Source of the DNA: Saccoglossus kowalevskii
Lineage: Eukaryota > Hemichordata > Enteropneusta > Harrimaniidae
Direction of reading: 5' to 3'
DNA: 64,000 bases
NCBI RefSeq assembly: GCF_000003605.2
Contig: NW_003134803.1
Coordinates: 62,001-126,000, forward strand
A program made the position numbers and the translations under genes. The notes under the pieces are model-generated. The model did no database searches. It had not been told where the DNA came from and saw only the letters and a program-made list of their open reading frames with translations. Every line of letters begins with the position of its first letter. Within the stretch, counting starts at the first letter, position 1. Positions 1-64,000 of this stretch are shown in pieces.

Positions 1-64
1 GCATCCGATTGTATGCCATACTTGTGTTTTCCCGATAAATAGGAAACGCCTTCACACGACAACG
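1..64 (+). repeat. Partial spacer at left edge
   Basis: Tail of a unit spacer whose tRNA gene lies outside the window. It contains the ATAAATA element 30 bp before the first gene. Confidence 0.9.
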
Positions 65-135
65 TCCCATATGTCTTGTGGTTATGATTTGGCGCTTTCA
101 CCGCCAAGGCCCGGGTTCAATTCCAGGTGTGGGAA
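65..135 (+). tRNA. tRNA-Glu(UUC), class B
   Basis: A14 is U, G22 is U, and G51/A63 mismatch. Confidence 0.6.
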
Positions 136-348
136 CACCTGTTTTAGATTCCTGGACAGTTGAACATCGCAGCTTGTATAAAATGCTCATAGACAATTTA
201 ATTAAAAGATATAAATTGGCCTCTCGCATTTGTTGCCTTATTACAAGAGAATATATAATACACGACGTGCAGTTCATGTCACAAGTATCCTATTGTATGC
301 CATACTTGTGTTTTCCCGATAAATAGGAAACGCCTTCAAATGTCAACG

Positions 349-420
349 TCCCATATGGTTTAGTGGTTAGGATTTGTCGCTTTCACCGCCAAGGCTCGGG
401 TTCAATTCCCGGTGTGAGAA
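349..420 (+). tRNA. tRNA-Glu(UUC), class C
   Basis: Typical class C: U12, U29/C41, U49, C3/A70. Confidence 0.62.
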
Positions 421-603
421 CACCCGTTTTAGATTCCTGGTCAATTGAACATCGCAGCTTGTACAAAATTCTCAAAGACAATTTAAATAAAAGATATAAA
501 TTGGCCTCTCGTATTTGTTGCCTTATTACAAGAGAATATATAATACACGACGTGCAGTACATGTCACAAGTATCCTATTATATGCCTTACTTGTGTTTTC
601 CCG

Positions 604-610
604 ATAAATA
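604..610 (+). promoter_or_regulatory. TATA-like element, representative unit
   Basis: ATAAATA lies at -30 to -24 of the gene at 634, the usual TBP/TFIIIB distance for Pol III. The same element precedes almost every gene in the window. Exceptions include ATATATA before 9678, 27696 and 41241, and a damaged copy before 45899. Its activity is inferred. Confidence 0.55.
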
Positions 611-640
611 GGAAACGCCTTCATACGACAACGTCCCATA

Positions 641-652
641 TGGTCTAGTGGT
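641..652 (+). promoter_or_regulatory. Pol III A box, representative unit
   Basis: TGGTCTAGTGGT fits the TRGYNNARNNGG-type A box of eukaryotic tRNA genes. Class B genes have this box shortened by one base. Confidence 0.85.
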
Positions 653-683
653 TAGGATTTGGCGCTTTCACCGCCAAGGCCCG

Positions 684-694
684 GGTTCAATTCC
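684..694 (+). promoter_or_regulatory. Pol III B box, representative unit
   Basis: GGTTCAATTCC matches the TFIIIC B-box consensus GGTTCRANNCC exactly. It is lost or altered in the subfamilies reading GATCAATTCC or GCTTTAATTCC. Confidence 0.88.
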
Positions 695-705
695 CGGTGT
701 GGGAA

Positions 706-918
706 TACCTGTTTTAGATTCCTGGTCAGTTGAACATCGCAGCTTGAATAAAATTCTCATAGACAATTTTATTAAAAGATATAAATTGGCCTCTCGTATT
801 TGTTGCCTTATTACAAGAGAATATATAATACACGACGTGCAGTTCATGTCACAAGTATCCTATTATATGCCTTACTTGTGTTTTCCCGATAAATAGGAAA
901 CGCCTTCATACGTCAACG
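706..918 (+). repeat. Representative 213-bp spacer
   Basis: AT-rich spacer with no gene I can support. In order it holds the TTTT terminator, an AT-rich stretch TTAATTAAAAGATATAAATT, an imperfect hairpin TCTC-gtat-TTGT / ACAAGAGA, a TATATAATA stretch, CACGACGTG, and the ATAAATA element before the next gene. Confidence 0.8.
712..715 (+). terminator. Pol III T-run terminator, representative unit
   Basis: TTTT starts 7 nt after the discriminator base of the gene at 634. The run is kept in nearly all units. It is only TTT after the genes at 5693 and 40103, and it is six T after 18262. Confidence 0.75.
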
Positions 919-989
919 TACCATATGTCTAGTGGTTAGGATTTGGCGCTTTCACCGCCAAGGCCCGGGTTCAATTCCAGGTGTGGGAA
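919..989 (+). tRNA. tRNA-Glu(UUC), class B
   Basis: C2 is A, which breaks pair 2-71, and G51/A63 mismatch. Confidence 0.58.
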
Positions 990-1202
990 CACCTATTTTA
1001 GATTCCTGGACAGTTGAACATCGCAGCTTGTATAAAATGCTCATAGACAATTTTATTAAAAGATATAAATTGGCCTCTCGTATTTGTTGCCTTATTACAA
1101 GAGAATATATAATACACAACTTGCATTTCATGTCACAAGCATCCGATTGTATGCCATACTTGTGTTTTCCCGATAAATAGGAAACGCCTTCAAATGTCAA
1201 CG

Positions 1203-1274
1203 TCCCATATGGTTTAGTGGTTAGGATTTGTCGCTTTCACCGTCAAGGCTCGGGTTCAATTCCCGGTGCGGGAA
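1203..1274 (+). tRNA. tRNA-Glu(UUC), class C variant
   Basis: U29/U41 mismatch and C68, but G70 is restored so pair 3-70 forms. Confidence 0.62.
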
Positions 1275-1487
1275 CACCTGTTTTAGATTCCTGGTCAATT
1301 GAACATCGCAGCTTGTACAAAATTCTCAAAGACAATTTAAATAAAAGATATAAATTGGCCTCTCGTATTTGTTGCCTTATTACAAGAGAATATAGAATAC
1401 ACGACGTGCAGTTCATGTCACAAGTATCCTATTATATGCCTTACTTGTGTTTTCCCGATAAATAGGAAACGCCTTCATACGACAACG

Positions 1488-1559
1488 TCCCACATGGTCT
1501 AGTGGTTAGGATTTGGCGCTTTCACCGCCAAGGCCCGGGTTCAATTCCCGGTGTGGGAA
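1488..1559 (+). tRNA. tRNA-Glu(UUC), class A
   Basis: Consensus except C6, which turns the 6-67 wobble into a C-G pair. Confidence 0.9.
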
Positions 1560-1772
1560 TACCTGTTTTAGATTCCTGGTCAGTTGAACATCGCAGCTTG
1601 TATACAATTCTCAAAGACAATTTAATTAAAAGATATAAATTGGCCTCTCGTATTTGTTGCCTCATTACAAGAGAATATATAATACACGACTTGCAGTTCA
1701 TGTCACAAGCATCCGATTGTATGCCATACTTGTGTCTTCCCGACAAATAGGAAACGCCTTCATACGTCAACG

Positions 1773-1844
1773 TCCCATATGGTCTAGTGGTTAGGATATG
1801 GCGCTTTCACCGCCAAGGCCTGGGTTCAATTCCCGGTGTGAGAA
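1773..1844 (+). tRNA. tRNA-Glu(UUC), class D
   Basis: U50 and C3/A70, with GGATATGG after the D stem. Confidence 0.65.
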
Positions 1845-2057
1845 CACCCGTTTTAGAACTCTGGTCAGTTGAACATCGCAGCTTGTATAAAATGCTCATA
1901 GGCAATTTAATTAAAATATATAAATTGGCCTGTCGTATTTGTTTCCATATTTCAAGAGAATATATAATACACGACGTGCAGTTCATGTCACAAGCATCCG
2001 ATTGTATGCCATACTCGTGTTTTCCCTATAAATAGGCAACGCTTTCAAATGTCAACG

Positions 2058-2084
2058 TCCCATATGGTCTAGTGGTTAGGATTT
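2058..2084 (+). pseudogene. Truncated tRNA-Glu 5' half
   Basis: First 27 nt only, joined directly to GTGCAGTTCATG of the spacer. The unit is 110 bp, and the anticodon arm and B box are gone. Confidence 0.88.
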
Positions 2085-2167
2085 TGTGCAGTTCATGTCA
2101 CAAGCATCCGATTGTATGCCGTACTTGTGTTTTCCCGATAAATAGGAAACGCCTTCATACGACAACT

Positions 2168-2239
2168 TCCCATATGGTCTAGTGGTTAGGATTTGGCGCT
2201 TTCACCGCCAAGGCCCGGGTTCAATTCCCGGTGTGGGAA
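2168..2239 (+). tRNA. tRNA-Glu(UUC), class A consensus
   Basis: Exact consensus. The flank base before the gene is T instead of G. Confidence 0.92.
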
Positions 2240-2452
2240 CACCTGTTTTAGATTCCTGGTCAGGTGTACATCGCAGCTAGTATAAAATGCTCATAGACAA
2301 TTTAATAAAAATATATAAATTGCCCTCTCGTATTTGTTGCCTTATTACAAGAGAATATATAATACACGACGTGCAGTTCATGTCACAAGCATCCGATTGT
2401 ATGCCATACTTGTGTTTTCCCGATAAATAGGAAACGCCTTCATACGACAACG

Positions 2453-2523
2453 TCCCATATGTCTTGTGGTTAGGATTTGGCGCTTTCACCGCCAAGGCCC
2501 GGGATCAATTCCAGGTGTGGGAA
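2453..2523 (+). tRNA. tRNA-Glu(UUC), class B
   Basis: A14 is U, T54 is A (B box GATCAATTCC), and G51/A63 mismatch. Confidence 0.52.
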
Positions 2524-2736
2524 CACCTGTTTTAGATTCCTGGACAGTTGAACGTCGCAGCTTGTATAAAATGCTCATAGACAATTTAATTAAAAGATAT
2601 AAATTGGCCTCTCGTATTTGTTGCCTTATTACAAGAGAATATATAATACACGACGTGCAGTTCATGTCACAAGTATCCTATTATATGCCTTACTTGTGTT
2701 TTCCCGATAAATAGGAAACGCCTTCATACGACAACG

Positions 2737-2808
2737 TCCCATATGGTCTAGTGGTTAGGATTTGGCGCTTTCACCGCCAAGGCCCGGGTTCAATTCCCGG
2801 TGTTGAAA
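2737..2808 (+). tRNA. tRNA-Glu(UUC), class A variant
   Basis: 3' acceptor strand reads TGTTGAA, giving C4/U69 and C2/A71 mismatches. Confidence 0.65.
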
Positions 2809-3021
2809 TACCTGTTTTAGATTCCTGGTCAGTTGCACATCGCAGCTTGTATAAAATTCTCAAAGACAATTTAATTAAAAGATATAAATTGGCCACTCGT
2901 ATTTGTTGCCTTATTACAAGAGAATATATAATACACGACTTGCATTTCATGTCACAAGCATCCGATTGTATGCCATACTTGTGTTTTCACGATAAATAGG
3001 AAACGCCTTCAAATGTCGACG

Positions 3022-3093
3022 TCCCATATGGTTTAGTGGTTAGGATTTGTCGCTTTCACCGCCAAGGCTCGGGTTCAATTCCCGGTGTGAGAA
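3022..3093 (+). tRNA. tRNA-Glu(UUC), class C
   Basis: Typical class C 5' end joined to a class D-like 3' spacer, so a hybrid unit. Confidence 0.62.
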
Positions 3094-3306
3094 CACCCGT
3101 TTTAGATTCCTGGTCAATTGAACATCGCAGCTTGTACAAAATGCACATAGGCAATTTAATTAAAATATATAAATTGGCCTGTCGTATTTGTTGCCTTATC
3201 TCAAGAGAATATATAATACACGACGTGCAGTTCATGTCACAAGTATCCTCTTGTATGCCATACTTGTATTTTCCCGATAAATAGGAAACGCCTTCAAATG
3301 TCAACG

Positions 3307-3378
3307 TCCCATATGGTTTAGTGGTTAGGATTTGTCGCTTTCACCGCCAAGGCTCGGGTTCAATGCCTGGTGTGAGAA
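3307..3378 (+). tRNA. tRNA-Glu(UUC), class C
   Basis: T loop and stem altered to TTCAATGCCTGG. Confidence 0.58.
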
Positions 3379-3591
3379 CACCCGTTTTAGATTCCTGGTC
3401 AATTGAACATCGCAGCTTGTACAAAATTCCCAAAGACAATTTAAATAAAAGATATAAATTGGCCTCTCGTATTTGTTGCCTTATTACAAGAGAATATATA
3501 ATACACGACGTGCAGTTCATGTCACAAGTATCCTATTATATGCCTTACTTGTGTTTTCCCGATAAATAGGAAACGCCTTCATACGACAACG

Positions 3592-3663
3592 TCCCATATG
3601 GTCTAGTGGTTAGGATTTGGCGCTTTCACCGCCAAGGCCCGGGTTCAATTCCCGGTGTGGGAA
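3592..3663 (+). tRNA. tRNA-Glu(UUC), class A consensus
   Basis: Exact consensus. Confidence 0.93.
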
Positions 3664-3876
3664 TACCTGTTTTAGATTCCAGGTCAGTTGAACATCGCAG
3701 CTTGAATAAAATTCTCAAAGACAATTTAATTAAAAGATATAAATTGGCCTCTCGTATTTGTTGCCTTATTACAAGAGAATATATAATACACGACGTGCAG
3801 TTCATGTCACAAGTATCCTAATATATGCCTTACTTGTGTTTTCCCGATAAATAGGAAACGCCTTCATACGACAACG

Positions 3877-3947
3877 TCCCATATGTCTAGTGGTTAGGAT
3901 TTGGCGCTTTCACCGCCAAGGCCCGGGTTCAATTCCAGGTGCGGGAA
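3877..3947 (+). tRNA. tRNA-Glu(UUC), class B
   Basis: C68 opposite A5, and G51/A63 mismatch. Confidence 0.58.
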
Positions 3948-4160
3948 CACCTGTTTTAGATTCCTGGACAGTTGAACATCGCAGCTTGTACAAAATTCTC
4001 ATAGGCAATTTAATTAAAATATATAAATTGGCCTGTCGTATTTGTTGCCTTATTTCAAGAGAATATATAATACACGACGTGCAGTTCATGTCACAAGCAT
4101 CCGATTGTATGCCATACTCGTGTTTTCCCGATAAATAGGCAACGCTTTCAAATGTCAACG

Positions 4161-4187
4161 TCCCATATGGTCTAGTGGTTAGGATTT
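4161..4187 (+). pseudogene. Truncated tRNA-Glu 5' half
   Basis: 110-bp unit with the same junction as at 2058. Confidence 0.88.
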
Positions 4188-4270
4188 TGTGCAGTTCATG
4201 TCACAAGCATCCGATTGTATGCCATACTTGTGTTTTCCCGATAAATAGGAAACGCCTTCATACGACAACG

Positions 4271-4341
4271 TCCCATATGTCTTGTGGTTAGGATTTGGCG
4301 CTTTCACCGCCAAGGCCCGGGATCAATTCCAGGTGTGGGAA
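4271..4341 (+). tRNA. tRNA-Glu(UUC), class B
   Basis: A14 is U, T54 is A, and G51/A63 mismatch. Confidence 0.52.
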
Positions 4342-4553
4342 CACCTGTTTTAGATTCCTGGTCAGTTGACGTCGCAGCTTGAATAAAATTCTCAAAGACA
4401 ATTTTATTAAAAGATATAAATTGGCCTCTCGTATTTGTTGCCTTATTACAAGAGAATATATAATACACGACGTGCAGTTCATGTCGCAAGTATCCTATTA
4501 TATGCCTTACTTGTGTTTTCCCGATAAATAGGAAACGCCTTCATACGTCAACG

Positions 4554-4624
4554 TCCCATATGTCTAGTGGTTAGGATTTGGCGCTTTCACCGCCAAGGCC
4601 CGGGTTCAATTCCAGGTGTGGGAA
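4554..4624 (+). tRNA. tRNA-Glu(UUC), class B
   Basis: Keeps A14; G51/A63 mismatch. Confidence 0.6.
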
Positions 4625-4837
4625 CACCTGTTTTAGATTACTGGACAGTTGAACATCGCAGCTTGTATAAAATGCTCATAGACAATTTAATTAAAAGATA
4701 TAAATTGGCCTCTCGTATTTGTTGCCTTATTACAAGAGAATATATAATACACGACGTGCAGTTCATGTCACAAGTATCCTATTATATGCCTTACTTGTGT
4801 TTTCTCGATAAATAGGAAACGCCTTCATTCGACAACG

Positions 4838-4909
4838 TCCCATATGGTCTAGTGGTTAGTATTTGGCGCTTTCACCGCCAAGGCCCGGGTTCAATTCCCG
4901 GTGTGGGAA
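4838..4909 (+). tRNA. tRNA-Glu(UUC), class A
   Basis: G23 is U, so the D-stem pair 12-23 is lost. Confidence 0.78.
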
Positions 4910-5122
4910 CACCTGTTTTAGATTCCTGGACAGTTGAACATCGCAGCTTGTATAAAATGCTCATAGACAATTTAATTAAAAGATATAAATTGGCCTCTCG
5001 TATTTGTTGCCTTATTACAAGAGAATATATAATACACGACGTGCAGTTCATGTCACAAGTATCCTATTATACGCCTTACTTGTGTTTTCTCGATAAATAG
5101 GAAACGCCTTCATTCGACAACG

Positions 5123-5194
5123 TCCCATATGGTCTAGTGGTTAGTATTTGGCGCTTTCACCGCCAAGGCCCGGGTTCAATTCCCGGTGTGGGAA
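5123..5194 (+). tRNA. tRNA-Glu(UUC), class A
   Basis: Same G23-to-U change as at 4838. Confidence 0.78.
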
Positions 5195-5407
5195 TACCTA
5201 TTTTAGATTCCTGGTCAATTGAACATCGCAGCTTGTACAAAATTCTCAAAGACAATTTAAATAAAAGATATAAATTGGCCTCTCGTATTTGTTGCCTTAT
5301 TACAAGAGAATATATAATACACGACGTGCAGTTCATGTCACAAGTATCCTATTATATGCCTTACTTGTGTTTTCCCGATAAATAGGAAACGCCTTCACAC
5401 GACAATG

Positions 5408-5479
5408 TCCCACATGGTCTAGTGGTTAGGATTTGGCGCTTTCACCGCCAAGGCCCGGGTTCAATTCACGGTGTGGGAA
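5408..5479 (+). tRNA. tRNA-Glu(UUC), class A
   Basis: C6 present; A62 breaks one T-stem pair. Confidence 0.78.
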
Positions 5480-5692
5480 TACCTGTTTTAGATTCCTGGT
5501 CAGTTGAACATCGCAGCTTGTATACAATTTTCAAAGACAATTTAATTAAAAGATATAAATTGGCCTCTCGTATTTGTTGCCTCATTACAAGAGAATATAT
5601 AATACACGACTTGCAGTTCATGTCACAAGCATCCGATTGTATGCCATACTTGTGTTTTCCCGATAAATAGGAAACGCCTTCATACGGCAACG

Positions 5693-5763
5693 TCCCATAT
5701 GTCTTGTGGTTAGGATTTGGCGCTTTCACCGCCAAGGCCCGGGTTCAATTCCAGGTGTGGGAA
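5693..5763 (+). tRNA. tRNA-Glu(UUC), class B
   Basis: A14 is U and G51/A63 mismatch. The terminator is cut to TTT. Confidence 0.55.
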
Positions 5764-5975
5764 CACCTGTTTAGATTCCTGGACAGTTGAACATCGCAGC
5801 TTGTATAAAATGCTCATAGACAATTTAATTAAAAGATATAAATTGGCCTCTCGTATTTGTTGCCTTATTACAAGAGAATATATAATACACGACGTGCAGT
5901 TCATGTCACAAGTATCCTATTGTATGCCATACTTGTATTTTCCCGATAAATAGGAAACGCCTTCAAATGTCAACG

Positions 5976-6047
5976 TCCCATATGGTTTAGTGGTTAGGAT
6001 TTGTTGCTTTCACCGCCAAGGCTCGGGTTCAATTCCTGGTGTGAGAA
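5976..6047 (+). tRNA. tRNA-Glu(UUC), class C
   Basis: U30 added to the class C stem changes; CCTGG T stem. Confidence 0.58.
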
Positions 6048-6260
6048 CACCCGTTTTAGATTCCTGGTCAATTGAACATCGCAGCTTGTACAAAATTCTC
6101 AAAGACAATTTAAATAAAAGATATAAATTGGCCTCTCGTATTTGTTGCCTTATTACAAGAGAATATATAATACACGACGTGCAGTTCATGTCACAAGTAT
6201 CCTATTATATGCCTTACTTGTGTTTTCCCGATAAATAGGAAACGCCTTCATACGACAACG

Positions 6261-6332
6261 TCCCATATCGTCTAGTGGTTAGGATTTGGCGCTTTCACCG
6301 CCAAGGCCCGGGTTCAATTCCCGGTGTGGGAA
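6261..6332 (+). tRNA. tRNA-Glu(UUC), class A
   Basis: G9 is C; all stems pair. Confidence 0.83.
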
Positions 6333-6545
6333 TACCTGTTTTAGATTCCTGGTCAGTTGAACATCGCAGCTTGAATAAAATTCTCAAAGACAATTTAATT
6401 AAAAGATATAAATTGGCCTCTCGTATTTGTTGCCTTATTACAAGAGAATATATAATACACGACGTGCAGTTCATGTCACAAGTATCCTATTATATGCCTT
6501 ACTTGTGTTTTCCCGATAAATAGGAAACGCCTTCATACGACAACG

Positions 6546-6616
6546 TCCCATATGTCTAGTGGTTAGGATTTGGCGCTTTCACCGCCAAGGCCCGGGTTCA
6601 ATTCCAGGTGCGGGAA
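6546..6616 (+). tRNA. tRNA-Glu(UUC), class B
   Basis: C68 and G51/A63 mismatch. Confidence 0.58.
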
Positions 6617-6829
6617 CACCTGTTTTAGATTCCTGGACAGTTGAACATCGCAGCTTGTATAAAATGCTCATAGACAATTTAATTAAAAGATATAAATTGG
6701 CCTCTCGTATTTGTTGCCTTATTACAAGAGAATATATAATACACGACGTGCAGTTCATGTCACAAGTATCCTATTATATGCCTTACTTGTGTTTTCCCGA
6801 TAAATAGGAAACGCCTTCATACGGCAACG

Positions 6830-6900
6830 TCCCATATGTCTTGTGGTTAGGATTTGGCACTTTCACCGCCAAGGCCCGGGTTCAATTCCAGGTGTGGGAA
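6830..6900 (+). tRNA. tRNA-Glu(UUC), class B
   Basis: A14 is U, A31/C39 mismatch and G51/A63 mismatch. Confidence 0.53.
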
Positions 6901-7113
6901 CACCTGTTTTAGATTCCTGGACAGTTGAACATCGCAGCTTGTATAAAATGCTCATAGACAATTTAATTAAAAGATATAAATTGGCCTCTCGTATTTGTTG
7001 CCTTATTACAAGAGAATATATAATACACGACGTGCAGTTCATGTCACAAGTATCCTATTGTATGCCATACTTGTATTTTCCCGATAAATAGGAAACGCCT
7101 TCAAATGTCAACG

Positions 7114-7185
7114 TCCCATATGGTTTAGTGGTTAGGATTTGTCGCTTTCACCGCCAAGGCTCGGGTTCAATTCCTGGTGTGAGAA
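7114..7185 (+). tRNA. tRNA-Glu(UUC), class C
   Basis: Class C with CCTGG T stem. Confidence 0.6.
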
Positions 7186-7398
7186 CACCCGTTTTAGATT
7201 CCTGGTCAATTGAACATCGCAGCTTGTACAAAATTCTCAAAGACAATTTAAATAAAAGATATAAATTGGCCTCTCGTATTTGTTGCCTTATTACAAGAGA
7301 ATATATAATACACGACGTGCAGTTCATGTCTCAAGTATCCTATTATATGCCTTACTTGTGTTTTCCCGATAAATAGGAAACGCCTTCATACGACAACG

Positions 7399-7470
7399 TC
7401 CCATATGGTCTAGTGGTTAGGATTTGGCGCTTTCACCGCCAAGGCCCGGGTTCAATTCCCGGTGTGGGAA
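7399..7470 (+). tRNA. tRNA-Glu(UUC), class A consensus
   Basis: Exact consensus. Confidence 0.93.
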
Positions 7471-7683
7471 TACCTGTTTTAGATTCCTGGTCAGTTGAAC
7501 ATCGCAGCTTGAATAAAATTCTCAAAGACAATTTAATTAAAAGATATAAATTGGCCTCTCGTATTTGTTGCCTTATTACAAGAGAATATATAATACACGA
7601 CGTGCAGTTCATGTCACAAGTATCCTATTATATGCCTTACTTGTGTTTTCCCGATAAATAGGAAACGCCTTCATACGACAACG

Positions 7684-7754
7684 TCCCATATGTCTAGTGG
7701 TTAGGATTTGGCGCTTTCACCGCCAAGGCCCGGGTTCAATTCCAGGTGCGGGAA
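7684..7754 (+). tRNA. tRNA-Glu(UUC), class B
   Basis: C68 and G51/A63 mismatch, as at 6546. Confidence 0.58.
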
Positions 7755-7967
7755 CACCTGTTTTAGATTCCTGGACAGTTGAACATCGCAGCTTGTATAA
7801 AATGCTCATAGACAATTTAATTAAAAGATATAAATTGGCCTCTCGTATTTGTTGCCTTATTACAAGAGAATATATAATACACGACGTGCTGTTCATGTCA
7901 CAAGTATCCTATTATATGCCTTACTTGTGTTTTCCCGATAAATAGGAAACGCCTTCATACGACAACG

Positions 7968-8039
7968 TCCCATATGGTCTAGTGGTTAGGATTTGGCGCT
8001 TTCACCGCCAAGGCCCGGGTTCAATTCCCGGTGTGGGAA
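7968..8039 (+). tRNA. tRNA-Glu(UUC), class A consensus
   Basis: Exact consensus. Confidence 0.93.
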
Positions 8040-8252
8040 TACCTGTTTTAGATTCCTGGTCAGTTGCACATCGCAGCTTGTATAAAATTCTCAAAGACAA
8101 TTTAATTAAAAGATATAAATTGGCCACTCATATTTGTTGCCTTATTACAAGAGAATATATAATACACGACTTGCATTTCATGTCACAAGCATCCGATTGT
8201 ATGCCATACTTGTGTTTTCCCGATAAATAGGAAACGCCTTCAAATGTCAACG

Positions 8253-8324
8253 TCCCATATGGTTTAGTGGTTAGGATTTGTCGCTTTCACCGCCAAGGCA
8301 CGGGTTCAATTCCCGGTGTGAGAA
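8253..8324 (+). tRNA. tRNA-Glu(UUC), class C/D hybrid
   Basis: Class C gene (with A49) followed by a class D flank. Confidence 0.58.
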
Positions 8325-8537
8325 CAACCGTTTTAGAACTCTGGTCAGTTGAACATCGCAGCTTGTATAAAATGCTCATAGGCAATTTAATTAAAATATA
8401 TAAATTGGCCTGTCGTATTTGTTTCCTTATTTCAAGAGAATATATAATACACGACGTGCAGTTCATGTCACAAGCATCCGATTGTATGCCTTACTTGTGT
8501 TTTCCCGATAAATAGGAAACGCCTTCATACGTCAACG

Positions 8538-8609
8538 TCCCATATGCTCCAGTGGTTAGGATTTGGCGCTTTCACCGCCAAGGCCCGGGTTCAATTCCAG
8601 GTGTGGGAA
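8538..8609 (+). tRNA. tRNA-Glu(UUC), A/B hybrid
   Basis: Full length but G10 is C and U13 is C; G51/A63 mismatch and class B spacer. Confidence 0.65.
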
Positions 8610-8822
8610 CACCTGTTTTAGATTCCTGGACAGTTGAACATCGCAGCTTGTATAAAATGCTCATAGACAATTTAATTAAAAGATATAAATTGGCCTCTCG
8701 TATTTGTTGCCTTATTACAAGAGAATATATAATACACGACGTGCAGTTCATGTCACAAGTATTATATTATATGCCTTACTTGTGTTTTCCCGATAAATAG
8801 GAAACGCCTTCATACGTCAACG

Positions 8823-8894
8823 TCCCATATGGTCTAGTGGTTAGGATTTGGCGCTTTCACCGCCAAGGCCTGGGTTCAATTCCCGGCGTGAGAA
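8823..8894 (+). tRNA. tRNA-Glu(UUC), class D
   Basis: Class D with C66 opposite A7. Confidence 0.62.
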
Positions 8895-9107
8895 CACCCG
8901 TTTTAGAACTCTGGTCAGTTGAACATCGCAGCTTGTATAAAATGCTCATAGGCAATTTAATTAAAATATATAAATTGGCCTGTCGTATTTGTTGCCTTAT
9001 TTCAAGAGAATATATAATACACGACGTGCAGTTCATGTCACAAGCATCCGATTGTATGCCGTACTTGTGTTTTCCCGATAAATAGGAAACGCCTTCATAC
9101 GACAACG

Positions 9108-9179
9108 TCCCATATGGTCTAGTGGTTGGGATTTGGCGCATTCACCGCCAAGGCCCGGGTTCAATTCCTGGTGTGGGAA
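9108..9179 (+). tRNA. tRNA-Glu(UUC), class A, U33 lost
   Basis: U33 is A, which removes the U-turn base before the anticodon. G21 and a G51-U63 wobble are also present. Confidence 0.68.
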
Positions 9180-9392
9180 CACCTGTTTTAGATTCCTGGT
9201 CAGGTGAACATCGCAGCTTGTATAAAATGCTCATAGACAATTTAATTAAAAGATATAAATTGGCCTCTCGTATTTGTTGCCTTATTACAAGAGAATATAT
9301 AATACACGACTTGCAGTTCATGTCACAATCATCCGATTGTATGCCATACTTGTGTCTTCCCGATAAATAGGAAACGCCTTCATACGTCAACG

Positions 9393-9464
9393 TCCCATAT
9401 GGTCTAGTGGTTAGGATTTGGCGCTTTCACCGCCAAGGCCTGGGTTCAATTCCCGGTGTGAGAA
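9393..9464 (+). tRNA. tRNA-Glu(UUC), class D
   Basis: Typical class D; flank ACACCTG instead of ACACCCG. Confidence 0.65.
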
Positions 9465-9677
9465 CACCTGTTTTAGAACTCTGGTCAGTTGAACATCGCA
9501 GCTTGTATAAAATGCTCATAGGCAATTTAATTAAAATATATAAATTGGCCTGTCGTATTTGCGGCCTTATTTCAAGAGAATATATAATACACGACGTGCA
9601 GTTCATGTCACAAGCATCTGATTGTATGCCGTACTTGTGTTTTCCCGATATATAGGAAACGCCTTCATACGACAACG

Positions 9678-9749
9678 TCCCATATGGTCTAGTTGTTAGG
9701 ATTTGGCGCTTTCACCGCCAAGGCCAGGGTTCAATTCCCGGTGTGGGAA
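9678..9749 (+). tRNA. tRNA-Glu(UUC), class A variant
   Basis: D loop AGTTGTTA and A50/G64 mismatch. The upstream element is ATATATA. Confidence 0.7.
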
Positions 9750-9962
9750 TACCTGTTTTAGATTCCTGGTCAGTTGAACATCGCAGCTTGAATAAAATTC
9801 TCAAAGACAATTTAATTAAAAGATATAAATTGGCCTCTCGTATTTGTTGCCTTATTACAAGAGAATATATAATACACGACGTGCAGTTCATGTCACAAGT
9901 ATCCTATTATATGCCTTACTTGTGTTTTCCCGATAAATAGGAAACGCCTTCATACGTCAACG

Positions 9963-10033
9963 TCCCATATGTCTAGTGGTTAGGATTTGGCGCTTTCACC
10001 GCCAAGGCCCGGGTTCAATTCCAGGTGTGGGAA
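9963..10033 (+). tRNA. tRNA-Glu(UUC), class B
   Basis: G51/A63 mismatch. Confidence 0.6.
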
Positions 10034-10246
10034 CACCTGTTTTAGATTCCTGGACAGTTGAACATCGCAGCTTGTATAAAATGCTCATAGACAATTTAAT
10101 TAAAAGATATAAATTGGCCTCTCGTATTTGTTGCCTTATTACAAGAGAATATATAATACACGACGTGCAGTTCATGTCACAAGTATTATATTATATGCCT
10201 TACTTGTGTTTTCCCGATAAATAGGAAACGCCTTCATACGTCAACG

Positions 10247-10318
10247 TCCCATATGGTCTAGTGGTTAGGATTTGGCGCTTTCACCGCCAAGGCCCGGGTT
10301 CAATTCCCGGTGTTGAAA
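10247..10318 (+). tRNA. tRNA-Glu(UUC), class A variant
   Basis: TGTTGAA acceptor strand, as at 2737. Confidence 0.65.
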
Positions 10319-10531
10319 TACCTGTTTTAGATTCCTGGTCAGTTGCACATCGCAGCTTGTATAAAATTCTCAAAGACAATTTAATTAAAAGATATAAATT
10401 GGCCTCTCGTATTTGTTGCCTTATTACAAGAGAATATATAATACACGACTTGCATTTCATGTCACAAGCATCCGATTATATGCCATACTTGTGTTTTCCC
10501 GATAAATAGGAAACGCCTTCAAAAGTCAACG

Positions 10532-10603
10532 TCCCATATGGTTTAGTGGTTAGGATTTGTCGCTTTCACCGCCAAGGCTCGGGTTCAATTCCCGGTGTGA
10601 GAA
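10532..10603 (+). tRNA. tRNA-Glu(UUC), class C
   Basis: Typical class C. Confidence 0.62.
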
Positions 10604-10816
10604 CACCCGTTTTAGATTCCTGGTCAATTGAACATCGCAGCTTGTACAAAATTCTCAAAGACAATTTAAATAAAAGATATAAATTGGCCTCTCGTATTTG
10701 TTGCCTTATTACAAGAGAATATATAATACACGATGTGCAGTTCATGTCACAAGTATCCTATTATATGCCTTACTTGTGTTTTCCCGATAAATAGGAAACG
10801 CCTTCATACGTCAACG

Positions 10817-10888
10817 TCCCATATGCTCCAGTGGTTAGGATTTGGCGCTTTCACCGCCAAGGCCCGGGTTCAATTCCAGGTGTGGGAA
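10817..10888 (+). tRNA. tRNA-Glu(UUC), A/B hybrid
   Basis: C10, C13 and G51/A63, as at 8538. Confidence 0.65.
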
Positions 10889-11101
10889 CACCTGTTTTAG
10901 ATTCCTGGACAGTTGAACATCGCAGCTTGTATAAAATGCTCATAGACAATTTAATTAAAAGATATAAATTGGCCTCTCGTATTTGTTGCCTTATTACAAG
11001 AGAATATATAATACACCACGTGCAGTTCATGTCACAAGTATCCTATTATATGCCTTATTTGTGTTTTCCCGATAAATAGGAAACGCCTTCATTCGACAAC
11101 G

Positions 11102-11173
11102 TCCCATATGGTATAGTGGTTAGGATTTGGCGCTTTCACCGCCAAGGCCCGGGTTCAATTCCCGGTGTGGGAA
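11102..11173 (+). tRNA. tRNA-Glu(UUC), class A
   Basis: C12 is A, giving A12/G23. Confidence 0.78.
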
Positions 11174-11386
11174 TACCTGTTTTAGATTCCTGGTCAGTTG
11201 AACATCGCAGCTTGTATAAAATTCTCAAAGACAATTTAATTAAAAGATATAAATTGGCCTCTCGTATTTGTTGCCTTATTACAAGAGAATATATAATACA
11301 CGACTTGCATTTCATGTCACAAGCATCCGATTGTATGCCATACTTGTGTTTTCCCGATAAATAGGAAACGCCTTCAAATGTGAACG

Positions 11387-11458
11387 TCCCATATGGTTTA
11401 GTGGTTAGGATTTGTCGCTTTCACCGTCAAGGCTCGGGTTCAATTCCCGGTGCGGGAA
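11387..11458 (+). tRNA. tRNA-Glu(UUC), class C variant
   Basis: U29/U41 and C68 with G70, as at 1203. Confidence 0.62.
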
Positions 11459-11671
11459 CACCCGTTTTAGATTCCAGGTCAATTGAACATCGCAGCTTGT
11501 ACAAAATTCTCAAAGACAATTTAAATAAAAGATATAAATTGGCCTCTCGTATTTGTTGCCTTATTACAAGAGAATATATAATACACGACTTGCAGTTCAT
11601 GTCACAAGCATCCGATTGTATGCCATACTTGTGTCTTCCCGATAAATAGGAAACGCCTACATACGTCAACG

Positions 11672-11743
11672 TCCCATATGGTCTAGTGGTTAGGATTTGG
11701 CGCTTTCACCGTCAAGGCCTGGGTTCAATTCCCGGTGTGAGGA
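11672..11743 (+). tRNA. tRNA-Glu(UUC), class D
   Basis: U41 in the anticodon stem and GTGAGGA at the 3' end. Confidence 0.58.
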
Positions 11744-11956
11744 CACCCGTTTTAGAACTCTGGTCAGTTGAACATCGCAGCTTGTATAAAATGCTCATAG
11801 ACAATTTAATTAAAATATATAAATTGGCCTGTCGTATTTGTTGCCTTATTTCAAGAGAATATATAATACACGACGTGCAGTTCATGTCACAAGCATCCTA
11901 TCATATGCCTTACTTGTGTTTTCCCGATAAATAGGAAACGCCTTCATACGACAACG

Positions 11957-12028
11957 TCCCATATGGTCTAGTGGTTTGGATTTGGCGCTTTCACCGCCAT
12001 GGCCCGGGTTCAATTCCCGGTGTGGGAA
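11957..12028 (+). tRNA. tRNA-Glu(UUC), class A
   Basis: A21 is U and A44 is U; stems pair. Confidence 0.82.
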
Positions 12029-12241
12029 TACCTGTTTTAGATTCCTGGTCAGTTGAACATCGCAGCTTGTTTAAAATTCTCAAAGACAATTTAATTAAAA
12101 GACATAAATTGGCCTCTCGTATTTGTTGCCTTATTACATGAGAATATATAATACACGACGTGCAGTTCATGTCACAAGCATCCGATTGTACGATATACTC
12201 GTGTTTTCCCGATAAATAGGCAACGCTTTCAAATGTCAACG

Positions 12242-12268
12242 TCCCATAAGGTCTAGTGGTTAGGATTT
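12242..12268 (+). pseudogene. Truncated tRNA-Glu 5' half
   Basis: 110-bp unit; TCCCATAAGG replaces TCCCATATGG. Confidence 0.86.
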
Positions 12269-12351
12269 TGTGTAGTTCATGTCACAAGCATCCGATTGTA
12301 TGCCGTACTTGTGTTTTCCCGATAAATAGGAAACGCCTTCATACGACAACG

Positions 12352-12423
12352 TCCCATATGGTCTAGTGGTTAGGATTTGGCGCTTTCACCGCCAAGGCCC
12401 GGGTTCAATTCACGGTGTGGGAA
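12352..12423 (+). tRNA. tRNA-Glu(UUC), class A
   Basis: A62 breaks one T-stem pair. Confidence 0.78.
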
Positions 12424-12636
12424 TCCCTGTTTTATATTCCAGGTCAGTTGAACATCGCAGCTTGTATAAAATTCTCAAAGACAATTTAATTAAAAGACAT
12501 AAATAGGCCTCTCGTATTTGTTGCCTTATTACATGAGAATATATAATACACGACGTGCAGTTCATGTCACAAGCATCCGATTGTATGCCATACTCGTGTT
12601 TTCCCGATAAATAGGAAACTCTTTCAAATGTCAACG

Positions 12637-12663
12637 TCCCATATGGTTTAGTGGTTAGGATTA
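12637..12663 (+). pseudogene. Truncated tRNA-Glu 5' half
   Basis: 110-bp unit with U12 and a slightly different junction, GGATTATGTGCAG. Confidence 0.86.
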
Positions 12664-12746
12664 TGTGCAGTTCATGTCACAAGCATCCGATTGTATGCCG
12701 TACTTGTGTTTTCCCGATAAATAGGAAACGCCTTCATACGACAACG

Positions 12747-12818
12747 TCCCATATGGTCTAGTGGTTAGGATTTGGCGCTTTCACCGCCAAGGCTCGGGTT
12801 CAATTCCCGGTGTGGGAA
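12747..12818 (+). tRNA. tRNA-Glu(UUC), class A
   Basis: Consensus except U49, a wobble with G65. Confidence 0.86.
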
Positions 12819-13031
12819 CACCTGTTTTAGATTCCTGGTCAGGTGAACATCGCAGCTTGTATAAAATGCTCATAGACAATTTAATAAAAATATATAAATT
12901 GCCCTCTCGTATTTGTTGCCTTATTACAAGAGAATATATAATACACGACGTGCAGTTCATGTCACAAGCATCCGATTGTATGCCATACTTGTTTTTTCCC
13001 GATAAATAGGAAACGCCTTCATACGACAACG

Positions 13032-13111
13032 TCCCATATGTCTTGTGGTTAGGATTTGGCGCTTTCACCGCTTTCACCGCCAAGGCCCGGGTTCAATTCC
13101 TGGTGTCGGAA
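13032..13111 (+). tRNA. tRNA-Glu(UUC), class B with 9-bp insertion
   Basis: The anticodon arm reads GCTTTCACCGCTTTCACCGC, a direct 9-bp duplication equal to an insert between 37 and 38, the usual tRNA intron site. C69 is also changed. Probably non-functional unless the insert is removed. Confidence 0.5.
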
Positions 13112-13324
13112 CACCTGTTTTAGATTCCTGGTCAGTTGAACATCGCAGCTTGTACAAAATTCTCAAAGACAATTTAATTAAAAGATATAAATTGGCCTCT
13201 CGTATTTGTTGCCTTATTACAAGAAAATATATAATACATGACTTGCAGTTCATGTCACAAGCATCCGATTGTATGCCATACTTGTGTCTTCCCGATAAAT
13301 AGGAAACGCATTCAAATGTCAACG

Positions 13325-13406
13325 TCCCATATGGTCTAGTGGTTAGGATGTGCGCTTTCACGCAAGGCCCGGGTCAATTCCCGGGTTCAATTCCCCGGTG
13401 TGTAAA
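13325..13406 (+). pseudogene. Disrupted tRNA-Glu(UUC)
   Basis: Bases are missing in both anticodon-stem strands and the T arm is partly duplicated. It resembles the gene at 56799 with more damage. Confidence 0.7.
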
Positions 13407-13618
13407 CACTTCTTTAGATTCCTGGTCAGTTGAACATCGCAGCTTGTACAAAATTCTCAAAGACAATTTGAATAAAAGATATAAATTGGCCTCTCGTATT
13501 TGTTGCTTTATTACAAGAGAATATATAATACAGGACGTGCAGTTGATGACACAAGTATCGTATTATATGCCTTACTTGTGTTTTCAAGATAAATAGGAAA
13601 CGCCTTCATACGACAACG

Positions 13619-13689
13619 TCCTATGTGTCTAGTGATTAGGATTTGGCGCTTTCACCGCCAAGGCCCGGGTTCAATTCCCGGTGTGGGAA
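13619..13689 (+). tRNA. tRNA-Glu(UUC), class B
   Basis: Diverged 5' end TCCTATGTG with A18. Confidence 0.55.
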
Positions 13690-13903
13690 CACCTGTTTTA
13701 GATTCCTGGTCAGTTGAACATCGCAGCATGTATAAAATTAGCATAGACAATTTAATTAAAAGACATAAATCGGCCTCTCGTATTTATTGCCTTATTACAA
13801 GAGAATATATAATACACGACGTGCAGTTCATGTCACAAGTATTCTATTACATGCCTTACTTGTGTTTTCCTGATAAGGTAAGAAACGCCTTCTTATGTCA
13901 ACG

Positions 13904-13975
13904 TCCCATATGGTCTAGTGGTTAGGATTTGGCGCTTTCACCGCCAAGGCACGGGTTCAATTCCCGGTGTGGGAA
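13904..13975 (+). tRNA. tRNA-Glu(UUC), class A
   Basis: A49/G65 mismatch. Confidence 0.78.
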
Positions 13976-14188
13976 TATCTGTTTTAGATTCCTGGTCAGT
14001 TGAACATCGCAGTTTGTATAAAATTCACAAAGACAATTTAATTAAAAGATATAAATTGGCCTCTCGTATTTATTGCCTTATTTCAAGAGAATATATAATA
14101 CACGACTTACAGTTCATGTCACAATCATTCGATTGTATGCCATACTTGTGTTTTCCCGATAAATAGGAAACGCCTTCAAATGTCAACG

Positions 14189-14260
14189 TCCCATATGGTC
14201 TAGTGGTTAGGATTTGGCGCTTTCACCGCCAAGATCCGGGTTCAATTCCCGGCGTGGGAA
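14189..14260 (+). tRNA. tRNA-Glu(UUC), class A variant
   Basis: Variable loop AGAT and C66 opposite A7. Confidence 0.7.
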
Positions 14261-14472
14261 CAGCTATTTTAGATTCCTGATCAGTGAACATCGCTGCTTG
14301 TATAAAATGCTCATAGACAATTTAATTCAAAGATATAAATTGGCGTCTCGTATTGGTTGCTTTATTACAAGAGAATATATAATACACGACGTGCAGTTCA
14401 TGTCACAAGTATCCTATTATATGCCTTACTTGTGTTTTCCCGATAAATAGGAAACGCTTTCATACGACAACG

Positions 14473-14543
14473 TCCCATATGTCTTTTGGTTAGGATTTGG
14501 CGCTTTCACCGCCAAGGCCCGGGATCAATTCCCGGTGTGGGAA
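14473..14543 (+). tRNA. tRNA-Glu(UUC), class B
   Basis: D region TCTTTTGG and T54 is A. Confidence 0.5.
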
Positions 14544-14756
14544 CACCTGTTTTATATTCCTGGTCAGTTGAACATCGCAGCTTGTATAAAATGCTCATAG
14601 ACAATTTAATTAAAAGATATAAATCGGCCTCTCGTATTTATTGCCTTATTACAAGAGAATATATAATACACGACGTGCAGTTCATGTCACAAGTATCCTA
14701 TTACATGCCTTACTTGTGTTTTCCCGATAAATAGGAAAAGCCTTCAAAGGTCAACG

Positions 14757-14828
14757 TCCCATATGGTCTAGTGGTTAGGATTTGGCGCTTTCACCGCCTA
14801 GGCTCGGGTTCAATTCCCGGTGTGTGAA
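14757..14828 (+). tRNA. tRNA-Glu(UUC), class A variant
   Basis: U27/U43 and C3/U70 mismatches; U49. Confidence 0.62.
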
Positions 14829-15041
14829 CAACTGTTTTAGATTCCTGGTCAGTTGAACATCGCAGCTTGAACAAAATTCTCAAAGACAATTTGAATAAAA
14901 GATATAAATTGGCCTCTCGTATTTGTTGCTTTATTACAAGAGAATATATAATACAGGACGTGCAGTTCATGTCACAAGTATCCTCTTATATGCCTTACTT
15001 GTGTTTTCCCGATAAATAGGAAACGCCTTCATACGACAACG

Positions 15042-15112
15042 TCCCATATGTCTTGTGGCTAGGATTTGGCGCTTTCACCGCCAAGGCTCGGGATCAATTC
15101 CCAGTGTGGGAA
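15042..15112 (+). tRNA. tRNA-Glu(UUC), class B
   Basis: A14 is U, T54 is A, and the T stem ends CCCAG. Confidence 0.48.
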
Positions 15113-15319
15113 CACCTGTTTTATATTCCTGGTCAGTTGAACATCGCAGCTTGTATAAAATTAGCATAGACAATTTAATTAAAAGATATAAATTAGCTTC
15201 TCGTATTTGTTGGCTTGATTACAAGATAATATTCGACATTCAGATCATGTCACAAGCATCCGATTGTATGCCATACTTGTGTTTTCCCGATAAATAGGAA
15301 ACGCTTTCATACGACAACG

Positions 15320-15390
15320 TCCCATATGTCTTGTGGTTAGGAATTGGCGCTTTCACCGCCAAGGCCCGGGATCAATTCCCGGTGTGGGAA
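15320..15390 (+). tRNA. tRNA-Glu(UUC), class B
   Basis: A14 is U, A26, and T54 is A. Confidence 0.5.
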
Positions 15391-15603
15391 CACCTGTTTT
15401 ATATTCCTGGTCAGTTGAACATCGCAGCTTGTATAAAATGCTCATAGACAATTTAATTAAAAGATATAAATTGGTGTCTCGTATTTGTTGCCTTATTACA
15501 AGAGAATATATAATACACGACGTGCAGTTCATGTCACATGTATCCTATTATATGCCTTACTTGTGTTTTCCCGATAAATAGGAAACGCCTTCATACGACA
15601 ACG

Positions 15604-15675
15604 TCCCACATGGTCTAGTGGTTAGGATTTGGCGCTTTCACCGCCAAGGTCCGTGTTCAATTCCCGGTGTGGGAA
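15604..15675 (+). tRNA. tRNA-Glu(UUC), class A
   Basis: C6 and U48; U52/C62 mismatch in the B-box side of the T stem. Confidence 0.75.
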
Positions 15676-15888
15676 TACCTGTTTTAGATTCCTGGTCAGT
15701 TGAACATCGCAGCTTGTATACAATTCTCAAAGACAATTTAATTAAAATATATAAATTGGCCTGTCGTATTTGTTGCCTTATTTCAAGAGAATATATAATA
15801 CACGACGTGCAGTTCATGTCACAAACATCCGATTGTATGCCATACTCGTGTTTTCCCGATAAATAGGAAACGCCTTCATACGACAACG

Positions 15889-15960
15889 TCCCATATGGTC
15901 TAGTGGTTGGGATTTGGCGCTTTCACCGCCAAGGCCCGGGTTCAATTCCCGGTGTGGGAA
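15889..15960 (+). tRNA. tRNA-Glu(UUC), class A
   Basis: Consensus except G21. Confidence 0.88.
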
Positions 15961-16173
15961 CACATGTTTTAGATTCCTGTTCAGGTGAACATCGCAGCTT
16001 GTATAAAATGCTCATAGACAATTTAATTAAAAGATATAAATTGGCCTCTCGTATTTGTTGCCTTATTACAAGAGAATATATAATACACGACTTGCAGTTC
16101 ATGTCACAAGCATCCGATTGTATGCCATACTTGTGTCTTCCCGATAAATAAGAAACGCCTTCATACGTCAACG

Positions 16174-16245
16174 TCCCATATGGTCTAGTGGTTAGGATTT
16201 GGCGCTTTCACCGCCAAGGCCTGGGTTCAATTCCCGGTGTAAGAA
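16174..16245 (+). tRNA. tRNA-Glu(UUC), class D
   Basis: 3' acceptor TGTAAGA, with two mismatches. Confidence 0.6.
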
Positions 16246-16438
16246 CACCCGTTTTAGAACTCTGGTCAGTTGAACATCGCAGCTTGTATAAAATGCTCAT
16301 AGACATTTTAATTAAAATAGATAAATTGGCCTGTCGTATTTGTTGCCTTATTTCAAGAGAATATATAATACACGACGTGCAGTTCATGTCACAAGCATCC
16401 GATTGTATGCCATACTTATGTTTTCCCGATAAATAGGA

Positions 16439-16486
16439 ATAAGTATCCTATCATATGCCTTACTTGTATTTTCCCGATAAATAGGA
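16439..16486 (+). repeat. 48-bp spacer duplication
   Basis: Second copy of the last part of the spacer, so ATAAATA occurs at about -78 and -30 of the next gene. The unit is 333 bp. Confidence 0.85.
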
Positions 16487-16506
16487 AACGCCTTCATACG
16501 ACAACG

Positions 16507-16578
16507 TCCCATATGGTCTAGTGGTTTGGATTTGGCGCTTTCACCGCCAAGGCCCGGGTTCAATTCCTGGTGTGGGAA
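16507..16578 (+). tRNA. tRNA-Glu(UUC), class A
   Basis: U21 and U63 wobble. Confidence 0.83.
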
Positions 16579-16791
16579 TTCCTGTTTTAGATTCCTGGTC
16601 AGTTGAACATCGCAGCTTGTATACAATTCTCAAAGACAATTTAATTAAAAGATATAAATTGGCCTCTCGTATTTGTTGCCTTATTACAAGAGAATATATA
16701 ATACACGACGTGCAGTTCATGTCACAAGCATCCGATTGTATGCCATACTCGTGTTTTCCCGATAAATAGGAAACGCTTTCAAATGTCAACG

Positions 16792-16818
16792 TCCCATATG
16801 GTCTAGTGGTTAGGATTT
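16792..16818 (+). pseudogene. Truncated tRNA-Glu 5' half
   Basis: 110-bp unit, common junction. Confidence 0.88.
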
Positions 16819-16901
16819 TGTGCAGTTCATGTCACAAGCATCCGATTGTATGCCGTACTTGTGTTTTCCCGATAAATAGGAAACGCCTTCATACCACAAC
16901 G

Positions 16902-16973
16902 TCCCATATGGTCTAGTGGTTAGGATTTGGCGCTTTCACCGCCAAGGCCCGGGTTCAATTCCCGGTGTGGGAA
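16902..16973 (+). tRNA. tRNA-Glu(UUC), class A consensus
   Basis: Exact consensus, followed by a diverged spacer (TTTTAGCTTCC). Confidence 0.92.
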
Positions 16974-17186
16974 CACCTGTTTTAGCTTCCTGGTCAGTTG
17001 AACATCGCAGCTTGTATAAAATGCTAAAAGACAATTTAATTTAATGATATAAATTGGCCAGTCGTATTTGTTGCCTTATTACAAGAAAATATATAATACA
17101 CGACGTGCAGTTCATGTCACAAGCATCCGATTGTATGCCATACTCGTGTTTTCCCGATAAATAGGAAACGCTTTCAAATGTCAACG

Positions 17187-17213
17187 TCCCATATGGTTTA
17201 GCGGTTAGGATTT
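17187..17213 (+). pseudogene. Truncated tRNA-Glu 5' half
   Basis: 110-bp unit with GGTTTAGCGG; first of two in a row. Confidence 0.87.
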
Positions 17214-17296
17214 TGTGCAGTTCATGTCACAAGCATCCGATTGTATGCCATACTCGTGTTTTCCCGATAAATAGGCAACGCTTTCAAATGTCAACG

Positions 17297-17323
17297 TCCC
17301 ATATGGTCTAGTGGTTAGGATTT
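17297..17323 (+). pseudogene. Truncated tRNA-Glu 5' half
   Basis: Second of two adjacent 110-bp units. Confidence 0.88.
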
Positions 17324-17406
17324 TGTGCAGTTCATGTCACAAGCATCCGATTGTATGCCGTACTTGTGTTTTCCCGATAAATAGGAAACGCCTTCATACG
17401 ACAACG

Positions 17407-17478
17407 TCCCATATGGTCTAGTGGTTGCGATTTGGCGCTTTCACCGCCAAGGCCCGGGTTCAATTCCCGGTGTGGGAA
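17407..17478 (+). tRNA. tRNA-Glu(UUC), class A
   Basis: G21 and C22, so the 13-22 pair is lost. Confidence 0.8.
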
Positions 17479-17691
17479 CACCTGTTTTAGATTCCTGGTC
17501 AGGTGAACATCGCAGCGTGTATAAAATGTTCATAGACAATTTAATTAAAAGATATAAATTGGCCTCTCGTATTTGTTGCCTTTTTACAAGAGAATATATA
17601 ATACACGACTTGCAGTTCATGTCACAAGCATCCGATTGTATGCCATACTTGTGTCTCCCCGATAAATAGGAAACGCCTTCATACGTCAACG

Positions 17692-17763
17692 TCCCATATG
17701 GTCTAGTGGTTAGGATTTGGCGCTTTCACCGCCAAGGCCCGGCTTTAATTCCCGGCGTGGGAA
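17692..17763 (+). tRNA. tRNA-Glu(UUC), class A, B box altered
   Basis: GCTTTAATTCC replaces the B box: C53 and U56. C66 is opposite A7. Confidence 0.6.
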
Positions 17764-17976
17764 CACCTGTTTTAGATTCCAGGTCAGTTGAACATCGCAG
17801 CTTGTATAAAATGCTCATAGACAATTTAATTTAAAATATATAAATTGGCCTCTCGTCTTTGTTGCCTTATTACAAGAGAATATATAATACACGACGTGCA
17901 GTTTATGTCACAAGTATCCAATTGCATGCCATACTGTGTTTTCGCGATAAATAGGAAACGCCTTCATTCGACAACG

Positions 17977-18048
17977 TCCCATATGGTCTAGTGGTTAGGA
18001 TTTGTCGCTTTCACCGCCAAGGCTCGGGTTCAATTCCCGGTGTGAGAA
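17977..18048 (+). tRNA. tRNA-Glu(UUC), class C
   Basis: Class C but with C12 kept. Confidence 0.63.
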
Positions 18049-18261
18049 CACCCGTTTTAGATTCCTGGTCAATTGAACATCGCAGCTTGTACAGAATTCT
18101 CAAAGACAATTTAAATAAAAGATATAAATTGGCATCTCGTATTTGTTGCCTTATTACAAGAGAATATATAATACACGACGTGCAGTTCATGTCACAAGTA
18201 TCCTATTATATGCCTTACTTGTGTTTTCCCGATAAATAGGAAACGCCTTCATACGACAACG

Positions 18262-18333
18262 TCCCATATGGTCTAGTGGTTAGGATTTGGCGCTTTCACC
18301 GCCAAGGCCCGGGTTCAATTCCCGGTGTGGGAA
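18262..18333 (+). tRNA. tRNA-Glu(UUC), class A consensus
   Basis: Exact consensus. The terminator is extended to six T. Confidence 0.93.
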
Positions 18334-18546
18334 TACCTTTTTTAGATTCCTGGTCAGTTGAACATCGCAGCTTGTATAAAATTCTCAAAGACAATTTAAT
18401 TAAAAGATATAAATTGGCCTCTCGTATTTGTTGCCTTATTACAAGAGAATATATAATACACGACGTGCAGTTCATGTCACAAGTATCCTATTATATGCCT
18501 TACATGTGTTTTCCCGATAAATAGGAAACGCCTTCATACGTCAACA

Positions 18547-18617
18547 TCCCATATGTCTAGTGGTTAGGATTTGGCGCTTTCACCGCCAAGGCCCGGGTTC
18601 AATTCCCGGTGTGGGAA
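18547..18617 (+). tRNA. tRNA-Glu(UUC), class B
   Basis: Only the G9/G10 loss; T stem intact. Confidence 0.65.
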
Positions 18618-18830
18618 TACCTGTTTTAGATTCCTGGTCAGTTGAATATCGCAGCTTGTATAAAATTCTCAAAGACAATTTAATTAAAAGATATAAATTG
18701 GCCTCTCGTATTTGTTGCCTTATTACAAGAGAATATATAATACACAACTTGCAGTTCATGTCACAAGCATCCAATTGTATGCCATACTCGTGTTTTCCCG
18801 ATAAATAGGAAACGCTTTCAAATGTCAACG

Positions 18831-18857
18831 TCCCATATGGTCTAGTGGTTAGGATTT
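18831..18857 (+). pseudogene. Truncated tRNA-Glu 5' half
   Basis: 110-bp unit, common junction. Confidence 0.88.
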
Positions 18858-18940
18858 TGTGCAGTTCATGTCACAAGCATCCGATTGTATGCCGTACTTG
18901 TGTTTTCCCGATAAATAGGAAACGCCTTCATACGACAACG

Positions 18941-19012
18941 TCCCATATGGCCTAGTGGTTAGGATTTGGCGCTTTCACCGCCAAGGCCCGGGTTCATTTC
19001 CCGGTGTGGGAA
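18941..19012 (+). tRNA. tRNA-Glu(UUC), class A variant
   Basis: C11 and loss of invariant A58 (B box GGTTCATTTCC). Confidence 0.68.
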
Positions 19013-19225
19013 CACCTGTTTTAGATTCCTGGTCAGGTGTACATAGCAGCTTGTATAAAATGCTCATAGACAATTTAATAAAAATATATAAATTGTCCTC
19101 TCGTATTTGTTGCCTTATTACAAGAGAATATATAATACACGACGTGCAGTTCATGTCACAAGCATCCGATTGTATGCCATACTTGTGTATTCCCGATAAA
19201 TAGGAAACGCCTTCATACGACAACG

Positions 19226-19305
19226 TCCCATATGTCTTGTGGTTAGGATTTGGCGCTTTCACCGCTTTCACCGCCAAGGCCCGGGTTCAATTCCCGGTGT
19301 GGGAA
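19226..19305 (+). tRNA. tRNA-Glu(UUC), class B with 9-bp insertion
   Basis: Same anticodon-arm duplication as at 13032; A14 is U. Confidence 0.5.
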
Positions 19306-19518
19306 CACCTGTTTTAGATTCCTGGTCAGTTGAACATCGCAGCTTGTACAAAATTCTCAAAGACAATTTAATTAAAAGATATAAATTGGCCTCTCGTATT
19401 TTTTGCCTTATTACAAGAGAATATATAATACACGACTTGCAGTTCATGTCACAAGCATCCGATTGTATGCCATACTCGTGTTTTCCCGATAAATAGGCAA
19501 CGCTTTCAAATGTCATCG

Positions 19519-19590
19519 TCCCATATGGTCTAGTGGTTAGGATTTGTCGCTTTCACCGCCAAGGCTCGGGTTCAATTCCCGGTATGAGAA
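19519..19590 (+). tRNA. tRNA-Glu(UUC), class C
   Basis: C12 kept; A66-A70 region reads TATGAGA. The downstream spacer has a rearranged patch near 19665. Confidence 0.6.
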
Positions 19591-19784
19591 CACCCGTTTT
19601 AGATTCCTGGTCAATTGAACATCGCAGCTTGTACAAAATTCTCAAAGACAATTTAAATAAAAGATTTAGAGAATATATCTCGTATTTGTTGCCTTATTAC
19701 AAGAGAATATATAATACACGACGTGCAGTTCATGTCACAAGTATCGTATCATATGCCTTACTTGTGTTTTCCCGATAAATAAGA

Positions 19785-19832
19785 ATAAGTATTCTATTAT
19801 ATGCCTTACTTGTGTTTTCCCGATAAATAAGA
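19785..19832 (+). repeat. 48-bp spacer duplication
   Basis: Spacer-end duplication placing an extra ATAAATA upstream of the gene at 19853. Confidence 0.83.
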
Positions 19833-19852
19833 AACACCTTCATACGACAACG

Positions 19853-19924
19853 TCCCATATGGTCTAGTGGTTAGGATTTGGCGCTTTCACCGCCAAGGCC
19901 AGGGTTCAATTCCCGGTGTGGGAA
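19853..19924 (+). tRNA. tRNA-Glu(UUC), class A
   Basis: A50/G64 mismatch. Confidence 0.78.
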
Positions 19925-20137
19925 TACCTGTTTTAGATTCCTGGTCAATTGCACATCGCAGCTTGTATAAATTTCTCAAAGACAATTTAATTAAAAGATA
20001 TAAATTGGCCACTCGTATTTGTTGCCTTATTACAAGAGAATATATAATACACGACTTGCATTTCATGTCACAAGCATCCGATTGTATGCCATACTTGTGT
20101 TTTCCCGATAAATAGGAAACGCCTTCAAATGTCAACG

Positions 20138-20209
20138 TCCCATATGGTTCAGTGGTTAGGATTTGTCGCTTTCACCGCCAAGGCACGGGTTCAATTCCCG
20201 GTGTGAGAA
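20138..20209 (+). tRNA. tRNA-Glu(UUC), class C
   Basis: GGTTCAGTGG and A49. Confidence 0.6.
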
Positions 20210-20422
20210 CACCAGTTTTAGATTCCTGGTCAATTGAACATCGCAGCTTGTACAAAATTCTCAAAGACAATTTAAATAAAAGATATAAATTGGCCTCTCG
20301 TATTTGTTGCCTTATTACAAGAGAATATATAATACACGACGTGCAGTTCATGTCACAAGAATCCTATTATATGCCTTACTTGTGTTTTCCCGATAAATAG
20401 GAAACGCCTTCATACGTCAACG

Positions 20423-20493
20423 TCCCATATGTCTAGTGGTTAAGATTTGGCGCTTTCACCGCCAAGGCCCGGGTTCAATTCCAGGTGTGGGAA
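20423..20493 (+). tRNA. tRNA-Glu(UUC), class B
   Basis: G22 is A; G51/A63 mismatch. Confidence 0.58.
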
Positions 20494-20706
20494 CACCTGT
20501 TTTAGATTCCTGGACAGTTGAACATCGCAGCTTGTATAAAATGCTCATAGACAATTTAATTAAAAGATATAAATTGGCCTATCGTATTTGTTGCCTTATT
20601 ACAAGAGAATATATAATACACGACGTGCAGTTCATGTCACAAGTATCCTATTATATGCCTTACTTGTGTTTTCCCGATAAATAGGAAACGCCATCATTCG
20701 ACAACG

Positions 20707-20778
20707 TCCCATATGGTCTAGTGGTTAGGATTTGGCGCTTTCACCGCCAAGGCCCGGGTTCAATTCCCGGTGTCGGAA
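20707..20778 (+). tRNA. tRNA-Glu(UUC), class A
   Basis: C4/C69 mismatch. Confidence 0.78.
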
Positions 20779-20991
20779 TACCTGTTTTAGATTCCTGGTC
20801 AGTTGAATATCGCAGCTTGTATAAAATTCTCAAAGACAATTTAATTAAAAGATATAAATTGGCCTCTCGTATTTGTTGCCTTATTACAAGAGAATATATA
20901 ATACACAACTTGCATTTCATGTCACAAGCATCCGATTGTATGCCATACTCGTGTTTTCCCGATAAATAAGAAACGCTTTCAAATGTCAACG

Positions 20992-21018
20992 TCCCATATG
21001 GTCTAGTGGTTAGGATTT
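20992..21018 (+). pseudogene. Truncated tRNA-Glu 5' half
   Basis: 110-bp unit, common junction. Confidence 0.88.
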
Positions 21019-21101
21019 TGTGCAGTTCATGTCACAAGCATCCGATTGTATGCCGTACTTGTGTTTTCCCGATAAATAGGAAACGCCTTCATACGACAAC
21101 G

Positions 21102-21181
21102 TCCCATATGTCTTGTGGTTAGGATTTGGCGCTTTCACCGCTTTCACCGCCAAGGCCCGGGTTCAATTCCCGGTGTGGGAA
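21102..21181 (+). tRNA. tRNA-Glu(UUC), class B with 9-bp insertion
   Basis: Anticodon-arm duplication; A14 is U. Confidence 0.5.
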
Positions 21182-21394
21182 CTCCTGTTTTAGATTCCTG
21201 GTCAGGTGAACATCGCAGCTTGTATAAAATGCTCATAGACAATTTAATTAAAAGATATAAATTGGCCTCTCGTATTTGTTGCCTTATTACAAGAGAATAT
21301 ATAATACACGACTTGCAGTTCATGTCACAAGCATCCGATTGTATGCCATACTCGTGTTTTCCCGATAAATAGGCAACGCTTTCAAATGTCAACG

Positions 21395-21421
21395 TCCCAT
21401 ATGGTCTAGTGGTTAGGATTT
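21395..21421 (+). pseudogene. Truncated tRNA-Glu 5' half
   Basis: 110-bp unit, common junction. Confidence 0.88.
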
Positions 21422-21504
21422 TGTGCAGTTCATGTCACAAGCATCCGATTGTATGCCGTACTTGTGTTTTCCCGATAAATAAGAAACGCCTTCATACGAC
21501 AACG

Positions 21505-21576
21505 TCCCATATGGTCAAGTGGTTGCGATTTGGCGCTTTCACCGCCAAGGCCCGGGTTCAATTCCCGGTGTGGGAA
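21505..21576 (+). tRNA. tRNA-Glu(UUC), class A
   Basis: A13, G21 and C22 weaken the D stem. Confidence 0.75.
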
Positions 21577-21789
21577 CACCTGTTTTAGATTCCTGGTCAG
21601 GTGAACATCGCAGCTTGTATAAAATGCTCATAGACAATTCAATTAAAAGATATAAATTGGCCTCTCGTATTTGTTGCCTTATTACAAGAGAATATATAAT
21701 ACACGACTTGCAGTTCATGTCACAAGCATCCGATTGTATGCCATACTTGTGTCTTCCCGATAAATAGGAAACGCCTTCATACGTCAACG

Positions 21790-21861
21790 TCCCATATGGT
21801 CTAGTGGTTAGGATTTGGCGCTTTCACCGCCAAGGCCTGGGTTCAATTCACGGTGTGAGAA
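21790..21861 (+). tRNA. tRNA-Glu(UUC), class D
   Basis: Class D with A62. Confidence 0.6.
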
Positions 21862-22054
21862 CACCCGTTTTAGAACTCTGGTCAGTTGAACATCGCAGCT
21901 TGTATAAAATGCTCATAGACAATTTAATTAAAATATATAAATTGGCCTGACGTATTTGTTGCCTTATTTCAAGAGAATATATAATACACTACGTGCAGTT
22001 CATGTCACAAGCATCCGATTGTATGCCATACTTGTGTTTTCTCGATAAATAGGA

Positions 22055-22102
22055 ATAAGTATCCTATCATATGCCTTACATGTGTTTTCCCGATAAATAG
22101 GA
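22055..22102 (+). repeat. 48-bp spacer duplication
   Basis: Spacer-end duplication before the gene at 22123; follows a class D unit. Confidence 0.84.
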
Positions 22103-22122
22103 AACGCCTTCATACGACAACG

Positions 22123-22194
22123 TCCCATATGGTCTAGTGGTTTGGATTTGGCGCTTTCACCGCCAAGGCCCTGGTTCAATTCCCGGTGTGGGAA
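22123..22194 (+). tRNA. tRNA-Glu(UUC), class A
   Basis: U21 and U51/C63 mismatch. Confidence 0.76.
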
Positions 22195-22407
22195 TACCTG
22201 TTTTAGATTCCTGGTCAGTTGAACATCGCAGCTTGTATAAAATTCTCAAAGACAATTTAATTAAAAGACATAAATTGGCCTCTCGTATTTGTTGCCTTAT
22301 TACAAGAGAATATATAATACACGACTTGCAGTTCATGTCACAAGCATCCGATTGTATGTCATACTTGTGTCTTCCCGATAAATAGGAAACGCCTTCAAAC
22401 GTCAACG

Positions 22408-22479
22408 TCCAATATGGTCTAGTGGTTAGGATTTGGCGCTTTCACCGCCAAGGCCAGGGTTCAATTCCCGGTGTGAGAA
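22408..22479 (+). tRNA. tRNA-Glu(UUC), class A variant
   Basis: A4/G69, A50/G64 and C3/A70 mismatches; TTTTAGCTTCC flank. Confidence 0.6.
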
Positions 22480-22692
22480 CACCTGTTTTAGCTTCCTGGT
22501 CAGTTGAACATCGCAGCTTGTATAAAATGCTCAAAGACAATTTAATTAAATGATATAAATTGGCCTGTCGTATTTGTTGCCTTATTACAAGAGAATATAT
22601 AATACACGACGTGCAGTTCATGTCACAAGCATCCGATTGTATGCCATACTCGTGTTTTCCCGATAAATAGGAAACGCTTTCAAATGTCAACG

Positions 22693-22719
22693 TCCCATAT
22701 GGTCTAGTGGTTAGGATTT
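22693..22719 (+). pseudogene. Truncated tRNA-Glu 5' half
   Basis: 110-bp unit, common junction. Confidence 0.88.
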
Positions 22720-22802
22720 TGTGCAGTTCATGTCACAAGCATCCGATTGTATGCCGTACTTGTGTTTTCCCGATAAATAGGAAACGCCTTCATACGACAA
22801 CG

Positions 22803-22874
22803 TCCCATATGGTCTAGTGGTTGCGATTTGGCGCTTTCACCGCCAAGGCCCGTGTTCAATTCCCGGTGTGGGAA
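22803..22874 (+). tRNA. tRNA-Glu(UUC), class A
   Basis: G21, C22 and U52/C62. Confidence 0.73.
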
Positions 22875-23087
22875 CACGTGTTTTAGATTCCTGGTCAGGT
22901 GAACATCGCAGCTTGTATACAATGCTCATAGACAATTTAATTAAAAGATATAAATTGGCCTCTCGTATTTGTTGCCTTATTACAAGAGAATATATAATAC
23001 ACGACTTGCAGTTCATGTCACATGCATCCGATTGTATGCCATACTTGTGTCTTCCCGATAAATAGAAAACGCCTTCATACGTCAACG

Positions 23088-23159
23088 TCCCATATGGTCT
23101 AGTGGTTAGGATTTGGCGCTTTCACCGCCAAGGCCTGGGTTTAATTCACGGTGTGAGAA
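23088..23159 (+). tRNA. tRNA-Glu(UUC), class D
   Basis: Class D with U56 (GGTTTAATTCA), so the B box is weakened. Confidence 0.58.
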
Positions 23160-23352
23160 CACCCGTTTTAGAACTCTGGTCAGTTGAACATCGCAGCTTG
23201 TATAAAATGCTCATAGACAATTTAATTAAAATATATAAATTGGCCTGTCGTATTTGTTGCCTTAATTCAAGAGAATATATAATACACGACGTGCAGTTCA
23301 TGTCACAAGCATCCGATTGTATGCCATACTTGTGTTTTCCCGATAAATAGGA

Positions 23353-23400
23353 ATAAGTATCCTATCATATGCCTTACTTGTGTTTTCCCGATAAATAGGA
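23353..23400 (+). repeat. 48-bp spacer duplication
   Basis: Spacer-end duplication before the gene at 23421. Confidence 0.84.
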
Positions 23401-23420
23401 AACGCCTTCATACGACAACG

Positions 23421-23490
23421 TCCCATATGGTCTAGTGGTTTGGATTTGGCGCTTTCACGCCAAGGCCCGTGTCAATTCCCGGTGTGGGAA
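23421..23490 (+). pseudogene. Disrupted tRNA-Glu(UUC)
   Basis: One base is missing from the anticodon stem and one from the T stem; U21 present. Confidence 0.65.
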
Positions 23491-23704
23491 CACTCGTTTT
23501 AGATTCCTGGTCAGTTGAACATCGCAGCTGTATAAAATGCTCATAGACAATTTAATTTAAAAGATATAAATTGGCGTCTCGTATTTTGTTGCTTTATTAC
23601 AAGAGAATATATAATGCACGACGTGCAGTTCATGTCACAAGTATCATATTAAATGCCTTACTTGTGTTTTCCCGATAAATAGGAAACGCCTTCATACGAC
23701 AACG

Positions 23705-23776
23705 TCCCATAAAGTCTTGTGGTTAATATTTGGCGCTTTCACCGTCAAGGCCCGCGTTCAATTCCCGGTGTGGGAA
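23705..23776 (+). tRNA. tRNA-Glu(UUC), diverged A
   Basis: CATAAAGTCTTGTGG at the 5' end removes U8, G9 and A14. D stem reads AATAT, and C52 alters the B box. Confidence 0.5.
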
Positions 23777-23989
23777 TACCTGTTTTAGATTCCTGGTCAG
23801 TTGAACATCGCAGCTTGTATAAAATTCTCAAAGACAATTTAATTAAAAGATATAAATTGTCCTCTCGTATTTGTTTCCTTATTACAAGAGAATATATAAT
23901 ACCCGACTTGCAGTTCATGTCACAAGCATCCGATTGTATGCCATACTTGTGTTTTCCCGATAAATAGGAAACGCCTTCAAATGTCAACG

Positions 23990-24061
23990 TCCCATATGCT
24001 CTAGTGGTTAGGATTTGGCGCTTTCACCGCCAAGGCTCGGGTTCAATTCCCGGTGTGGGAA
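23990..24061 (+). tRNA. tRNA-Glu(UUC), class A
   Basis: C10 and U49. Confidence 0.76.
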
Positions 24062-24274
24062 CACCCGTTTTAGATTCCTGGTCAGTTGAACATCGCAGCT
24101 TGTACAACATTCTCAAAGACAATTTAAATAAAAGATATAAATTGGCCTCTCGTATTTGTTGCCTTATTACAAGAGAATATATAATACACGACGTGCAGTT
24201 CATGTCACAAGTATCCTATTATATGCCTTACTTGTGTTTTCCCAATAAATAGGATACGCCTTCATACGACAACG

Positions 24275-24346
24275 TCCCATATGGTCTTGTGGTTAGGATT
24301 TGGCGCTTTCACCGCCAAGGCCCCGGTTCAATTCCCGGATTGGGAA
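24275..24346 (+). tRNA. tRNA-Glu(UUC), class A variant
   Basis: A14 is U, C51/C63, and ATTGGGA opposite TCCCATA (two mismatches). Confidence 0.6.
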
Positions 24347-24559
24347 CATCCGTTTTAGATTCCTGGTCAGTTGAACATCGCAGCTTGTATAAAATTCTCA
24401 AAGACAATTTAATTAAAATATATAAATTGGCCTCTCGTATTTGTTGCCTTATTACAAGAGAATATATAATACACGACGTGCAGTTTATGTCACAAGCATC
24501 CGATTGTATGCCATACATGTGTTTTCCCGATAAATAGGAAACGCTTTCAAATGATAACG

Positions 24560-24631
24560 TCCCATATGTTCTAGTGGTTAGGAATTGGCGCTTTCACCGC
24601 CAAGGCCCGGGTTCAATTCCTGGCGTGGGAA
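24560..24631 (+). tRNA. tRNA-Glu(UUC), class A variant
   Basis: U10, A26 and C66. Confidence 0.68.
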
Positions 24632-24846
24632 CACATCTGTTTTAGATTCCTGGTCAGTTGAACATCGCAGCTTGTATAAAACGCTCATAGACAATTTAAT
24701 TAAAAGATATAAATTGGCCTCTCGTATTTGTTGCCTTATTACAAGAGAATATATAATACACGACGTGCAGTTCATGTCACAAACATCTGATTGTATGCCA
24801 TACTTGTGTTTTCCCGATAAATAGGAAACGCCTTCATACGACAACG

Positions 24847-24918
24847 TACCATATGGTCTAGTGGTTTGGATTTGGCGCTTTCACCGCCAAGGCCCCGGTT
24901 CAATTCCCGGATTGGGAA
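24847..24918 (+). tRNA. tRNA-Glu(UUC), class A variant
   Basis: A2, U21, C51/C63 and an ATTGGGA acceptor strand. Confidence 0.58.
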
Positions 24919-25131
24919 CTTCTGTTTTAGATTCCTGGTCAGTTGAACATCGCAGTTTGTAAAAAATTCTCAAAGACAATTTAAATAAAAGATATAAATT
25001 AGCCTCTCATATTTGTTGCCTTATTACAAGAGAATATATAATACACGACGTGCAGTTCATGTCACAAGTATCGTATTATATGCCTTACTTGTGTTTTCCC
25101 GATAAATAGGAAACGCCTTCTTACGACAACG

Positions 25132-25203
25132 TCCCTTATGGTCTAGTGGTTAGGATTTGGTGCTTTCACTGCCAAGGCCCGGGTTCAATTTCCGGTGTGG
25201 GAC
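25132..25203 (+). tRNA. tRNA-Glu(UUC), class A variant
   Basis: U5/U68; U30 and U39 make two wobble pairs in the anticodon stem; U61. Confidence 0.65.
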
Positions 25204-25416
25204 GACCTGTTTTAGATTCCTGGTCAGTTGAACATCGCAGCTTGTATAAAATTCTCAAAGACAATTTAATTAAAAGATATAAATTGGCCTCTCGTATTTG
25301 TTGTCTTATTACAAGAGAATATATAACACACGACGTGCAGTTCATGTCACAAGAATCCGATTGTATGCCATACATGTGTTTTCCCGATAAATAGGAAACG
25401 CTTTCAAATGATAACG

Positions 25417-25488
25417 TCCCATATGTTCTAGTGGTTAGGAATTGGCGCTTTCACCGCCAAGGCCCGGGTTCAATTCCTGGTGTGGGAA
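25417..25488 (+). tRNA. tRNA-Glu(UUC), class A variant
   Basis: U10 and A26, close to the gene at 24560 but with U66 kept. Confidence 0.72.
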
Positions 25489-25703
25489 CACATCTGTTTT
25501 AGATTCCTGGTCAGTTGAACATCGCAGCTTGTATAAAACGCTCATAGACAATTTAATTAAAAGATATAAATTGGCCTCTCGTATTTGTTGCCTTATTACA
25601 AGAGAATATATAATACACGACGTGCAGTTCATGTCACAGGCATCCGATTGTATGCCATACTTGTGTTTTCCCGATAAATAGGAAATACCTTCATACGACA
25701 ACG

Positions 25704-25774
25704 TCCCATATGTCATGTGGTTAGGATTTGGCGCTTTCACCGCCAAGGCCCGGGTTCAATTCCCGGTGTGGGAA
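25704..25774 (+). tRNA. tRNA-Glu(UUC), class B
   Basis: D region TCATGTGG (A14 lost); T stem intact. Confidence 0.58.
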
Positions 25775-25987
25775 CACCTGTTTTAGATTCCTGGTCAGTT
25801 GAACATCGCAGCTTGTACAAAATTCTCAAGGACAATTTAATTAAAAGATATAAATTGGCCTCTCGTATTTGTTGCCTTATTACAAGAGAATATATAATAC
25901 ACGACGTGCAGTTCATGTCACAGGCATCCGATTGTATGCCATACTTGTGTTTTCCCGATAAATAGGAAACGCCTTCATACGACAACG

Positions 25988-26058
25988 TCCCATATGTCAT
26001 GTGGTTAGGATTTGGCGCTTTCACCGCCAAGGCCCGGGTTCAATTCCCGGTGTGGGAA
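25988..26058 (+). tRNA. tRNA-Glu(UUC), class B
   Basis: Same gene sequence as at 25704. Confidence 0.58.
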
Positions 26059-26271
26059 CACCTGTTTTAGATTCCTGGTCAGTTGAACATCGCAGCTTGT
26101 ATAAAATTCTCAAAGACAATTTAATTAAAAGATATAAATTGGCCTCTCGTATTTGTTGCCTTATTACAAGAGAATATATAATACACGACTTGCAGTTCAT
26201 GTCCCAAGAATCCGATTGTATGCCATACTTCTGTTTTCCCGATAAATAGGAAACGCCTTCAAATGTCAACG

Positions 26272-26343
26272 TCCCATATGCTCTAGTGGTTAGGATTTTG
26301 CGCTTTCACCGCCAAGGCTCGGGTTCAATTCCCGGTGTGAGAA
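26272..26343 (+). tRNA. tRNA-Glu(UUC), class A/C hybrid
   Basis: C10, U28/C42, U49 and C3/A70. Confidence 0.58.
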
Positions 26344-26556
26344 CACCCGTTTTAGATTCCTGGTCAGTTGAACATCGCAGGTTGTACAAAATTCTCAAAG
26401 ACAATTTAAATAAAAGATATAAATTGGCCTCTCATATTTGTTGCCTTATTACAAGAGAATATATAATACACGACGTGCAGATCATGTCACAAGTATCGTA
26501 TTATATGCCTTACTTGTGTTTTCCCGATAAATAGGAAACGCCTTCATACGACAACG

Positions 26557-26627
26557 TCCCATATGTCATGTGGTTAGGATTTGGCGCTTTCACCGCCAAG
26601 GCCCGTGTTCAATTCCCGGTGTGGGAA
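26557..26627 (+). tRNA. tRNA-Glu(UUC), class B
   Basis: TCATGTGG D region and U52/C62. Confidence 0.53.
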
Positions 26628-26840
26628 CACTCGTTTTAGATTCCTGGTCAGTTGAACATCGCAGCTTGTATAAAATGCTCATAGACAATTTAATTAAAAG
26701 ATATAAATTGGCGTCTCGTATTTGTTGCCTTATTACAAGAGAATATATAATGCACGACGTGCAGTTCATGTCACAAGTATCCTATTAAATGCCTTACTTG
26801 TATTTTCCCGATAAATAGGAAACGCCTTCATACGACAACG

Positions 26841-26912
26841 TCCCATAAAGTCTTGTGGTTACTATTTGGCGCTTTCACCGTCAAGGCCCGCGTTCAATTC
26901 CCGGTGTGGGAA
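26841..26912 (+). tRNA. tRNA-Glu(UUC), diverged A
   Basis: CATAAAGTCTTGTGG form, as at 23705. Confidence 0.5.
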
Positions 26913-27125
26913 TACCTGTTTTAGATTCCTGGTCAGTTGAACATCGCAGCTTGTATAAAATTCTCAAAGACAATTTAATTAAAAGATATAAATTGGCCTC
27001 TCGTATTTGTTTCCTTATTACAAGAGAATATATAATACCCGACTTGCAGTTCATGTCACAAGCATCCGATTGTATGCCATACTTGTGTTTTCCCGATAAA
27101 TAGGAAACGCCTTCAAATGTCAACT

Positions 27126-27197
27126 TCCCATATGCTCTAGTGGTTAGGATTTGGCGCTTTCACCGCCAAGGCTCGGGTTCAATTCCCGGTGTGGGAA
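27126..27197 (+). tRNA. tRNA-Glu(UUC), class A
   Basis: C10 and U49. Confidence 0.76.
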
Positions 27198-27410
27198 CAC
27201 CCGTTTTAGATTCCTGGTCAGGTGAACATCGCAGCTTGTATAAAATGCTCATAGACAATTTAATTAAAAGATATAAATTGGCCTCTCGTATTTGTTGCCT
27301 TATTACAAGAGAATATATAATACACGACTTGCAGTTCATGTCACAATCATCCGATTGTATGCCATACTTGTGTCTTCCCGATAAATAGGAAACGCCTTCA
27401 TACGTCAACG

Positions 27411-27482
27411 TCCCATATGGTCTAGTGGTTAGGATTTGGCGCTTTCACCGCCAAGGCCTGGGTTCAATTCCCGGTGTGAGAA
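27411..27482 (+). tRNA. tRNA-Glu(UUC), class D
   Basis: Same gene as at 9393. Confidence 0.65.
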
Positions 27483-27695
27483 CACCTGTTTTAGAACTCT
27501 GGTCAGTTGAACATCGCAGCTTGTATAAAATGCTCATAGGCAATTTAATTAAAATATATAAATTGGCCTGTCGTATTTGCGGCCTTATTTCAAGAGAATA
27601 TATAATACACGACGTGCAGTTCATGTCACAAGCATCTGATTGTATGCCGTACTTGTGTTTTCCCGATATATAGGAAACGCCTTCATACGACAACG

Positions 27696-27767
27696 TCCCA
27701 TATGGTCTAGTTGTTAGGATTTGGCGCTTTCACCGCCGAGGCTCGGGTTCAATTCCCGGTGTGTGAA
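27696..27767 (+). tRNA. tRNA-Glu(UUC), class A variant
   Basis: D loop AGTTGTTA, G44, U49 and C3/U70. Confidence 0.62.
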
Positions 27768-27980
27768 CACCTCTTTTAGATTCCTGGTCAGTTGAACATC
27801 GCAGCTTGTACAAAATTCTCAAAGACAATTTGAATAAAAGATATAAATTGGCCTCTCGTATTTGTTGCTTTATTACAAGAGAATATATAATACAGGACGT
27901 GCAGTTGATGACACAAGTATCGTATTATATGCCTTACTTGTGTTTTCAAGATAAATAGGAAACGCCTTCATACGACAACG

Positions 27981-28051
27981 TCCCATGTGTCTAGTGATTA
28001 GGATTTGGCGCTTTCACCGCCAAGGCCCGGGTTCAATTCCCGGTGTGGGAA
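27981..28051 (+). tRNA. tRNA-Glu(UUC), class B
   Basis: TCCCATGTG 5' end with A18. Confidence 0.57.
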
Positions 28052-28264
28052 CACCTGTTTTAGATTCCTGGTCAGTTGAACATCGCAGCTTGTATAAAAT
28101 TAGCATAGACAATTTAATTAAAAGATATAAATTGGCCTCTCGTATTTGTTGCCTTATTGCAAGAGAATATATAATACACGACGTGCAGTTCATGTCACAA
28201 GTATCCTATTATATGCCTTACTTGTGTTTTCCCGATAAATAGGAAACGCTTTCATACGACAACG

Positions 28265-28335
28265 TCCCATATGTCTTGTGGTTAGGATTTGGCGCTTTCA
28301 CCGCCAAGGCCCGGGATCAATTCCCGGTGTGGGAA
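28265..28335 (+). tRNA. tRNA-Glu(UUC), class B
   Basis: A14 is U and T54 is A. Confidence 0.53.
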
Positions 28336-28548
28336 CACCTGTTTTATATTCCTGGTCAGTTGAACATCGCAGCTTGTATAAAATGCTCATAGACAATTTA
28401 ATTAAAAGATATAAATCGGCCTCTCGCATTTATTGCCTTATTGCAAGAGAATATATAATACACGACGTGCAGTTCATGTCACAAGTGTCCTATTATATGC
28501 CTTACTTGTGTTTTCCCGATAAATAGGAAACGCCTTCAGACGACAACG

Positions 28549-28620
28549 TCCCATATGGTATAGTGGTTAGGATTTGGCGCTTTCACCGCCAAGGCCCGGG
28601 TTCAATTCCCGGTGTGGGAA
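28549..28620 (+). tRNA. tRNA-Glu(UUC), class A
   Basis: A12/G23; otherwise consensus. Confidence 0.8.
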
Positions 28621-28832
28621 CAGCTATTTTAGATTCCTGGTCAGTGAACATCGCTGCTTGTATAAAATGCTCATAAACAATTTAATTAAAAGAAATAAAT
28701 TGGCGTCTCGTATTTGTTGCCTTATTACAAGAGAATATATAATACACGACGTGCAGTTCATGTCACAAGTATCCTATTATATGCCTTACTTGTGTTTTCC
28801 CGATAAATAGGAAACGCTTTCATACGACAACG

Positions 28833-28903
28833 TCCCATATGTCTTGTGGTTAGGATTTGGCGCTTTCACCGCCAAGGCCCGGGATCAATTCCCGGTGTGG
28901 GAA
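28833..28903 (+). tRNA. tRNA-Glu(UUC), class B
   Basis: A14 is U and T54 is A. Confidence 0.53.
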
Positions 28904-29116
28904 CACCTGTTTTATATTCCTGGTCAGTTGAACATCGCAGCTTGTATAAAATGCTCATAGACAATTTAATTAAAAGATATAAATCGGCCTCTCGTATTTA
29001 TTGCCTTATTACAAGAGAATATATAATACACGACGTGCAGTTCATGTCACAAGTATCCTATTACATGCCTTACTTGTGTTTTCCCGATAAATAGGAAACG
29101 ACTTCAAATGACAACG

Positions 29117-29188
29117 TCCCATATGGTCTAGTGGTTAGGATTTGGCGCATTCACCGCCGAGGCTCGGGTTCAATTCCCGGTGTGTGAA
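29117..29188 (+). tRNA. tRNA-Glu(UUC), class A, U33 lost
   Basis: U33 is A; G44, U49 and C3/U70. Confidence 0.58.
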
Positions 29189-29401
29189 CACCTCTTTTAG
29201 ATTCCTGGTCAGTTGAACATCGCAGCTTGTACAAAATTCTCAAAGACAATTTGAATAAAAGATATAAATTGGCCTCTCGTATTTGTTGCTTTATTACAAG
29301 AGAATATATAATACAGGACGTGCAGTTGATGACACAAGTATCGTATTATATGCCTTACTTGTGTTTTCCCGATAAATAGGAAACGCCTTCATACGACAAC
29401 G

Positions 29402-29471
29402 TCCCATATGTCTAGTGGTTAGATTTGGCGCTTTCACCGTCAAGGCCCGGGTTCAATTCCCGGTGTTTGAA
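29402..29471 (+). pseudogene. Disrupted class B tRNA-Glu(UUC)
   Basis: A second G is missing from the D arm, and the acceptor strand reads TGTTTGA. Confidence 0.6.
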
Positions 29472-29682
29472 AACCTGTTTTAGATTCCTGGTCAGTTGAA
29501 CATCGCAGCTTGTATAAAATTCACAAAGACAATTTAATAAAAAGATATAAATTGGCCTCTCGTATTTGTTGCCTTATTACATGAGATATATATACACGAC
29601 GTGCAGTTCATGTCACAAGCATCCGATTGTATGCCATACTCGTGTTTTCCCGATAAATAGGAAACGCTTTCAAATGTCAACG

Positions 29683-29709
29683 TCCCATATGGTCTAGTGG
29701 TTAGGATTT
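29683..29709 (+). pseudogene. Truncated tRNA-Glu 5' half
   Basis: 110-bp unit, common junction. Confidence 0.88.
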
Positions 29710-29792
29710 TGTGCAGTTCATGTCACAAGCATCCGATTGTATGCCGTACTTGTGTTTTCCCGATAAATAGGAAACGCCTTCATACGACAACG

Positions 29793-29863
29793 TCCCATAT
29801 GTCTAGTGGTTAGGATTTGGCGCTTTCACCGCCAAGGCCCGGGTTCAATTCCCGGTGTGGGAA
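29793..29863 (+). tRNA. tRNA-Glu(UUC), class B
   Basis: Only the G9/G10 loss. Confidence 0.65.
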
Positions 29864-30076
29864 TACCTGTTTTAGATTCCTGGTCAGTTGCACATCGCAG
29901 CTTGTATAAAATTCTCAAAGACAATTTAATTAAAAGATATAAATTGGCCACTCGTATTTGTTGCCTTATTACAAGAGAATATATAATACACGACTTGCAT
30001 TTCATGTCACAAGCATCCGATTGTATGCCATACTTGTGTTATCCCGATAAATAGGAAACGCCTTCAAATGTCAACG

Positions 30077-30148
30077 TCCCATATGGTTTAGTGGTTAGGA
30101 TTTGTCGCTTTCACCGCCAAGGCTCGGGTTCAATTCCCGGTGTGAGAA
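30077..30148 (+). tRNA. tRNA-Glu(UUC), class C
   Basis: Typical class C. Confidence 0.62.
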
Positions 30149-30361
30149 CACTCGTTTTAGATTCCTGGTCAATTGAACATCGCAGCTTGTACAAAATTCT
30201 CAAAGACAATTTAAATAAAAGATATAAATTGGCCTGTCGTATTTGTTGCCTTATTACAAGAGAATATATAATACACGACGTGCAGTTCATGTCACAAGTA
30301 TCCTATTATATGCCTTACTTGTGTTTTCCCGATAAATAGGAAACGCCTTCATACGACAACG

Positions 30362-30433
30362 TCCCATACGGTCTAGTGGTTAGGATTTGGCGCTTTCACC
30401 GCCAAGGCCCGGGTTCAATTCCCGGTGTGGGAA
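30362..30433 (+). tRNA. tRNA-Glu(UUC), class A
   Basis: U8 is C, an invariant position; all stems pair. Confidence 0.8.
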
Positions 30434-30646
30434 TACCTGTTTTAGATTCCTGGTCAGTTGAACATCGCAGCTTGAATAAAATTCTCAAAGACAATTTAAT
30501 TAAAAGATAAAAATTGGCCTCTCGTATTTGTTGCCTTATTACAAGAAAATATATAATACACGACGTGCAGTTCATGTCACAAGTATCCTATTATATGCCT
30601 TACTTGTGTTTTCCCGATAAATAGGAAACGCCTTCATACGTCAACG

Positions 30647-30717
30647 TCCCATATGTCTAGTGGTTAGGATTTGGCGCTTTCACCGCCAAGGCCCGGGTTC
30701 AATTCCCGGTGTGGGAA
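30647..30717 (+). tRNA. tRNA-Glu(UUC), class B
   Basis: Only the G9/G10 loss. Confidence 0.65.
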
Positions 30718-30930
30718 TACCTGTTTTAGATTCCTGGTCAGTTGCACATCGCAGCTTGTATAAAATTCTCAAAGACAATTTAATTAAAAGATATAAATTG
30801 GCCACTCGTATTTGTTGCCTTATTACAAGAGAATATATAATACACGACTTGCATTTCATGTCACAAGCATCCGATTGTATGCCATACTTGTGTTTTCCCG
30901 ATAAATAGGAAACGCCTTCAAATGTCAACG

Positions 30931-31002
30931 TCCCATATGGTTTAGTGGTTAGGATTTGTCGCTTTCACCGCCAAGGCTCGGGTTCAATTCCCGGTGTGAG
31001 AA
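30931..31002 (+). tRNA. tRNA-Glu(UUC), class C
   Basis: Typical class C. Confidence 0.62.
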
Positions 31003-31215
31003 CACTCGTTTTAGATTCCTGGTCAATTGAACATCGCAGCTTGTACAAAATTCTCAAAGACAATTTAAATAAAAGATATAAATTGGCCTCTCGTATTTGT
31101 TGCCTTATTACATGAGAATATATAATACACGACGTGCAGTTCATGTCACAAGCATCCGATTGTATGCCATACTCGTGTTTTCCTGATAAATAGGAAACGC
31201 CTTCAAATGTCATCG

Positions 31216-31287
31216 TCCCATATGGTCTTGTGGTTAGGATTTGGCGCTTTCACCGCCAAGGCCCGGCTTTAATTCCCGGCGTGGGAA
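31216..31287 (+). tRNA. tRNA-Glu(UUC), class A, B box altered
   Basis: A14 is U, GCTTTAATTCC B box, C66. Confidence 0.57.
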
Positions 31288-31500
31288 CACCTGTTTTCGA
31301 TTCCAGGTCAGTTGAACATCGCAGCTTGTATAAAATGCTCATAGACAATTTAATTAAAAGATATAAATTGGCCTCTCGTATTTGTTGCCTTATTGCAAGA
31401 GAATATATAATACACGACGTGCAGTTCATGTCACAAGTATCCTATTATATGCCTTACTTGTGTTTTCCCGATAAATAGGAAACGCTTTCATACGACAACG

Positions 31501-31571
31501 TCCCATATGTCTTGTGGTTAGGATTTGGCGCTTTCACCGCTAAGGCCCGGGATCAATTCCCGGTGTGGGAA
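31501..31571 (+). tRNA. tRNA-Glu(UUC), class B
   Basis: A14 is U, G28-U42 wobble, T54 is A. Confidence 0.51.
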
Positions 31572-31784
31572 CACCTGTTTTATATTCCTGGTCAGTTGAA
31601 CATCGCAGCTTGTATAAAATGCTCATAGACAATTTAATTAAAAGATATAAATCGGCCTCTCGCATTTATTGCCTTATTACAAGAGAATATATAATACACG
31701 ACGTGCAGTTCATGTCACAAGTATCCTATTACATGCCTTACTTGTGTTTTCCCGATAAATAGGAAACGCCTTCAAATGTCAACG

Positions 31785-31856
31785 TCCTATATGGTCTAGT
31801 GGTTAGGATTTGGCGCTTTCACCGCAAAGGCCCGTGTTCAATTCCCGGTGTGGGAA
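31785..31856 (+). tRNA. tRNA-Glu(UUC), class A variant
   Basis: U4 wobble, G28/A42 and U52/C62 mismatches. Confidence 0.68.
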
Positions 31857-32069
31857 CACCTGTTTTAGATTCCTGGTCAGTTGAACATCGCAGCTTGTAT
31901 AAAATGCTCATAGACAATTTAATTAAAAGATATAAATTGGCCTCTCGTATTTGTTGCCTTATTGCAAGAGAATATATAATACACGACGTGCAGTTCATGT
32001 CACAAGTGTCCTATTATATGCCTTACTTGTGTTTTCCCGATAAATAGGAAACGCCTTCAGACGACAACG

Positions 32070-32141
32070 TCCCATATGGTCTAGTGGTTAGGATTTGGCG
32101 CTTTCACCGCCAAGGCCCGGGTTCAATTCCCGGTGTGGGAA
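32070..32141 (+). tRNA. tRNA-Glu(UUC), class A consensus
   Basis: Exact consensus. The 3' flank CAGCTATTTTAG is unlike most units. Confidence 0.92.
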
Positions 32142-32353
32142 CAGCTATTTTAGATTCCTGGTCAGTGAACATCGCTGCTTGTATAAAATGCTCATAGACA
32201 ATTTAATTCAAAGAAATAAATTGGCGTCTCGTATTTGTTGCCTTATTACAAGAGAATATATAATACACGACGTGCAGTTCATGTCACAAGTATCCTATTA
32301 TATGCCTTACTTGTGTTTTCCCGATAAATAGGAAACGCTTTCATACGACAACG

Positions 32354-32424
32354 TCCCATATGTCTTGTGGTTAGGATTTGGCGCTTTGACCGCCAAGGCC
32401 CGGGATCAATTCCCGGTGTGGGAA
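32354..32424 (+). tRNA. tRNA-Glu body with anticodon UUG (Gln)
   Basis: The anticodon loop reads CTTTGAC, so 34-36 (32,386-32,388) is TTG, which would pair with CAA glutamine codons. The rest is a class B tRNA-Glu with U14 and A54. G9/G10 loss and the altered B box suggest weak or no expression. Anticodon bases are strong identity elements for both GluRS and GlnRS, so charging cannot be predicted from the body alone. A sequencing error is possible. Confidence 0.6.
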
Positions 32425-32637
32425 CACCTGTTTTATATTCCTGGTCAGTTGAACATCGCAGCTTGTATAAAATGCTCATAGACAATTTAATTAAAAGATA
32501 TAAATTGGCCTCTCGTATTTATTGCCTTATTACAAGAGAATATATAATACTCGACGTGCAGTTCATGTCACAAGTATCGTATTATATGCCTTACTTGGGT
32601 TTTCCCGATAAATAGGAAACGCCTTCAAATGTCGTCG

Positions 32638-32709
32638 GCCCATATGGTCTAGTGGTTAGGATTTGACGCTTTCACCGCCAAGGCTCGGGTTCAATTCCCG
32701 GTGTGTGAA
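32638..32709 (+). tRNA. tRNA-Glu(UUC), class A variant
   Basis: First base is G, A29/C41, U49 and C3/U70. Confidence 0.57.
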
Positions 32710-32922
32710 CCCCTGTTTTAGATTCCTGGTCAGTTGAACATCCCAGCTTGTACAAAATTCTCAAAGACAATTTGAATAAAAGATATAAATTGGCCTCTCG
32801 TATTTGTTGCTTTATTACAAGAGAATATATAATACAGGACGTGCAGTTGATGACACAAGTATCGTATTATATGCCTTACTTGTGTTTTCAAGATAAATAG
32901 AAAACGCCTTCATACGACAACG

Positions 32923-32993
32923 TCCCATGTGTGTAGTGGTTAGCATTTGGCGCTTTCACCGCCAAGGCCCGGGTTCAATTCCCGGTGTGGGAA
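32923..32993 (+). tRNA. tRNA-Glu(UUC), class B
   Basis: TCCCATGTGTGTAGTGG 5' end and C23 in the D stem. Confidence 0.53.
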
Positions 32994-33205
32994 CACCTGT
33001 TTCAGATTCCTGGTCAGTTGAACATCGCAGCTTGTACAACATTCTCAAAGACAATTTAAATAAAAGATATAAATTGGCCTCTCGTATTTGTTGCCTTATT
33101 ACAAGAGAATATATAATACACGACGTGCAGTTCATGTCACAAGTATCGTATTATATGCCTTACCTGGTTTTCCCGATAAATAGGAAACGCCTTCATACGA
33201 CAACG

Positions 33206-33277
33206 TCCCACATGGTCTAGTGGTTAGGATTTGGCGCTTTCACCGCCAAGGTCCGGGTTCAATTCCCGGTGTGGGAA
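33206..33277 (+). tRNA. tRNA-Glu(UUC), class A
   Basis: C6 and U48; all stems pair. Confidence 0.87.
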
Positions 33278-33490
33278 TACCTGTTTTAGATTCCTGGTCA
33301 GTTGAACATCGCAGCTTGTATACAATTCTCAAAGACAATTTAATTAAAAGATATAAATTGGCCTCTCGTATTTGTTGCCTCATTACAAGAGAATATATAA
33401 TACACGACTTGCAGTTCATGTCACAAGCATCCGATTGTATGCCATACTTGTGTCTTCCCAATAAATAGGAAACGCCTTCATACGTCAACG

Positions 33491-33562
33491 TCCCATATGG
33501 TCTAGTGGTTGGGATTTGGGGCTTTCACCGCCAAGGCCTGGGTTCAATTCCTGGTGTGGGAA
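33491..33562 (+). tRNA. tRNA-Glu(UUC), class A variant
   Basis: G21, G30/G40 mismatch, U50 and U63. Confidence 0.68.
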
Positions 33563-33775
33563 CACCTGTTTTAGATTCCTGGTCAGGTGAACATCGCAGC
33601 TTGTATAAAATGCTCATAGACAATTTAATTAAAAGATATAAATTGGCCTCTCGTATTTGTTGCCTTATTACAAGAGAATATATAATACACGACTTGCAGT
33701 TCATGTCACAAGCATCCGATTGTATGCCATACTTGTGTCTTCCCGATAAATAGGAAACGCCTTCAAACGTCAACG

Positions 33776-33847
33776 TCCCATATGGTCTAGTGGTTAGGAT
33801 TTGGCGCTTTCACCGCCAAGGCCTGGGTTCAATTCCCGGTGTGAGAA
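33776..33847 (+). tRNA. tRNA-Glu(UUC), class D
   Basis: Typical class D. Confidence 0.65.
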
Positions 33848-34040
33848 CACCCGTTTTAGAACTCTGGTAAGTTGAACATCGCAGCTTGTATAAAATGCTC
33901 ATAGACATTTTAATTAAAATAAATAAATTTTCCTGTCGTATTTGTTGCCTTATTTCAAGAGAATATATAATACACGACGTGCAGTTCATGTCACAAGCAT
34001 CCGATTGTATGCCATACTTATGTTTTCCCGATAAATAGGA

Positions 34041-34088
34041 ATAAGTATCCTATCATATGCCTTACTTGTGTTTTCCCGATAAATAGGA
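34041..34088 (+). repeat. 48-bp spacer duplication
   Basis: Spacer-end duplication before the gene at 34109; follows a class D unit. Confidence 0.85.
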
Positions 34089-34108
34089 AACGCCTTCATA
34101 CGACAACG

Positions 34109-34180
34109 TCCCATATGGTCTAGTGGTTAGGATTTGGCGCTTTCACCGCCAAGGCCCGGGTTCAATTCCCGGTGTTGGAA
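34109..34180 (+). tRNA. tRNA-Glu(UUC), class A
   Basis: C4/U69 mismatch. Confidence 0.78.
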
Positions 34181-34393
34181 CCCCTGTTTTAGATTCCTGG
34201 TCAGGTGTACATCGCAGCTTGTATAAAATGCTCATAGACAATTTAATAAAAATATATAAATTGCCCTCTCGTATTTGTTGCCTTATTACAAGAGAATATA
34301 TAATACACGACGTGCAGTTCATGTCACAAGCATCCGATTGTATACCATAATTGTGTTTTCCCGATAAATAGGAAACGCCTTCATACGACAACG

Positions 34394-34473
34394 TCCCATA
34401 TGTCTTGTGGTTAGGATTTGGCGCTTTCACCGCTTTCACCGCCAAGGCCCGGGTTCAATTCCCGGTGTGGGAA
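34394..34473 (+). tRNA. tRNA-Glu(UUC), class B with 9-bp insertion
   Basis: Anticodon-arm duplication; A14 is U. Confidence 0.5.
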
Positions 34474-34686
34474 CACCTGTTTTAGATTCCTGGTCAGTTG
34501 AACATCGCAGCTTGTACAAAATTCTCAAAGACAATTTAATTAAAAGATATAAATTGGCCTCTCGTATTTGTTGCCTTATTACAAGAGAATATATAATACT
34601 CAACTTGCATTTCATGTCACAAGCATCCGATTGTATGCCATACTTGTGTTCTCCCGATAAATAGGAAACGCCTTCAAATGTCAACG

Positions 34687-34758
34687 TCCCATATGGTTTA
34701 GTGGTTAGGATTTGTCGCTTTCACCGTCAAGGCTCGGGTTCAATTCCCGGTGCGGGAA
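34687..34758 (+). tRNA. tRNA-Glu(UUC), class C variant
   Basis: U29/U41 and C68 with G70. Confidence 0.62.
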
Positions 34759-34971
34759 CACTCGTTTTAGATTCCTGGTCAATTGAACATCGCAGCTTGT
34801 ACAAAATTCTCAAAGACAATTTAAATAAAAGATATAAATTGGCCTCTCGTATTTGTTGCCTTATTACAAGAGAATATATAATACACGACGTGCAGTTCAT
34901 GTCACATGTATCCTATTATATGCCTTACTTGTGTTTTCCCGATAAATAGGAAACGCCTTCATACGACAACG

Positions 34972-35043
34972 TCCCACATGGTCTAGTGGTTAGGATTTGG
35001 CGCTTTCACCGCCAAGGTCCGTGTTCAATTCCCGGTGTGGGAA
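34972..35043 (+). tRNA. tRNA-Glu(UUC), class A
   Basis: C6, U48 and U52/C62. Confidence 0.75.
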
Positions 35044-35254
35044 TACCTGTTTTAGATTCCTGGTCAGTTGAACATCGCAGCTTGTATACAATTCTCAAAG
35101 ACAATTTAATTAAAATATATAAATTGGCCTGTCGTATTTGTTGCCTTATTTCAAGAGAATATATAATACACGACGTGCAGTTCATGTCACAACATCCGAT
35201 TGTATGCCATACTCGTGTTTTCCCGATAAATAGGAAACGCCTTCATACGACACG

Positions 35255-35326
35255 TCCCATATGGTCTAGTGGTTGGGATTTGGCGCTTTCACCGCCAAGG
35301 CCCGGGTTCAATTCCCGGTGTGGGAA
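35255..35326 (+). tRNA. tRNA-Glu(UUC), class A
   Basis: Consensus except G21. Confidence 0.88.
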
Positions 35327-35539
35327 CACTTGTTTTAGATTCCTGGTCAGGTGTACATCGCAGCTAGTATAAAATGCTCATAGACAATTTAATAAAAATA
35401 TATAAATTGCCCTCTCGTATTTGTTGCCTTATTACAAGAGAATATATAATACACGACGTGCAGTTCATGTCACAAGCATCCGATTGTATGCCATACTTGT
35501 GTTTTCCCGATAAATAGGAAACGCCTTCATACGACAACG

Positions 35540-35619
35540 TCCAATATGTCTTGTGGTTAGGATTTGGCACTTTCACCGCTTTCACCGCCAAGGCCCGGGT
35601 TCAATTCCCGGTGTGGGAA
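35540..35619 (+). tRNA. tRNA-Glu(UUC), class B with 9-bp insertion
   Basis: Anticodon-arm duplication, A4, and GGCAC on the 5' strand of the stem. Confidence 0.47.
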
Positions 35620-35832
35620 TACCTGTTTTAGATTCCTGGTCAGTTGAACATCGCAGCTTGTATAAAATTCCCAAAGACAATTTAATTAAAAGACATAAAT
35701 TGGCCTCTCGTATTTGTTGCCTTATTACATGAGAATATATAATACACGACGTGCAGTTCATGTCACAAGCATCCGATTATATGCCATACTCGTGTTTTCC
35801 CGATAAATAGGAAACGCTTTCAAATGTCAACG

Positions 35833-35859
35833 TCCCATATGGTCTAGTGGTTAGGATTT
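35833..35859 (+). pseudogene. Truncated tRNA-Glu 5' half
   Basis: 110-bp unit, common junction. Confidence 0.88.
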
Positions 35860-35942
35860 TGTGCAGTTCATGTCACAAGCATCCGATTGTATGCCGTACT
35901 TGTGTTTTCCCGATAAATAGGAAACGCCTTCATACGACAACG

Positions 35943-36013
35943 TCCCATATGTCTTGTGGTTAGGATTTGGCGCTTTCACCGCCAAGGCCCGGGTTCAATT
36001 CCAGGTGTGGGAA
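35943..36013 (+). tRNA. tRNA-Glu(UUC), class B
   Basis: A14 is U; G51/A63 mismatch. Confidence 0.58.
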
Positions 36014-36226
36014 CACCCGTTTTAGATTCCTGGTCAATTGAACATCGCAGCTTGTATAAAATGCTCAAAGACAATTTAAATAAAAGATATAAATTGCCCT
36101 CTCGTATTTGTTGCCTTATTACAAGAGAATATGTAATACACGACGTGCAGTTCATGTCACAAGTATCCTATTGTATGCCATACTTGTGTTTTCCCGATAA
36201 ATAGGAAACGCCTTCATACGACAACG

Positions 36227-36306
36227 TCCCATATGTCTTGTGGTTAGGATTTGGCGCTTTCACCGCTTTCACCGCCAAGGCCCGGGTTCAATTCCCGGTG
36301 TGGGAA
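36227..36306 (+). tRNA. tRNA-Glu(UUC), class B with 9-bp insertion
   Basis: Anticodon-arm duplication; partner of the copy at 19226. Confidence 0.5.
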
Positions 36307-36519
36307 CACCTGTTTTAGATTCCTGGTCAGTTGAACATCGCAGCTTGTACAAAATTCTCAAAGACAATTTAATTAAAAGATATAAATTGGCCTCTCGTAT
36401 TTGTTGCCTTATTACAAGAGAATATATAATACACGACTTGCAGTTCATGTTACAAGCATCCGATTGTATGCCATACTCGTGTTTTCCCGATAAATAGGCA
36501 ACGCTTTCAAATGTCAACG

Positions 36520-36591
36520 TCCCATATGGTCTAGTCGTTAGGATTTGTCGCTTTCACCGCCAAGGCTCGGGTTCAATTCCCGGTGTGAGAA
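36520..36591 (+). tRNA. tRNA-Glu(UUC), class C
   Basis: C12 kept and D loop AGTCGTTA. Confidence 0.6.
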
Positions 36592-36785
36592 CACCCGTTT
36601 TAGATTCCTGGTCAATTGAACATCGCAGCTTGTACAAAATTCTCAAAGACAATTTAAATAAAAGATTTAGAGAATATATCTCGTATTTGTTGCCTTATTA
36701 CAAGAGAATATATAATACACGACGTGCAGTTCATGTCACAAGTATCGTATCATATGCCTTACTTGTGTTTTCCCGATAAATAAGA

Positions 36786-36832
36786 ATAAGTATCCTATTA
36801 TATGCCTTACTTGTGTTTTCCCATAAATAGTA
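36786..36832 (+). repeat. 48-bp spacer duplication (47 bp here)
   Basis: Spacer-end duplication with one base missing. Confidence 0.82.
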
Positions 36833-36852
36833 AACACCTTCATACGACAACG

Positions 36853-36924
36853 TCCCATATGGTCTCGTGGTTAGGATTTGGCGCTTTCACCGCCAAGGCC
36901 CGGGTTCAATTCCCGGTGTGGGAA
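36853..36924 (+). tRNA. tRNA-Glu(UUC), class A
   Basis: A14 is C; stems pair. Confidence 0.8.
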
Positions 36925-37137
36925 TACCTGTTTTAGATTCCTGGTCAATTGCACATCGCAGCTTGTATAAAATTCTCAAAGACAATTTAATTAAAAGATA
37001 TAAATTGGCCACTCGTGTTTGTTGCCTTATTACAAGAGAATATATAATACACGACTTGCATTTCATGTCACAAGCATCCGATTGTATGCCATACTTGTGT
37101 TTTCCCGATAAATAGGAAACGCCTTCAAATGTCAACG

Positions 37138-37209
37138 TCCCATATGGTTTAGTGGTTAGGATTTGTCGCTTTCACCGCCAAGGCACGGGTTCAATTCCCG
37201 GTGTGAGAA
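37138..37209 (+). tRNA. tRNA-Glu(UUC), class C
   Basis: Class C with A49. Confidence 0.6.
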
Positions 37210-37422
37210 CACCCGTTTTAGATTCCTGGTCAATTGAACATCGCAGCTTGTACAAAATTCTCAAAGACAATTTAAATAAAAGATATAAATTGGCCTCTCG
37301 TATTTGTTGCCTTATTACAAGAGAATATGTAATACACGACGTGCAGTTCATGTCACAAGTATCCTATTATATGCCTTACTTGTGTTTTCCCGATAAATAG
37401 GAAACGCCTTCATACGTCAACG

Positions 37423-37493
37423 TCCCATATGTCTAGTGGTTAGGATTTGGCGCTTTCACCGCCAAGGCCCGGGTTCAATTCCAGGTGTGGGAA
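37423..37493 (+). tRNA. tRNA-Glu(UUC), class B
   Basis: G51/A63 mismatch. Confidence 0.6.
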
Positions 37494-37706
37494 CACCTGT
37501 TTTAGATTCCTGGACAGTTGAACATCGCAGCTTGTATAAAATGCTCATAGACAATTTAATTAAAAGATATAAATTGGCCTCTCGTATTTGTTGCCTTATT
37601 ACAAGAGAATATATAATACACGACGTGCAGTTCATGTCACAAGTATCCTATTATATGCCTTACTTGTGTTTTCCCGATAAATAGGAAACGCCTTCATACG
37701 TCAACG

Positions 37707-37777
37707 TCCCATATGTCTTGTGGTTAGGATTTGGCGCTTTCACCGCCAGGGCCCAGGTTCAATTCCCGGTGTGGGAA
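37707..37777 (+). tRNA. tRNA-Glu(UUC), class B
   Basis: A14 is U, G44, and A51/C63 mismatch. Confidence 0.53.
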
Positions 37778-37990
37778 TACCTGTTTTAGATTCCTGGTCA
37801 GTTGAACATCGCAGCTTGTATAAAATTCTCAAAGACAATTTAATTAAAAGAAATAAATTGGCCTCTCGTATTTGTTGCCTTATTACAAGAGAATATATAA
37901 TACACGACGTGCAGTTCATGTCACAAGTATCCTATTATATGCCTTACTTGTGTTTTCCCGATAAATAGGAAACGCCTTCATACGTCAACG

Positions 37991-38061
37991 TCCCATATGT
38001 CTAGTGGTTAGGATTTGGCGCTTTCACCGCCAAGGCCCGGGTTCAATTCCAGGTGTGGGGA
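37991..38061 (+). tRNA. tRNA-Glu(UUC), class B
   Basis: G51/A63 mismatch and G72. Confidence 0.57.
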
Positions 38062-38274
38062 CACCTGTTTTAGATTCCTGGACAGTTGAACATCGCAGCT
38101 TGTATAAAATGCTCATAGACAATTTAATTAAAAGATATAAATTGGCCTCTCGTATTTGTTGTCTTATTACAAGAGAATATATAATACACGACGTGCAGTT
38201 CATGTCACAAGTATCCTATTATATGCCTTACTTGTGTTTTCGCGATAAATAGGAAACGCCTTCATTCGACAACG

Positions 38275-38346
38275 TCCCATATGGTCTAGTGGTTAGGATT
38301 TGTCGCTTTCACCGCCAAGGCTCGGGTTCAATTCCCGGTGTGAGAA
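38275..38346 (+). tRNA. tRNA-Glu(UUC), class C
   Basis: C12 kept; partner of the copy at 17977. Confidence 0.63.
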
Positions 38347-38559
38347 CACCCGTTTTAGATTCCTGGTCAATTGAACATCGCAGCTTGTACAGAATTCTCA
38401 AAGACAATTTAAATAAAAGATATAAATTGGCATCTCGTATTTGTTGCCTTATTACAAGAGAATATATAATACACGACGTGCAGTTCATGTCACAAGTATC
38501 CTATTATATGCCTTACTTGTGTTTTCCCGATAAATAGGATACGCCTTCATACGACAACG

Positions 38560-38631
38560 TCCCATATGGTCTTGTGGTTTGGATTAGGCGCTTTCACCTC
38601 CAAGGCCCGGGTTCAATTCCCGGTGTGGGAA
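38560..38631 (+). tRNA. tRNA-Glu(UUC), class A variant
   Basis: U14, U21, A27/A43 and C30/U40. Confidence 0.62.
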
Positions 38632-38844
38632 TACTTGTTTTAGATTCCTGGTCAGTTGAACATCGCAGCTTGTATAAAATTCTCAAAGACAATTTAATTA
38701 AAAGATATAAATTGGCCTCTCGTATTTGTTGCCTTATTACAAGAGAATATATAATACACGACGTGCAGTTCATGTCACAAGTATCCTATTATATGCCTTA
38801 CATGTGTTTTCCCGATAAATAGGAAACGCCTTCATACGTCAACG

Positions 38845-38915
38845 TCCCATATGTCTAGTGGTTAGGATTTGGCGCTTTCACCGCCAAGGCCCGGGTTCAA
38901 TTCCAGGTGTGGGAA
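38845..38915 (+). tRNA. tRNA-Glu(UUC), class B
   Basis: G51/A63 mismatch. An extra unit relative to the matching block near 18.3 kb. Confidence 0.6.
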
Positions 38916-39128
38916 CACCTGTTTTAGATTCCTGGACAGTTGAACATCGCAGCTTGTATAAAATGCTCATAGACAATTTAATTAAAAGATATAAATTGGC
39001 CTCTCGTATTTGTTGCCTTATTACAAGAGAATATATAATACACGACGTGCAGTTCATGTCACAAGTATCCTATTATATGCCTTACTTGTGTTTTCCCGAT
39101 AAATAGGAAACGCCTTCATTCGACAACG

Positions 39129-39200
39129 TCCCATATGGTCTAGTGGTTAGGATTTGGCGCTTTCACCGCCAAGGCCCGGGTTCAATTCCCGGTGTGGGAA
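39129..39200 (+). tRNA. tRNA-Glu(UUC), class A consensus
   Basis: Exact consensus. Confidence 0.93.
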
Positions 39201-39413
39201 TACCTGTTTTAGATTCCTGGTCAGTTGAATATCGCAGCTTGTATAAAATTCTCAAAGACAATTTAATTAAAAGATATAAATTGGCCTCTCGTATTTGTTG
39301 CCTTATTACAAGAGAATATATAATACACAACTTGCATTTCATGTCACAAGCATCCGATTGTATGCCATACTCGTGTTTTCCCGATAAATAGGAAACGCTT
39401 TCAAATGTCAACG

Positions 39414-39440
39414 TCCCATATGGTCTAGTGGTTAGGATTT
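39414..39440 (+). pseudogene. Truncated tRNA-Glu 5' half
   Basis: 110-bp unit, common junction. Confidence 0.88.
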
Positions 39441-39523
39441 TGTGCAGTTCATGTCACAAGCATCCGATTGTATGCCGTACTTGTGTTTTCCCGATAAATA
39501 GGAAACGCCTTCATACGACAACG

Positions 39524-39595
39524 TCCCATATGGCCTAGTGGTTAGGATTTGGCGCTTTCACCGCCAAGGCCCGGGTTCATTTCCCGGTGTGGGAA
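39524..39595 (+). tRNA. tRNA-Glu(UUC), class A variant
   Basis: C11 and loss of A58, as at 18941. Confidence 0.68.
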
Positions 39596-39808
39596 CACCT
39601 GTTTTAGATTCCTGGTCAGGTGTACATAGCAGCTTGTATAAAATGCTCATAGACAATTTAATAAAAATATATAAATTGCCCTCTCGTATTTGTTGCCTTA
39701 TTACAAGAGAATATATAATACACGACGTGCAGTTCATGTCACAAGCATCCGATTGTATGCCATACTTGTGTTTTCCCGATAAATAGGAAACGCCTTCATA
39801 CGACAACG

Positions 39809-39889
39809 TCCCATATGTCTTGCGGTTAGGATTTGGCGCTTTCACCGCTTTCACCGCCAAGGCCCGGGTTCAATTCCCGGTGTGGGGAA
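39809..39889 (+). tRNA. tRNA-Glu(UUC), class B with 9-bp insertion
   Basis: Anticodon-arm duplication plus an extra G in the acceptor 3' strand. Confidence 0.45.
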
Positions 39890-40102
39890 CACCTGTTTTA
39901 GATTCCTGGTCAGTTGAACATCGCAGCTTGTACAAAATTCTCAAAGACAATTTAATTAAAAGATATAAATTGGCCTCTCGTATTTGTTGCCTTATTACAA
40001 GAGAATATATAATACACGACGTGCAGTTCATGTCACAAGTATCCTATTATATGCCTTACTTGTGTTTTCGCGATAAATAGGAAACGCCTTCATTCGACAA
40101 CG

Positions 40103-40174
40103 TCCCATATGGTCTAGTGGTTAGGATTTGTCGCTTTCACCGCCAAGGCTCGGGTTCAATTCCCGGTGTGAGAA
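40103..40174 (+). tRNA. tRNA-Glu(UUC), class C
   Basis: C12 kept. The terminator is cut to TTT. Confidence 0.6.
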
Positions 40175-40386
40175 CACCCGTTTAGATTCCTGGTCAATTG
40201 AACATCGCAGCTTGTACAAAATTCTCAAAGACAATTTAAATAAAAGATATAAATTGGCCTCTCGTATTTGTTGCCTTAGTACAAGAGAATATATAATACA
40301 CGACGTGCAGTTCATGTCACAAGTATCCTATTATATGCCTTACTTGTATTTTCCCGATATATAGGAAACGCCTTCATACGACAACG

Positions 40387-40458
40387 TCCCATATGGTCTA
40401 GTGGTTAGGATTTGGCGCTTTCACCGCCAAGGCCAGGGTTCAATTCCCGGTGTGGGAA
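40387..40458 (+). tRNA. tRNA-Glu(UUC), class A
   Basis: A50/G64 mismatch. Confidence 0.78.
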
Positions 40459-40671
40459 TACTTGTTTTAGATTCCTGGTCAGTTGAACATCGCATCTTGA
40501 ATAAAATTCTCAAAGACAATTTAATTAAAAGATATAAATTGGCCTCTCGTATTTGTTGCCTTATTACAAGAGAATATATAATACACGACGTGCAGTTCAT
40601 GTCACAATTATCCTATTATATGCCTTACTTGTGTTTTCCCGATAAATAGGAAACGCCTTCATACGTCAACG

Positions 40672-40742
40672 TCCCATATGTCTAGTGGTTAGGATTTGGC
40701 GCTTTCACAGCCAAGGTCCGGGTTCAATTCCAGGTGTGGAAA
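40672..40742 (+). tRNA. tRNA-Glu(UUC), class B
   Basis: G31/A39, U48, G51/A63 and a changed acceptor strand. Confidence 0.5.
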
Positions 40743-40955
40743 CACCTGTTTTAGATTCCTGGACAGTTGAACATCGCAGCTTGTATAAAATGCTCATAGA
40801 CAATTTAATTAAAAGATATAAATTGGCCTCTCGTATTTGTTGCCTTATTACAAGAGAATATATAATACACGACGTGCAGTTCATGTCACAAGTATCCTAT
40901 TATATGCCTTACTTGTGTTTTCCCGATAAATAGGAAACGCCTTCATACGTCAACG

Positions 40956-41027
40956 TCCCATATGGTCTAGTGGTTAGGATTTGGCGCTTTCACCGCCAAG
41001 GCCTGGGTTCAATTCCCGGTGTGAGAA
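40956..41027 (+). tRNA. tRNA-Glu(UUC), class D
   Basis: Typical class D; 3' flank TTTTAAAACTC. Confidence 0.65.
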
Positions 41028-41240
41028 CACCCGTTTTAAAACTCTGGTCAGTTGAACATCACAGCTTGTATAAAATGCTCATAGGCAATTTAATTAAAAT
41101 ATATAAATTGGCCTGTCGTATTTGTTGCCTTATTTCAAGAGAATATATAATACACGACGTGCAGTTCATGTCACAAGCATCTGATTGTATGCCGTACTTG
41201 TGTTTTCCCGATATATAGGAAACGCCTTCATACGACAACG

Positions 41241-41312
41241 TCCCATATGGTCTAGTTGTTAGGATTTGGCGCTTTCACCGCCAAGGCCAGGGTTCAATTC
41301 CAGGTGTGGGAA
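41241..41312 (+). tRNA. tRNA-Glu(UUC), class A variant
   Basis: D loop AGTTGTTA, A50, and G51/A63. Confidence 0.65.
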
Positions 41313-41525
41313 TACCTGTTTTAGATTCCTGGTCAGTTGAACATCGCATCTTGAATAAAATTCTCAAAGACAATTTAATTAAAAGATATAAATTGGCCTC
41401 TCGTATTTGTTGCCTTATTACAAGAGAATATATAATACACGACGTGCAGTTCATGTCACAAGCATCCGATTGTATGCCGTACTTGTGTTTTCCCGATAAA
41501 TAGGAAACGCCTTCATACGACAACG

Positions 41526-41597
41526 TCCCATATGGTCTAGTGGTTAGGATTTGGCGCTTTCACCGCCAAGGCCCGGGTTCAATTCCCGGTGTGGGAA
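41526..41597 (+). tRNA. tRNA-Glu(UUC), class A consensus
   Basis: Exact consensus. Confidence 0.93.
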
Positions 41598-41810
41598 CAC
41601 CTGTTTTAGATTCCTGGTCAGGTGTACATCGCAGCTAGTATAAAATGCTCATAGACAATTTAATAAAAATATATAAATTGCCCTCTCGTATTTGTTGCCT
41701 TATTACAAGAGAATATATAATACACGACGTGCAGTTCATGTCACAAGCATCCGATTGTATGCCATACTTGTGTTTTCCCGATAAATAGGAAACGCCTTCA
41801 TACGACAACG

Positions 41811-41881
41811 TCCCATATGTCTTGTGGTTAGGATTTGGCGCTTTCACCGCCAAGGCCCGGGTTCAATTCTCGGTGTTGAAA
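41811..41881 (+). tRNA. tRNA-Glu(UUC), class B
   Basis: A14 is U, U62, and TGTTGAA acceptor strand. Confidence 0.5.
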
Positions 41882-42094
41882 TACCTGTTTTAGATTCCTG
41901 GTCAGTTGCACATCGCAGCTTGTACAAAATGCTCATAGGCAATTTAATTAAAATATATAAATTGGCCTGTCGTATTTGTTGCCTTATTTCAAGAGAATAT
42001 ATAATACACGACGTGCAGTTCATGTCACAAGCATCCGATTGTATGCCATACTCGTGTTTTCCCGATAAATAGGCAACGCTTTCAAATGTCAACG

Positions 42095-42121
42095 TCCCAT
42101 ATGGTCTAGTGGTTAGGATTT
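42095..42121 (+). pseudogene. Truncated tRNA-Glu 5' half
   Basis: 110-bp unit, common junction. Confidence 0.88.
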
Positions 42122-42204
42122 TGTGCAGTTCATGTCACAAGCATCCGATTGTATGCCGTACTTGTGTTTTCCCGATAAATAGGAAACGCCTTCATACGAC
42201 AACG

Positions 42205-42276
42205 TCCCATATGGTCTAGTGGTTAGGATTTGGCGCTTTCACCGCCAAGGCCCGGGTTCAATTCCCGGTGTGGGAA
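42205..42276 (+). tRNA. tRNA-Glu(UUC), class A consensus
   Basis: Exact consensus. Confidence 0.93.
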
Positions 42277-42489
42277 CACCTGTTTTAGATTCCTGGTCAG
42301 GTGTACATCGCAGATAGTATAAAATGCTCATAGACAATTTAATAAAAATATATAAATTGCCCTCTCGTATTTGTTGCCTTATTACAAGAGAATATATAAT
42401 ACACGACGTGCAGTTCATGTCACAAGCATCCGATTGTATGCCATACTTGTGTTTTCCCGATAAATAGGAAACGCCTTCATACGACAACG

Positions 42490-42560
42490 TCCCATATGTC
42501 TTGTGGTTAGGATTTGGCACTTTCACCGCCAAGGCCCGGGTTCAATTCCAGGTGTGGGAA
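42490..42560 (+). tRNA. tRNA-Glu(UUC), class B
   Basis: A14 is U, A31/C39 and G51/A63. Confidence 0.53.
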
Positions 42561-42773
42561 CACCTGTTTTAGATTCCTGGACAGTTGAACATCGCATCTT
42601 GTATAAAATGCTCATAGACAATTTAATTAAAAGATATAAATTGGCCTCTCGTATTTGTTGCCTTATTACAAGAGAATATATAATACACGACGTGCAGTTC
42701 ATGTCACAAGTATCCTATTATATGCCTTACTTGTGTTTTCCCGATAAATAGGAAACGCCTTCATACGACAACG

Positions 42774-42845
42774 TCCCATATGGTCTAGTGGTTAGGATTT
42801 GGCGCTTTCACCGCCAAGGCCCGGGTTCAATTCCCGGTGTTGAAA
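42774..42845 (+). tRNA. tRNA-Glu(UUC), class A variant
   Basis: TGTTGAA acceptor strand; partner of the copy at 10247. Confidence 0.65.
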
Positions 42846-43058
42846 TACCTGTTTTAGATTCCTGGTCAGTTGCACATCGCAGCTTGTATAAAATTCTCAA
42901 AGACAATTTAATTAAAAGATATAAATTGGCCTCTCGTATTTGTTGCCTTATTACAAGAGAATATATAATACACGACTTGCATTTCATGTCACAAGCATCC
43001 GATTATATGCCATACTTGTGTTTTCCCGATAAATAGGAAACGCCTTCAAAAGTCAACG

Positions 43059-43130
43059 TCCCATATGGTTTAGTGGTTAGGATTTGTCGCTTTCACCGCC
43101 AAGGCTCGGGTTCAATTCCCGGTGTGAGAA
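43059..43130 (+). tRNA. tRNA-Glu(UUC), class C
   Basis: Typical class C. Confidence 0.62.
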
Positions 43131-43343
43131 CACCCGTTTTAGATTCCTGGTCAATTGAACATCGCAGCTTGTACAAAATTCTCAAAGACAATTTAAATAA
43201 AAGATATAAATTGGCCTCTCGTATTTGTTGCCTTATTACAAGAGAATATATAATACACGATGTGCAGTTCATGTCACAAGTATCCTATTATATGCCTTAC
43301 TTGTGTTTTCCCGATAAATAGGAAACGCCTTCATACGTCAACG

Positions 43344-43414
43344 TCCCATATGTCTAGTGGTTAGGATTTGGCGCTTTCACCGCCAAGGCCCGGGTTCAAT
43401 TCCAGGTGTGGGAA
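43344..43414 (+). tRNA. tRNA-Glu(UUC), class B
   Basis: G51/A63 mismatch. Confidence 0.6.
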
Positions 43415-43627
43415 CACCTGTTTTAGATTCCTGGACAGTTGAACATCGCAGCTTGTATAAAATGCTCATAGACAATTTAATTAAAAGATATAAATTGGCC
43501 TCTCGTATTTGTTGCCTTATTACAAGAGAATATATAATACACGACGTGCAGTTCATGTCACAAGTATTATATTATATGCCTTACTTGTGTTTTCCCGATA
43601 AATAGGAAACGCCTTCATACGTCAACG

Positions 43628-43699
43628 TCCCATATGGTCTAGTGGTTAGGATTTGGCGCTTTCACCGCCAAGGCCTGGGTTCAATTCCCGGCGTGAGAA
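43628..43699 (+). tRNA. tRNA-Glu(UUC), class D
   Basis: Class D with C66; partner of the copy at 8823. Confidence 0.62.
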
Positions 43700-43912
43700 C
43701 ACCCGTTTTAGAACTCTGGTCAGTTGAACATCGCAGCTTGTATAAAATGCTCATAGGCAATTTAATTAAAATATATAAATTGGCCTGTCGTATTTGTTGC
43801 CTTATTTCAAGAGAATATATAATACACGACGTGCAGTTCATGTCACAAGCATCCGATTGTATGCCGTACTTGTGTTTTCCCGATAAATAGGAAACGCCTT
43901 CATACGACAACG

Positions 43913-43984
43913 TCCCATATGGTCTAGTGGTTGGGATTTGGCGCATTCACCGCCAAGGCCCGGGTTCAATTCCTGGTGTGGGAA
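43913..43984 (+). tRNA. tRNA-Glu(UUC), class A, U33 lost
   Basis: U33 is A; partner of the copy at 9108. Confidence 0.68.
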
Positions 43985-44197
43985 CACCTGTTTTAGATTC
44001 CTGGTCAGGTGAACATCGCAGCTTGTATAAAATGCTCATAGACAATTTAATTAAAAGATATAAATTGGCCTCTCGTATTTGTTGCCTTATTACAAGAGAA
44101 TATATAATACACGACTTGCAGTTCATGTCACAAGCATCCGATTGTATGCCATACTTGTGTCTTCCCGATAAATAGGAAACGCCTTCATACGTCAACG

Positions 44198-44269
44198 TCC
44201 CATATGGTCTAGTGGTTAGGATTTGGCGCTTTCACTGCCAAGGGCTGGGTTCAATTCCTGGTGTGAGAA
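44198..44269 (+). tRNA. tRNA-Glu(UUC), class D
   Basis: U39 wobble and AAGGGCTGGG after the anticodon arm. Confidence 0.6.
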
Positions 44270-44462
44270 CACCCGTTTTAGAACTCTGGTCAGTTGAACA
44301 TCGCAGCTTGTATAAAATGCTCATAGACAATTTAATTAAAATATAAAAATTGGCCTGTCGTATTTGTTGCCTTATTTCAAGAGGATATATAATACACGAC
44401 GTGCAGTTCATGTCACAAGCATCCGATTGTATGCCATACCTATGTTTTCCCGATAAATAGGA

Positions 44463-44510
44463 ATAAGTATCCCATCGTATGCCTTACTTGTGTTTTCCCG
44501 ATAAATAGGA
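44463..44510 (+). repeat. 48-bp spacer duplication
   Basis: Spacer-end duplication before the gene at 44531. Confidence 0.84.
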
Positions 44511-44530
44511 AACGCCTTCATACGACAACG

Positions 44531-44602
44531 TCCGATATGGTCTAGTGGTTTGGATTTGGCGCTTTCACCGCCAAGGCCCGGGTTCAATTCCCGGTGTGGG
44601 AA
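44531..44602 (+). tRNA. tRNA-Glu(UUC), class A
   Basis: G4/G69 mismatch and U21. Confidence 0.77.
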
Positions 44603-44815
44603 TACCTGTTTTAGATTCCTGGTCAGTTGAACATCGCAGCTTGTATAAAATTCTCAAAGACAATTTAATTAAAAGACATAAATTGGCCTCTCGTATTTGT
44701 TGCCTTATTACATGAGAAAATATAATACACGACGTGCAGTTCATGTCACAAGCATCCGATTGTATGCCATACTCGTGTTTTCCCGATAAATAGGAAACGC
44801 TTTCAAATGTCAACG

Positions 44816-44842
44816 TCCCATATGGTCTAGTGGTTAGGATTT
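44816..44842 (+). pseudogene. Truncated tRNA-Glu 5' half
   Basis: 110-bp unit, common junction. Confidence 0.88.
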
Positions 44843-44925
44843 TGTGCAGTTCATGTCACAAGCATCCGATTGTATGCCGTACTTGTGTTTTCCCGATAAA
44901 TAGGAAACGCCATCATACGACAACG

Positions 44926-44997
44926 TCCCATATGGTCTAGTGGTTAGGATTTGGCGCTTTCACCTCCAAGGCCCGGGTTCAATTCCCGGTGTGGGAA
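44926..44997 (+). tRNA. tRNA-Glu(UUC), class A
   Basis: C30/U40 mismatch. Confidence 0.78.
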
Positions 44998-45210
44998 CAC
45001 CTGTTTTAGATTCCTGGTCAGGTGTACATCGCAGCTTGTATAAAATGCTCATAGACAATTTAATAAAAATATATAAATTGCCCTCTCGTATTTGTTGCCT
45101 TATTACAAGAGAATATATAATACACGACGTGCAGTTCATGTCACAAGCATCCCATTGTATGCCATACTTGTGTTTTCCCGATAAATAGGAAACGCCTTCA
45201 TACGACAACG

Positions 45211-45290
45211 TCCCATATGTCTTGTGTTTAGGATTTGGCGCTTTCACCGCTTTCACCGCCAAGGCCCGGGTTCAATTCCCGGTGTGGGAA
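45211..45290 (+). tRNA. tRNA-Glu(UUC), class B with 9-bp insertion
   Basis: Anticodon-arm duplication; D loop has GTGTTTA, which breaks G18. Confidence 0.46.
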
Positions 45291-45503
45291 CACCTGTTTT
45301 AGATTCCTGGTCAGTTGAACATCGCAGCTTGTACAAAATTCTCAAAGACAATTTAATTAAAAGATATAAATTGGCCTCTCGTATTTGTTGCCTTATTACA
45401 AGAGAATATATAATACACGACTTGCAGTTCATGTCACAAGCATCCGATTGTATGCCATACTTGTGTCTTCCCGATAAATAGGAAACGCCTTCAAACGTCA
45501 ACG

Positions 45504-45575
45504 TCCCATATGGTCTAGTGGTTAGCATTTGGCGCTTTCACCGCCAAGGCCAGGGTTCAATTCCCGGTGTGAGAA
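45504..45575 (+). tRNA. tRNA-Glu(UUC), class A variant
   Basis: C12/C23, A50/G64 and C3/A70; TTTTAGCTTCC flank. Confidence 0.6.
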
Positions 45576-45788
45576 CACCTATTTTAGCTTCCTGGTCAGT
45601 TGAACATCGCAGCTTGTATAAAATGCTCAAAGACAATTTAATTAAATGATATAAATTGGCCTGTCGTATGTGTTGCCTTATTACAAGAGAACATATAATA
45701 CACGACGTGCAGTTCATGTCACAAGCATCCGATTGTATGCCATACTCGTGTTTTCCCGATAAATAGGAAACGCTTTCAAATGTCAACG

Positions 45789-45815
45789 TCCCATATGGTC
45801 TAGTGGTTAGGATTT
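45789..45815 (+). pseudogene. Truncated tRNA-Glu 5' half
   Basis: 110-bp unit with GAGCAG at the junction; its ATAAATA is damaged to ATAAAAA. Confidence 0.87.
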
Positions 45816-45898
45816 TGAGCAGTTCATGTCACAAGCATCCGATTGTATGCCATACTCGTGTTTTCCCGATAAAAAGGCAACGCTTTCAAATGTCAACG

Positions 45899-45925
45899 TC
45901 CCATATGGTCTAGTGGTTAGGATTT
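45899..45925 (+). pseudogene. Truncated tRNA-Glu 5' half
   Basis: Second of two adjacent 110-bp units. Confidence 0.88.
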
Positions 45926-46008
45926 TGTGCAGTTCATGTCACAAGCATCCGATTGTATGCCGTACTTGTGTTTTCCCGATAAATAGGAAACGCCTTCATA
46001 CGACAACG

Positions 46009-46080
46009 TCCCATATGGTCTAGTGGTTGCGATTTGGCGCTTTCACCGCCAAGGCCCGGGTTCAATTCCTGGTGTGGGAA
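46009..46080 (+). tRNA. tRNA-Glu(UUC), class A
   Basis: G21, C22 and U63. Confidence 0.78.
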
Positions 46081-46293
46081 CACCTTTTTTAGATTCCTGG
46101 TCAGGTGAACATCGCAGCTTGTATAAAATGCTCATAGACAATTTAATTAAAAGATATAAATTGGCCTCTCGTATTTGTTGCCTTATTACAAGAGAATATA
46201 TAATACACGACTTGCAGTTCATGTCACAAGCATCCGATTGTATGCCATACTTGTGTCTTCCCGATAAATAGGAAACGCCTTCACACGTCAACG

Positions 46294-46365
46294 TCCCATA
46301 TGGTCTAGTGGTTAGGATTTGGCGCTTTCACCGCCAAGGCCTGGGTTCAATTCACGGTGTGAGAA
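46294..46365 (+). tRNA. tRNA-Glu(UUC), class D
   Basis: Class D with A62. Confidence 0.6.
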
Positions 46366-46558
46366 CACCCGTTTTAGAACTCTGGTCAGTTGAACATCGC
46401 AGCTTGTATAAAATGCTCATAGACAATTTAATTAAAATATATAAATTGGCCTGTCGTATTTGTTGCCTTATTTCAAGAGAATATATAATACACGACGTGC
46501 AGTTCATGTCACAAGCATCCGATTGTATGCCATACTTGTGTTTTCCCGATAAATAGGA

Positions 46559-46606
46559 ATAAGTATCCTATCATATGCCTTACTTGTGTTTTCCCGATAA
46601 ATAGGA
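46559..46606 (+). repeat. 48-bp spacer duplication
   Basis: Spacer-end duplication before the gene at 46627. Confidence 0.85.
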
Positions 46607-46626
46607 AACGCCTTCATACGACAACG

Positions 46627-46698
46627 TCCCATATGGTCTAGTGGTTTGGATTTGGCGCTTTCACCGCCAAGGCCCTGGTTCAATTCCCGGTGTGGGAA
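46627..46698 (+). tRNA. tRNA-Glu(UUC), class A
   Basis: U21 and U51/C63. Confidence 0.76.
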
Positions 46699-46911
46699 TA
46701 CCTGTTTTAGATTCCTGGTCAGTTGAACATCGCAGCTTGAATAAAATTCTCAAAGACAATTTAATTAAAAGACATAAATTGGCCTCTCGTATTTGTTGCC
46801 TTATTACATGAGAATATATAATACACGACTTGCAGTTCATGTCACAAGCATCCGATTGTATGCCTTACTTGTGTCTTCCCGATAAATAGGAAACGCCTTC
46901 AAACGACAACG

Positions 46912-46983
46912 TCCCATATGGTCTAGTGGTTAGCATTTGGCGCTTTCACCGCCAAGGCCAGGGTTCAATTCCCGGTGTGAGAA
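46912..46983 (+). tRNA. tRNA-Glu(UUC), class A variant
   Basis: C12/C23, A50/G64 and C3/A70. Confidence 0.6.
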
Positions 46984-47196
46984 CACCTGTTTTAGCTTCC
47001 TGGTCAGTTGAACATCGCAGCTTGTATAAAATGCTCAAAGACAATTTAATTAAATGATATAAATTGGCCTGTCGTATTTGTTGCCTTATTACAAGAGAAT
47101 ATATAATACACGACGTGCAGTTCATGTCACAAACATCCGATTGTATGCCATACTTGTGTCTTCCCGATAAATAGGAAACGCTTTCAAATGTCAACG

Positions 47197-47223
47197 TCTC
47201 ATATGGTCTAGTGGTTAGGATTT
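47197..47223 (+). pseudogene. Truncated tRNA-Glu 5' half
   Basis: 110-bp unit; 5' end TCTCATATGG. Confidence 0.87.
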
Positions 47224-47306
47224 TGTGCAGTTCATGTCACAAGCATCCGATTGTATGCCATACTTGTGTTTTCCCGATAAATAGGAAACGCTTTCAAATG
47301 ACAACG

Positions 47307-47378
47307 TCCCATATGGTCTAGTGGTTAGGATTTGGCGCTTTCACCGCCAAGGCCTGGGTTCAATTCCCGGTGTGGGGA
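47307..47378 (+). tRNA. tRNA-Glu(UUC), class A
   Basis: U50 wobble and U1-G72 wobble. Confidence 0.8.
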
Positions 47379-47591
47379 TACCTGTTTTAGATTCCTGGTC
47401 AGTTAAACATCGCAGCTTGTATAAAATTCTCAAAGACAATTTAATTAAAAGACATAAATTGGCCTCTCGTATTTGTTGCCTTATTACATGAGAATATATA
47501 ATACACGACGTGCAGTTCATGTCACAAGCATCCGATTGTATGCCATACTCGTGTTTTCCCGATAAATAGGAAACGCTTTCAAATGTCAACG

Positions 47592-47618
47592 TCCCATATG
47601 GTCTAGTGGTTAGGATTT
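47592..47618 (+). pseudogene. Truncated tRNA-Glu 5' half
   Basis: 110-bp unit, common junction. Confidence 0.88.
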
Positions 47619-47701
47619 TGTGCAGTTCATGTCACAAGCATCCGATTGTATGCCGTACTTGTGTTTTCCCGATAAATAGGAAACGCCTTCATACGACAAC
47701 G

Positions 47702-47773
47702 TCCCATATGGTCTAGTGGTTAGGATTTGGCGCCTTCACCGCCAAGGCCCGGGTTAAATTCCCGGTGTGGGAA
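47702..47773 (+). tRNA. tRNA-Glu(UUC), class A, U33 lost
   Basis: U33 is C, and C56 is A (B box GGTTAAATTCC). Confidence 0.62.
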
Positions 47774-47986
47774 CACCTGTTTTAGATTCCTGGTCAGGTG
47801 TACATCGCAGCTAGTATAAAATGCTCATAGACAATTTAATAAAAATATATAAATTGCCCTCTCGTATTTGTTGCCTTATTACAAGAGAATATATAATACA
47901 CGACGTGCAGTTCATGTCACAAGCATCCGATTGTATGCCATACTTGTGTCTTCCCGATAAATAGGAAACGCCTTCATACGACAACG

Positions 47987-48057
47987 TCCCATATGTCTTG
48001 TGGTTAGGATTTGGCGCTTTCACCGCCAAGGCCCGGGTTCAATTCCATGTGTGGGAA
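47987..48057 (+). tRNA. tRNA-Glu(UUC), class B
   Basis: A14 is U; T stem reads CCATG. Confidence 0.53.
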
Positions 48058-48270
48058 CACCTGTTTTAGATTCCTGGACAGTTGAACATCGCAGCTTGTA
48101 TAAAATGCTCATAGACAATTTAATTAAAAGATATAAATTGGCCTCTCGTATTTGTTGCCTTATTACAAGAGAATATATAATACACGACGTGCAGTTCATG
48201 TCACAAGTATCTTATTATATGCCTTACTTGTGTTTTCCCGATAAATAGGAAACGCCTTCATACGACAACG

Positions 48271-48341
48271 TTCCATATGGTCTAGTGGTTAGGATTTGGC
48301 GCTTTCACCGCCACGGTCCGGGTTCAATTCCCAGTGTTGGA
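48271..48341 (+). pseudogene. Disrupted tRNA-Glu(UUC)
   Basis: U2, C44, T stem CCCAG, and one base missing from the acceptor 3' strand. Confidence 0.55.
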
Positions 48342-48554
48342 TACCTGTTTTAGATTCCTGGTCAGTTGCACATCGCAGCTTGAATAAAATTCTCAAAGAC
48401 AATTTAATTAAAAGATATAAATTGGCCTCTCGTATTTGTTGCCTTATTACAAGAGAATATATAATACACGACGTGCAGTTCATGTCACAAGTATCCTATT
48501 ATATGCCTTACTTGTGTTTTCCCGATAAATAGGAAACGCCTTCATACGACAACG

Positions 48555-48626
48555 TCCCATATGGTCTAGTGGTTAGGATTTGGCGCTTTCACCGCCAAGG
48601 CCCGGGTTCAATTTCCGGTGTCGGAA
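48555..48626 (+). tRNA. tRNA-Glu(UUC), class A
   Basis: U61 wobble and C4/C69. Confidence 0.75.
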
Positions 48627-48839
48627 TACCTGTTTTAGATTCCTGGTCAGTTGAACATCGCAGCTTGAATAAAATTCTCAAAGACAATTTAATTAAAAGA
48701 TATAAATTGGCCTCTCGTATTTGTTGCCTTATTACAAGAGAATATATAACACACGACGTGCAGTTCATGTCACAAGTATCCTATTATATGCCTTACTTGT
48801 GTTTTCCCGATAAATAGGAAACGCCTTCATACGTCAACG

Positions 48840-48910
48840 TCCCATATGTCTAGTGGTTAGGATTTGGCGCTTTCACCGCCAAGGCCCGGGTTCAATTCCA
48901 GGTGTGGGAA
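48840..48910 (+). tRNA. tRNA-Glu(UUC), class B
   Basis: G51/A63 mismatch. Confidence 0.6.
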
Positions 48911-49123
48911 CACCTGTTTTAGATTCCTGGACAGTTGAACATCGCAGCTTGTATAAAATGCTCATAGACAATTTAATTAAAATATATAAATTGGCCTCTC
49001 GTATTTGTTGCCTTATTACAAGAGAATATATAATACACGACGTGCAGTTCATGTCACAAGCATCCGATTGTATGCCATACTTGTGTTTTCCCGATAAATA
49101 GGAAACGCCTTCATACGACAACG

Positions 49124-49195
49124 TCCCATATGGTCTAGTGGTTAGGATTTGGCGCTTTCACCGCCAAGGCCCGGGTTCAATTCCCGGTGTGGGAA
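49124..49195 (+). tRNA. tRNA-Glu(UUC), class A consensus
   Basis: Exact consensus. Confidence 0.93.
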
Positions 49196-49408
49196 TACCT
49201 GTTTTAGATTCCTGGTCAGTTGCACATCGCAGCTTGTATAAAATTCTCAAAGACAATTTAATTAAAAGATATAAATTGGCCACTCATATTTGTTGCCTTA
49301 TTACAAGAGAATATATAATACACGACTTGCATTTCATGTCACAATCATCCGATTGTATGCCATACTTGTGTTTTCCCGTTAAATAGGAAACGCCTTCAAA
49401 TGTCAACG

Positions 49409-49480
49409 TCCCATATGGTTTAGTGGTTAGGATTTGTCGCTTTCACCGCCAAGGCTTGGGTTCAATTCCCGATGTGAGAA
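49409..49480 (+). tRNA. tRNA-Glu(UUC), class C
   Basis: TTGGG on the T-stem 5' strand and CCCGA on the 3' strand. Confidence 0.57.
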
Positions 49481-49693
49481 CACCCGTTTTAGATTCCTGG
49501 TCAATTGAACATCGCAGCTTGTACAAAATTCTCAAAGACAATTTAAATAAAAGATATAAATTGGCCTCTCGTACTTGTTGCCTTATTACAAGAGAATATA
49601 TAATACACGACGTGCAGTTCATGTCACAAGTATCCTATTATATGCCTTACTTGTGTTTTCCCGATAAATAGGAAACGCCTTCATACGACAACG

Positions 49694-49765
49694 TCCCATA
49701 TGGTCTAGTGGTTAGGATTTGGCGCTTTCACCGCCTAGGCCCGGGTTCAATTCCCACTGTGGGAA
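49694..49765 (+). tRNA. tRNA-Glu(UUC), class A variant
   Basis: U27/U43; T-stem 3' strand CCCAC loses two pairs. Confidence 0.65.
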
Positions 49766-49978
49766 TACCTGTTTTAGATTCCTGGTCAGTTGAACATCGC
49801 AGCTTGAATAAAATTCTCAAAGACAATTTAATTAAAAGATATAAATTGGCCTCTCGTATTTGTTGCCTTATTACAAGAGAATATATAATACACGACGTGC
49901 AGTTCATGTCGCAAGTATCCTATTATATGCCTTACTTGTGTTTTCCCGATAAATAGGAAACGCCTTCATACGTCAACG

Positions 49979-50049
49979 TCCCATATGTCTAGTGGTTAGG
50001 ATTTGGCGCTTTCACCGCCAAGGCCCGGGTTCAATTCCAGGTGTGGGAA
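49979..50049 (+). tRNA. tRNA-Glu(UUC), class B
   Basis: G51/A63 mismatch. Confidence 0.6.
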
Positions 50050-50262
50050 CACCTGTTTTAGATTACTGGACAGTTGAACATCGCAGCTTGTATAAAATGC
50101 TCATAGACAATTTAATTAAAAGATATAAATTGGCGTATCGTATTTGTTGCCTTATTACAAGAGAATATATAATGCACGACGTGCAGTTCATGTCACAAGT
50201 ATCCTATTAAATGCCTTACTTGTGTTTTCCCGATAAATAGGAAACGCCTTCATACGACAACG

Positions 50263-50334
50263 TCCCATAAAGTCTTGTGGTTAATATTTGGCGCTTTCAC
50301 CGTCAAGGCCCGCGTTCAATTCCCGGTGTGGGAA
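50263..50334 (+). tRNA. tRNA-Glu(UUC), diverged A
   Basis: CATAAAGTCTTGTGG form, as at 23705. Confidence 0.5.
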
Positions 50335-50547
50335 TACCTGTTTTAGATTCCTGGTCAGTTGAACATCGCAGCTTGTATAATATTCTCAAAGACAATTTAA
50401 TTAAAAGATATAAATTGGCCTCTCGTATTTGTTTCCTTATTACAAGAGAATATATAATACCCGACTTGCAGTTCATGTCACAAGCATCCGATTGTATGCC
50501 ATACTTGTGTTTTCCCGATAAATAGGAAACGCCTTCAAATGTCAACG

Positions 50548-50619
50548 TCCCATATGCTCTAGTGGTTAGGATTTGGCGCTTTCACCGCCAAGGCTCGGGT
50601 TCAATTCCCGGTGTGGGAA
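50548..50619 (+). tRNA. tRNA-Glu(UUC), class A
   Basis: C10 and U49; partner of the copy at 23990. Confidence 0.76.
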
Positions 50620-50832
50620 CACCCGTTTTAGATTCCTGGTCAGTTGAACATCGCAGCTTGTACAACATTCTCAAAGACAATTTAAATAAAAGATATAAAT
50701 TGGCCTCTCGTATTTGTTGCCTTATTACAAGAGAATATATAATACACGACGTGCAGTTCATGTCACAAGTATCGTATTATATGCCTTACTTTTGTTTTCC
50801 CGATAAATAGGAAACGCCTTCATACGACAACG

Positions 50833-50903
50833 TCCCATATGTTTTGTGGTTAGGATTTGGCGCTTTCACCGCCAAGGCCCGGCTTTAATTCCCGGCGTGG
50901 GAA
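50833..50903 (+). tRNA. tRNA-Glu(UUC), class B, B box altered
   Basis: GTTTTGTGG D region, GCTTTAATTCC B box, C66. Confidence 0.46.
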
Positions 50904-51116
50904 CACCTGTTTTAGATTCCAGGTCAGTTGAACAACGCAGCTTGTATAAAATGCTCATAGACAATTTAATTTAAATATATAAATTGGCCTCGCGTCTTTG
51001 TTGCCTTATTACAAGAGAATATATTATACACGACGTGCAGTTCGTGTCACAAGTATCCTATTATATGCCTTACTTGTGTTTTCCCGATAAATAGGAAACG
51101 CCTTCATACGACAACG

Positions 51117-51187
51117 TCCCATATGTCTTGTGGTTAGGATTTGGCGCTTTCACCGCCAAGGCCCGGCTTTAATTCCCGGCGTGGGAA
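51117..51187 (+). tRNA. tRNA-Glu(UUC), class B, B box altered
   Basis: A14 is U, GCTTTAATTCC B box, C66. Confidence 0.47.
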
Positions 51188-51400
51188 CACCTGTTTTAGA
51201 TTCCTGGTCAGTTGAACATCGCAGCTTGTATAAAATGCTCATAAACAATTTAATTAAAATATATAAATTGGCCTCTCGTCTTTGTTGCCTTATTACAAGA
51301 GAATATATAATACACGACGTGCAGTTTATGTCACAAGTATCCAATTGCATGCCATACTTGTGTTTTCCCGATAAATAGGAAACGCCGTCAAATGTCATCG

Positions 51401-51472
51401 TCCCATATGGTCAAGTGGTTAGGATTTGGCGCTTTCACCGCCAAGGCTCGGGTTCAATTCCCGGTGTGGGAA
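51401..51472 (+). tRNA. tRNA-Glu(UUC), class A
   Basis: A13 and U49. Confidence 0.76.
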
Positions 51473-51685
51473 CACCTGTTTTAGATTCCTGGTCAGTTGA
51501 ACATCGCAGCTTGTACAACATTCTCAAAGACAATTTAAATAAAAGATATAATTTGGCCTCTCGTATTTGTTGCCTTATTACAAGAGAATATATAATACAC
51601 GACGTGCAGTTCATGTCACAAGTATCGTATTATATGCCTTACTTGGGTTTTCCCGATAAATAGGAAACGCTTTCAAATGTCGTCG

Positions 51686-51757
51686 TCCCATATGGTCTAG
51701 TGGTTAGGATTTGGCGCTTTCACTGCCAAGGCCCGGATTCAATTGCCGGGGTGGGAA
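51686..51757 (+). tRNA. tRNA-Glu(UUC), class A variant
   Basis: U39, A53 opposite G61, and G66. Confidence 0.65.
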
Positions 51758-51970
51758 CACCTGTTTTAGATTCCTGGTCAGTTGAACATCGCAGCTTGTA
51801 TAAAATGCTTATAGACAATTTAATTAAAATATATAAATTGGCCTCTCGTCTTTGTTGCCTTATTACAAGAGAATATATAATACACGACGTGCAGTTCATG
51901 TCACAAGTATCCTATTATATGCCTTACTTGTGTTTTCCCGATAAATAGGAAACGCCTTCATACGACAACG

Positions 51971-52041
51971 TCCCATATGGTCTAGTGGTTAGATTTGGCG
52001 CTTTCACCGCCAAGGCCCGGGTTCAATTCCTGGTGTGGGAA
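51971..52041 (+). tRNA. tRNA-Glu(UUC), one D-stem G missing
   Basis: GGTTAGATTTGG: one of G22/G23 is lost; U63. Confidence 0.6.
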
Positions 52042-52253
52042 CACCTGTTTTAGATTCCTGGTCAGTTGAACATCGCAGCTTGTATAAAATGCTCATAGAC
52101 AATTTATTTAAAATATATAAATTGGCCTCTCGTATTTGTTGCCTTATTACAAGAGAATATATAATACACGACGTGCAGTTCATGTCACAAGCATCCGATT
52201 GTATGCCATACTTGTTTTTCCTGATATATAGGAAACGCCTTCATACGACAACA

Positions 52254-52324
52254 TCCCATATGTCTTGAGGTTAGGATTTGACGCTTTCACCGCCAAGGCT
52301 CGGGTTCAATTCCCGGTGTGGGAA
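52254..52324 (+). tRNA. tRNA-Glu(UUC), class B
   Basis: TCTTGAGG D region, A29/C41 and U49. Confidence 0.5.
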
Positions 52325-52537
52325 CACCTGTTTTAGATTCCTGGTCAGTTGAACATCGCAGCTTGTACAACATTCTCAAAGACAATTTAAATAAAAGATA
52401 TAAATTGGCCTCTCGTATTTGTTGCCTTATTACAAGAGAATATATAATACACGACGTGCAGTTCATGTCACAAGTATCGTATTATATGCCTTACTTGGGT
52501 TTTCCCGATAAATAGGAAACGCTTTCAAATGATAACG

Positions 52538-52609
52538 TCCCATATGTTCTAGTGGTTAGGATTTGGCGCTTTCACTGCCAAGGCCCGGATTCAATTCCCG
52601 GGGTGGGAA
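52538..52609 (+). tRNA. tRNA-Glu(UUC), class A variant
   Basis: U10, U39, A53/C61 and G66. Confidence 0.63.
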
Positions 52610-52822
52610 CACCTGTTTTAGATTCCTGGTCAGTTGAACATCGCAGCTTGTATAAAATGCTCATAGACAATTTAATTAAAATATATAAATTGGCCGCTCG
52701 TCTTTGTTGCCTTATTACAAGAGAATATATAATACACGACGTGCAGTTCATGTCACAACTATCCGATTGCATGCCATACTTGTGTTTTCCCGATAAATAG
52801 GAAACGCCTTCAAATGTCATCG

Positions 52823-52894
52823 TCCCATATGGTCTAGTGATTAGGATTTGGCGCTTTCAACGCCAAGGCTCGGATTCAATTCCCGGTGTGGGAA
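52823..52894 (+). tRNA. tRNA-Glu(UUC), class A variant
   Basis: A18, A38, U49 and A53/C61. Confidence 0.65.
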
Positions 52895-53108
52895 CACCTA
52901 TTTTAGATTCCTGGTCAGTTGAACATCGCAGCTTGTATAAAATGCTCATAGACAATTTAATTAAAATATATAAATTGGCCGCTCGTCTTTGTTGCCTTAT
53001 TACAAGAGAATATATAATACACGACGTGCAGTTCATGTCACAAATATCCGATTGTATGCCATACTTGTGTTTTCCCGATAAATAGGAAACGCCTTCAAAA
53101 TTTCATCG

Positions 53109-53180
53109 TCCAATATGGTCTAGTGGTTAGGATTTGGCGCTTTCACCGCCAAGGCTCGGGTTCAATTCCCGGTGTGGGAA
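53109..53180 (+). tRNA. tRNA-Glu(UUC), class A
   Basis: A4/G69 and U49. Confidence 0.74.
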
Positions 53181-53393
53181 CACCTGTTTTAGATTCCTGG
53201 TCAGTTGAACATCGCAGCTTTTACAAAATTCTCAAAGACAATTTAAATAAAAGATATAAATTGGCCCCTCGTATTTGTTGCCTTATTACAAGAGAATATA
53301 TAATACACGACGTGCAGTTCATGTCACAAGCATCCGATTGTATGCCATACTTGTGTTTTCCCGATAAATAGGAAACGCCTTCATACGACAACG

Positions 53394-53464
53394 TCCCATA
53401 TGGTTTAGTGGTTAGATTTGGCGCTTTCACCGCTAAGGCCCGGGTTCAATTCCCGGTGTGGGAA
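53394..53464 (+). tRNA. tRNA-Glu(UUC), one D-stem G missing
   Basis: U12, one G of the D stem lost, U42. Confidence 0.57.
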
Positions 53465-53677
53465 CACCTGTTTTAGATTCCTGGTCAGTTGAACATCGCT
53501 GCTTGTATAATATGCTCATAGACAATTTAATTAAAAGATATAAATTGGCCTCTCGTATTTGTTGCCTTATTACAAAAGAATATATAATACACGACGTGCA
53601 GTTCATGTCACAAGTATCCTATTATATGCCTTACTTGTGTTTTCCCGATAAATAGGAAACGCCTTCATACGACAACG

Positions 53678-53749
53678 TCCCATATGGTCTAGTGGTTAGG
53701 ATTTGGCGCTTTCACCGCCAAGGCTCGGGTTCAATTCCCGGTGTGGGAA
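53678..53749 (+). tRNA. tRNA-Glu(UUC), class A
   Basis: Consensus except U49. Confidence 0.87.
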
Positions 53750-53962
53750 CACCTGTTTTAGATTCCTGGTCAGTTGAACATCGCAGCTTTTACAAAATTC
53801 TCAAAGACAATTTAAATAAAAGATATAAATTGGCCTCTCGTATTTGTTGCCTTATTACAAGAGAATATATAATACACGACGCGCAGTTCATGTCACAAGC
53901 ATCCGATTGTATGCCATACTTGTTTTTTCCTGATAAATAGGAAACGCCTTCATACGACAACA

Positions 53963-54033
53963 TCCCATATGTCTTGTGGTTAGGATTTGGCGCTTTCACC
54001 GCCAAGGCTCGGGTTCAATTCCCGGTGTGGGAA
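53963..54033 (+). tRNA. tRNA-Glu(UUC), class B
   Basis: A14 is U and U49. Confidence 0.57.
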
Positions 54034-54246
54034 CACCTGTTTTAGATTCCTGGTCAGTTGAACATCGCAGCTTGTACAACATTCTCAAAGACAATTTAAA
54101 TAAAAGATATAAATTGGCCTCTCGTATTTGTTGCCTTATTACAAGAGAATATATAATACACGACGTGCAGTTCATGTCACAAGTATCGTATTATATGCCT
54201 TACTTGGGTTTTCCCGATAAATAGGAAACGCCTTCAAATGTCGTCG

Positions 54247-54318
54247 TCCCATATGGTCTAGTGGTTAGGATTTGGCGCTTTCACTGCCAAGGCCCGGATT
54301 CAATTCCCGGGGTGGGAA
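54247..54318 (+). tRNA. tRNA-Glu(UUC), class A variant
   Basis: U39, A53/C61 and G66. Confidence 0.66.
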
Positions 54319-54530
54319 CACCTGTTTTAGATTCCTGGTCAGTTGAACATCGCAGCTTGTATAAAATGCTCATAGACAATTTAATTAAAATATATAAATT
54401 GGCCGCTCGTCTTTGTTGCCTATTACAAGAGAATATATAATACACGACGTGCAGTTCATGTCACAACTATCCGATTGCATGCCATACTTGTGTTTTCCCG
54501 ATAAATAGGAAACGCCTTCAAATGTCATCG

Positions 54531-54602
54531 TCCCATATGGTCTAGTGATTAGGATTTGGCGCTTTCAACGCCAAGGCTCGGATTCAATTCCCGGTGTGGG
54601 AA
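54531..54602 (+). tRNA. tRNA-Glu(UUC), class A variant
   Basis: Same gene changes as at 52823, but the spacer that follows is of another type. Confidence 0.65.
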
Positions 54603-54815
54603 CACCTGTTTTAGATTCCTGGTCAGTTGAACATCGCAGCTTTTACAAAATTCTCAAAGACAATTTAAATAAAAGATATAAATTGCCCTCTCGTATTTGT
54701 TGCCTTATTACAAGAGAATATATAATACACGACGTGCTGTTCATGTCACAAGTATCGTATTATATGCCTTACTTGTGTTTTCCCGATAAATAGGAAACGT
54801 CTTCATACGACAACG

Positions 54816-54886
54816 TCCAATATGTCTTGTGGTTAGGATTTGGCGCTTTCACCGCCAAGGCCCAGGTTTAATTCCCGGTGTGGGAA
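54816..54886 (+). tRNA. tRNA-Glu(UUC), class B
   Basis: A4, U14, A51 and U56. Confidence 0.48.
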
Positions 54887-55099
54887 CACCTGTTTTAGAT
54901 TCCTGGTCAGTTGAACATCGCAGCTTGTATAAAATGCTCATAGATAATTTAATTAAAAGATATAAATTGGCCTCTCGTATTTGTTGCCTTATTACAAGAG
55001 AATATATAATACACGACGTGCAGTTCATGTCACAAGTATCCTATTATATGCCTTACTTGTGTTTTCCCGATAAATAGGAAACGCCTTCATACGACAACG

Positions 55100-55170
55100 T
55101 CCCATATGGTCTAGTGGTTAGATTTGGCGCTTTCAACGCCAAGGCCCGGGTTCAATTCCTGGTGTGGGAA
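55100..55170 (+). tRNA. tRNA-Glu(UUC), one D-stem G missing
   Basis: One of G22/G23 lost; A38 and U63. Confidence 0.58.
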
Positions 55171-55383
55171 CACCTGTTTTAGATTCCTGGTCAGTTGAAC
55201 ATCGCAGCTTGTATAAAATGCTCATAGACAATTTAATTAAAATATATAAATTGGCCTCTCGTATTTGTTGCCTTATTACAAGGGAATATATAATACACGA
55301 CGTGCAGTTCATGTCACAAGTATCCGATTATATGCCTTACTTGTGTTTTCCCGATAAATAGGAAACGCCTTCATACGTCAACG

Positions 55384-55455
55384 TCCCATATGGTCTAGTG
55401 GTTAGGATTTGGCGCTTTCACCGCCAAGGCCTGGGTTCAATTCCCGGTGTGGGAA
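55384..55455 (+). tRNA. tRNA-Glu(UUC), class A
   Basis: Consensus except U50 wobble. Confidence 0.87.
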
Positions 55456-55668
55456 CACCTGTTTTAGATTCCTGGTCAGTTGAACATCGCTGCTTGTATA
55501 ATATGCTCATAGACAATTTAATTAAAAGATATAAATTGGCCTCTCGTATTTGTTGCCTTATTACAAGAGAATATATAATACACGACGTGCAGTTCATGTC
55601 ACAAGTAGCCTATTATATGCCTTACTTGTGTTTTCCCGATAAATAGGAAACGCCTTCATACGTCAACG

Positions 55669-55740
55669 TCCCATATGGTCTAGTGGTTAGGATTTGGTGC
55701 TTTCACCGCCAAGGCTCGGTTTCAATTCCCGGTGTGGGAA
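55669..55740 (+). tRNA. tRNA-Glu(UUC), class A
   Basis: U30 wobble, U49, and U53/C61 mismatch. Confidence 0.73.
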
Positions 55741-55953
55741 CACCTGTTTTAGATTCCTGGTCAGTTGAACATCGCAGCTTTTACAAAATTCTCAAAGACA
55801 ATTTAAATAAAAGATATAAATTGGCCTCTCGTATTTGTTGCCTTATTACAAGAGAATATATAATACACGACGTGCAGTTCATGTCACAAGTATCGTATTA
55901 TATGCCTTACTTGGGTTTTCCCGATAAATAGGAAACGCCTTCAAACGTCGTCG

Positions 55954-56025
55954 TCCCATATGGTCTAGTGGTTAGGATTTGGCGCTTTCACTGCCAAGGC
56001 CCGGATTCAATTCCCGGGGTGGGAA
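55954..56025 (+). tRNA. tRNA-Glu(UUC), class A variant
   Basis: U39, A53/C61 and G66. Confidence 0.66.
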
Positions 56026-56238
56026 CACCTGTTTTAGATTCCTGGTCAGTTGAACATCGCAGCTTGTATAAAATGCTCATAGACAATTTAATTAAAATAT
56101 ATAAATTGGCCGCTCGTCTTTGTTGCCTTATTACAAGAGAATATATAATACACGACGTGCAGTTCATGTCACAACTATCCGATTGCATGCCATACTTGTG
56201 TTTTCCCGATAAATAGGAAACGCCTTCAAATGTCATCG

Positions 56239-56310
56239 TCCCATATGGTCTAGTGATTAGGATTTGGCGCTTTCAACGCCAAGGCTCGGATTCAATTCCC
56301 GGTGTGGGAA
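56239..56310 (+). tRNA. tRNA-Glu(UUC), class A variant
   Basis: Same gene as at 52823, followed by a third kind of spacer. Confidence 0.65.
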
Positions 56311-56523
56311 CACCTATTTTAGATTCCTGGTCAGTTGAACATCGCTGCTTGTATAATATGCTCATAGACAATTTAATTAAAAGATATAAATTGGCCTCTC
56401 GTATTTGTTGCCTTATTACAAGGGAATATATAATACACGACGTGCAGTTCATGTCACAAGTATCCGATTATATGCCTTACTTGTGTTTTCCCGATAAATA
56501 GGAAACGCCTTCATACGTCAACG

Positions 56524-56594
56524 TCCCATATGGTCTAGTGGTTAGGATTTGGCGCTTTCACCGCCAGGCCCGGGTTCAATTCCCGGTGTGGGAA
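56524..56594 (+). tRNA. tRNA-Glu(UUC), variable loop shortened
   Basis: One A is missing after the anticodon stem. The following spacer has lost many single bases, unlike its neighbours. Confidence 0.65.
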
Positions 56595-56798
56595 CACCTG
56601 TTTTAGATTCCTGGTCAGTGACATCGCAGTTGTATAAAATTCACAAAGACAATTAATAAAGATATAAATGTCCTCTCGTATTATTGCTTATTTCAAGAGA
56701 ATATATAATACACGACTTACAGTTTATGTCACAATCATTAGATTGTATGCCATACTTGTGTTTTCCCGATAAATAGGAAACGCCTTCAAATGTCAACG

Positions 56799-56883
56799 TC
56801 CCATATGGTCTAGTGGTTAGGATGTGGCGCTTTCACCGCCAAGGCCCGGGTTCAATTCCCGGGTTCAATTCCCGGTGTGTAAA
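56799..56883 (+). pseudogene. tRNA-Glu(UUC) with duplicated T arm
   Basis: A 13-bp duplication gives two overlapping B-box sequences, and the acceptor strand reads TGTGTAA. It is the better preserved relative of the copy at 13325. Confidence 0.65.
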
Positions 56884-57096
56884 CACTTCTTTTAGATTCC
56901 TGGTCAGTTGAACATCGCAGCTTGTACAAAATTCTCAAAGACAATTTGAATAAAAGATATAAATTGGCCTCTCGTATTTGTTGCTTTATTACAAGAGAAT
57001 ATATAATACAGGACGTGCAGTTGATGACACAAGTATCGTATTATATGCCTCACTTGTGTTTTCAAGATAAATAGGAAACGCCTTCATACGACAACG

Positions 57097-57167
57097 TCCT
57101 ATGTGTCTAGTGATTAGGATTTGGCGCTTTCACCGCCAAGGCCCGGGTTCAATTCCCGGTGTGGGAA
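57097..57167 (+). tRNA. tRNA-Glu(UUC), class B
   Basis: TCCTATGTG 5' end with A18. Confidence 0.55.
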
Positions 57168-57380
57168 CACCTGTTTTAGATTCCTGGTCAGTTGAACATC
57201 GCAGCATGTATAAAATTAGCATAGACAATTTAATTAAAAGATATAATTTGGCCTCTCGTATTTGTTGCCTTATTGCAAGAGAATATATAATACACGACGT
57301 GCAGTTCATGTCACAAGTATCCTATTATATGCCTTACTTGTGTTTTCCCGATAAATAGGAAACGCTTTCATACGACAACG

Positions 57381-57451
57381 TCCCATATGTCTTGTGGTTA
57401 GGATTTGGCGCTTTCACCGCCAAGGCCCGGGATCAATTCCCGGTGTGGGAA
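57381..57451 (+). tRNA. tRNA-Glu(UUC), class B
   Basis: A14 is U and T54 is A. Confidence 0.53.
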
Positions 57452-57664
57452 CACCTGTTTTATATTCCTGGTCAGTTGAACATCGCAGCTTGTATAAAAT
57501 GCTCATAGACAATTTAATTAAAAGATATAAATCGGCCTCTCGTATTTATTGCCTTATTACAAGAGAATATATAATACACGACGTGCAGTTCATGTCACAA
57601 GTATCCTATTACATGCCTTACTTGTGTTTTCCCGATAAATAGGAAACGACTTCAAATGTCAACG

Positions 57665-57736
57665 TCCCATATGGTCTAGTGGTTAGAATTTGGCGCTTTC
57701 ACCGCCGAGGCTCGGCTTCAATTCCCGGTGTGTGAA
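57665..57736 (+). tRNA. tRNA-Glu(UUC), class A variant
   Basis: C12/A23, G44, U49, C53/C61 and C3/U70. Confidence 0.57.
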
Positions 57737-57949
57737 CACCTCTTTTAGATTCCTGGTCAGTTGAACATCGCAGCTTGTACAAAATTCTCAAAGACAATTT
57801 GAATAAAAGATATAAATTGGCCTCTCGTATTTGTTGCTTTATTACAAGAGAATATATAATACAGGACGTGCAGATGATGACACAAGTATCGTATTATATG
57901 CCTTACTTGTGTTTTCAAGATAAATAGGAAACGCCTTCATACGACAACG

Positions 57950-58020
57950 TCCCATGTGTCTAGTGATTAGGATTTGGCGCTTTCACCGCCAAGGCCCGGG
58001 TTCAATTCCCGGTGTGGGAA
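57950..58020 (+). tRNA. tRNA-Glu(UUC), class B
   Basis: TCCCATGTG 5' end with A18. Confidence 0.56.
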
Positions 58021-58233
58021 CACCTGTTTTAGATTCCTGGTCAGTTGAACATCGCAGCATGTATAAAATTAGCATAGACAATTTAATTAAAAGATATAAT
58101 TTGGCCTCTCGTATTTGTTGCCTTATTGCAAGAGAATATATAATACACGACGTGCAGTTCATGTCACAAGTATCCTATTATATGCCTTACTTGTGTTTTC
58201 CCGATAAATAGGAAACGCTTTCATACGACAACG

Positions 58234-58304
58234 TCCCATATGTCTTGTGGTTAGGATTTGGCGCTTTCACCGCCAAGGCCCGGGATCAATTCCCGGTGTG
58301 GGAA
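58234..58304 (+). tRNA. tRNA-Glu(UUC), class B
   Basis: A14 is U and T54 is A. Confidence 0.53.
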
Positions 58305-58517
58305 CACCTGTTTTATATTCCTGGTCAGTTGAACATCGCAGCTTGTATAAAATGCTCATAGACAATTTAATTAAAAGATATAAATCGGCCTCTCGTATTT
58401 ATTGCCTTATTACAAGAGAATATATAATACACGACGTGCAGTTCATGTCACAAGTATCCTATTACATGCCTTACTTGTGTTTTCCCGATAAATAGGAAAC
58501 GCCTTCAAATGTCAACG

Positions 58518-58589
58518 TCCTATATGGTCTAGTGGTTAGGATTTGGCGCTTTCACCGCAAAGGCCCGTGTTCAATTCCCGGTGTGGGAA
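58518..58589 (+). tRNA. tRNA-Glu(UUC), class A variant
   Basis: U4, A42 and U52, as at 31785. Confidence 0.68.
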
Positions 58590-58802
58590 CACCTGTTTTA
58601 GATTCCTGGTCAGTTGAACATCGCAGCTTGTATAAAATGCTCATAGACAATTGAATTAAAAGATATAAATTGGCCTCTCGTATTTGTTGCCTTATTGCAA
58701 GAGAATATATAATACACGACGTGCAGTTCATGTCACAAGTGTCCTATTATATGCCTTACTTGTGTTTTCCCGATAAATAGGAAACGCCTTCATACGACAA
58801 CG

Positions 58803-58873
58803 TTCCATATGTCTTGTGGTTAGGATTTGGCGCTTTCACCGCCAAGGCCCGGGTTCAATTCCCGGTGTGGGAA
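58803..58873 (+). tRNA. tRNA-Glu(UUC), class B
   Basis: U2 wobble and A14 is U. The T-run after it is preceded by GC: CTGCTTTAG has only TTT. Confidence 0.53.
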
Positions 58874-59085
58874 CACCTGCTTTAGATTCCTGGTCAGTTG
58901 AACATCGCAGCCTGTATAAAATGCGCATAACAATTTAATTAAAATATATAAATTGGCGTCTCGTATTTGTTGCCTTATTACTTGTGAATATATAATACAC
59001 GACGTGCAGTTCATGTCACAAGCATCCGATTATATGCCATACTCGTGTTTTCCCGATAAATAGGAAACGCTTTCAAATGTCAACG

Positions 59086-59112
59086 TCCCATATGGTCTAG
59101 TGGTTAGGATTT
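59086..59112 (+). pseudogene. Truncated tRNA-Glu 5' half
   Basis: 110-bp unit, common junction. Confidence 0.88.
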
Positions 59113-59195
59113 TGTGCAGTTCATGTCACAAGCATCCGATTGTATGCCGTACTTGTGTTTTCCCGATAAATAGGAAACGCCTTCATACGACAACG

Positions 59196-59266
59196 TCCCA
59201 TATGTCTTGTGGTTAGGATTTGGCGCTTTCACCGCCAAGGCCCGGGTTCAATTCCAGGTGTGGGAA
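59196..59266 (+). tRNA. tRNA-Glu(UUC), class B
   Basis: A14 is U; G51/A63 mismatch. Confidence 0.58.
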
Positions 59267-59479
59267 CACCTGTTTTAGATTCCTGGACAGTTGAACATCG
59301 CAGCTTGTATAAAATGCTCATAGACAATTTAATTAAAAGATATAAATTGGCTTCTCGTATTTGTTGCCTTATTACAAGAGAATATATAATACACGACGTG
59401 CAGTTCATGTCACAAGTATCCTATTATATGCCTTACTTGTGTTTTCCCGATAAATAGGAAACGCCTTCATACGACATCG

Positions 59480-59551
59480 TCCCATATGGTCTAGTGGTTA
59501 CGATTTGGCGCTTTCACCGCTAAGGCACGGGTTCAATTCTCGGTGTGGGAA
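59480..59551 (+). tRNA. tRNA-Glu(UUC), class A variant
   Basis: C22, U42 wobble, A49/G65 and U62 wobble. Confidence 0.66.
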
Positions 59552-59764
59552 TACCTGTTTTAGATTCCTGGTCAGTTGCACATCGCAGCTTGTATAAAAT
59601 AATCAAAGACAATTTAATCAAAAGATATAAATTGGCCACTCGTATTTGTTGCCTTATTACAAGAGAATATATAATACACGACTTGCATTTCATGTCACAA
59701 GCATCCGATCGTATGCCATACTTGTGTTTTCCCGATAAATGGGAAACGCCTTCAAATGTCAACG

Positions 59765-59836
59765 TCCCATATGGTTTAGTGGTTAGGATTTGTCGCTTTC
59801 ACTGCCAAGGCTCGGGTTCAATTCCCGGTGTGAGAA
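59765..59836 (+). tRNA. tRNA-Glu(UUC), class C
   Basis: Class C with U39. Confidence 0.6.
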
Positions 59837-60049
59837 CACCCGTTTTAGATTCCTGGTCAATTGAACATCGCAGCTTGTACAAAATTCTCAAAGACAATTT
59901 AAATAAAAGACATAAATTCGCCTCTCGTATTTGTTGCCTTATTACATGAGAATATATAATACACGACGTGCAGTTCATGTCACAAGCATCCGATTGTATG
60001 CCATACTCGTGTTTTCCCGATAAATAGGAAACGCTTTCAAATGTCAACG

Positions 60050-60076
60050 TCCCATATGGTCTAGTGGTTAGGATTT
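60050..60076 (+). pseudogene. Truncated tRNA-Glu 5' half
   Basis: 110-bp unit, common junction. Confidence 0.88.
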
Positions 60077-60159
60077 TGTGCAGTTCGTGTCACAAGCATC
60101 CGATTGTATGCCGTACTTGTGTTTTCCCGATAAATAGGAAACGCCTTCATACGACAACG

Positions 60160-60231
60160 TCCCATATGGTCTAGTGGTTGGGATTTGGCGCTTTCACCGC
60201 CAAGGCCCGGGTTCAATTCCCGGTGTGGGAA
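60160..60231 (+). tRNA. tRNA-Glu(UUC), class A
   Basis: Consensus except G21. Confidence 0.88.
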
Positions 60232-60444
60232 CACTTGTTTTAGATTCCTGGTCAGGTGTACATCGCAGCTAGTATAAAATGCTCATAGACAATTTAATAA
60301 AAATATATAAATTGCCCTCTCGTATTTGTTGCCTTATTACAAGAGAATATATAATACACGACGTGCAGTTCATGTCACAAGCATCCGATTGTATGCCATA
60401 CTTGTGTTTTCCCGATAAATAGGAAACGCCTTCATACGACAACG

Positions 60445-60524
60445 TCCAATATGTCTTGTGGTTAGGATTTGGCACTTTCACCGCTTTCACCGCCAAGGCC
60501 CGGGTTCAATTCCCGGTGTGGGAA
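60445..60524 (+). tRNA. tRNA-Glu(UUC), class B with 9-bp insertion
   Basis: Anticodon-arm duplication, A4 and GGCAC; partner of the copy at 35540. Confidence 0.47.
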
Positions 60525-60737
60525 TACCTGTTTTAGATTCCTGGTCAGTTGAACATCGCAGCTTGTATAAAATTCCCAAAGACAATTTAATTAAAAGACA
60601 TAAATTGGCCTCTCGTATTTGTTGCCTTATTACATGAGAATATATAATACACGACGTGCAGTTCATGTCACAAGCATCCGATTATATGCCATACTCGTGT
60701 TTTCCCGATAAATAGGAAACGCTTTCAAATGTCAACG

Positions 60738-60764
60738 TCCCATATGGTCTAGTGGTTAGGATTT
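60738..60764 (+). pseudogene. Truncated tRNA-Glu 5' half
   Basis: 110-bp unit; the junction continues TTTTGTACAG. Confidence 0.88.
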
Positions 60765-60847
60765 TGTACAGTTCATGTCACAAGCATCCGATTGTATGCC
60801 GTACTTGTGTTTTCCCGATAAATAGGAAACGCCTTCATACGACAACG

Positions 60848-60919
60848 TCCCATATGGTCTAGTGGTTAGGATTTGGCGCTTTCACCGCCAAGGACCGGGT
60901 TCAATTCCAGGTGTGGGAA
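60848..60919 (+). tRNA. tRNA-Glu(UUC), A/B hybrid
   Basis: Full-length 5' part with a class B T stem (G51/A63) and spacer; A48. Confidence 0.72.
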
Positions 60920-61132
60920 CACCTGTTTTAGATTCCTGGACAGTTGAACATCGCAGCTTGTATAAAATGCTCATAGACAATTTAATTAAAAGATATAAAT
61001 TGGCCTCTCGTATTTGTTGCCTTATTACAAGAGAATATATAATACACGACGTGCAGTTCATGTCACAAGTATCCTATTATATGCCTTACTTGTGTTTTCC
61101 CGATAAATAGGAAACGCCTTCATACGACATCG

Positions 61133-61204
61133 TCCCATATGGTCTAGTGGTTACGATTTGGCGCTTTCACCGCTAAGGCCCGGGTTCAATTCTCGGTGTG
61201 GGAA
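61133..61204 (+). tRNA. tRNA-Glu(UUC), class A
   Basis: C22, U42 wobble and U62 wobble. Confidence 0.74.
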
Positions 61205-61417
61205 TACCTGTTTTAGATTCCTGGTCAGTTGCACATCGCAGCTTGTATAAAATTCTCAAAGACAATTTAATTAAAAGATATAAATTGGCCACTCGTATTT
61301 GTTGCCTTATTACAAGAGAATATATAATACACGACTTGCATTTCATGTCACAAGCATCCGATCGTATGCCATACTTGTGTTTTCCCGATAAATAGGAAAC
61401 GCCTTCAAATGTCAACG

Positions 61418-61489
61418 TCCCATATGGTTTAGTGGTTAGGATTTGTCGCTTTCACCGCCAAGGCTCGGGTTCAATTCCCGGGGTGAGAA
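61418..61489 (+). tRNA. tRNA-Glu(UUC), class C
   Basis: Class C with G66. Confidence 0.58.
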
Positions 61490-61713
61490 CACCCGTTTTA
61501 GATTCCTGGTCAATTGAACATCGCAGCTTGTACAAAATTCTCAAAGACAATTTAAATAAAAGATATAAATTGGCCTCTCGTATTTGTTGCCTTATTACAA
61601 GAGAATATATAATACACGACGTGCAGTTCATGTCACAAGTATCCTATTATATGCCTTACTTGTGTTTTCCCGATAAATAGGAAACGCCTTCATAACGCCT
61701 TCATACGACAACG

Positions 61714-61785
61714 TCCCATATGGTCTAGTGGTTAGGATTTGTCGCTTTCACCGCCAAGGCCCGGGTTCAATTCCCGGTGTGGGAA
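61714..61785 (+). tRNA. tRNA-Glu(UUC), A/C hybrid
   Basis: Only U29/C41 from class C; acceptor and T arm are class A. Preceded by a short duplication ACGCCTTCATA. Confidence 0.75.
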
Positions 61786-61998
61786 TACTTGTTTTAGATT
61801 CCTGGTCAGTTGAACATCGCAGCTTGAATAAAATTCTCAAAGACAATTTAATTAAAAGATATAAATTGGCCTCTCGTATTTGTTGCCTTATTACAAGAGA
61901 ATATATAATACACGACGTGCAGTTCATGTCACAAGTATCCTATTATATGCCTTACTTGTGTTTTCCCGATAAATAGGAAACGCCTTCAAATGTCAACG

Positions 61999-62070
61999 TC
62001 CCATATCGTTTAGTGGTTAGGATTTGTCGCTTTCACCGTCAAGGCTCGGGTTCAATTCCCGGTGCGGGAA
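61999..62070 (+). tRNA. tRNA-Glu(UUC), class C variant
   Basis: C9, U29/U41, C68 with G70. Confidence 0.6.
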
Positions 62071-62283
62071 CACCCGTTTTAGATTCCTGGTCAATTGAAC
62101 ATCGCAGCTTGTACAAAATTCTCAAAGACAATTTAAATAAAAGATATAAATTGCCCTCTCGTATTTGTTGCCTTATTACAAGAGAATATATAATACACGA
62201 CGTGCAGTTCATGTCACAAGTATCCTATTATATGCCTTACTTGTGTTTTCCCGATAAATAGGAAACGCCTTCATACGACAACG

Positions 62284-62355
62284 TCCCACATGGTCTAGTG
62301 GTTAGGATTTGGCGCTTTTACCGCCAAGGCCCGGGTTCAATTCCCGGTGTGGGAA
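62284..62355 (+). tRNA. tRNA-Glu body with anticodon UUU (Lys)
   Basis: The anticodon loop reads CTTTTAC, so 34-36 (62,317-62,319) is TTT, which would pair with AAA lysine codons. All stems pair and C6 strengthens the acceptor, so the body is sound. The change also makes TTTT inside the gene, a possible early Pol III stop. It could be a harmless mutation in a redundant array or a sequencing error. Confidence 0.7.
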
Positions 62356-62568
62356 TACCTGTTTTAGATTCCTGGTCAGTTGAACATCGCAGCTTGAATA
62401 AAATTCTCAAAGACAATTTAATTAAAAGATATAAATTGGCCTCTCATATTTGTTGCCTTATTACAAGAGAATATATAATACACGACGTGCAGTTCATGTC
62501 ACAAGTATCCTATTATATGCCTTACTTGTGTTTTCCCGATAAATAGGAAACGCCTTCATACGACAACG

Positions 62569-62640
62569 TCCCACATGGTCTAGTGGTTAGGATTTGTCGC
62601 TTTCACCGCCAAGGCTCGGGTTCAATTCCCGGTGTGAGAA
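62569..62640 (+). tRNA. tRNA-Glu(UUC), class C
   Basis: C6 and C12 kept; U29/C41 and C3/A70. Confidence 0.63.
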
Positions 62641-62853
62641 CACCCGTTTTAGATTCCTGGTCAATTGAACATCGCAGCTTGTACAAAATTCTCAAAGACA
62701 ATTTAAATAAAAGATATAAATTGGCCTCTCATATTTGTTGCCTTATTACAAGACAATATATAATACACGACGTGCAGTTCATGTCACAAGTATCCTATTA
62801 TATGCCTTACTTGTGTTTTCCCGATAAATAGGAAACGCCTTCATTCGACAACG

Positions 62854-62925
62854 TCCCATATGGTCTAGTGGTTAGGATTTGGCGCTTTCACCGCCAAGGC
62901 CCGGGTTCAATTCCCGGTGTGGGAA
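62854..62925 (+). tRNA. tRNA-Glu(UUC), class A consensus
   Basis: Exact consensus. Confidence 0.93.
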
Positions 62926-63138
62926 TACCTGTTTTAGATTCCTGGTCAGTTGAATATCGCAGCTTGTATAAAATTCTCAAAGACAATTTAATTAAAAGAT
63001 ATAAATTGGCCTCTCGTATTTGTTGCCTTATTACAAGAGAATATATAATACACAACTTGCATTTCATGTCACAAGCATCCGATTGTATGCCATACTTGTG
63101 TTCTCCCGATAAATAGGAAACGCCTTCAAATGTCAACG

Positions 63139-63210
63139 TCCCATATGGTTTAGTGGTTAGGATTTGTCGCTTTCACCGTCAAGGCTCGGGTTCAATTCCC
63201 GGTGCGGGAA
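63139..63210 (+). tRNA. tRNA-Glu(UUC), class C variant
   Basis: U29/U41 and C68 with G70. Confidence 0.62.
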
Positions 63211-63423
63211 CACCCGTTTTAGATTCCTGGTCAATTGAACATCGCAGCTTGTACAAAATTCTCAAAGACAATTTAAATAAAAGATATAAATTGGCCTCTC
63301 GTATTTGTTGCCTTATTACAAGAGAATATATAATACACGACGTGCAGTTCATGTCACAAGTATCCTATTATATGCCTTTCTTGTGTTTTCCCGATAAATA
63401 GGAAACGCCTTCATACGACAACG

Positions 63424-63495
63424 TCCCACATGGTCTAGTGGTTAGGATTTGGCGCTTTCACCGCCAAGGTCCGGGTTCAATTCCCGGTGTGGGAA
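63424..63495 (+). tRNA. tRNA-Glu(UUC), class A
   Basis: C6 and U48; all stems pair. Confidence 0.87.
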
Positions 63496-63708
63496 TACCT
63501 GTTTTAGATTCCTGGTCAGTTGAACATCGCAGCTTGTATACAATTCTCAAAGACAATTTAATTAAAAGATATAATTTGGCCTCTCGTATTTGTTACCTCA
63601 TTACAAGAGAATATATAATACACGACTTGCAGTTCATGTCACAAGCATCCGATTGTATGCCATACTTGTGTCTTCCCAATAAATAGGAAACGCCTTCATA
63701 CGTCAACG

Positions 63709-63780
63709 TCCCATATGGTCTAGTGGTTAGGATTTGGGGCTTTCACCGCCAAGGCCTGGGTTCAATTCCCGGTGTGAGAA
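63709..63780 (+). tRNA. tRNA-Glu(UUC), class D
   Basis: Class D with G30/G40 mismatch. Confidence 0.6.
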
Positions 63781-63993
63781 CACCCGTTTTAGAACTCTGG
63801 TCAGTTGAACATCGCAGCTTGTATAAAATGCTCATAGGCAATTTAATTAAAATATATAAATTGGCCTGTCGTATTTGTTGCGTTATTTCAAGAGAATATA
63901 TAATACACGACGTGCAGTTCATGTCACAAACATCAGATTGTATGCCATACTCGTGTTTTCCCGATAAATAGGCAACGCTTTCAAATGTCAACG

Positions 63994-64000
63994 TCCCATA
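63994..64000 (+). tRNA. tRNA-Glu, cut by window edge
   Basis: First seven bases only; the array continues past the window. Confidence 0.7.

Follow-up and report, generated by a model that had tools for sequence, protein, structure and literature searches.

Has a tRNA gene battery of unusual size been assembled in the acorn worm Saccoglossus kowalevskii, or has a tRNA gene turned into satellite DNA? This question is raised by a stretch of 64,000 bp (contig NW_003134803.1, positions 62,001 to 126,000, forward strand; hereafter the window), for which a first-pass annotation had proposed an uninterrupted one-strand array of about 214 tRNA-Glu(UUC) genes. The mitochondrial cox1 sequence identifies the host as this species. 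We conclude that the array is very probably satellite DNA that originated in a tRNA-Glu(CUC) gene, acquired a UUC anticodon and evolves in concert, with no detectable selection on single copies.

Extent of the array and unit length

The tRNA-Glu-derived satellite array with a unit of approx. 285 bp fills the window (1..64000, + strand; ARAGORN, Rfam and anchor alignment). Alignment of 220 B-box anchors yielded 214 full tRNA-Glu copies and 6 fragments, and the proposed number of about 214 was therefore exact. ARAGORN predicted 205 tRNA genes, all of them on the + strand (203 Glu(TTC), one Gln(TTG) and one Lys(TTT)), while the Rfam model RF00005 gave 210 matches above its gathering score. The complete contig of 129,187 bp, which contains no N, consists of the array from end to end and holds 436 full copies on a single strand; no anchor was found on its opposite strand in a search allowing up to one mismatch. 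This corroborates the claim of a very large one-strand tandem array in a eukaryote. Both ends had been described as open, which is true of the whole contig as well (the anchors run from 375 to 129,140). The list of open reading frames in the window, in which frames running off the window are left out, contains no complete ORF longer than 134 aa. Thus, the contig is a long head-to-tail array of one non-protein-coding monomer, as in satellite DNA.

The recurrence every 285 bp was found for most units, but it is not strict. Using one spacer anchor, 159 of 212 intervals in the window measured 285 or 284 bp. The remaining intervals were chiefly 395, 293 and 333 bp long due to internal 110 bp duplications, 9 bp insertions and 48 bp duplications, respectively. 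The 110 bp duplication (23 steps in the window; example at 1976..2194, + strand, from anchor spacing) comprises the upstream region and approx. the first 27 nt of the tRNA including the A box. The 48 bp duplication concerns the upstream region and yields the 333 bp units (seven steps in the window; example at 19739..19833, + strand, from anchor spacing). A 9 nt insertion is present in nine copies of the window, e.g., in the 81 nt copy at 19226..19306 (+ strand; ARAGORN and alignment). No regular higher-order repeat is claimed, since identity by unit lag was almost flat in the window (0.925–0.929, with a slight rise to 0.932 at lag 3).

Features of the repeat unit

The approx. 285 bp monomer contains an entire tRNA-Glu gene, including the A and B boxes and a terminator of the form TTTT. 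The copy at 634..705 (+ strand) has the sequence of the array consensus, is free of lesions, carries the anticodon TTC and reaches 63.3 bits in Rfam. Sequence reading and column counts revealed a TATA-like element, GATAAATA, 24–31 nt upstream of this copy (603..610, + strand), the eight positions of which have a diversity of 0.00–0.05 in the column counts of 183 units. A TTTT stretch of the Pol III terminator type was read 6 nt past the tRNA end (712..715, + strand) and recurs at the same position downstream of 202 of 215 B-box anchors. The spacer of this unit covers 213 nt (706..918, + strand; sequence and column counts). In the array consensus, all 21 tRNA pairs are formed and the acceptor stem is intact; the consensus therefore combines a complete fold, A and B boxes and a terminator, as would be expected of a functional cluster.

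Single copies differ from this consensus to various degrees. The wording “tRNA genes” is too strong for most copies: 28 of the 214 in the window are free of lesions. Scores in the pseudogene range for nearly all copies, named in advance as evidence against the first-pass annotation, were observed only in part: 61 of the 210 Rfam matches have at least 55 bits and 17 of 210 have at least 61.8 bits, the level of the dispersed Glu(CTC) genes described below. Two copies in the window have another anticodon, namely TTG at 32354..32425 (+ strand, called Gln; ARAGORN and alignment) and TTT at 62284..62355 (+ strand, called Lys; ARAGORN and Rfam). The latter is lesion-free and, at 65.1 bits, ranks first among the Rfam matches in the window.

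tRNA-Glu genes outside the array and sister arrays

The tRNA of the array consensus is identical to a dispersed tRNA-Glu(CUC) except for the wobble base 34 (T vs. C); its body is thus shared with a gene of another anticodon for the same amino acid, the pattern of an isoacceptor shift. Four such Glu(CTC) genes are present outside the arrays (two on contig C166, one each on C257 and C354). They are identical over 72 nt, score 61.8 bits in all four cases and have flanks which, judged by eye, are mutually unlike. Their similarity to the array unit ends within 18 nt of the tRNA. For this reason, the source of the spacer was not found on C166 and this contig was rejected as the birthplace of the array; it carries two intact Glu(CTC) genes at a distance of 3.2 kb, with three degenerate tRNA-Glu matches in between. 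Further, five mutually identical Glu(TTC) genes outside the arrays represent a different isodecoder from that of the array (65.6 bits in the three scored), and the array is consequently not the only Glu(UUC) locus of the genome. The dispersed Glu genes were found with a loosened pattern; stricter patterns with the T-loop GGTTCGA produced no match in two settings. A search for array-type TTC genes, covering copies without a preceding G, gave seven matches, all on array contigs and none outside. Based on the dispersed genes, we infer that the anticodon changed from CTC to TTC.

Related arrays were encountered on eight further contigs of the same assembly, which makes a total of about 301 kb, provided that these contigs consist of array over their full length. 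The sister family has a unit of 286–298 bp and both anticodons, and CTC copies with exactly the sequence of the dispersed gene occur nine times within sister arrays (C103, C742, C1197 and C3111). A pure single-anticodon array, as proposed, is therefore a fair description of the present contig, where 428 of 436 copies have TTC, but not of the genome, because CTC and TTC occur together in the sister arrays. Between the two unit families, which are located on separate contigs, identity is approx. 89%. At those ends of array contigs which were read, no unique flank was present; one end of C4635 was rejected as a true array edge, as its flank belongs to a dispersed element.

Variation among copies

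Copies are alike within a family and the families are distinct, which is the signature of concerted evolution. Mean pairwise identity is 92.4% (an average copy difference of 7.6%) and stays between 0.917 and 0.928 across all lags along 129 kb. Identity of 97% or more extends over stretches of up to 2.7 kb, some of them separated by lags of up to 98 kb.

Within the unit, diversity is below the spacer mean (0.074) in the tRNA loops overall (0.048), the anticodon loop (0.021), the B box (0.055) and the TTTT stretch (0.024), but above it in the A box (0.132). The low values of anticodon, loops, B box and TTTT could reflect weak constraint. Counting distinct rare changes per site, however, loops and anticodon loop (1.57 each) resemble the spacer (1.46), and of these regions only the B box has fewer (0.91). 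Also speaking against the satellite explanation, 17 of 436 copies in the contig match the consensus exactly, and among 24 cases in which both sides of a pair have changed, 11 still pair, six of these being of one kind.

These values bear on a chromosomal role of the array. Its dense A and B boxes might bind TFIIIC or Pol III and thereby form a centromeric, boundary or heterochromatin satellite, whatever the RNA does. Hundreds of box pairs on one strand would suit such an element, and the human tRNA repeat at 1q23.3 has been implicated as a boundary element (PMC4041453). The array contigs also stand alone. Satellite contigs often do so. Since the boxes are not clearly protected compared to the spacer, we regard this role as rather unlikely, though it is compatible with the satellite explanation.

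A functional gene battery, supplying tRNA-Glu(UUC) in bulk as 5S rDNA does for 5S rRNA and tolerating decay as long as enough intact copies are left, is somewhat less likely still. The complete consensus fold, the TATA-like element at −31 to −24, the constant place of the terminator and the limited variation of the anticodon loop, the B box and the TTTT stretch are all in line with it, as is the presence of lesion-free copies in the window and in the contig (52 of 436). Nevertheless, intact copies are not in excess of random damage: assuming a Poisson lesion count, 31.7 lesion-free copies were expected in the window (28 observed, p 0.59) and 58.1 in the contig (p 0.65). In 371 standard-length units, the tRNA body is as diverse as the spacer (0.0805 vs. 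0.0742) and has no fewer rare variants per site (6.58 vs. 5.04); tRNA bodies conserved above the spacer were thus not found. Distinct rare stem changes which break a pair are not depleted (58 vs. 45.2 expected from spacer rates), and those preserving a pair are close to expectation (11 vs. 12.6). As the units share descent, however, neither the lesions nor the rare changes are independent events. Separate, sequence-identical genes for both Glu(CUC) and Glu(UUC) also argue against a battery. Because tRNA body and spacer vary alike, we reject the gene battery as the main reading, and the array cannot be upheld as a tRNA gene array in the functional sense. At the sequence level, selection on single array copies is not detectable.

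An assembly artefact, in which the assembler would have multiplied or scrambled a small number of genuine copies, is very improbable. Array contigs indeed lack unique flanks at the ends read, but the 183 standard-length units in the window comprise 174 distinct sequences, and the two unit families sit on different contigs; in a spacer tree of 148 units, array type changes 2 times.

SINEs are composed of a tRNA-related head and an unrelated part, and their head typically has no Pol III terminator directly after the tRNA. The unit resembles this plan at first glance, and SINE-derived satellites are known in reptiles (PMC10702118), but a satellite made of a whole or partial tRNA-Glu retroposon is the least credible explanation and was rejected given the intact acceptor stem, the TTTT 6 nt behind the tRNA in the consensus, the dispersed Glu(CTC) genes, which resemble the unit only next to the tRNA, and the restriction of a 46 bp leader string to array contigs (68 exact matches on C103, C742, C983, C1197, C2654, C3111, C3505 and C4635), a search in which diverged copies would escape and which gave no dispersed copy of the complete unit with the part unrelated to tRNA. 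A prokaryotic, phage or plasmid origin was rejected, as one unit found no match when compared to phage and plasmid collections, nor did a 22-base spacer string when compared to viral and GTDB contigs.

Proposed origin of the array

For the satellite explanation, we propose that one tRNA-Glu(CUC) gene was tandemly duplicated together with its flanks. The repeats would have spread by unequal crossing-over and conversion of approx. 1–3 kb stretches, the array would then have split into two unit families, and a C34T anticodon mutation would have become nearly fixed in one of them. The genome would then offer a clear example of a housekeeping tRNA gene becoming satellite DNA, in which parent-type genes, the two anticodon forms and the decay can all be seen together. 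The wobble-base change across an array family further suggests how concerted evolution could spread an anticodon switch in the absence of selection.

Some intact copies may still be transcribed by Pol III. The cell need not rely on them, as other Glu(CUC) and Glu(UUC) genes are present. It is a doubtful, speculative extension that transcribed copies would provide a second tRNA-Glu(UUC) isodecoder with a tRNA-Glu(CUC) body, or 5′ tRNA pieces from the 110 bp partial copies, in amounts varying with array length between animals, such that a selfish satellite would set part of the tRNA pool.

Comparison with known systems

Among the matches listed in a search of mainly open-access journal literature, no published description of this array was recognized, which is weak evidence that it is unpublished. 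Large tandem tRNA arrays are also found in Entamoeba, in the Xenopus tRNA repeat and in zebrafish; these usually mix several tRNA types per unit or array.

The human VNTR at 1q23.3 is likewise a tandem repeat with tRNA genes, including tRNA-Glu, in high and variable copy number; it has 7.3 kb units with five tRNA genes (Leu, Gly, Glu, Gly, Asp) and 9–43 units per allele (PMC4041453). Its tRNA genes are conserved to mouse while nearly all else is not (PMC4041453), whereas the acorn worm unit has 285 bp, one tRNA and hundreds of copies, with the tRNA conserved no better than the spacer. Plant clusters also arose by tandem duplication of tRNA genes, with spacing below 1 kb and mostly one anticodon per pair; they comprise up to 26 identical genes each, two- or three-gene units repeated up to 37 times, or 2 to 110 nearby non-identical genes (PMC12652284). 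In contrast, the acorn worm contig contains 436 diverged, mostly lesioned copies. Squamate satellites share the birth of satellite-like arrays from another repeat class, but they derive from portions of SINEs (PMC10702118), whereas the source here is an entire tRNA gene that brings its own terminator, and an exact search gave no dispersed copy of the spacer. Finally, anticodon shifts between isoacceptors of one amino acid have been detected by synteny in orthologous genes and linked to tRNA gene redundancy (PMC3923123); in the acorn worm, the shifted form occurs throughout a satellite, and sister arrays contain both it and the unshifted form.

Copy number and extent of the array

The window is a single tandem array, in which 220 B-box anchors correspond to 214 full copies and 6 fragments. 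ARAGORN predicted 205 tRNA genes in it, all on the + strand (Glu(TTC) in 203 cases, Gln(TTG) and Lys(TTT) in a single case each), and 210 matches exceeded the gathering score of the Rfam tRNA model. This confirms the first-pass annotation of about 214 same-strand tRNA-Glu(UUC) copies in tandem. Its recurrence of 285 bp describes the commonest step (159 of the 212 distances between neighbouring sites of one spacer anchor measure 285 or 284 bp), but not the next most frequent steps of 395, 293 and 333 bp. The 395-bp steps are due to a 110-bp duplication that spans the upstream region and ~27 nt at the tRNA 5′ end, the 293-bp steps to 9 bp inserted inside the tRNA, and the 333-bp steps to a 48-bp duplication. 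Steps of 110 bp occur 23 times in the window, at 1976-2194 among other places. Each of these partial duplications supplies a further upstream region and a 5′ portion of the tRNA that continues into TTTT, giving a truncated copy that has an A box but lacks a B box. No complete open reading frame longer than 134 aa was found in the window.

The window covers bases 62,001-126,000 of contig C2654. As had been proposed, both ends of the window are open: the contig is array throughout its 129,187 bp (436 full copies), and no opposite-strand copies were found on it. An exact string search of the assembly (572,110,611 bp, 4,830 contigs) matched unit strings on eight further contigs, namely C103 (14,945 bp), C742 (25,412 bp), C983 (33,814 bp), C1197 (32,659 bp), C1449 (10,071 bp), C3111 (29,528 bp), C3505 (14,645 bp) and C4635 (10,905 bp); together, the nine array contigs sum to 301,166 bp. 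C2654 was read completely, C742 for the most part and the other seven in short stretches, and we infer that the remaining parts of the eight contigs are array throughout. Since the searches were exact, further array contigs may exist.

The ends of all array contigs but C103 were inspected and lie in array, with exceptions on C2654, C3505 and C4635. A few non-array bases stand at one end each of C2654 and C3505. A common string, CCTGGTGATGAA, the last bases of which are non-array, closes C2654 (L008, end) and C3505 (L025, start), and is perhaps an array boundary common to both; the units adjoining it on the two contigs are not each other's closest relatives. At the right end of C4635 (L032, 110-800), the array adjoins a dispersed element, for which the 40 scored of 492 candidates gave 40 near-full-length matches, C4635 itself included. 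In many of these, the first ~167 bases occur again in opposite orientation some hundred bases further, an arrangement that resembles a DNA transposon with terminal inverted repeats. On C742 (L009-L018), short steps of 209-210 bp recur, with a repeated upstream piece in place of most of the tRNA body.

Most tRNA copies are decayed and vary like the spacer

The designation of the copies as tRNA genes is supported by a consensus in which all 21 pairs form and by a TTTT terminator, which follows the tRNA at a distance of 6 nt for 202 of 215 B-box anchors; however, most copies carry lesions, and tRNA and spacer vary to the same extent. Counting broken pairs, changes of T8, A14, T33 or four T-loop bases, and indels, only 28 of 214 copies in the window and 52 of 436 on C2654 are lesion-free, and 17 of the 436 match the consensus exactly. 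Lesions per copy fit a Poisson distribution with a mean of about 2 (p = 0.65 for C2654 and 0.59 for the window; copies with at least 10 lesions were excluded from the mean and retained in the counts) and, therefore, intact copies do not form an additional class.

In the 371 of 429 units that have the standard length of 270-300 bp (the other 58 being excluded), diversity is 0.0805 in the tRNA vs. 0.0742 in the spacer, and rare variants per site are more numerous in the tRNA (6.58 vs. 5.04). When the unit is taken as circular and every 72-base frame is ranked, the tRNA lies at the 73rd percentile by diversity and at the 99th by rare variants. Compared to expectations computed from spacer change rates, distinct rare changes show neither a depletion of pair-breaking (58 vs. 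45.2 expected) nor an enrichment of pair-preserving changes (11 vs. 12.6 expected); for changes of every frequency, the values are 68 vs. 55.9 and 19 vs. 17.0, respectively. Both sides of a pair are changed in 24 cases, with pairing kept in 11, six of these of one kind. On the other hand, diversity is low in the tRNA loops together (0.048), the anticodon loop (0.021), the B box (0.055) and TTTT (0.024). Distinct rare changes are fewer in the B box (0.91 per site vs. 1.46 in the spacer), but not reduced in the loops and anticodon loop (1.57 per site).

Ordinary tRNA-Glu genes and the anticodon

The 72-base Glu(CTC) sequence has 13 exact occurrences in the assembly: nine on array contigs (C103, C742, C1197, C3111) and four dispersed outside the arrays (C166 twice, C257, C354). 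While this search presupposes identity of the four dispersed genes, three of them, first located by a pattern of the 3′ end only, are identical over the whole tRNA, and their flanks are unlike one another by eye. All four score 61.8 bits, a value reached by 17 of the 210 window matches. A distinct Glu(TTC) sequence has five exact copies outside arrays (C2360, C2367 twice, C2917, C4447), each of the three scored reaching 65.6 bits. Both Glu anticodons, therefore, have genes separate from the array. Dispersed genes were counted as exact matches, which diverged genes would escape. On C166, three degenerate tRNA-Glu matches lie next to an intact tRNA-Glu(CTC) gene (L036, 458-1307), and a second intact one (L035) lies 3.2 kb from the first.

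The array consensus differs from dispersed Glu(CTC) at one of 72 bases, the wobble base 34, and judging from this single difference the array most likely descends from the CUC gene. The other dispersed Glu(UUC) gene, the less probable parent, differs from the array in anticodon stem, acceptor stem and T loop. A search of copies without a preceding G found no array-type TTC gene outside arrays (seven matches, all on array contigs).

The claim of a single anticodon holds nearly completely for the 285-bp family (among units with the whole upstream spacer read, TTC in 404/412 on C2654, 12/12 on C983, 6/7 on C3505 and 6/6 on C1449), but not for the sister arrays, mostly of 286-298-bp units, which carry both. 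In units read with their full upstream spacer, CTC:TTC is 32:28 on C742 (63 units), 6:1 on C103, 6:2 on C1197, 4:3 on C3111 and 5:1 on C4635; without the spacer condition, C742 has 36 CTC and 28 TTC in 80 anchors, and C103 seven and one in 8. A spacer-only tree was built from 148 units with TTC or CTC anticodons (60 random ones from 428 of the 285-bp family, and 35 TTC and 53 CTC units of the sister family). On this tree, array family switches 2 times and anticodon 20 times, vs. a mean of 43.9 with shuffled labels (lowest of 200 shuffles: 37). Anticodon tracks the spacer in part only, as expected from recombination within mixed arrays.

Proposed origin and related systems

Structure, divergence, lack of protection, parent-type genes and anticodon difference are observed; the history proposed for them would begin with tandem duplication of one Glu(CUC) gene together with ~213 bp of flank. 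Unequal exchange and conversion across stretches of ~1-3 kb would then hold copies ~92% alike at any distance (mean copy identity is 0.917-0.928 at every lag, and the longest stretch of at least 97% identity spans 2.7 kb), and could have brought C34T near fixation within one array family. As each copy inherits the Pol III signals, low-level transcription appears possible from the sequence. The array might act in chromatin (TFIIIC sites, boundary, centromere). We file it as tRNA-derived satellite DNA.

Arrays of tRNA genes occur in Entamoeba, Xenopus and zebrafish. Excerpts of published work describe, at human 1q23.3, a 7.3-kb unit that holds five tRNA genes and is present 9-43 times (PMC4041453) and, in plants, clusters of up to 26 identical genes, two- or three-gene units in as many as 37 repeats, and up to 110 non-identical genes grouped close together (PMC12652284). 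Such excerpts also report reptile satellites derived from SINE portions (PMC10702118) and isoacceptor anticodon shifts for orthologous genes (PMC3923123); those of PMC12191414 and PMC2770079 contain no array of this kind. According to part of a sea cucumber paper, tRNA gene composition varies more between echinoderms and hemichordates than within echinoderms (PMC8580430, stated without numbers); the array may contribute to this difference.

Mitochondrial contig

Contig C4830 (17,037 bp) is mitochondrial and contains a cox1 whose product shows 100% identity to the protein on record for Saccoglossus kowalevskii, an enteropneust hemichordate. No AGA or AGG codons were found in its cox1 or cox2 (L021), and several ATA codons of cox1 stand at positions which we take to be isoleucine in other animals.
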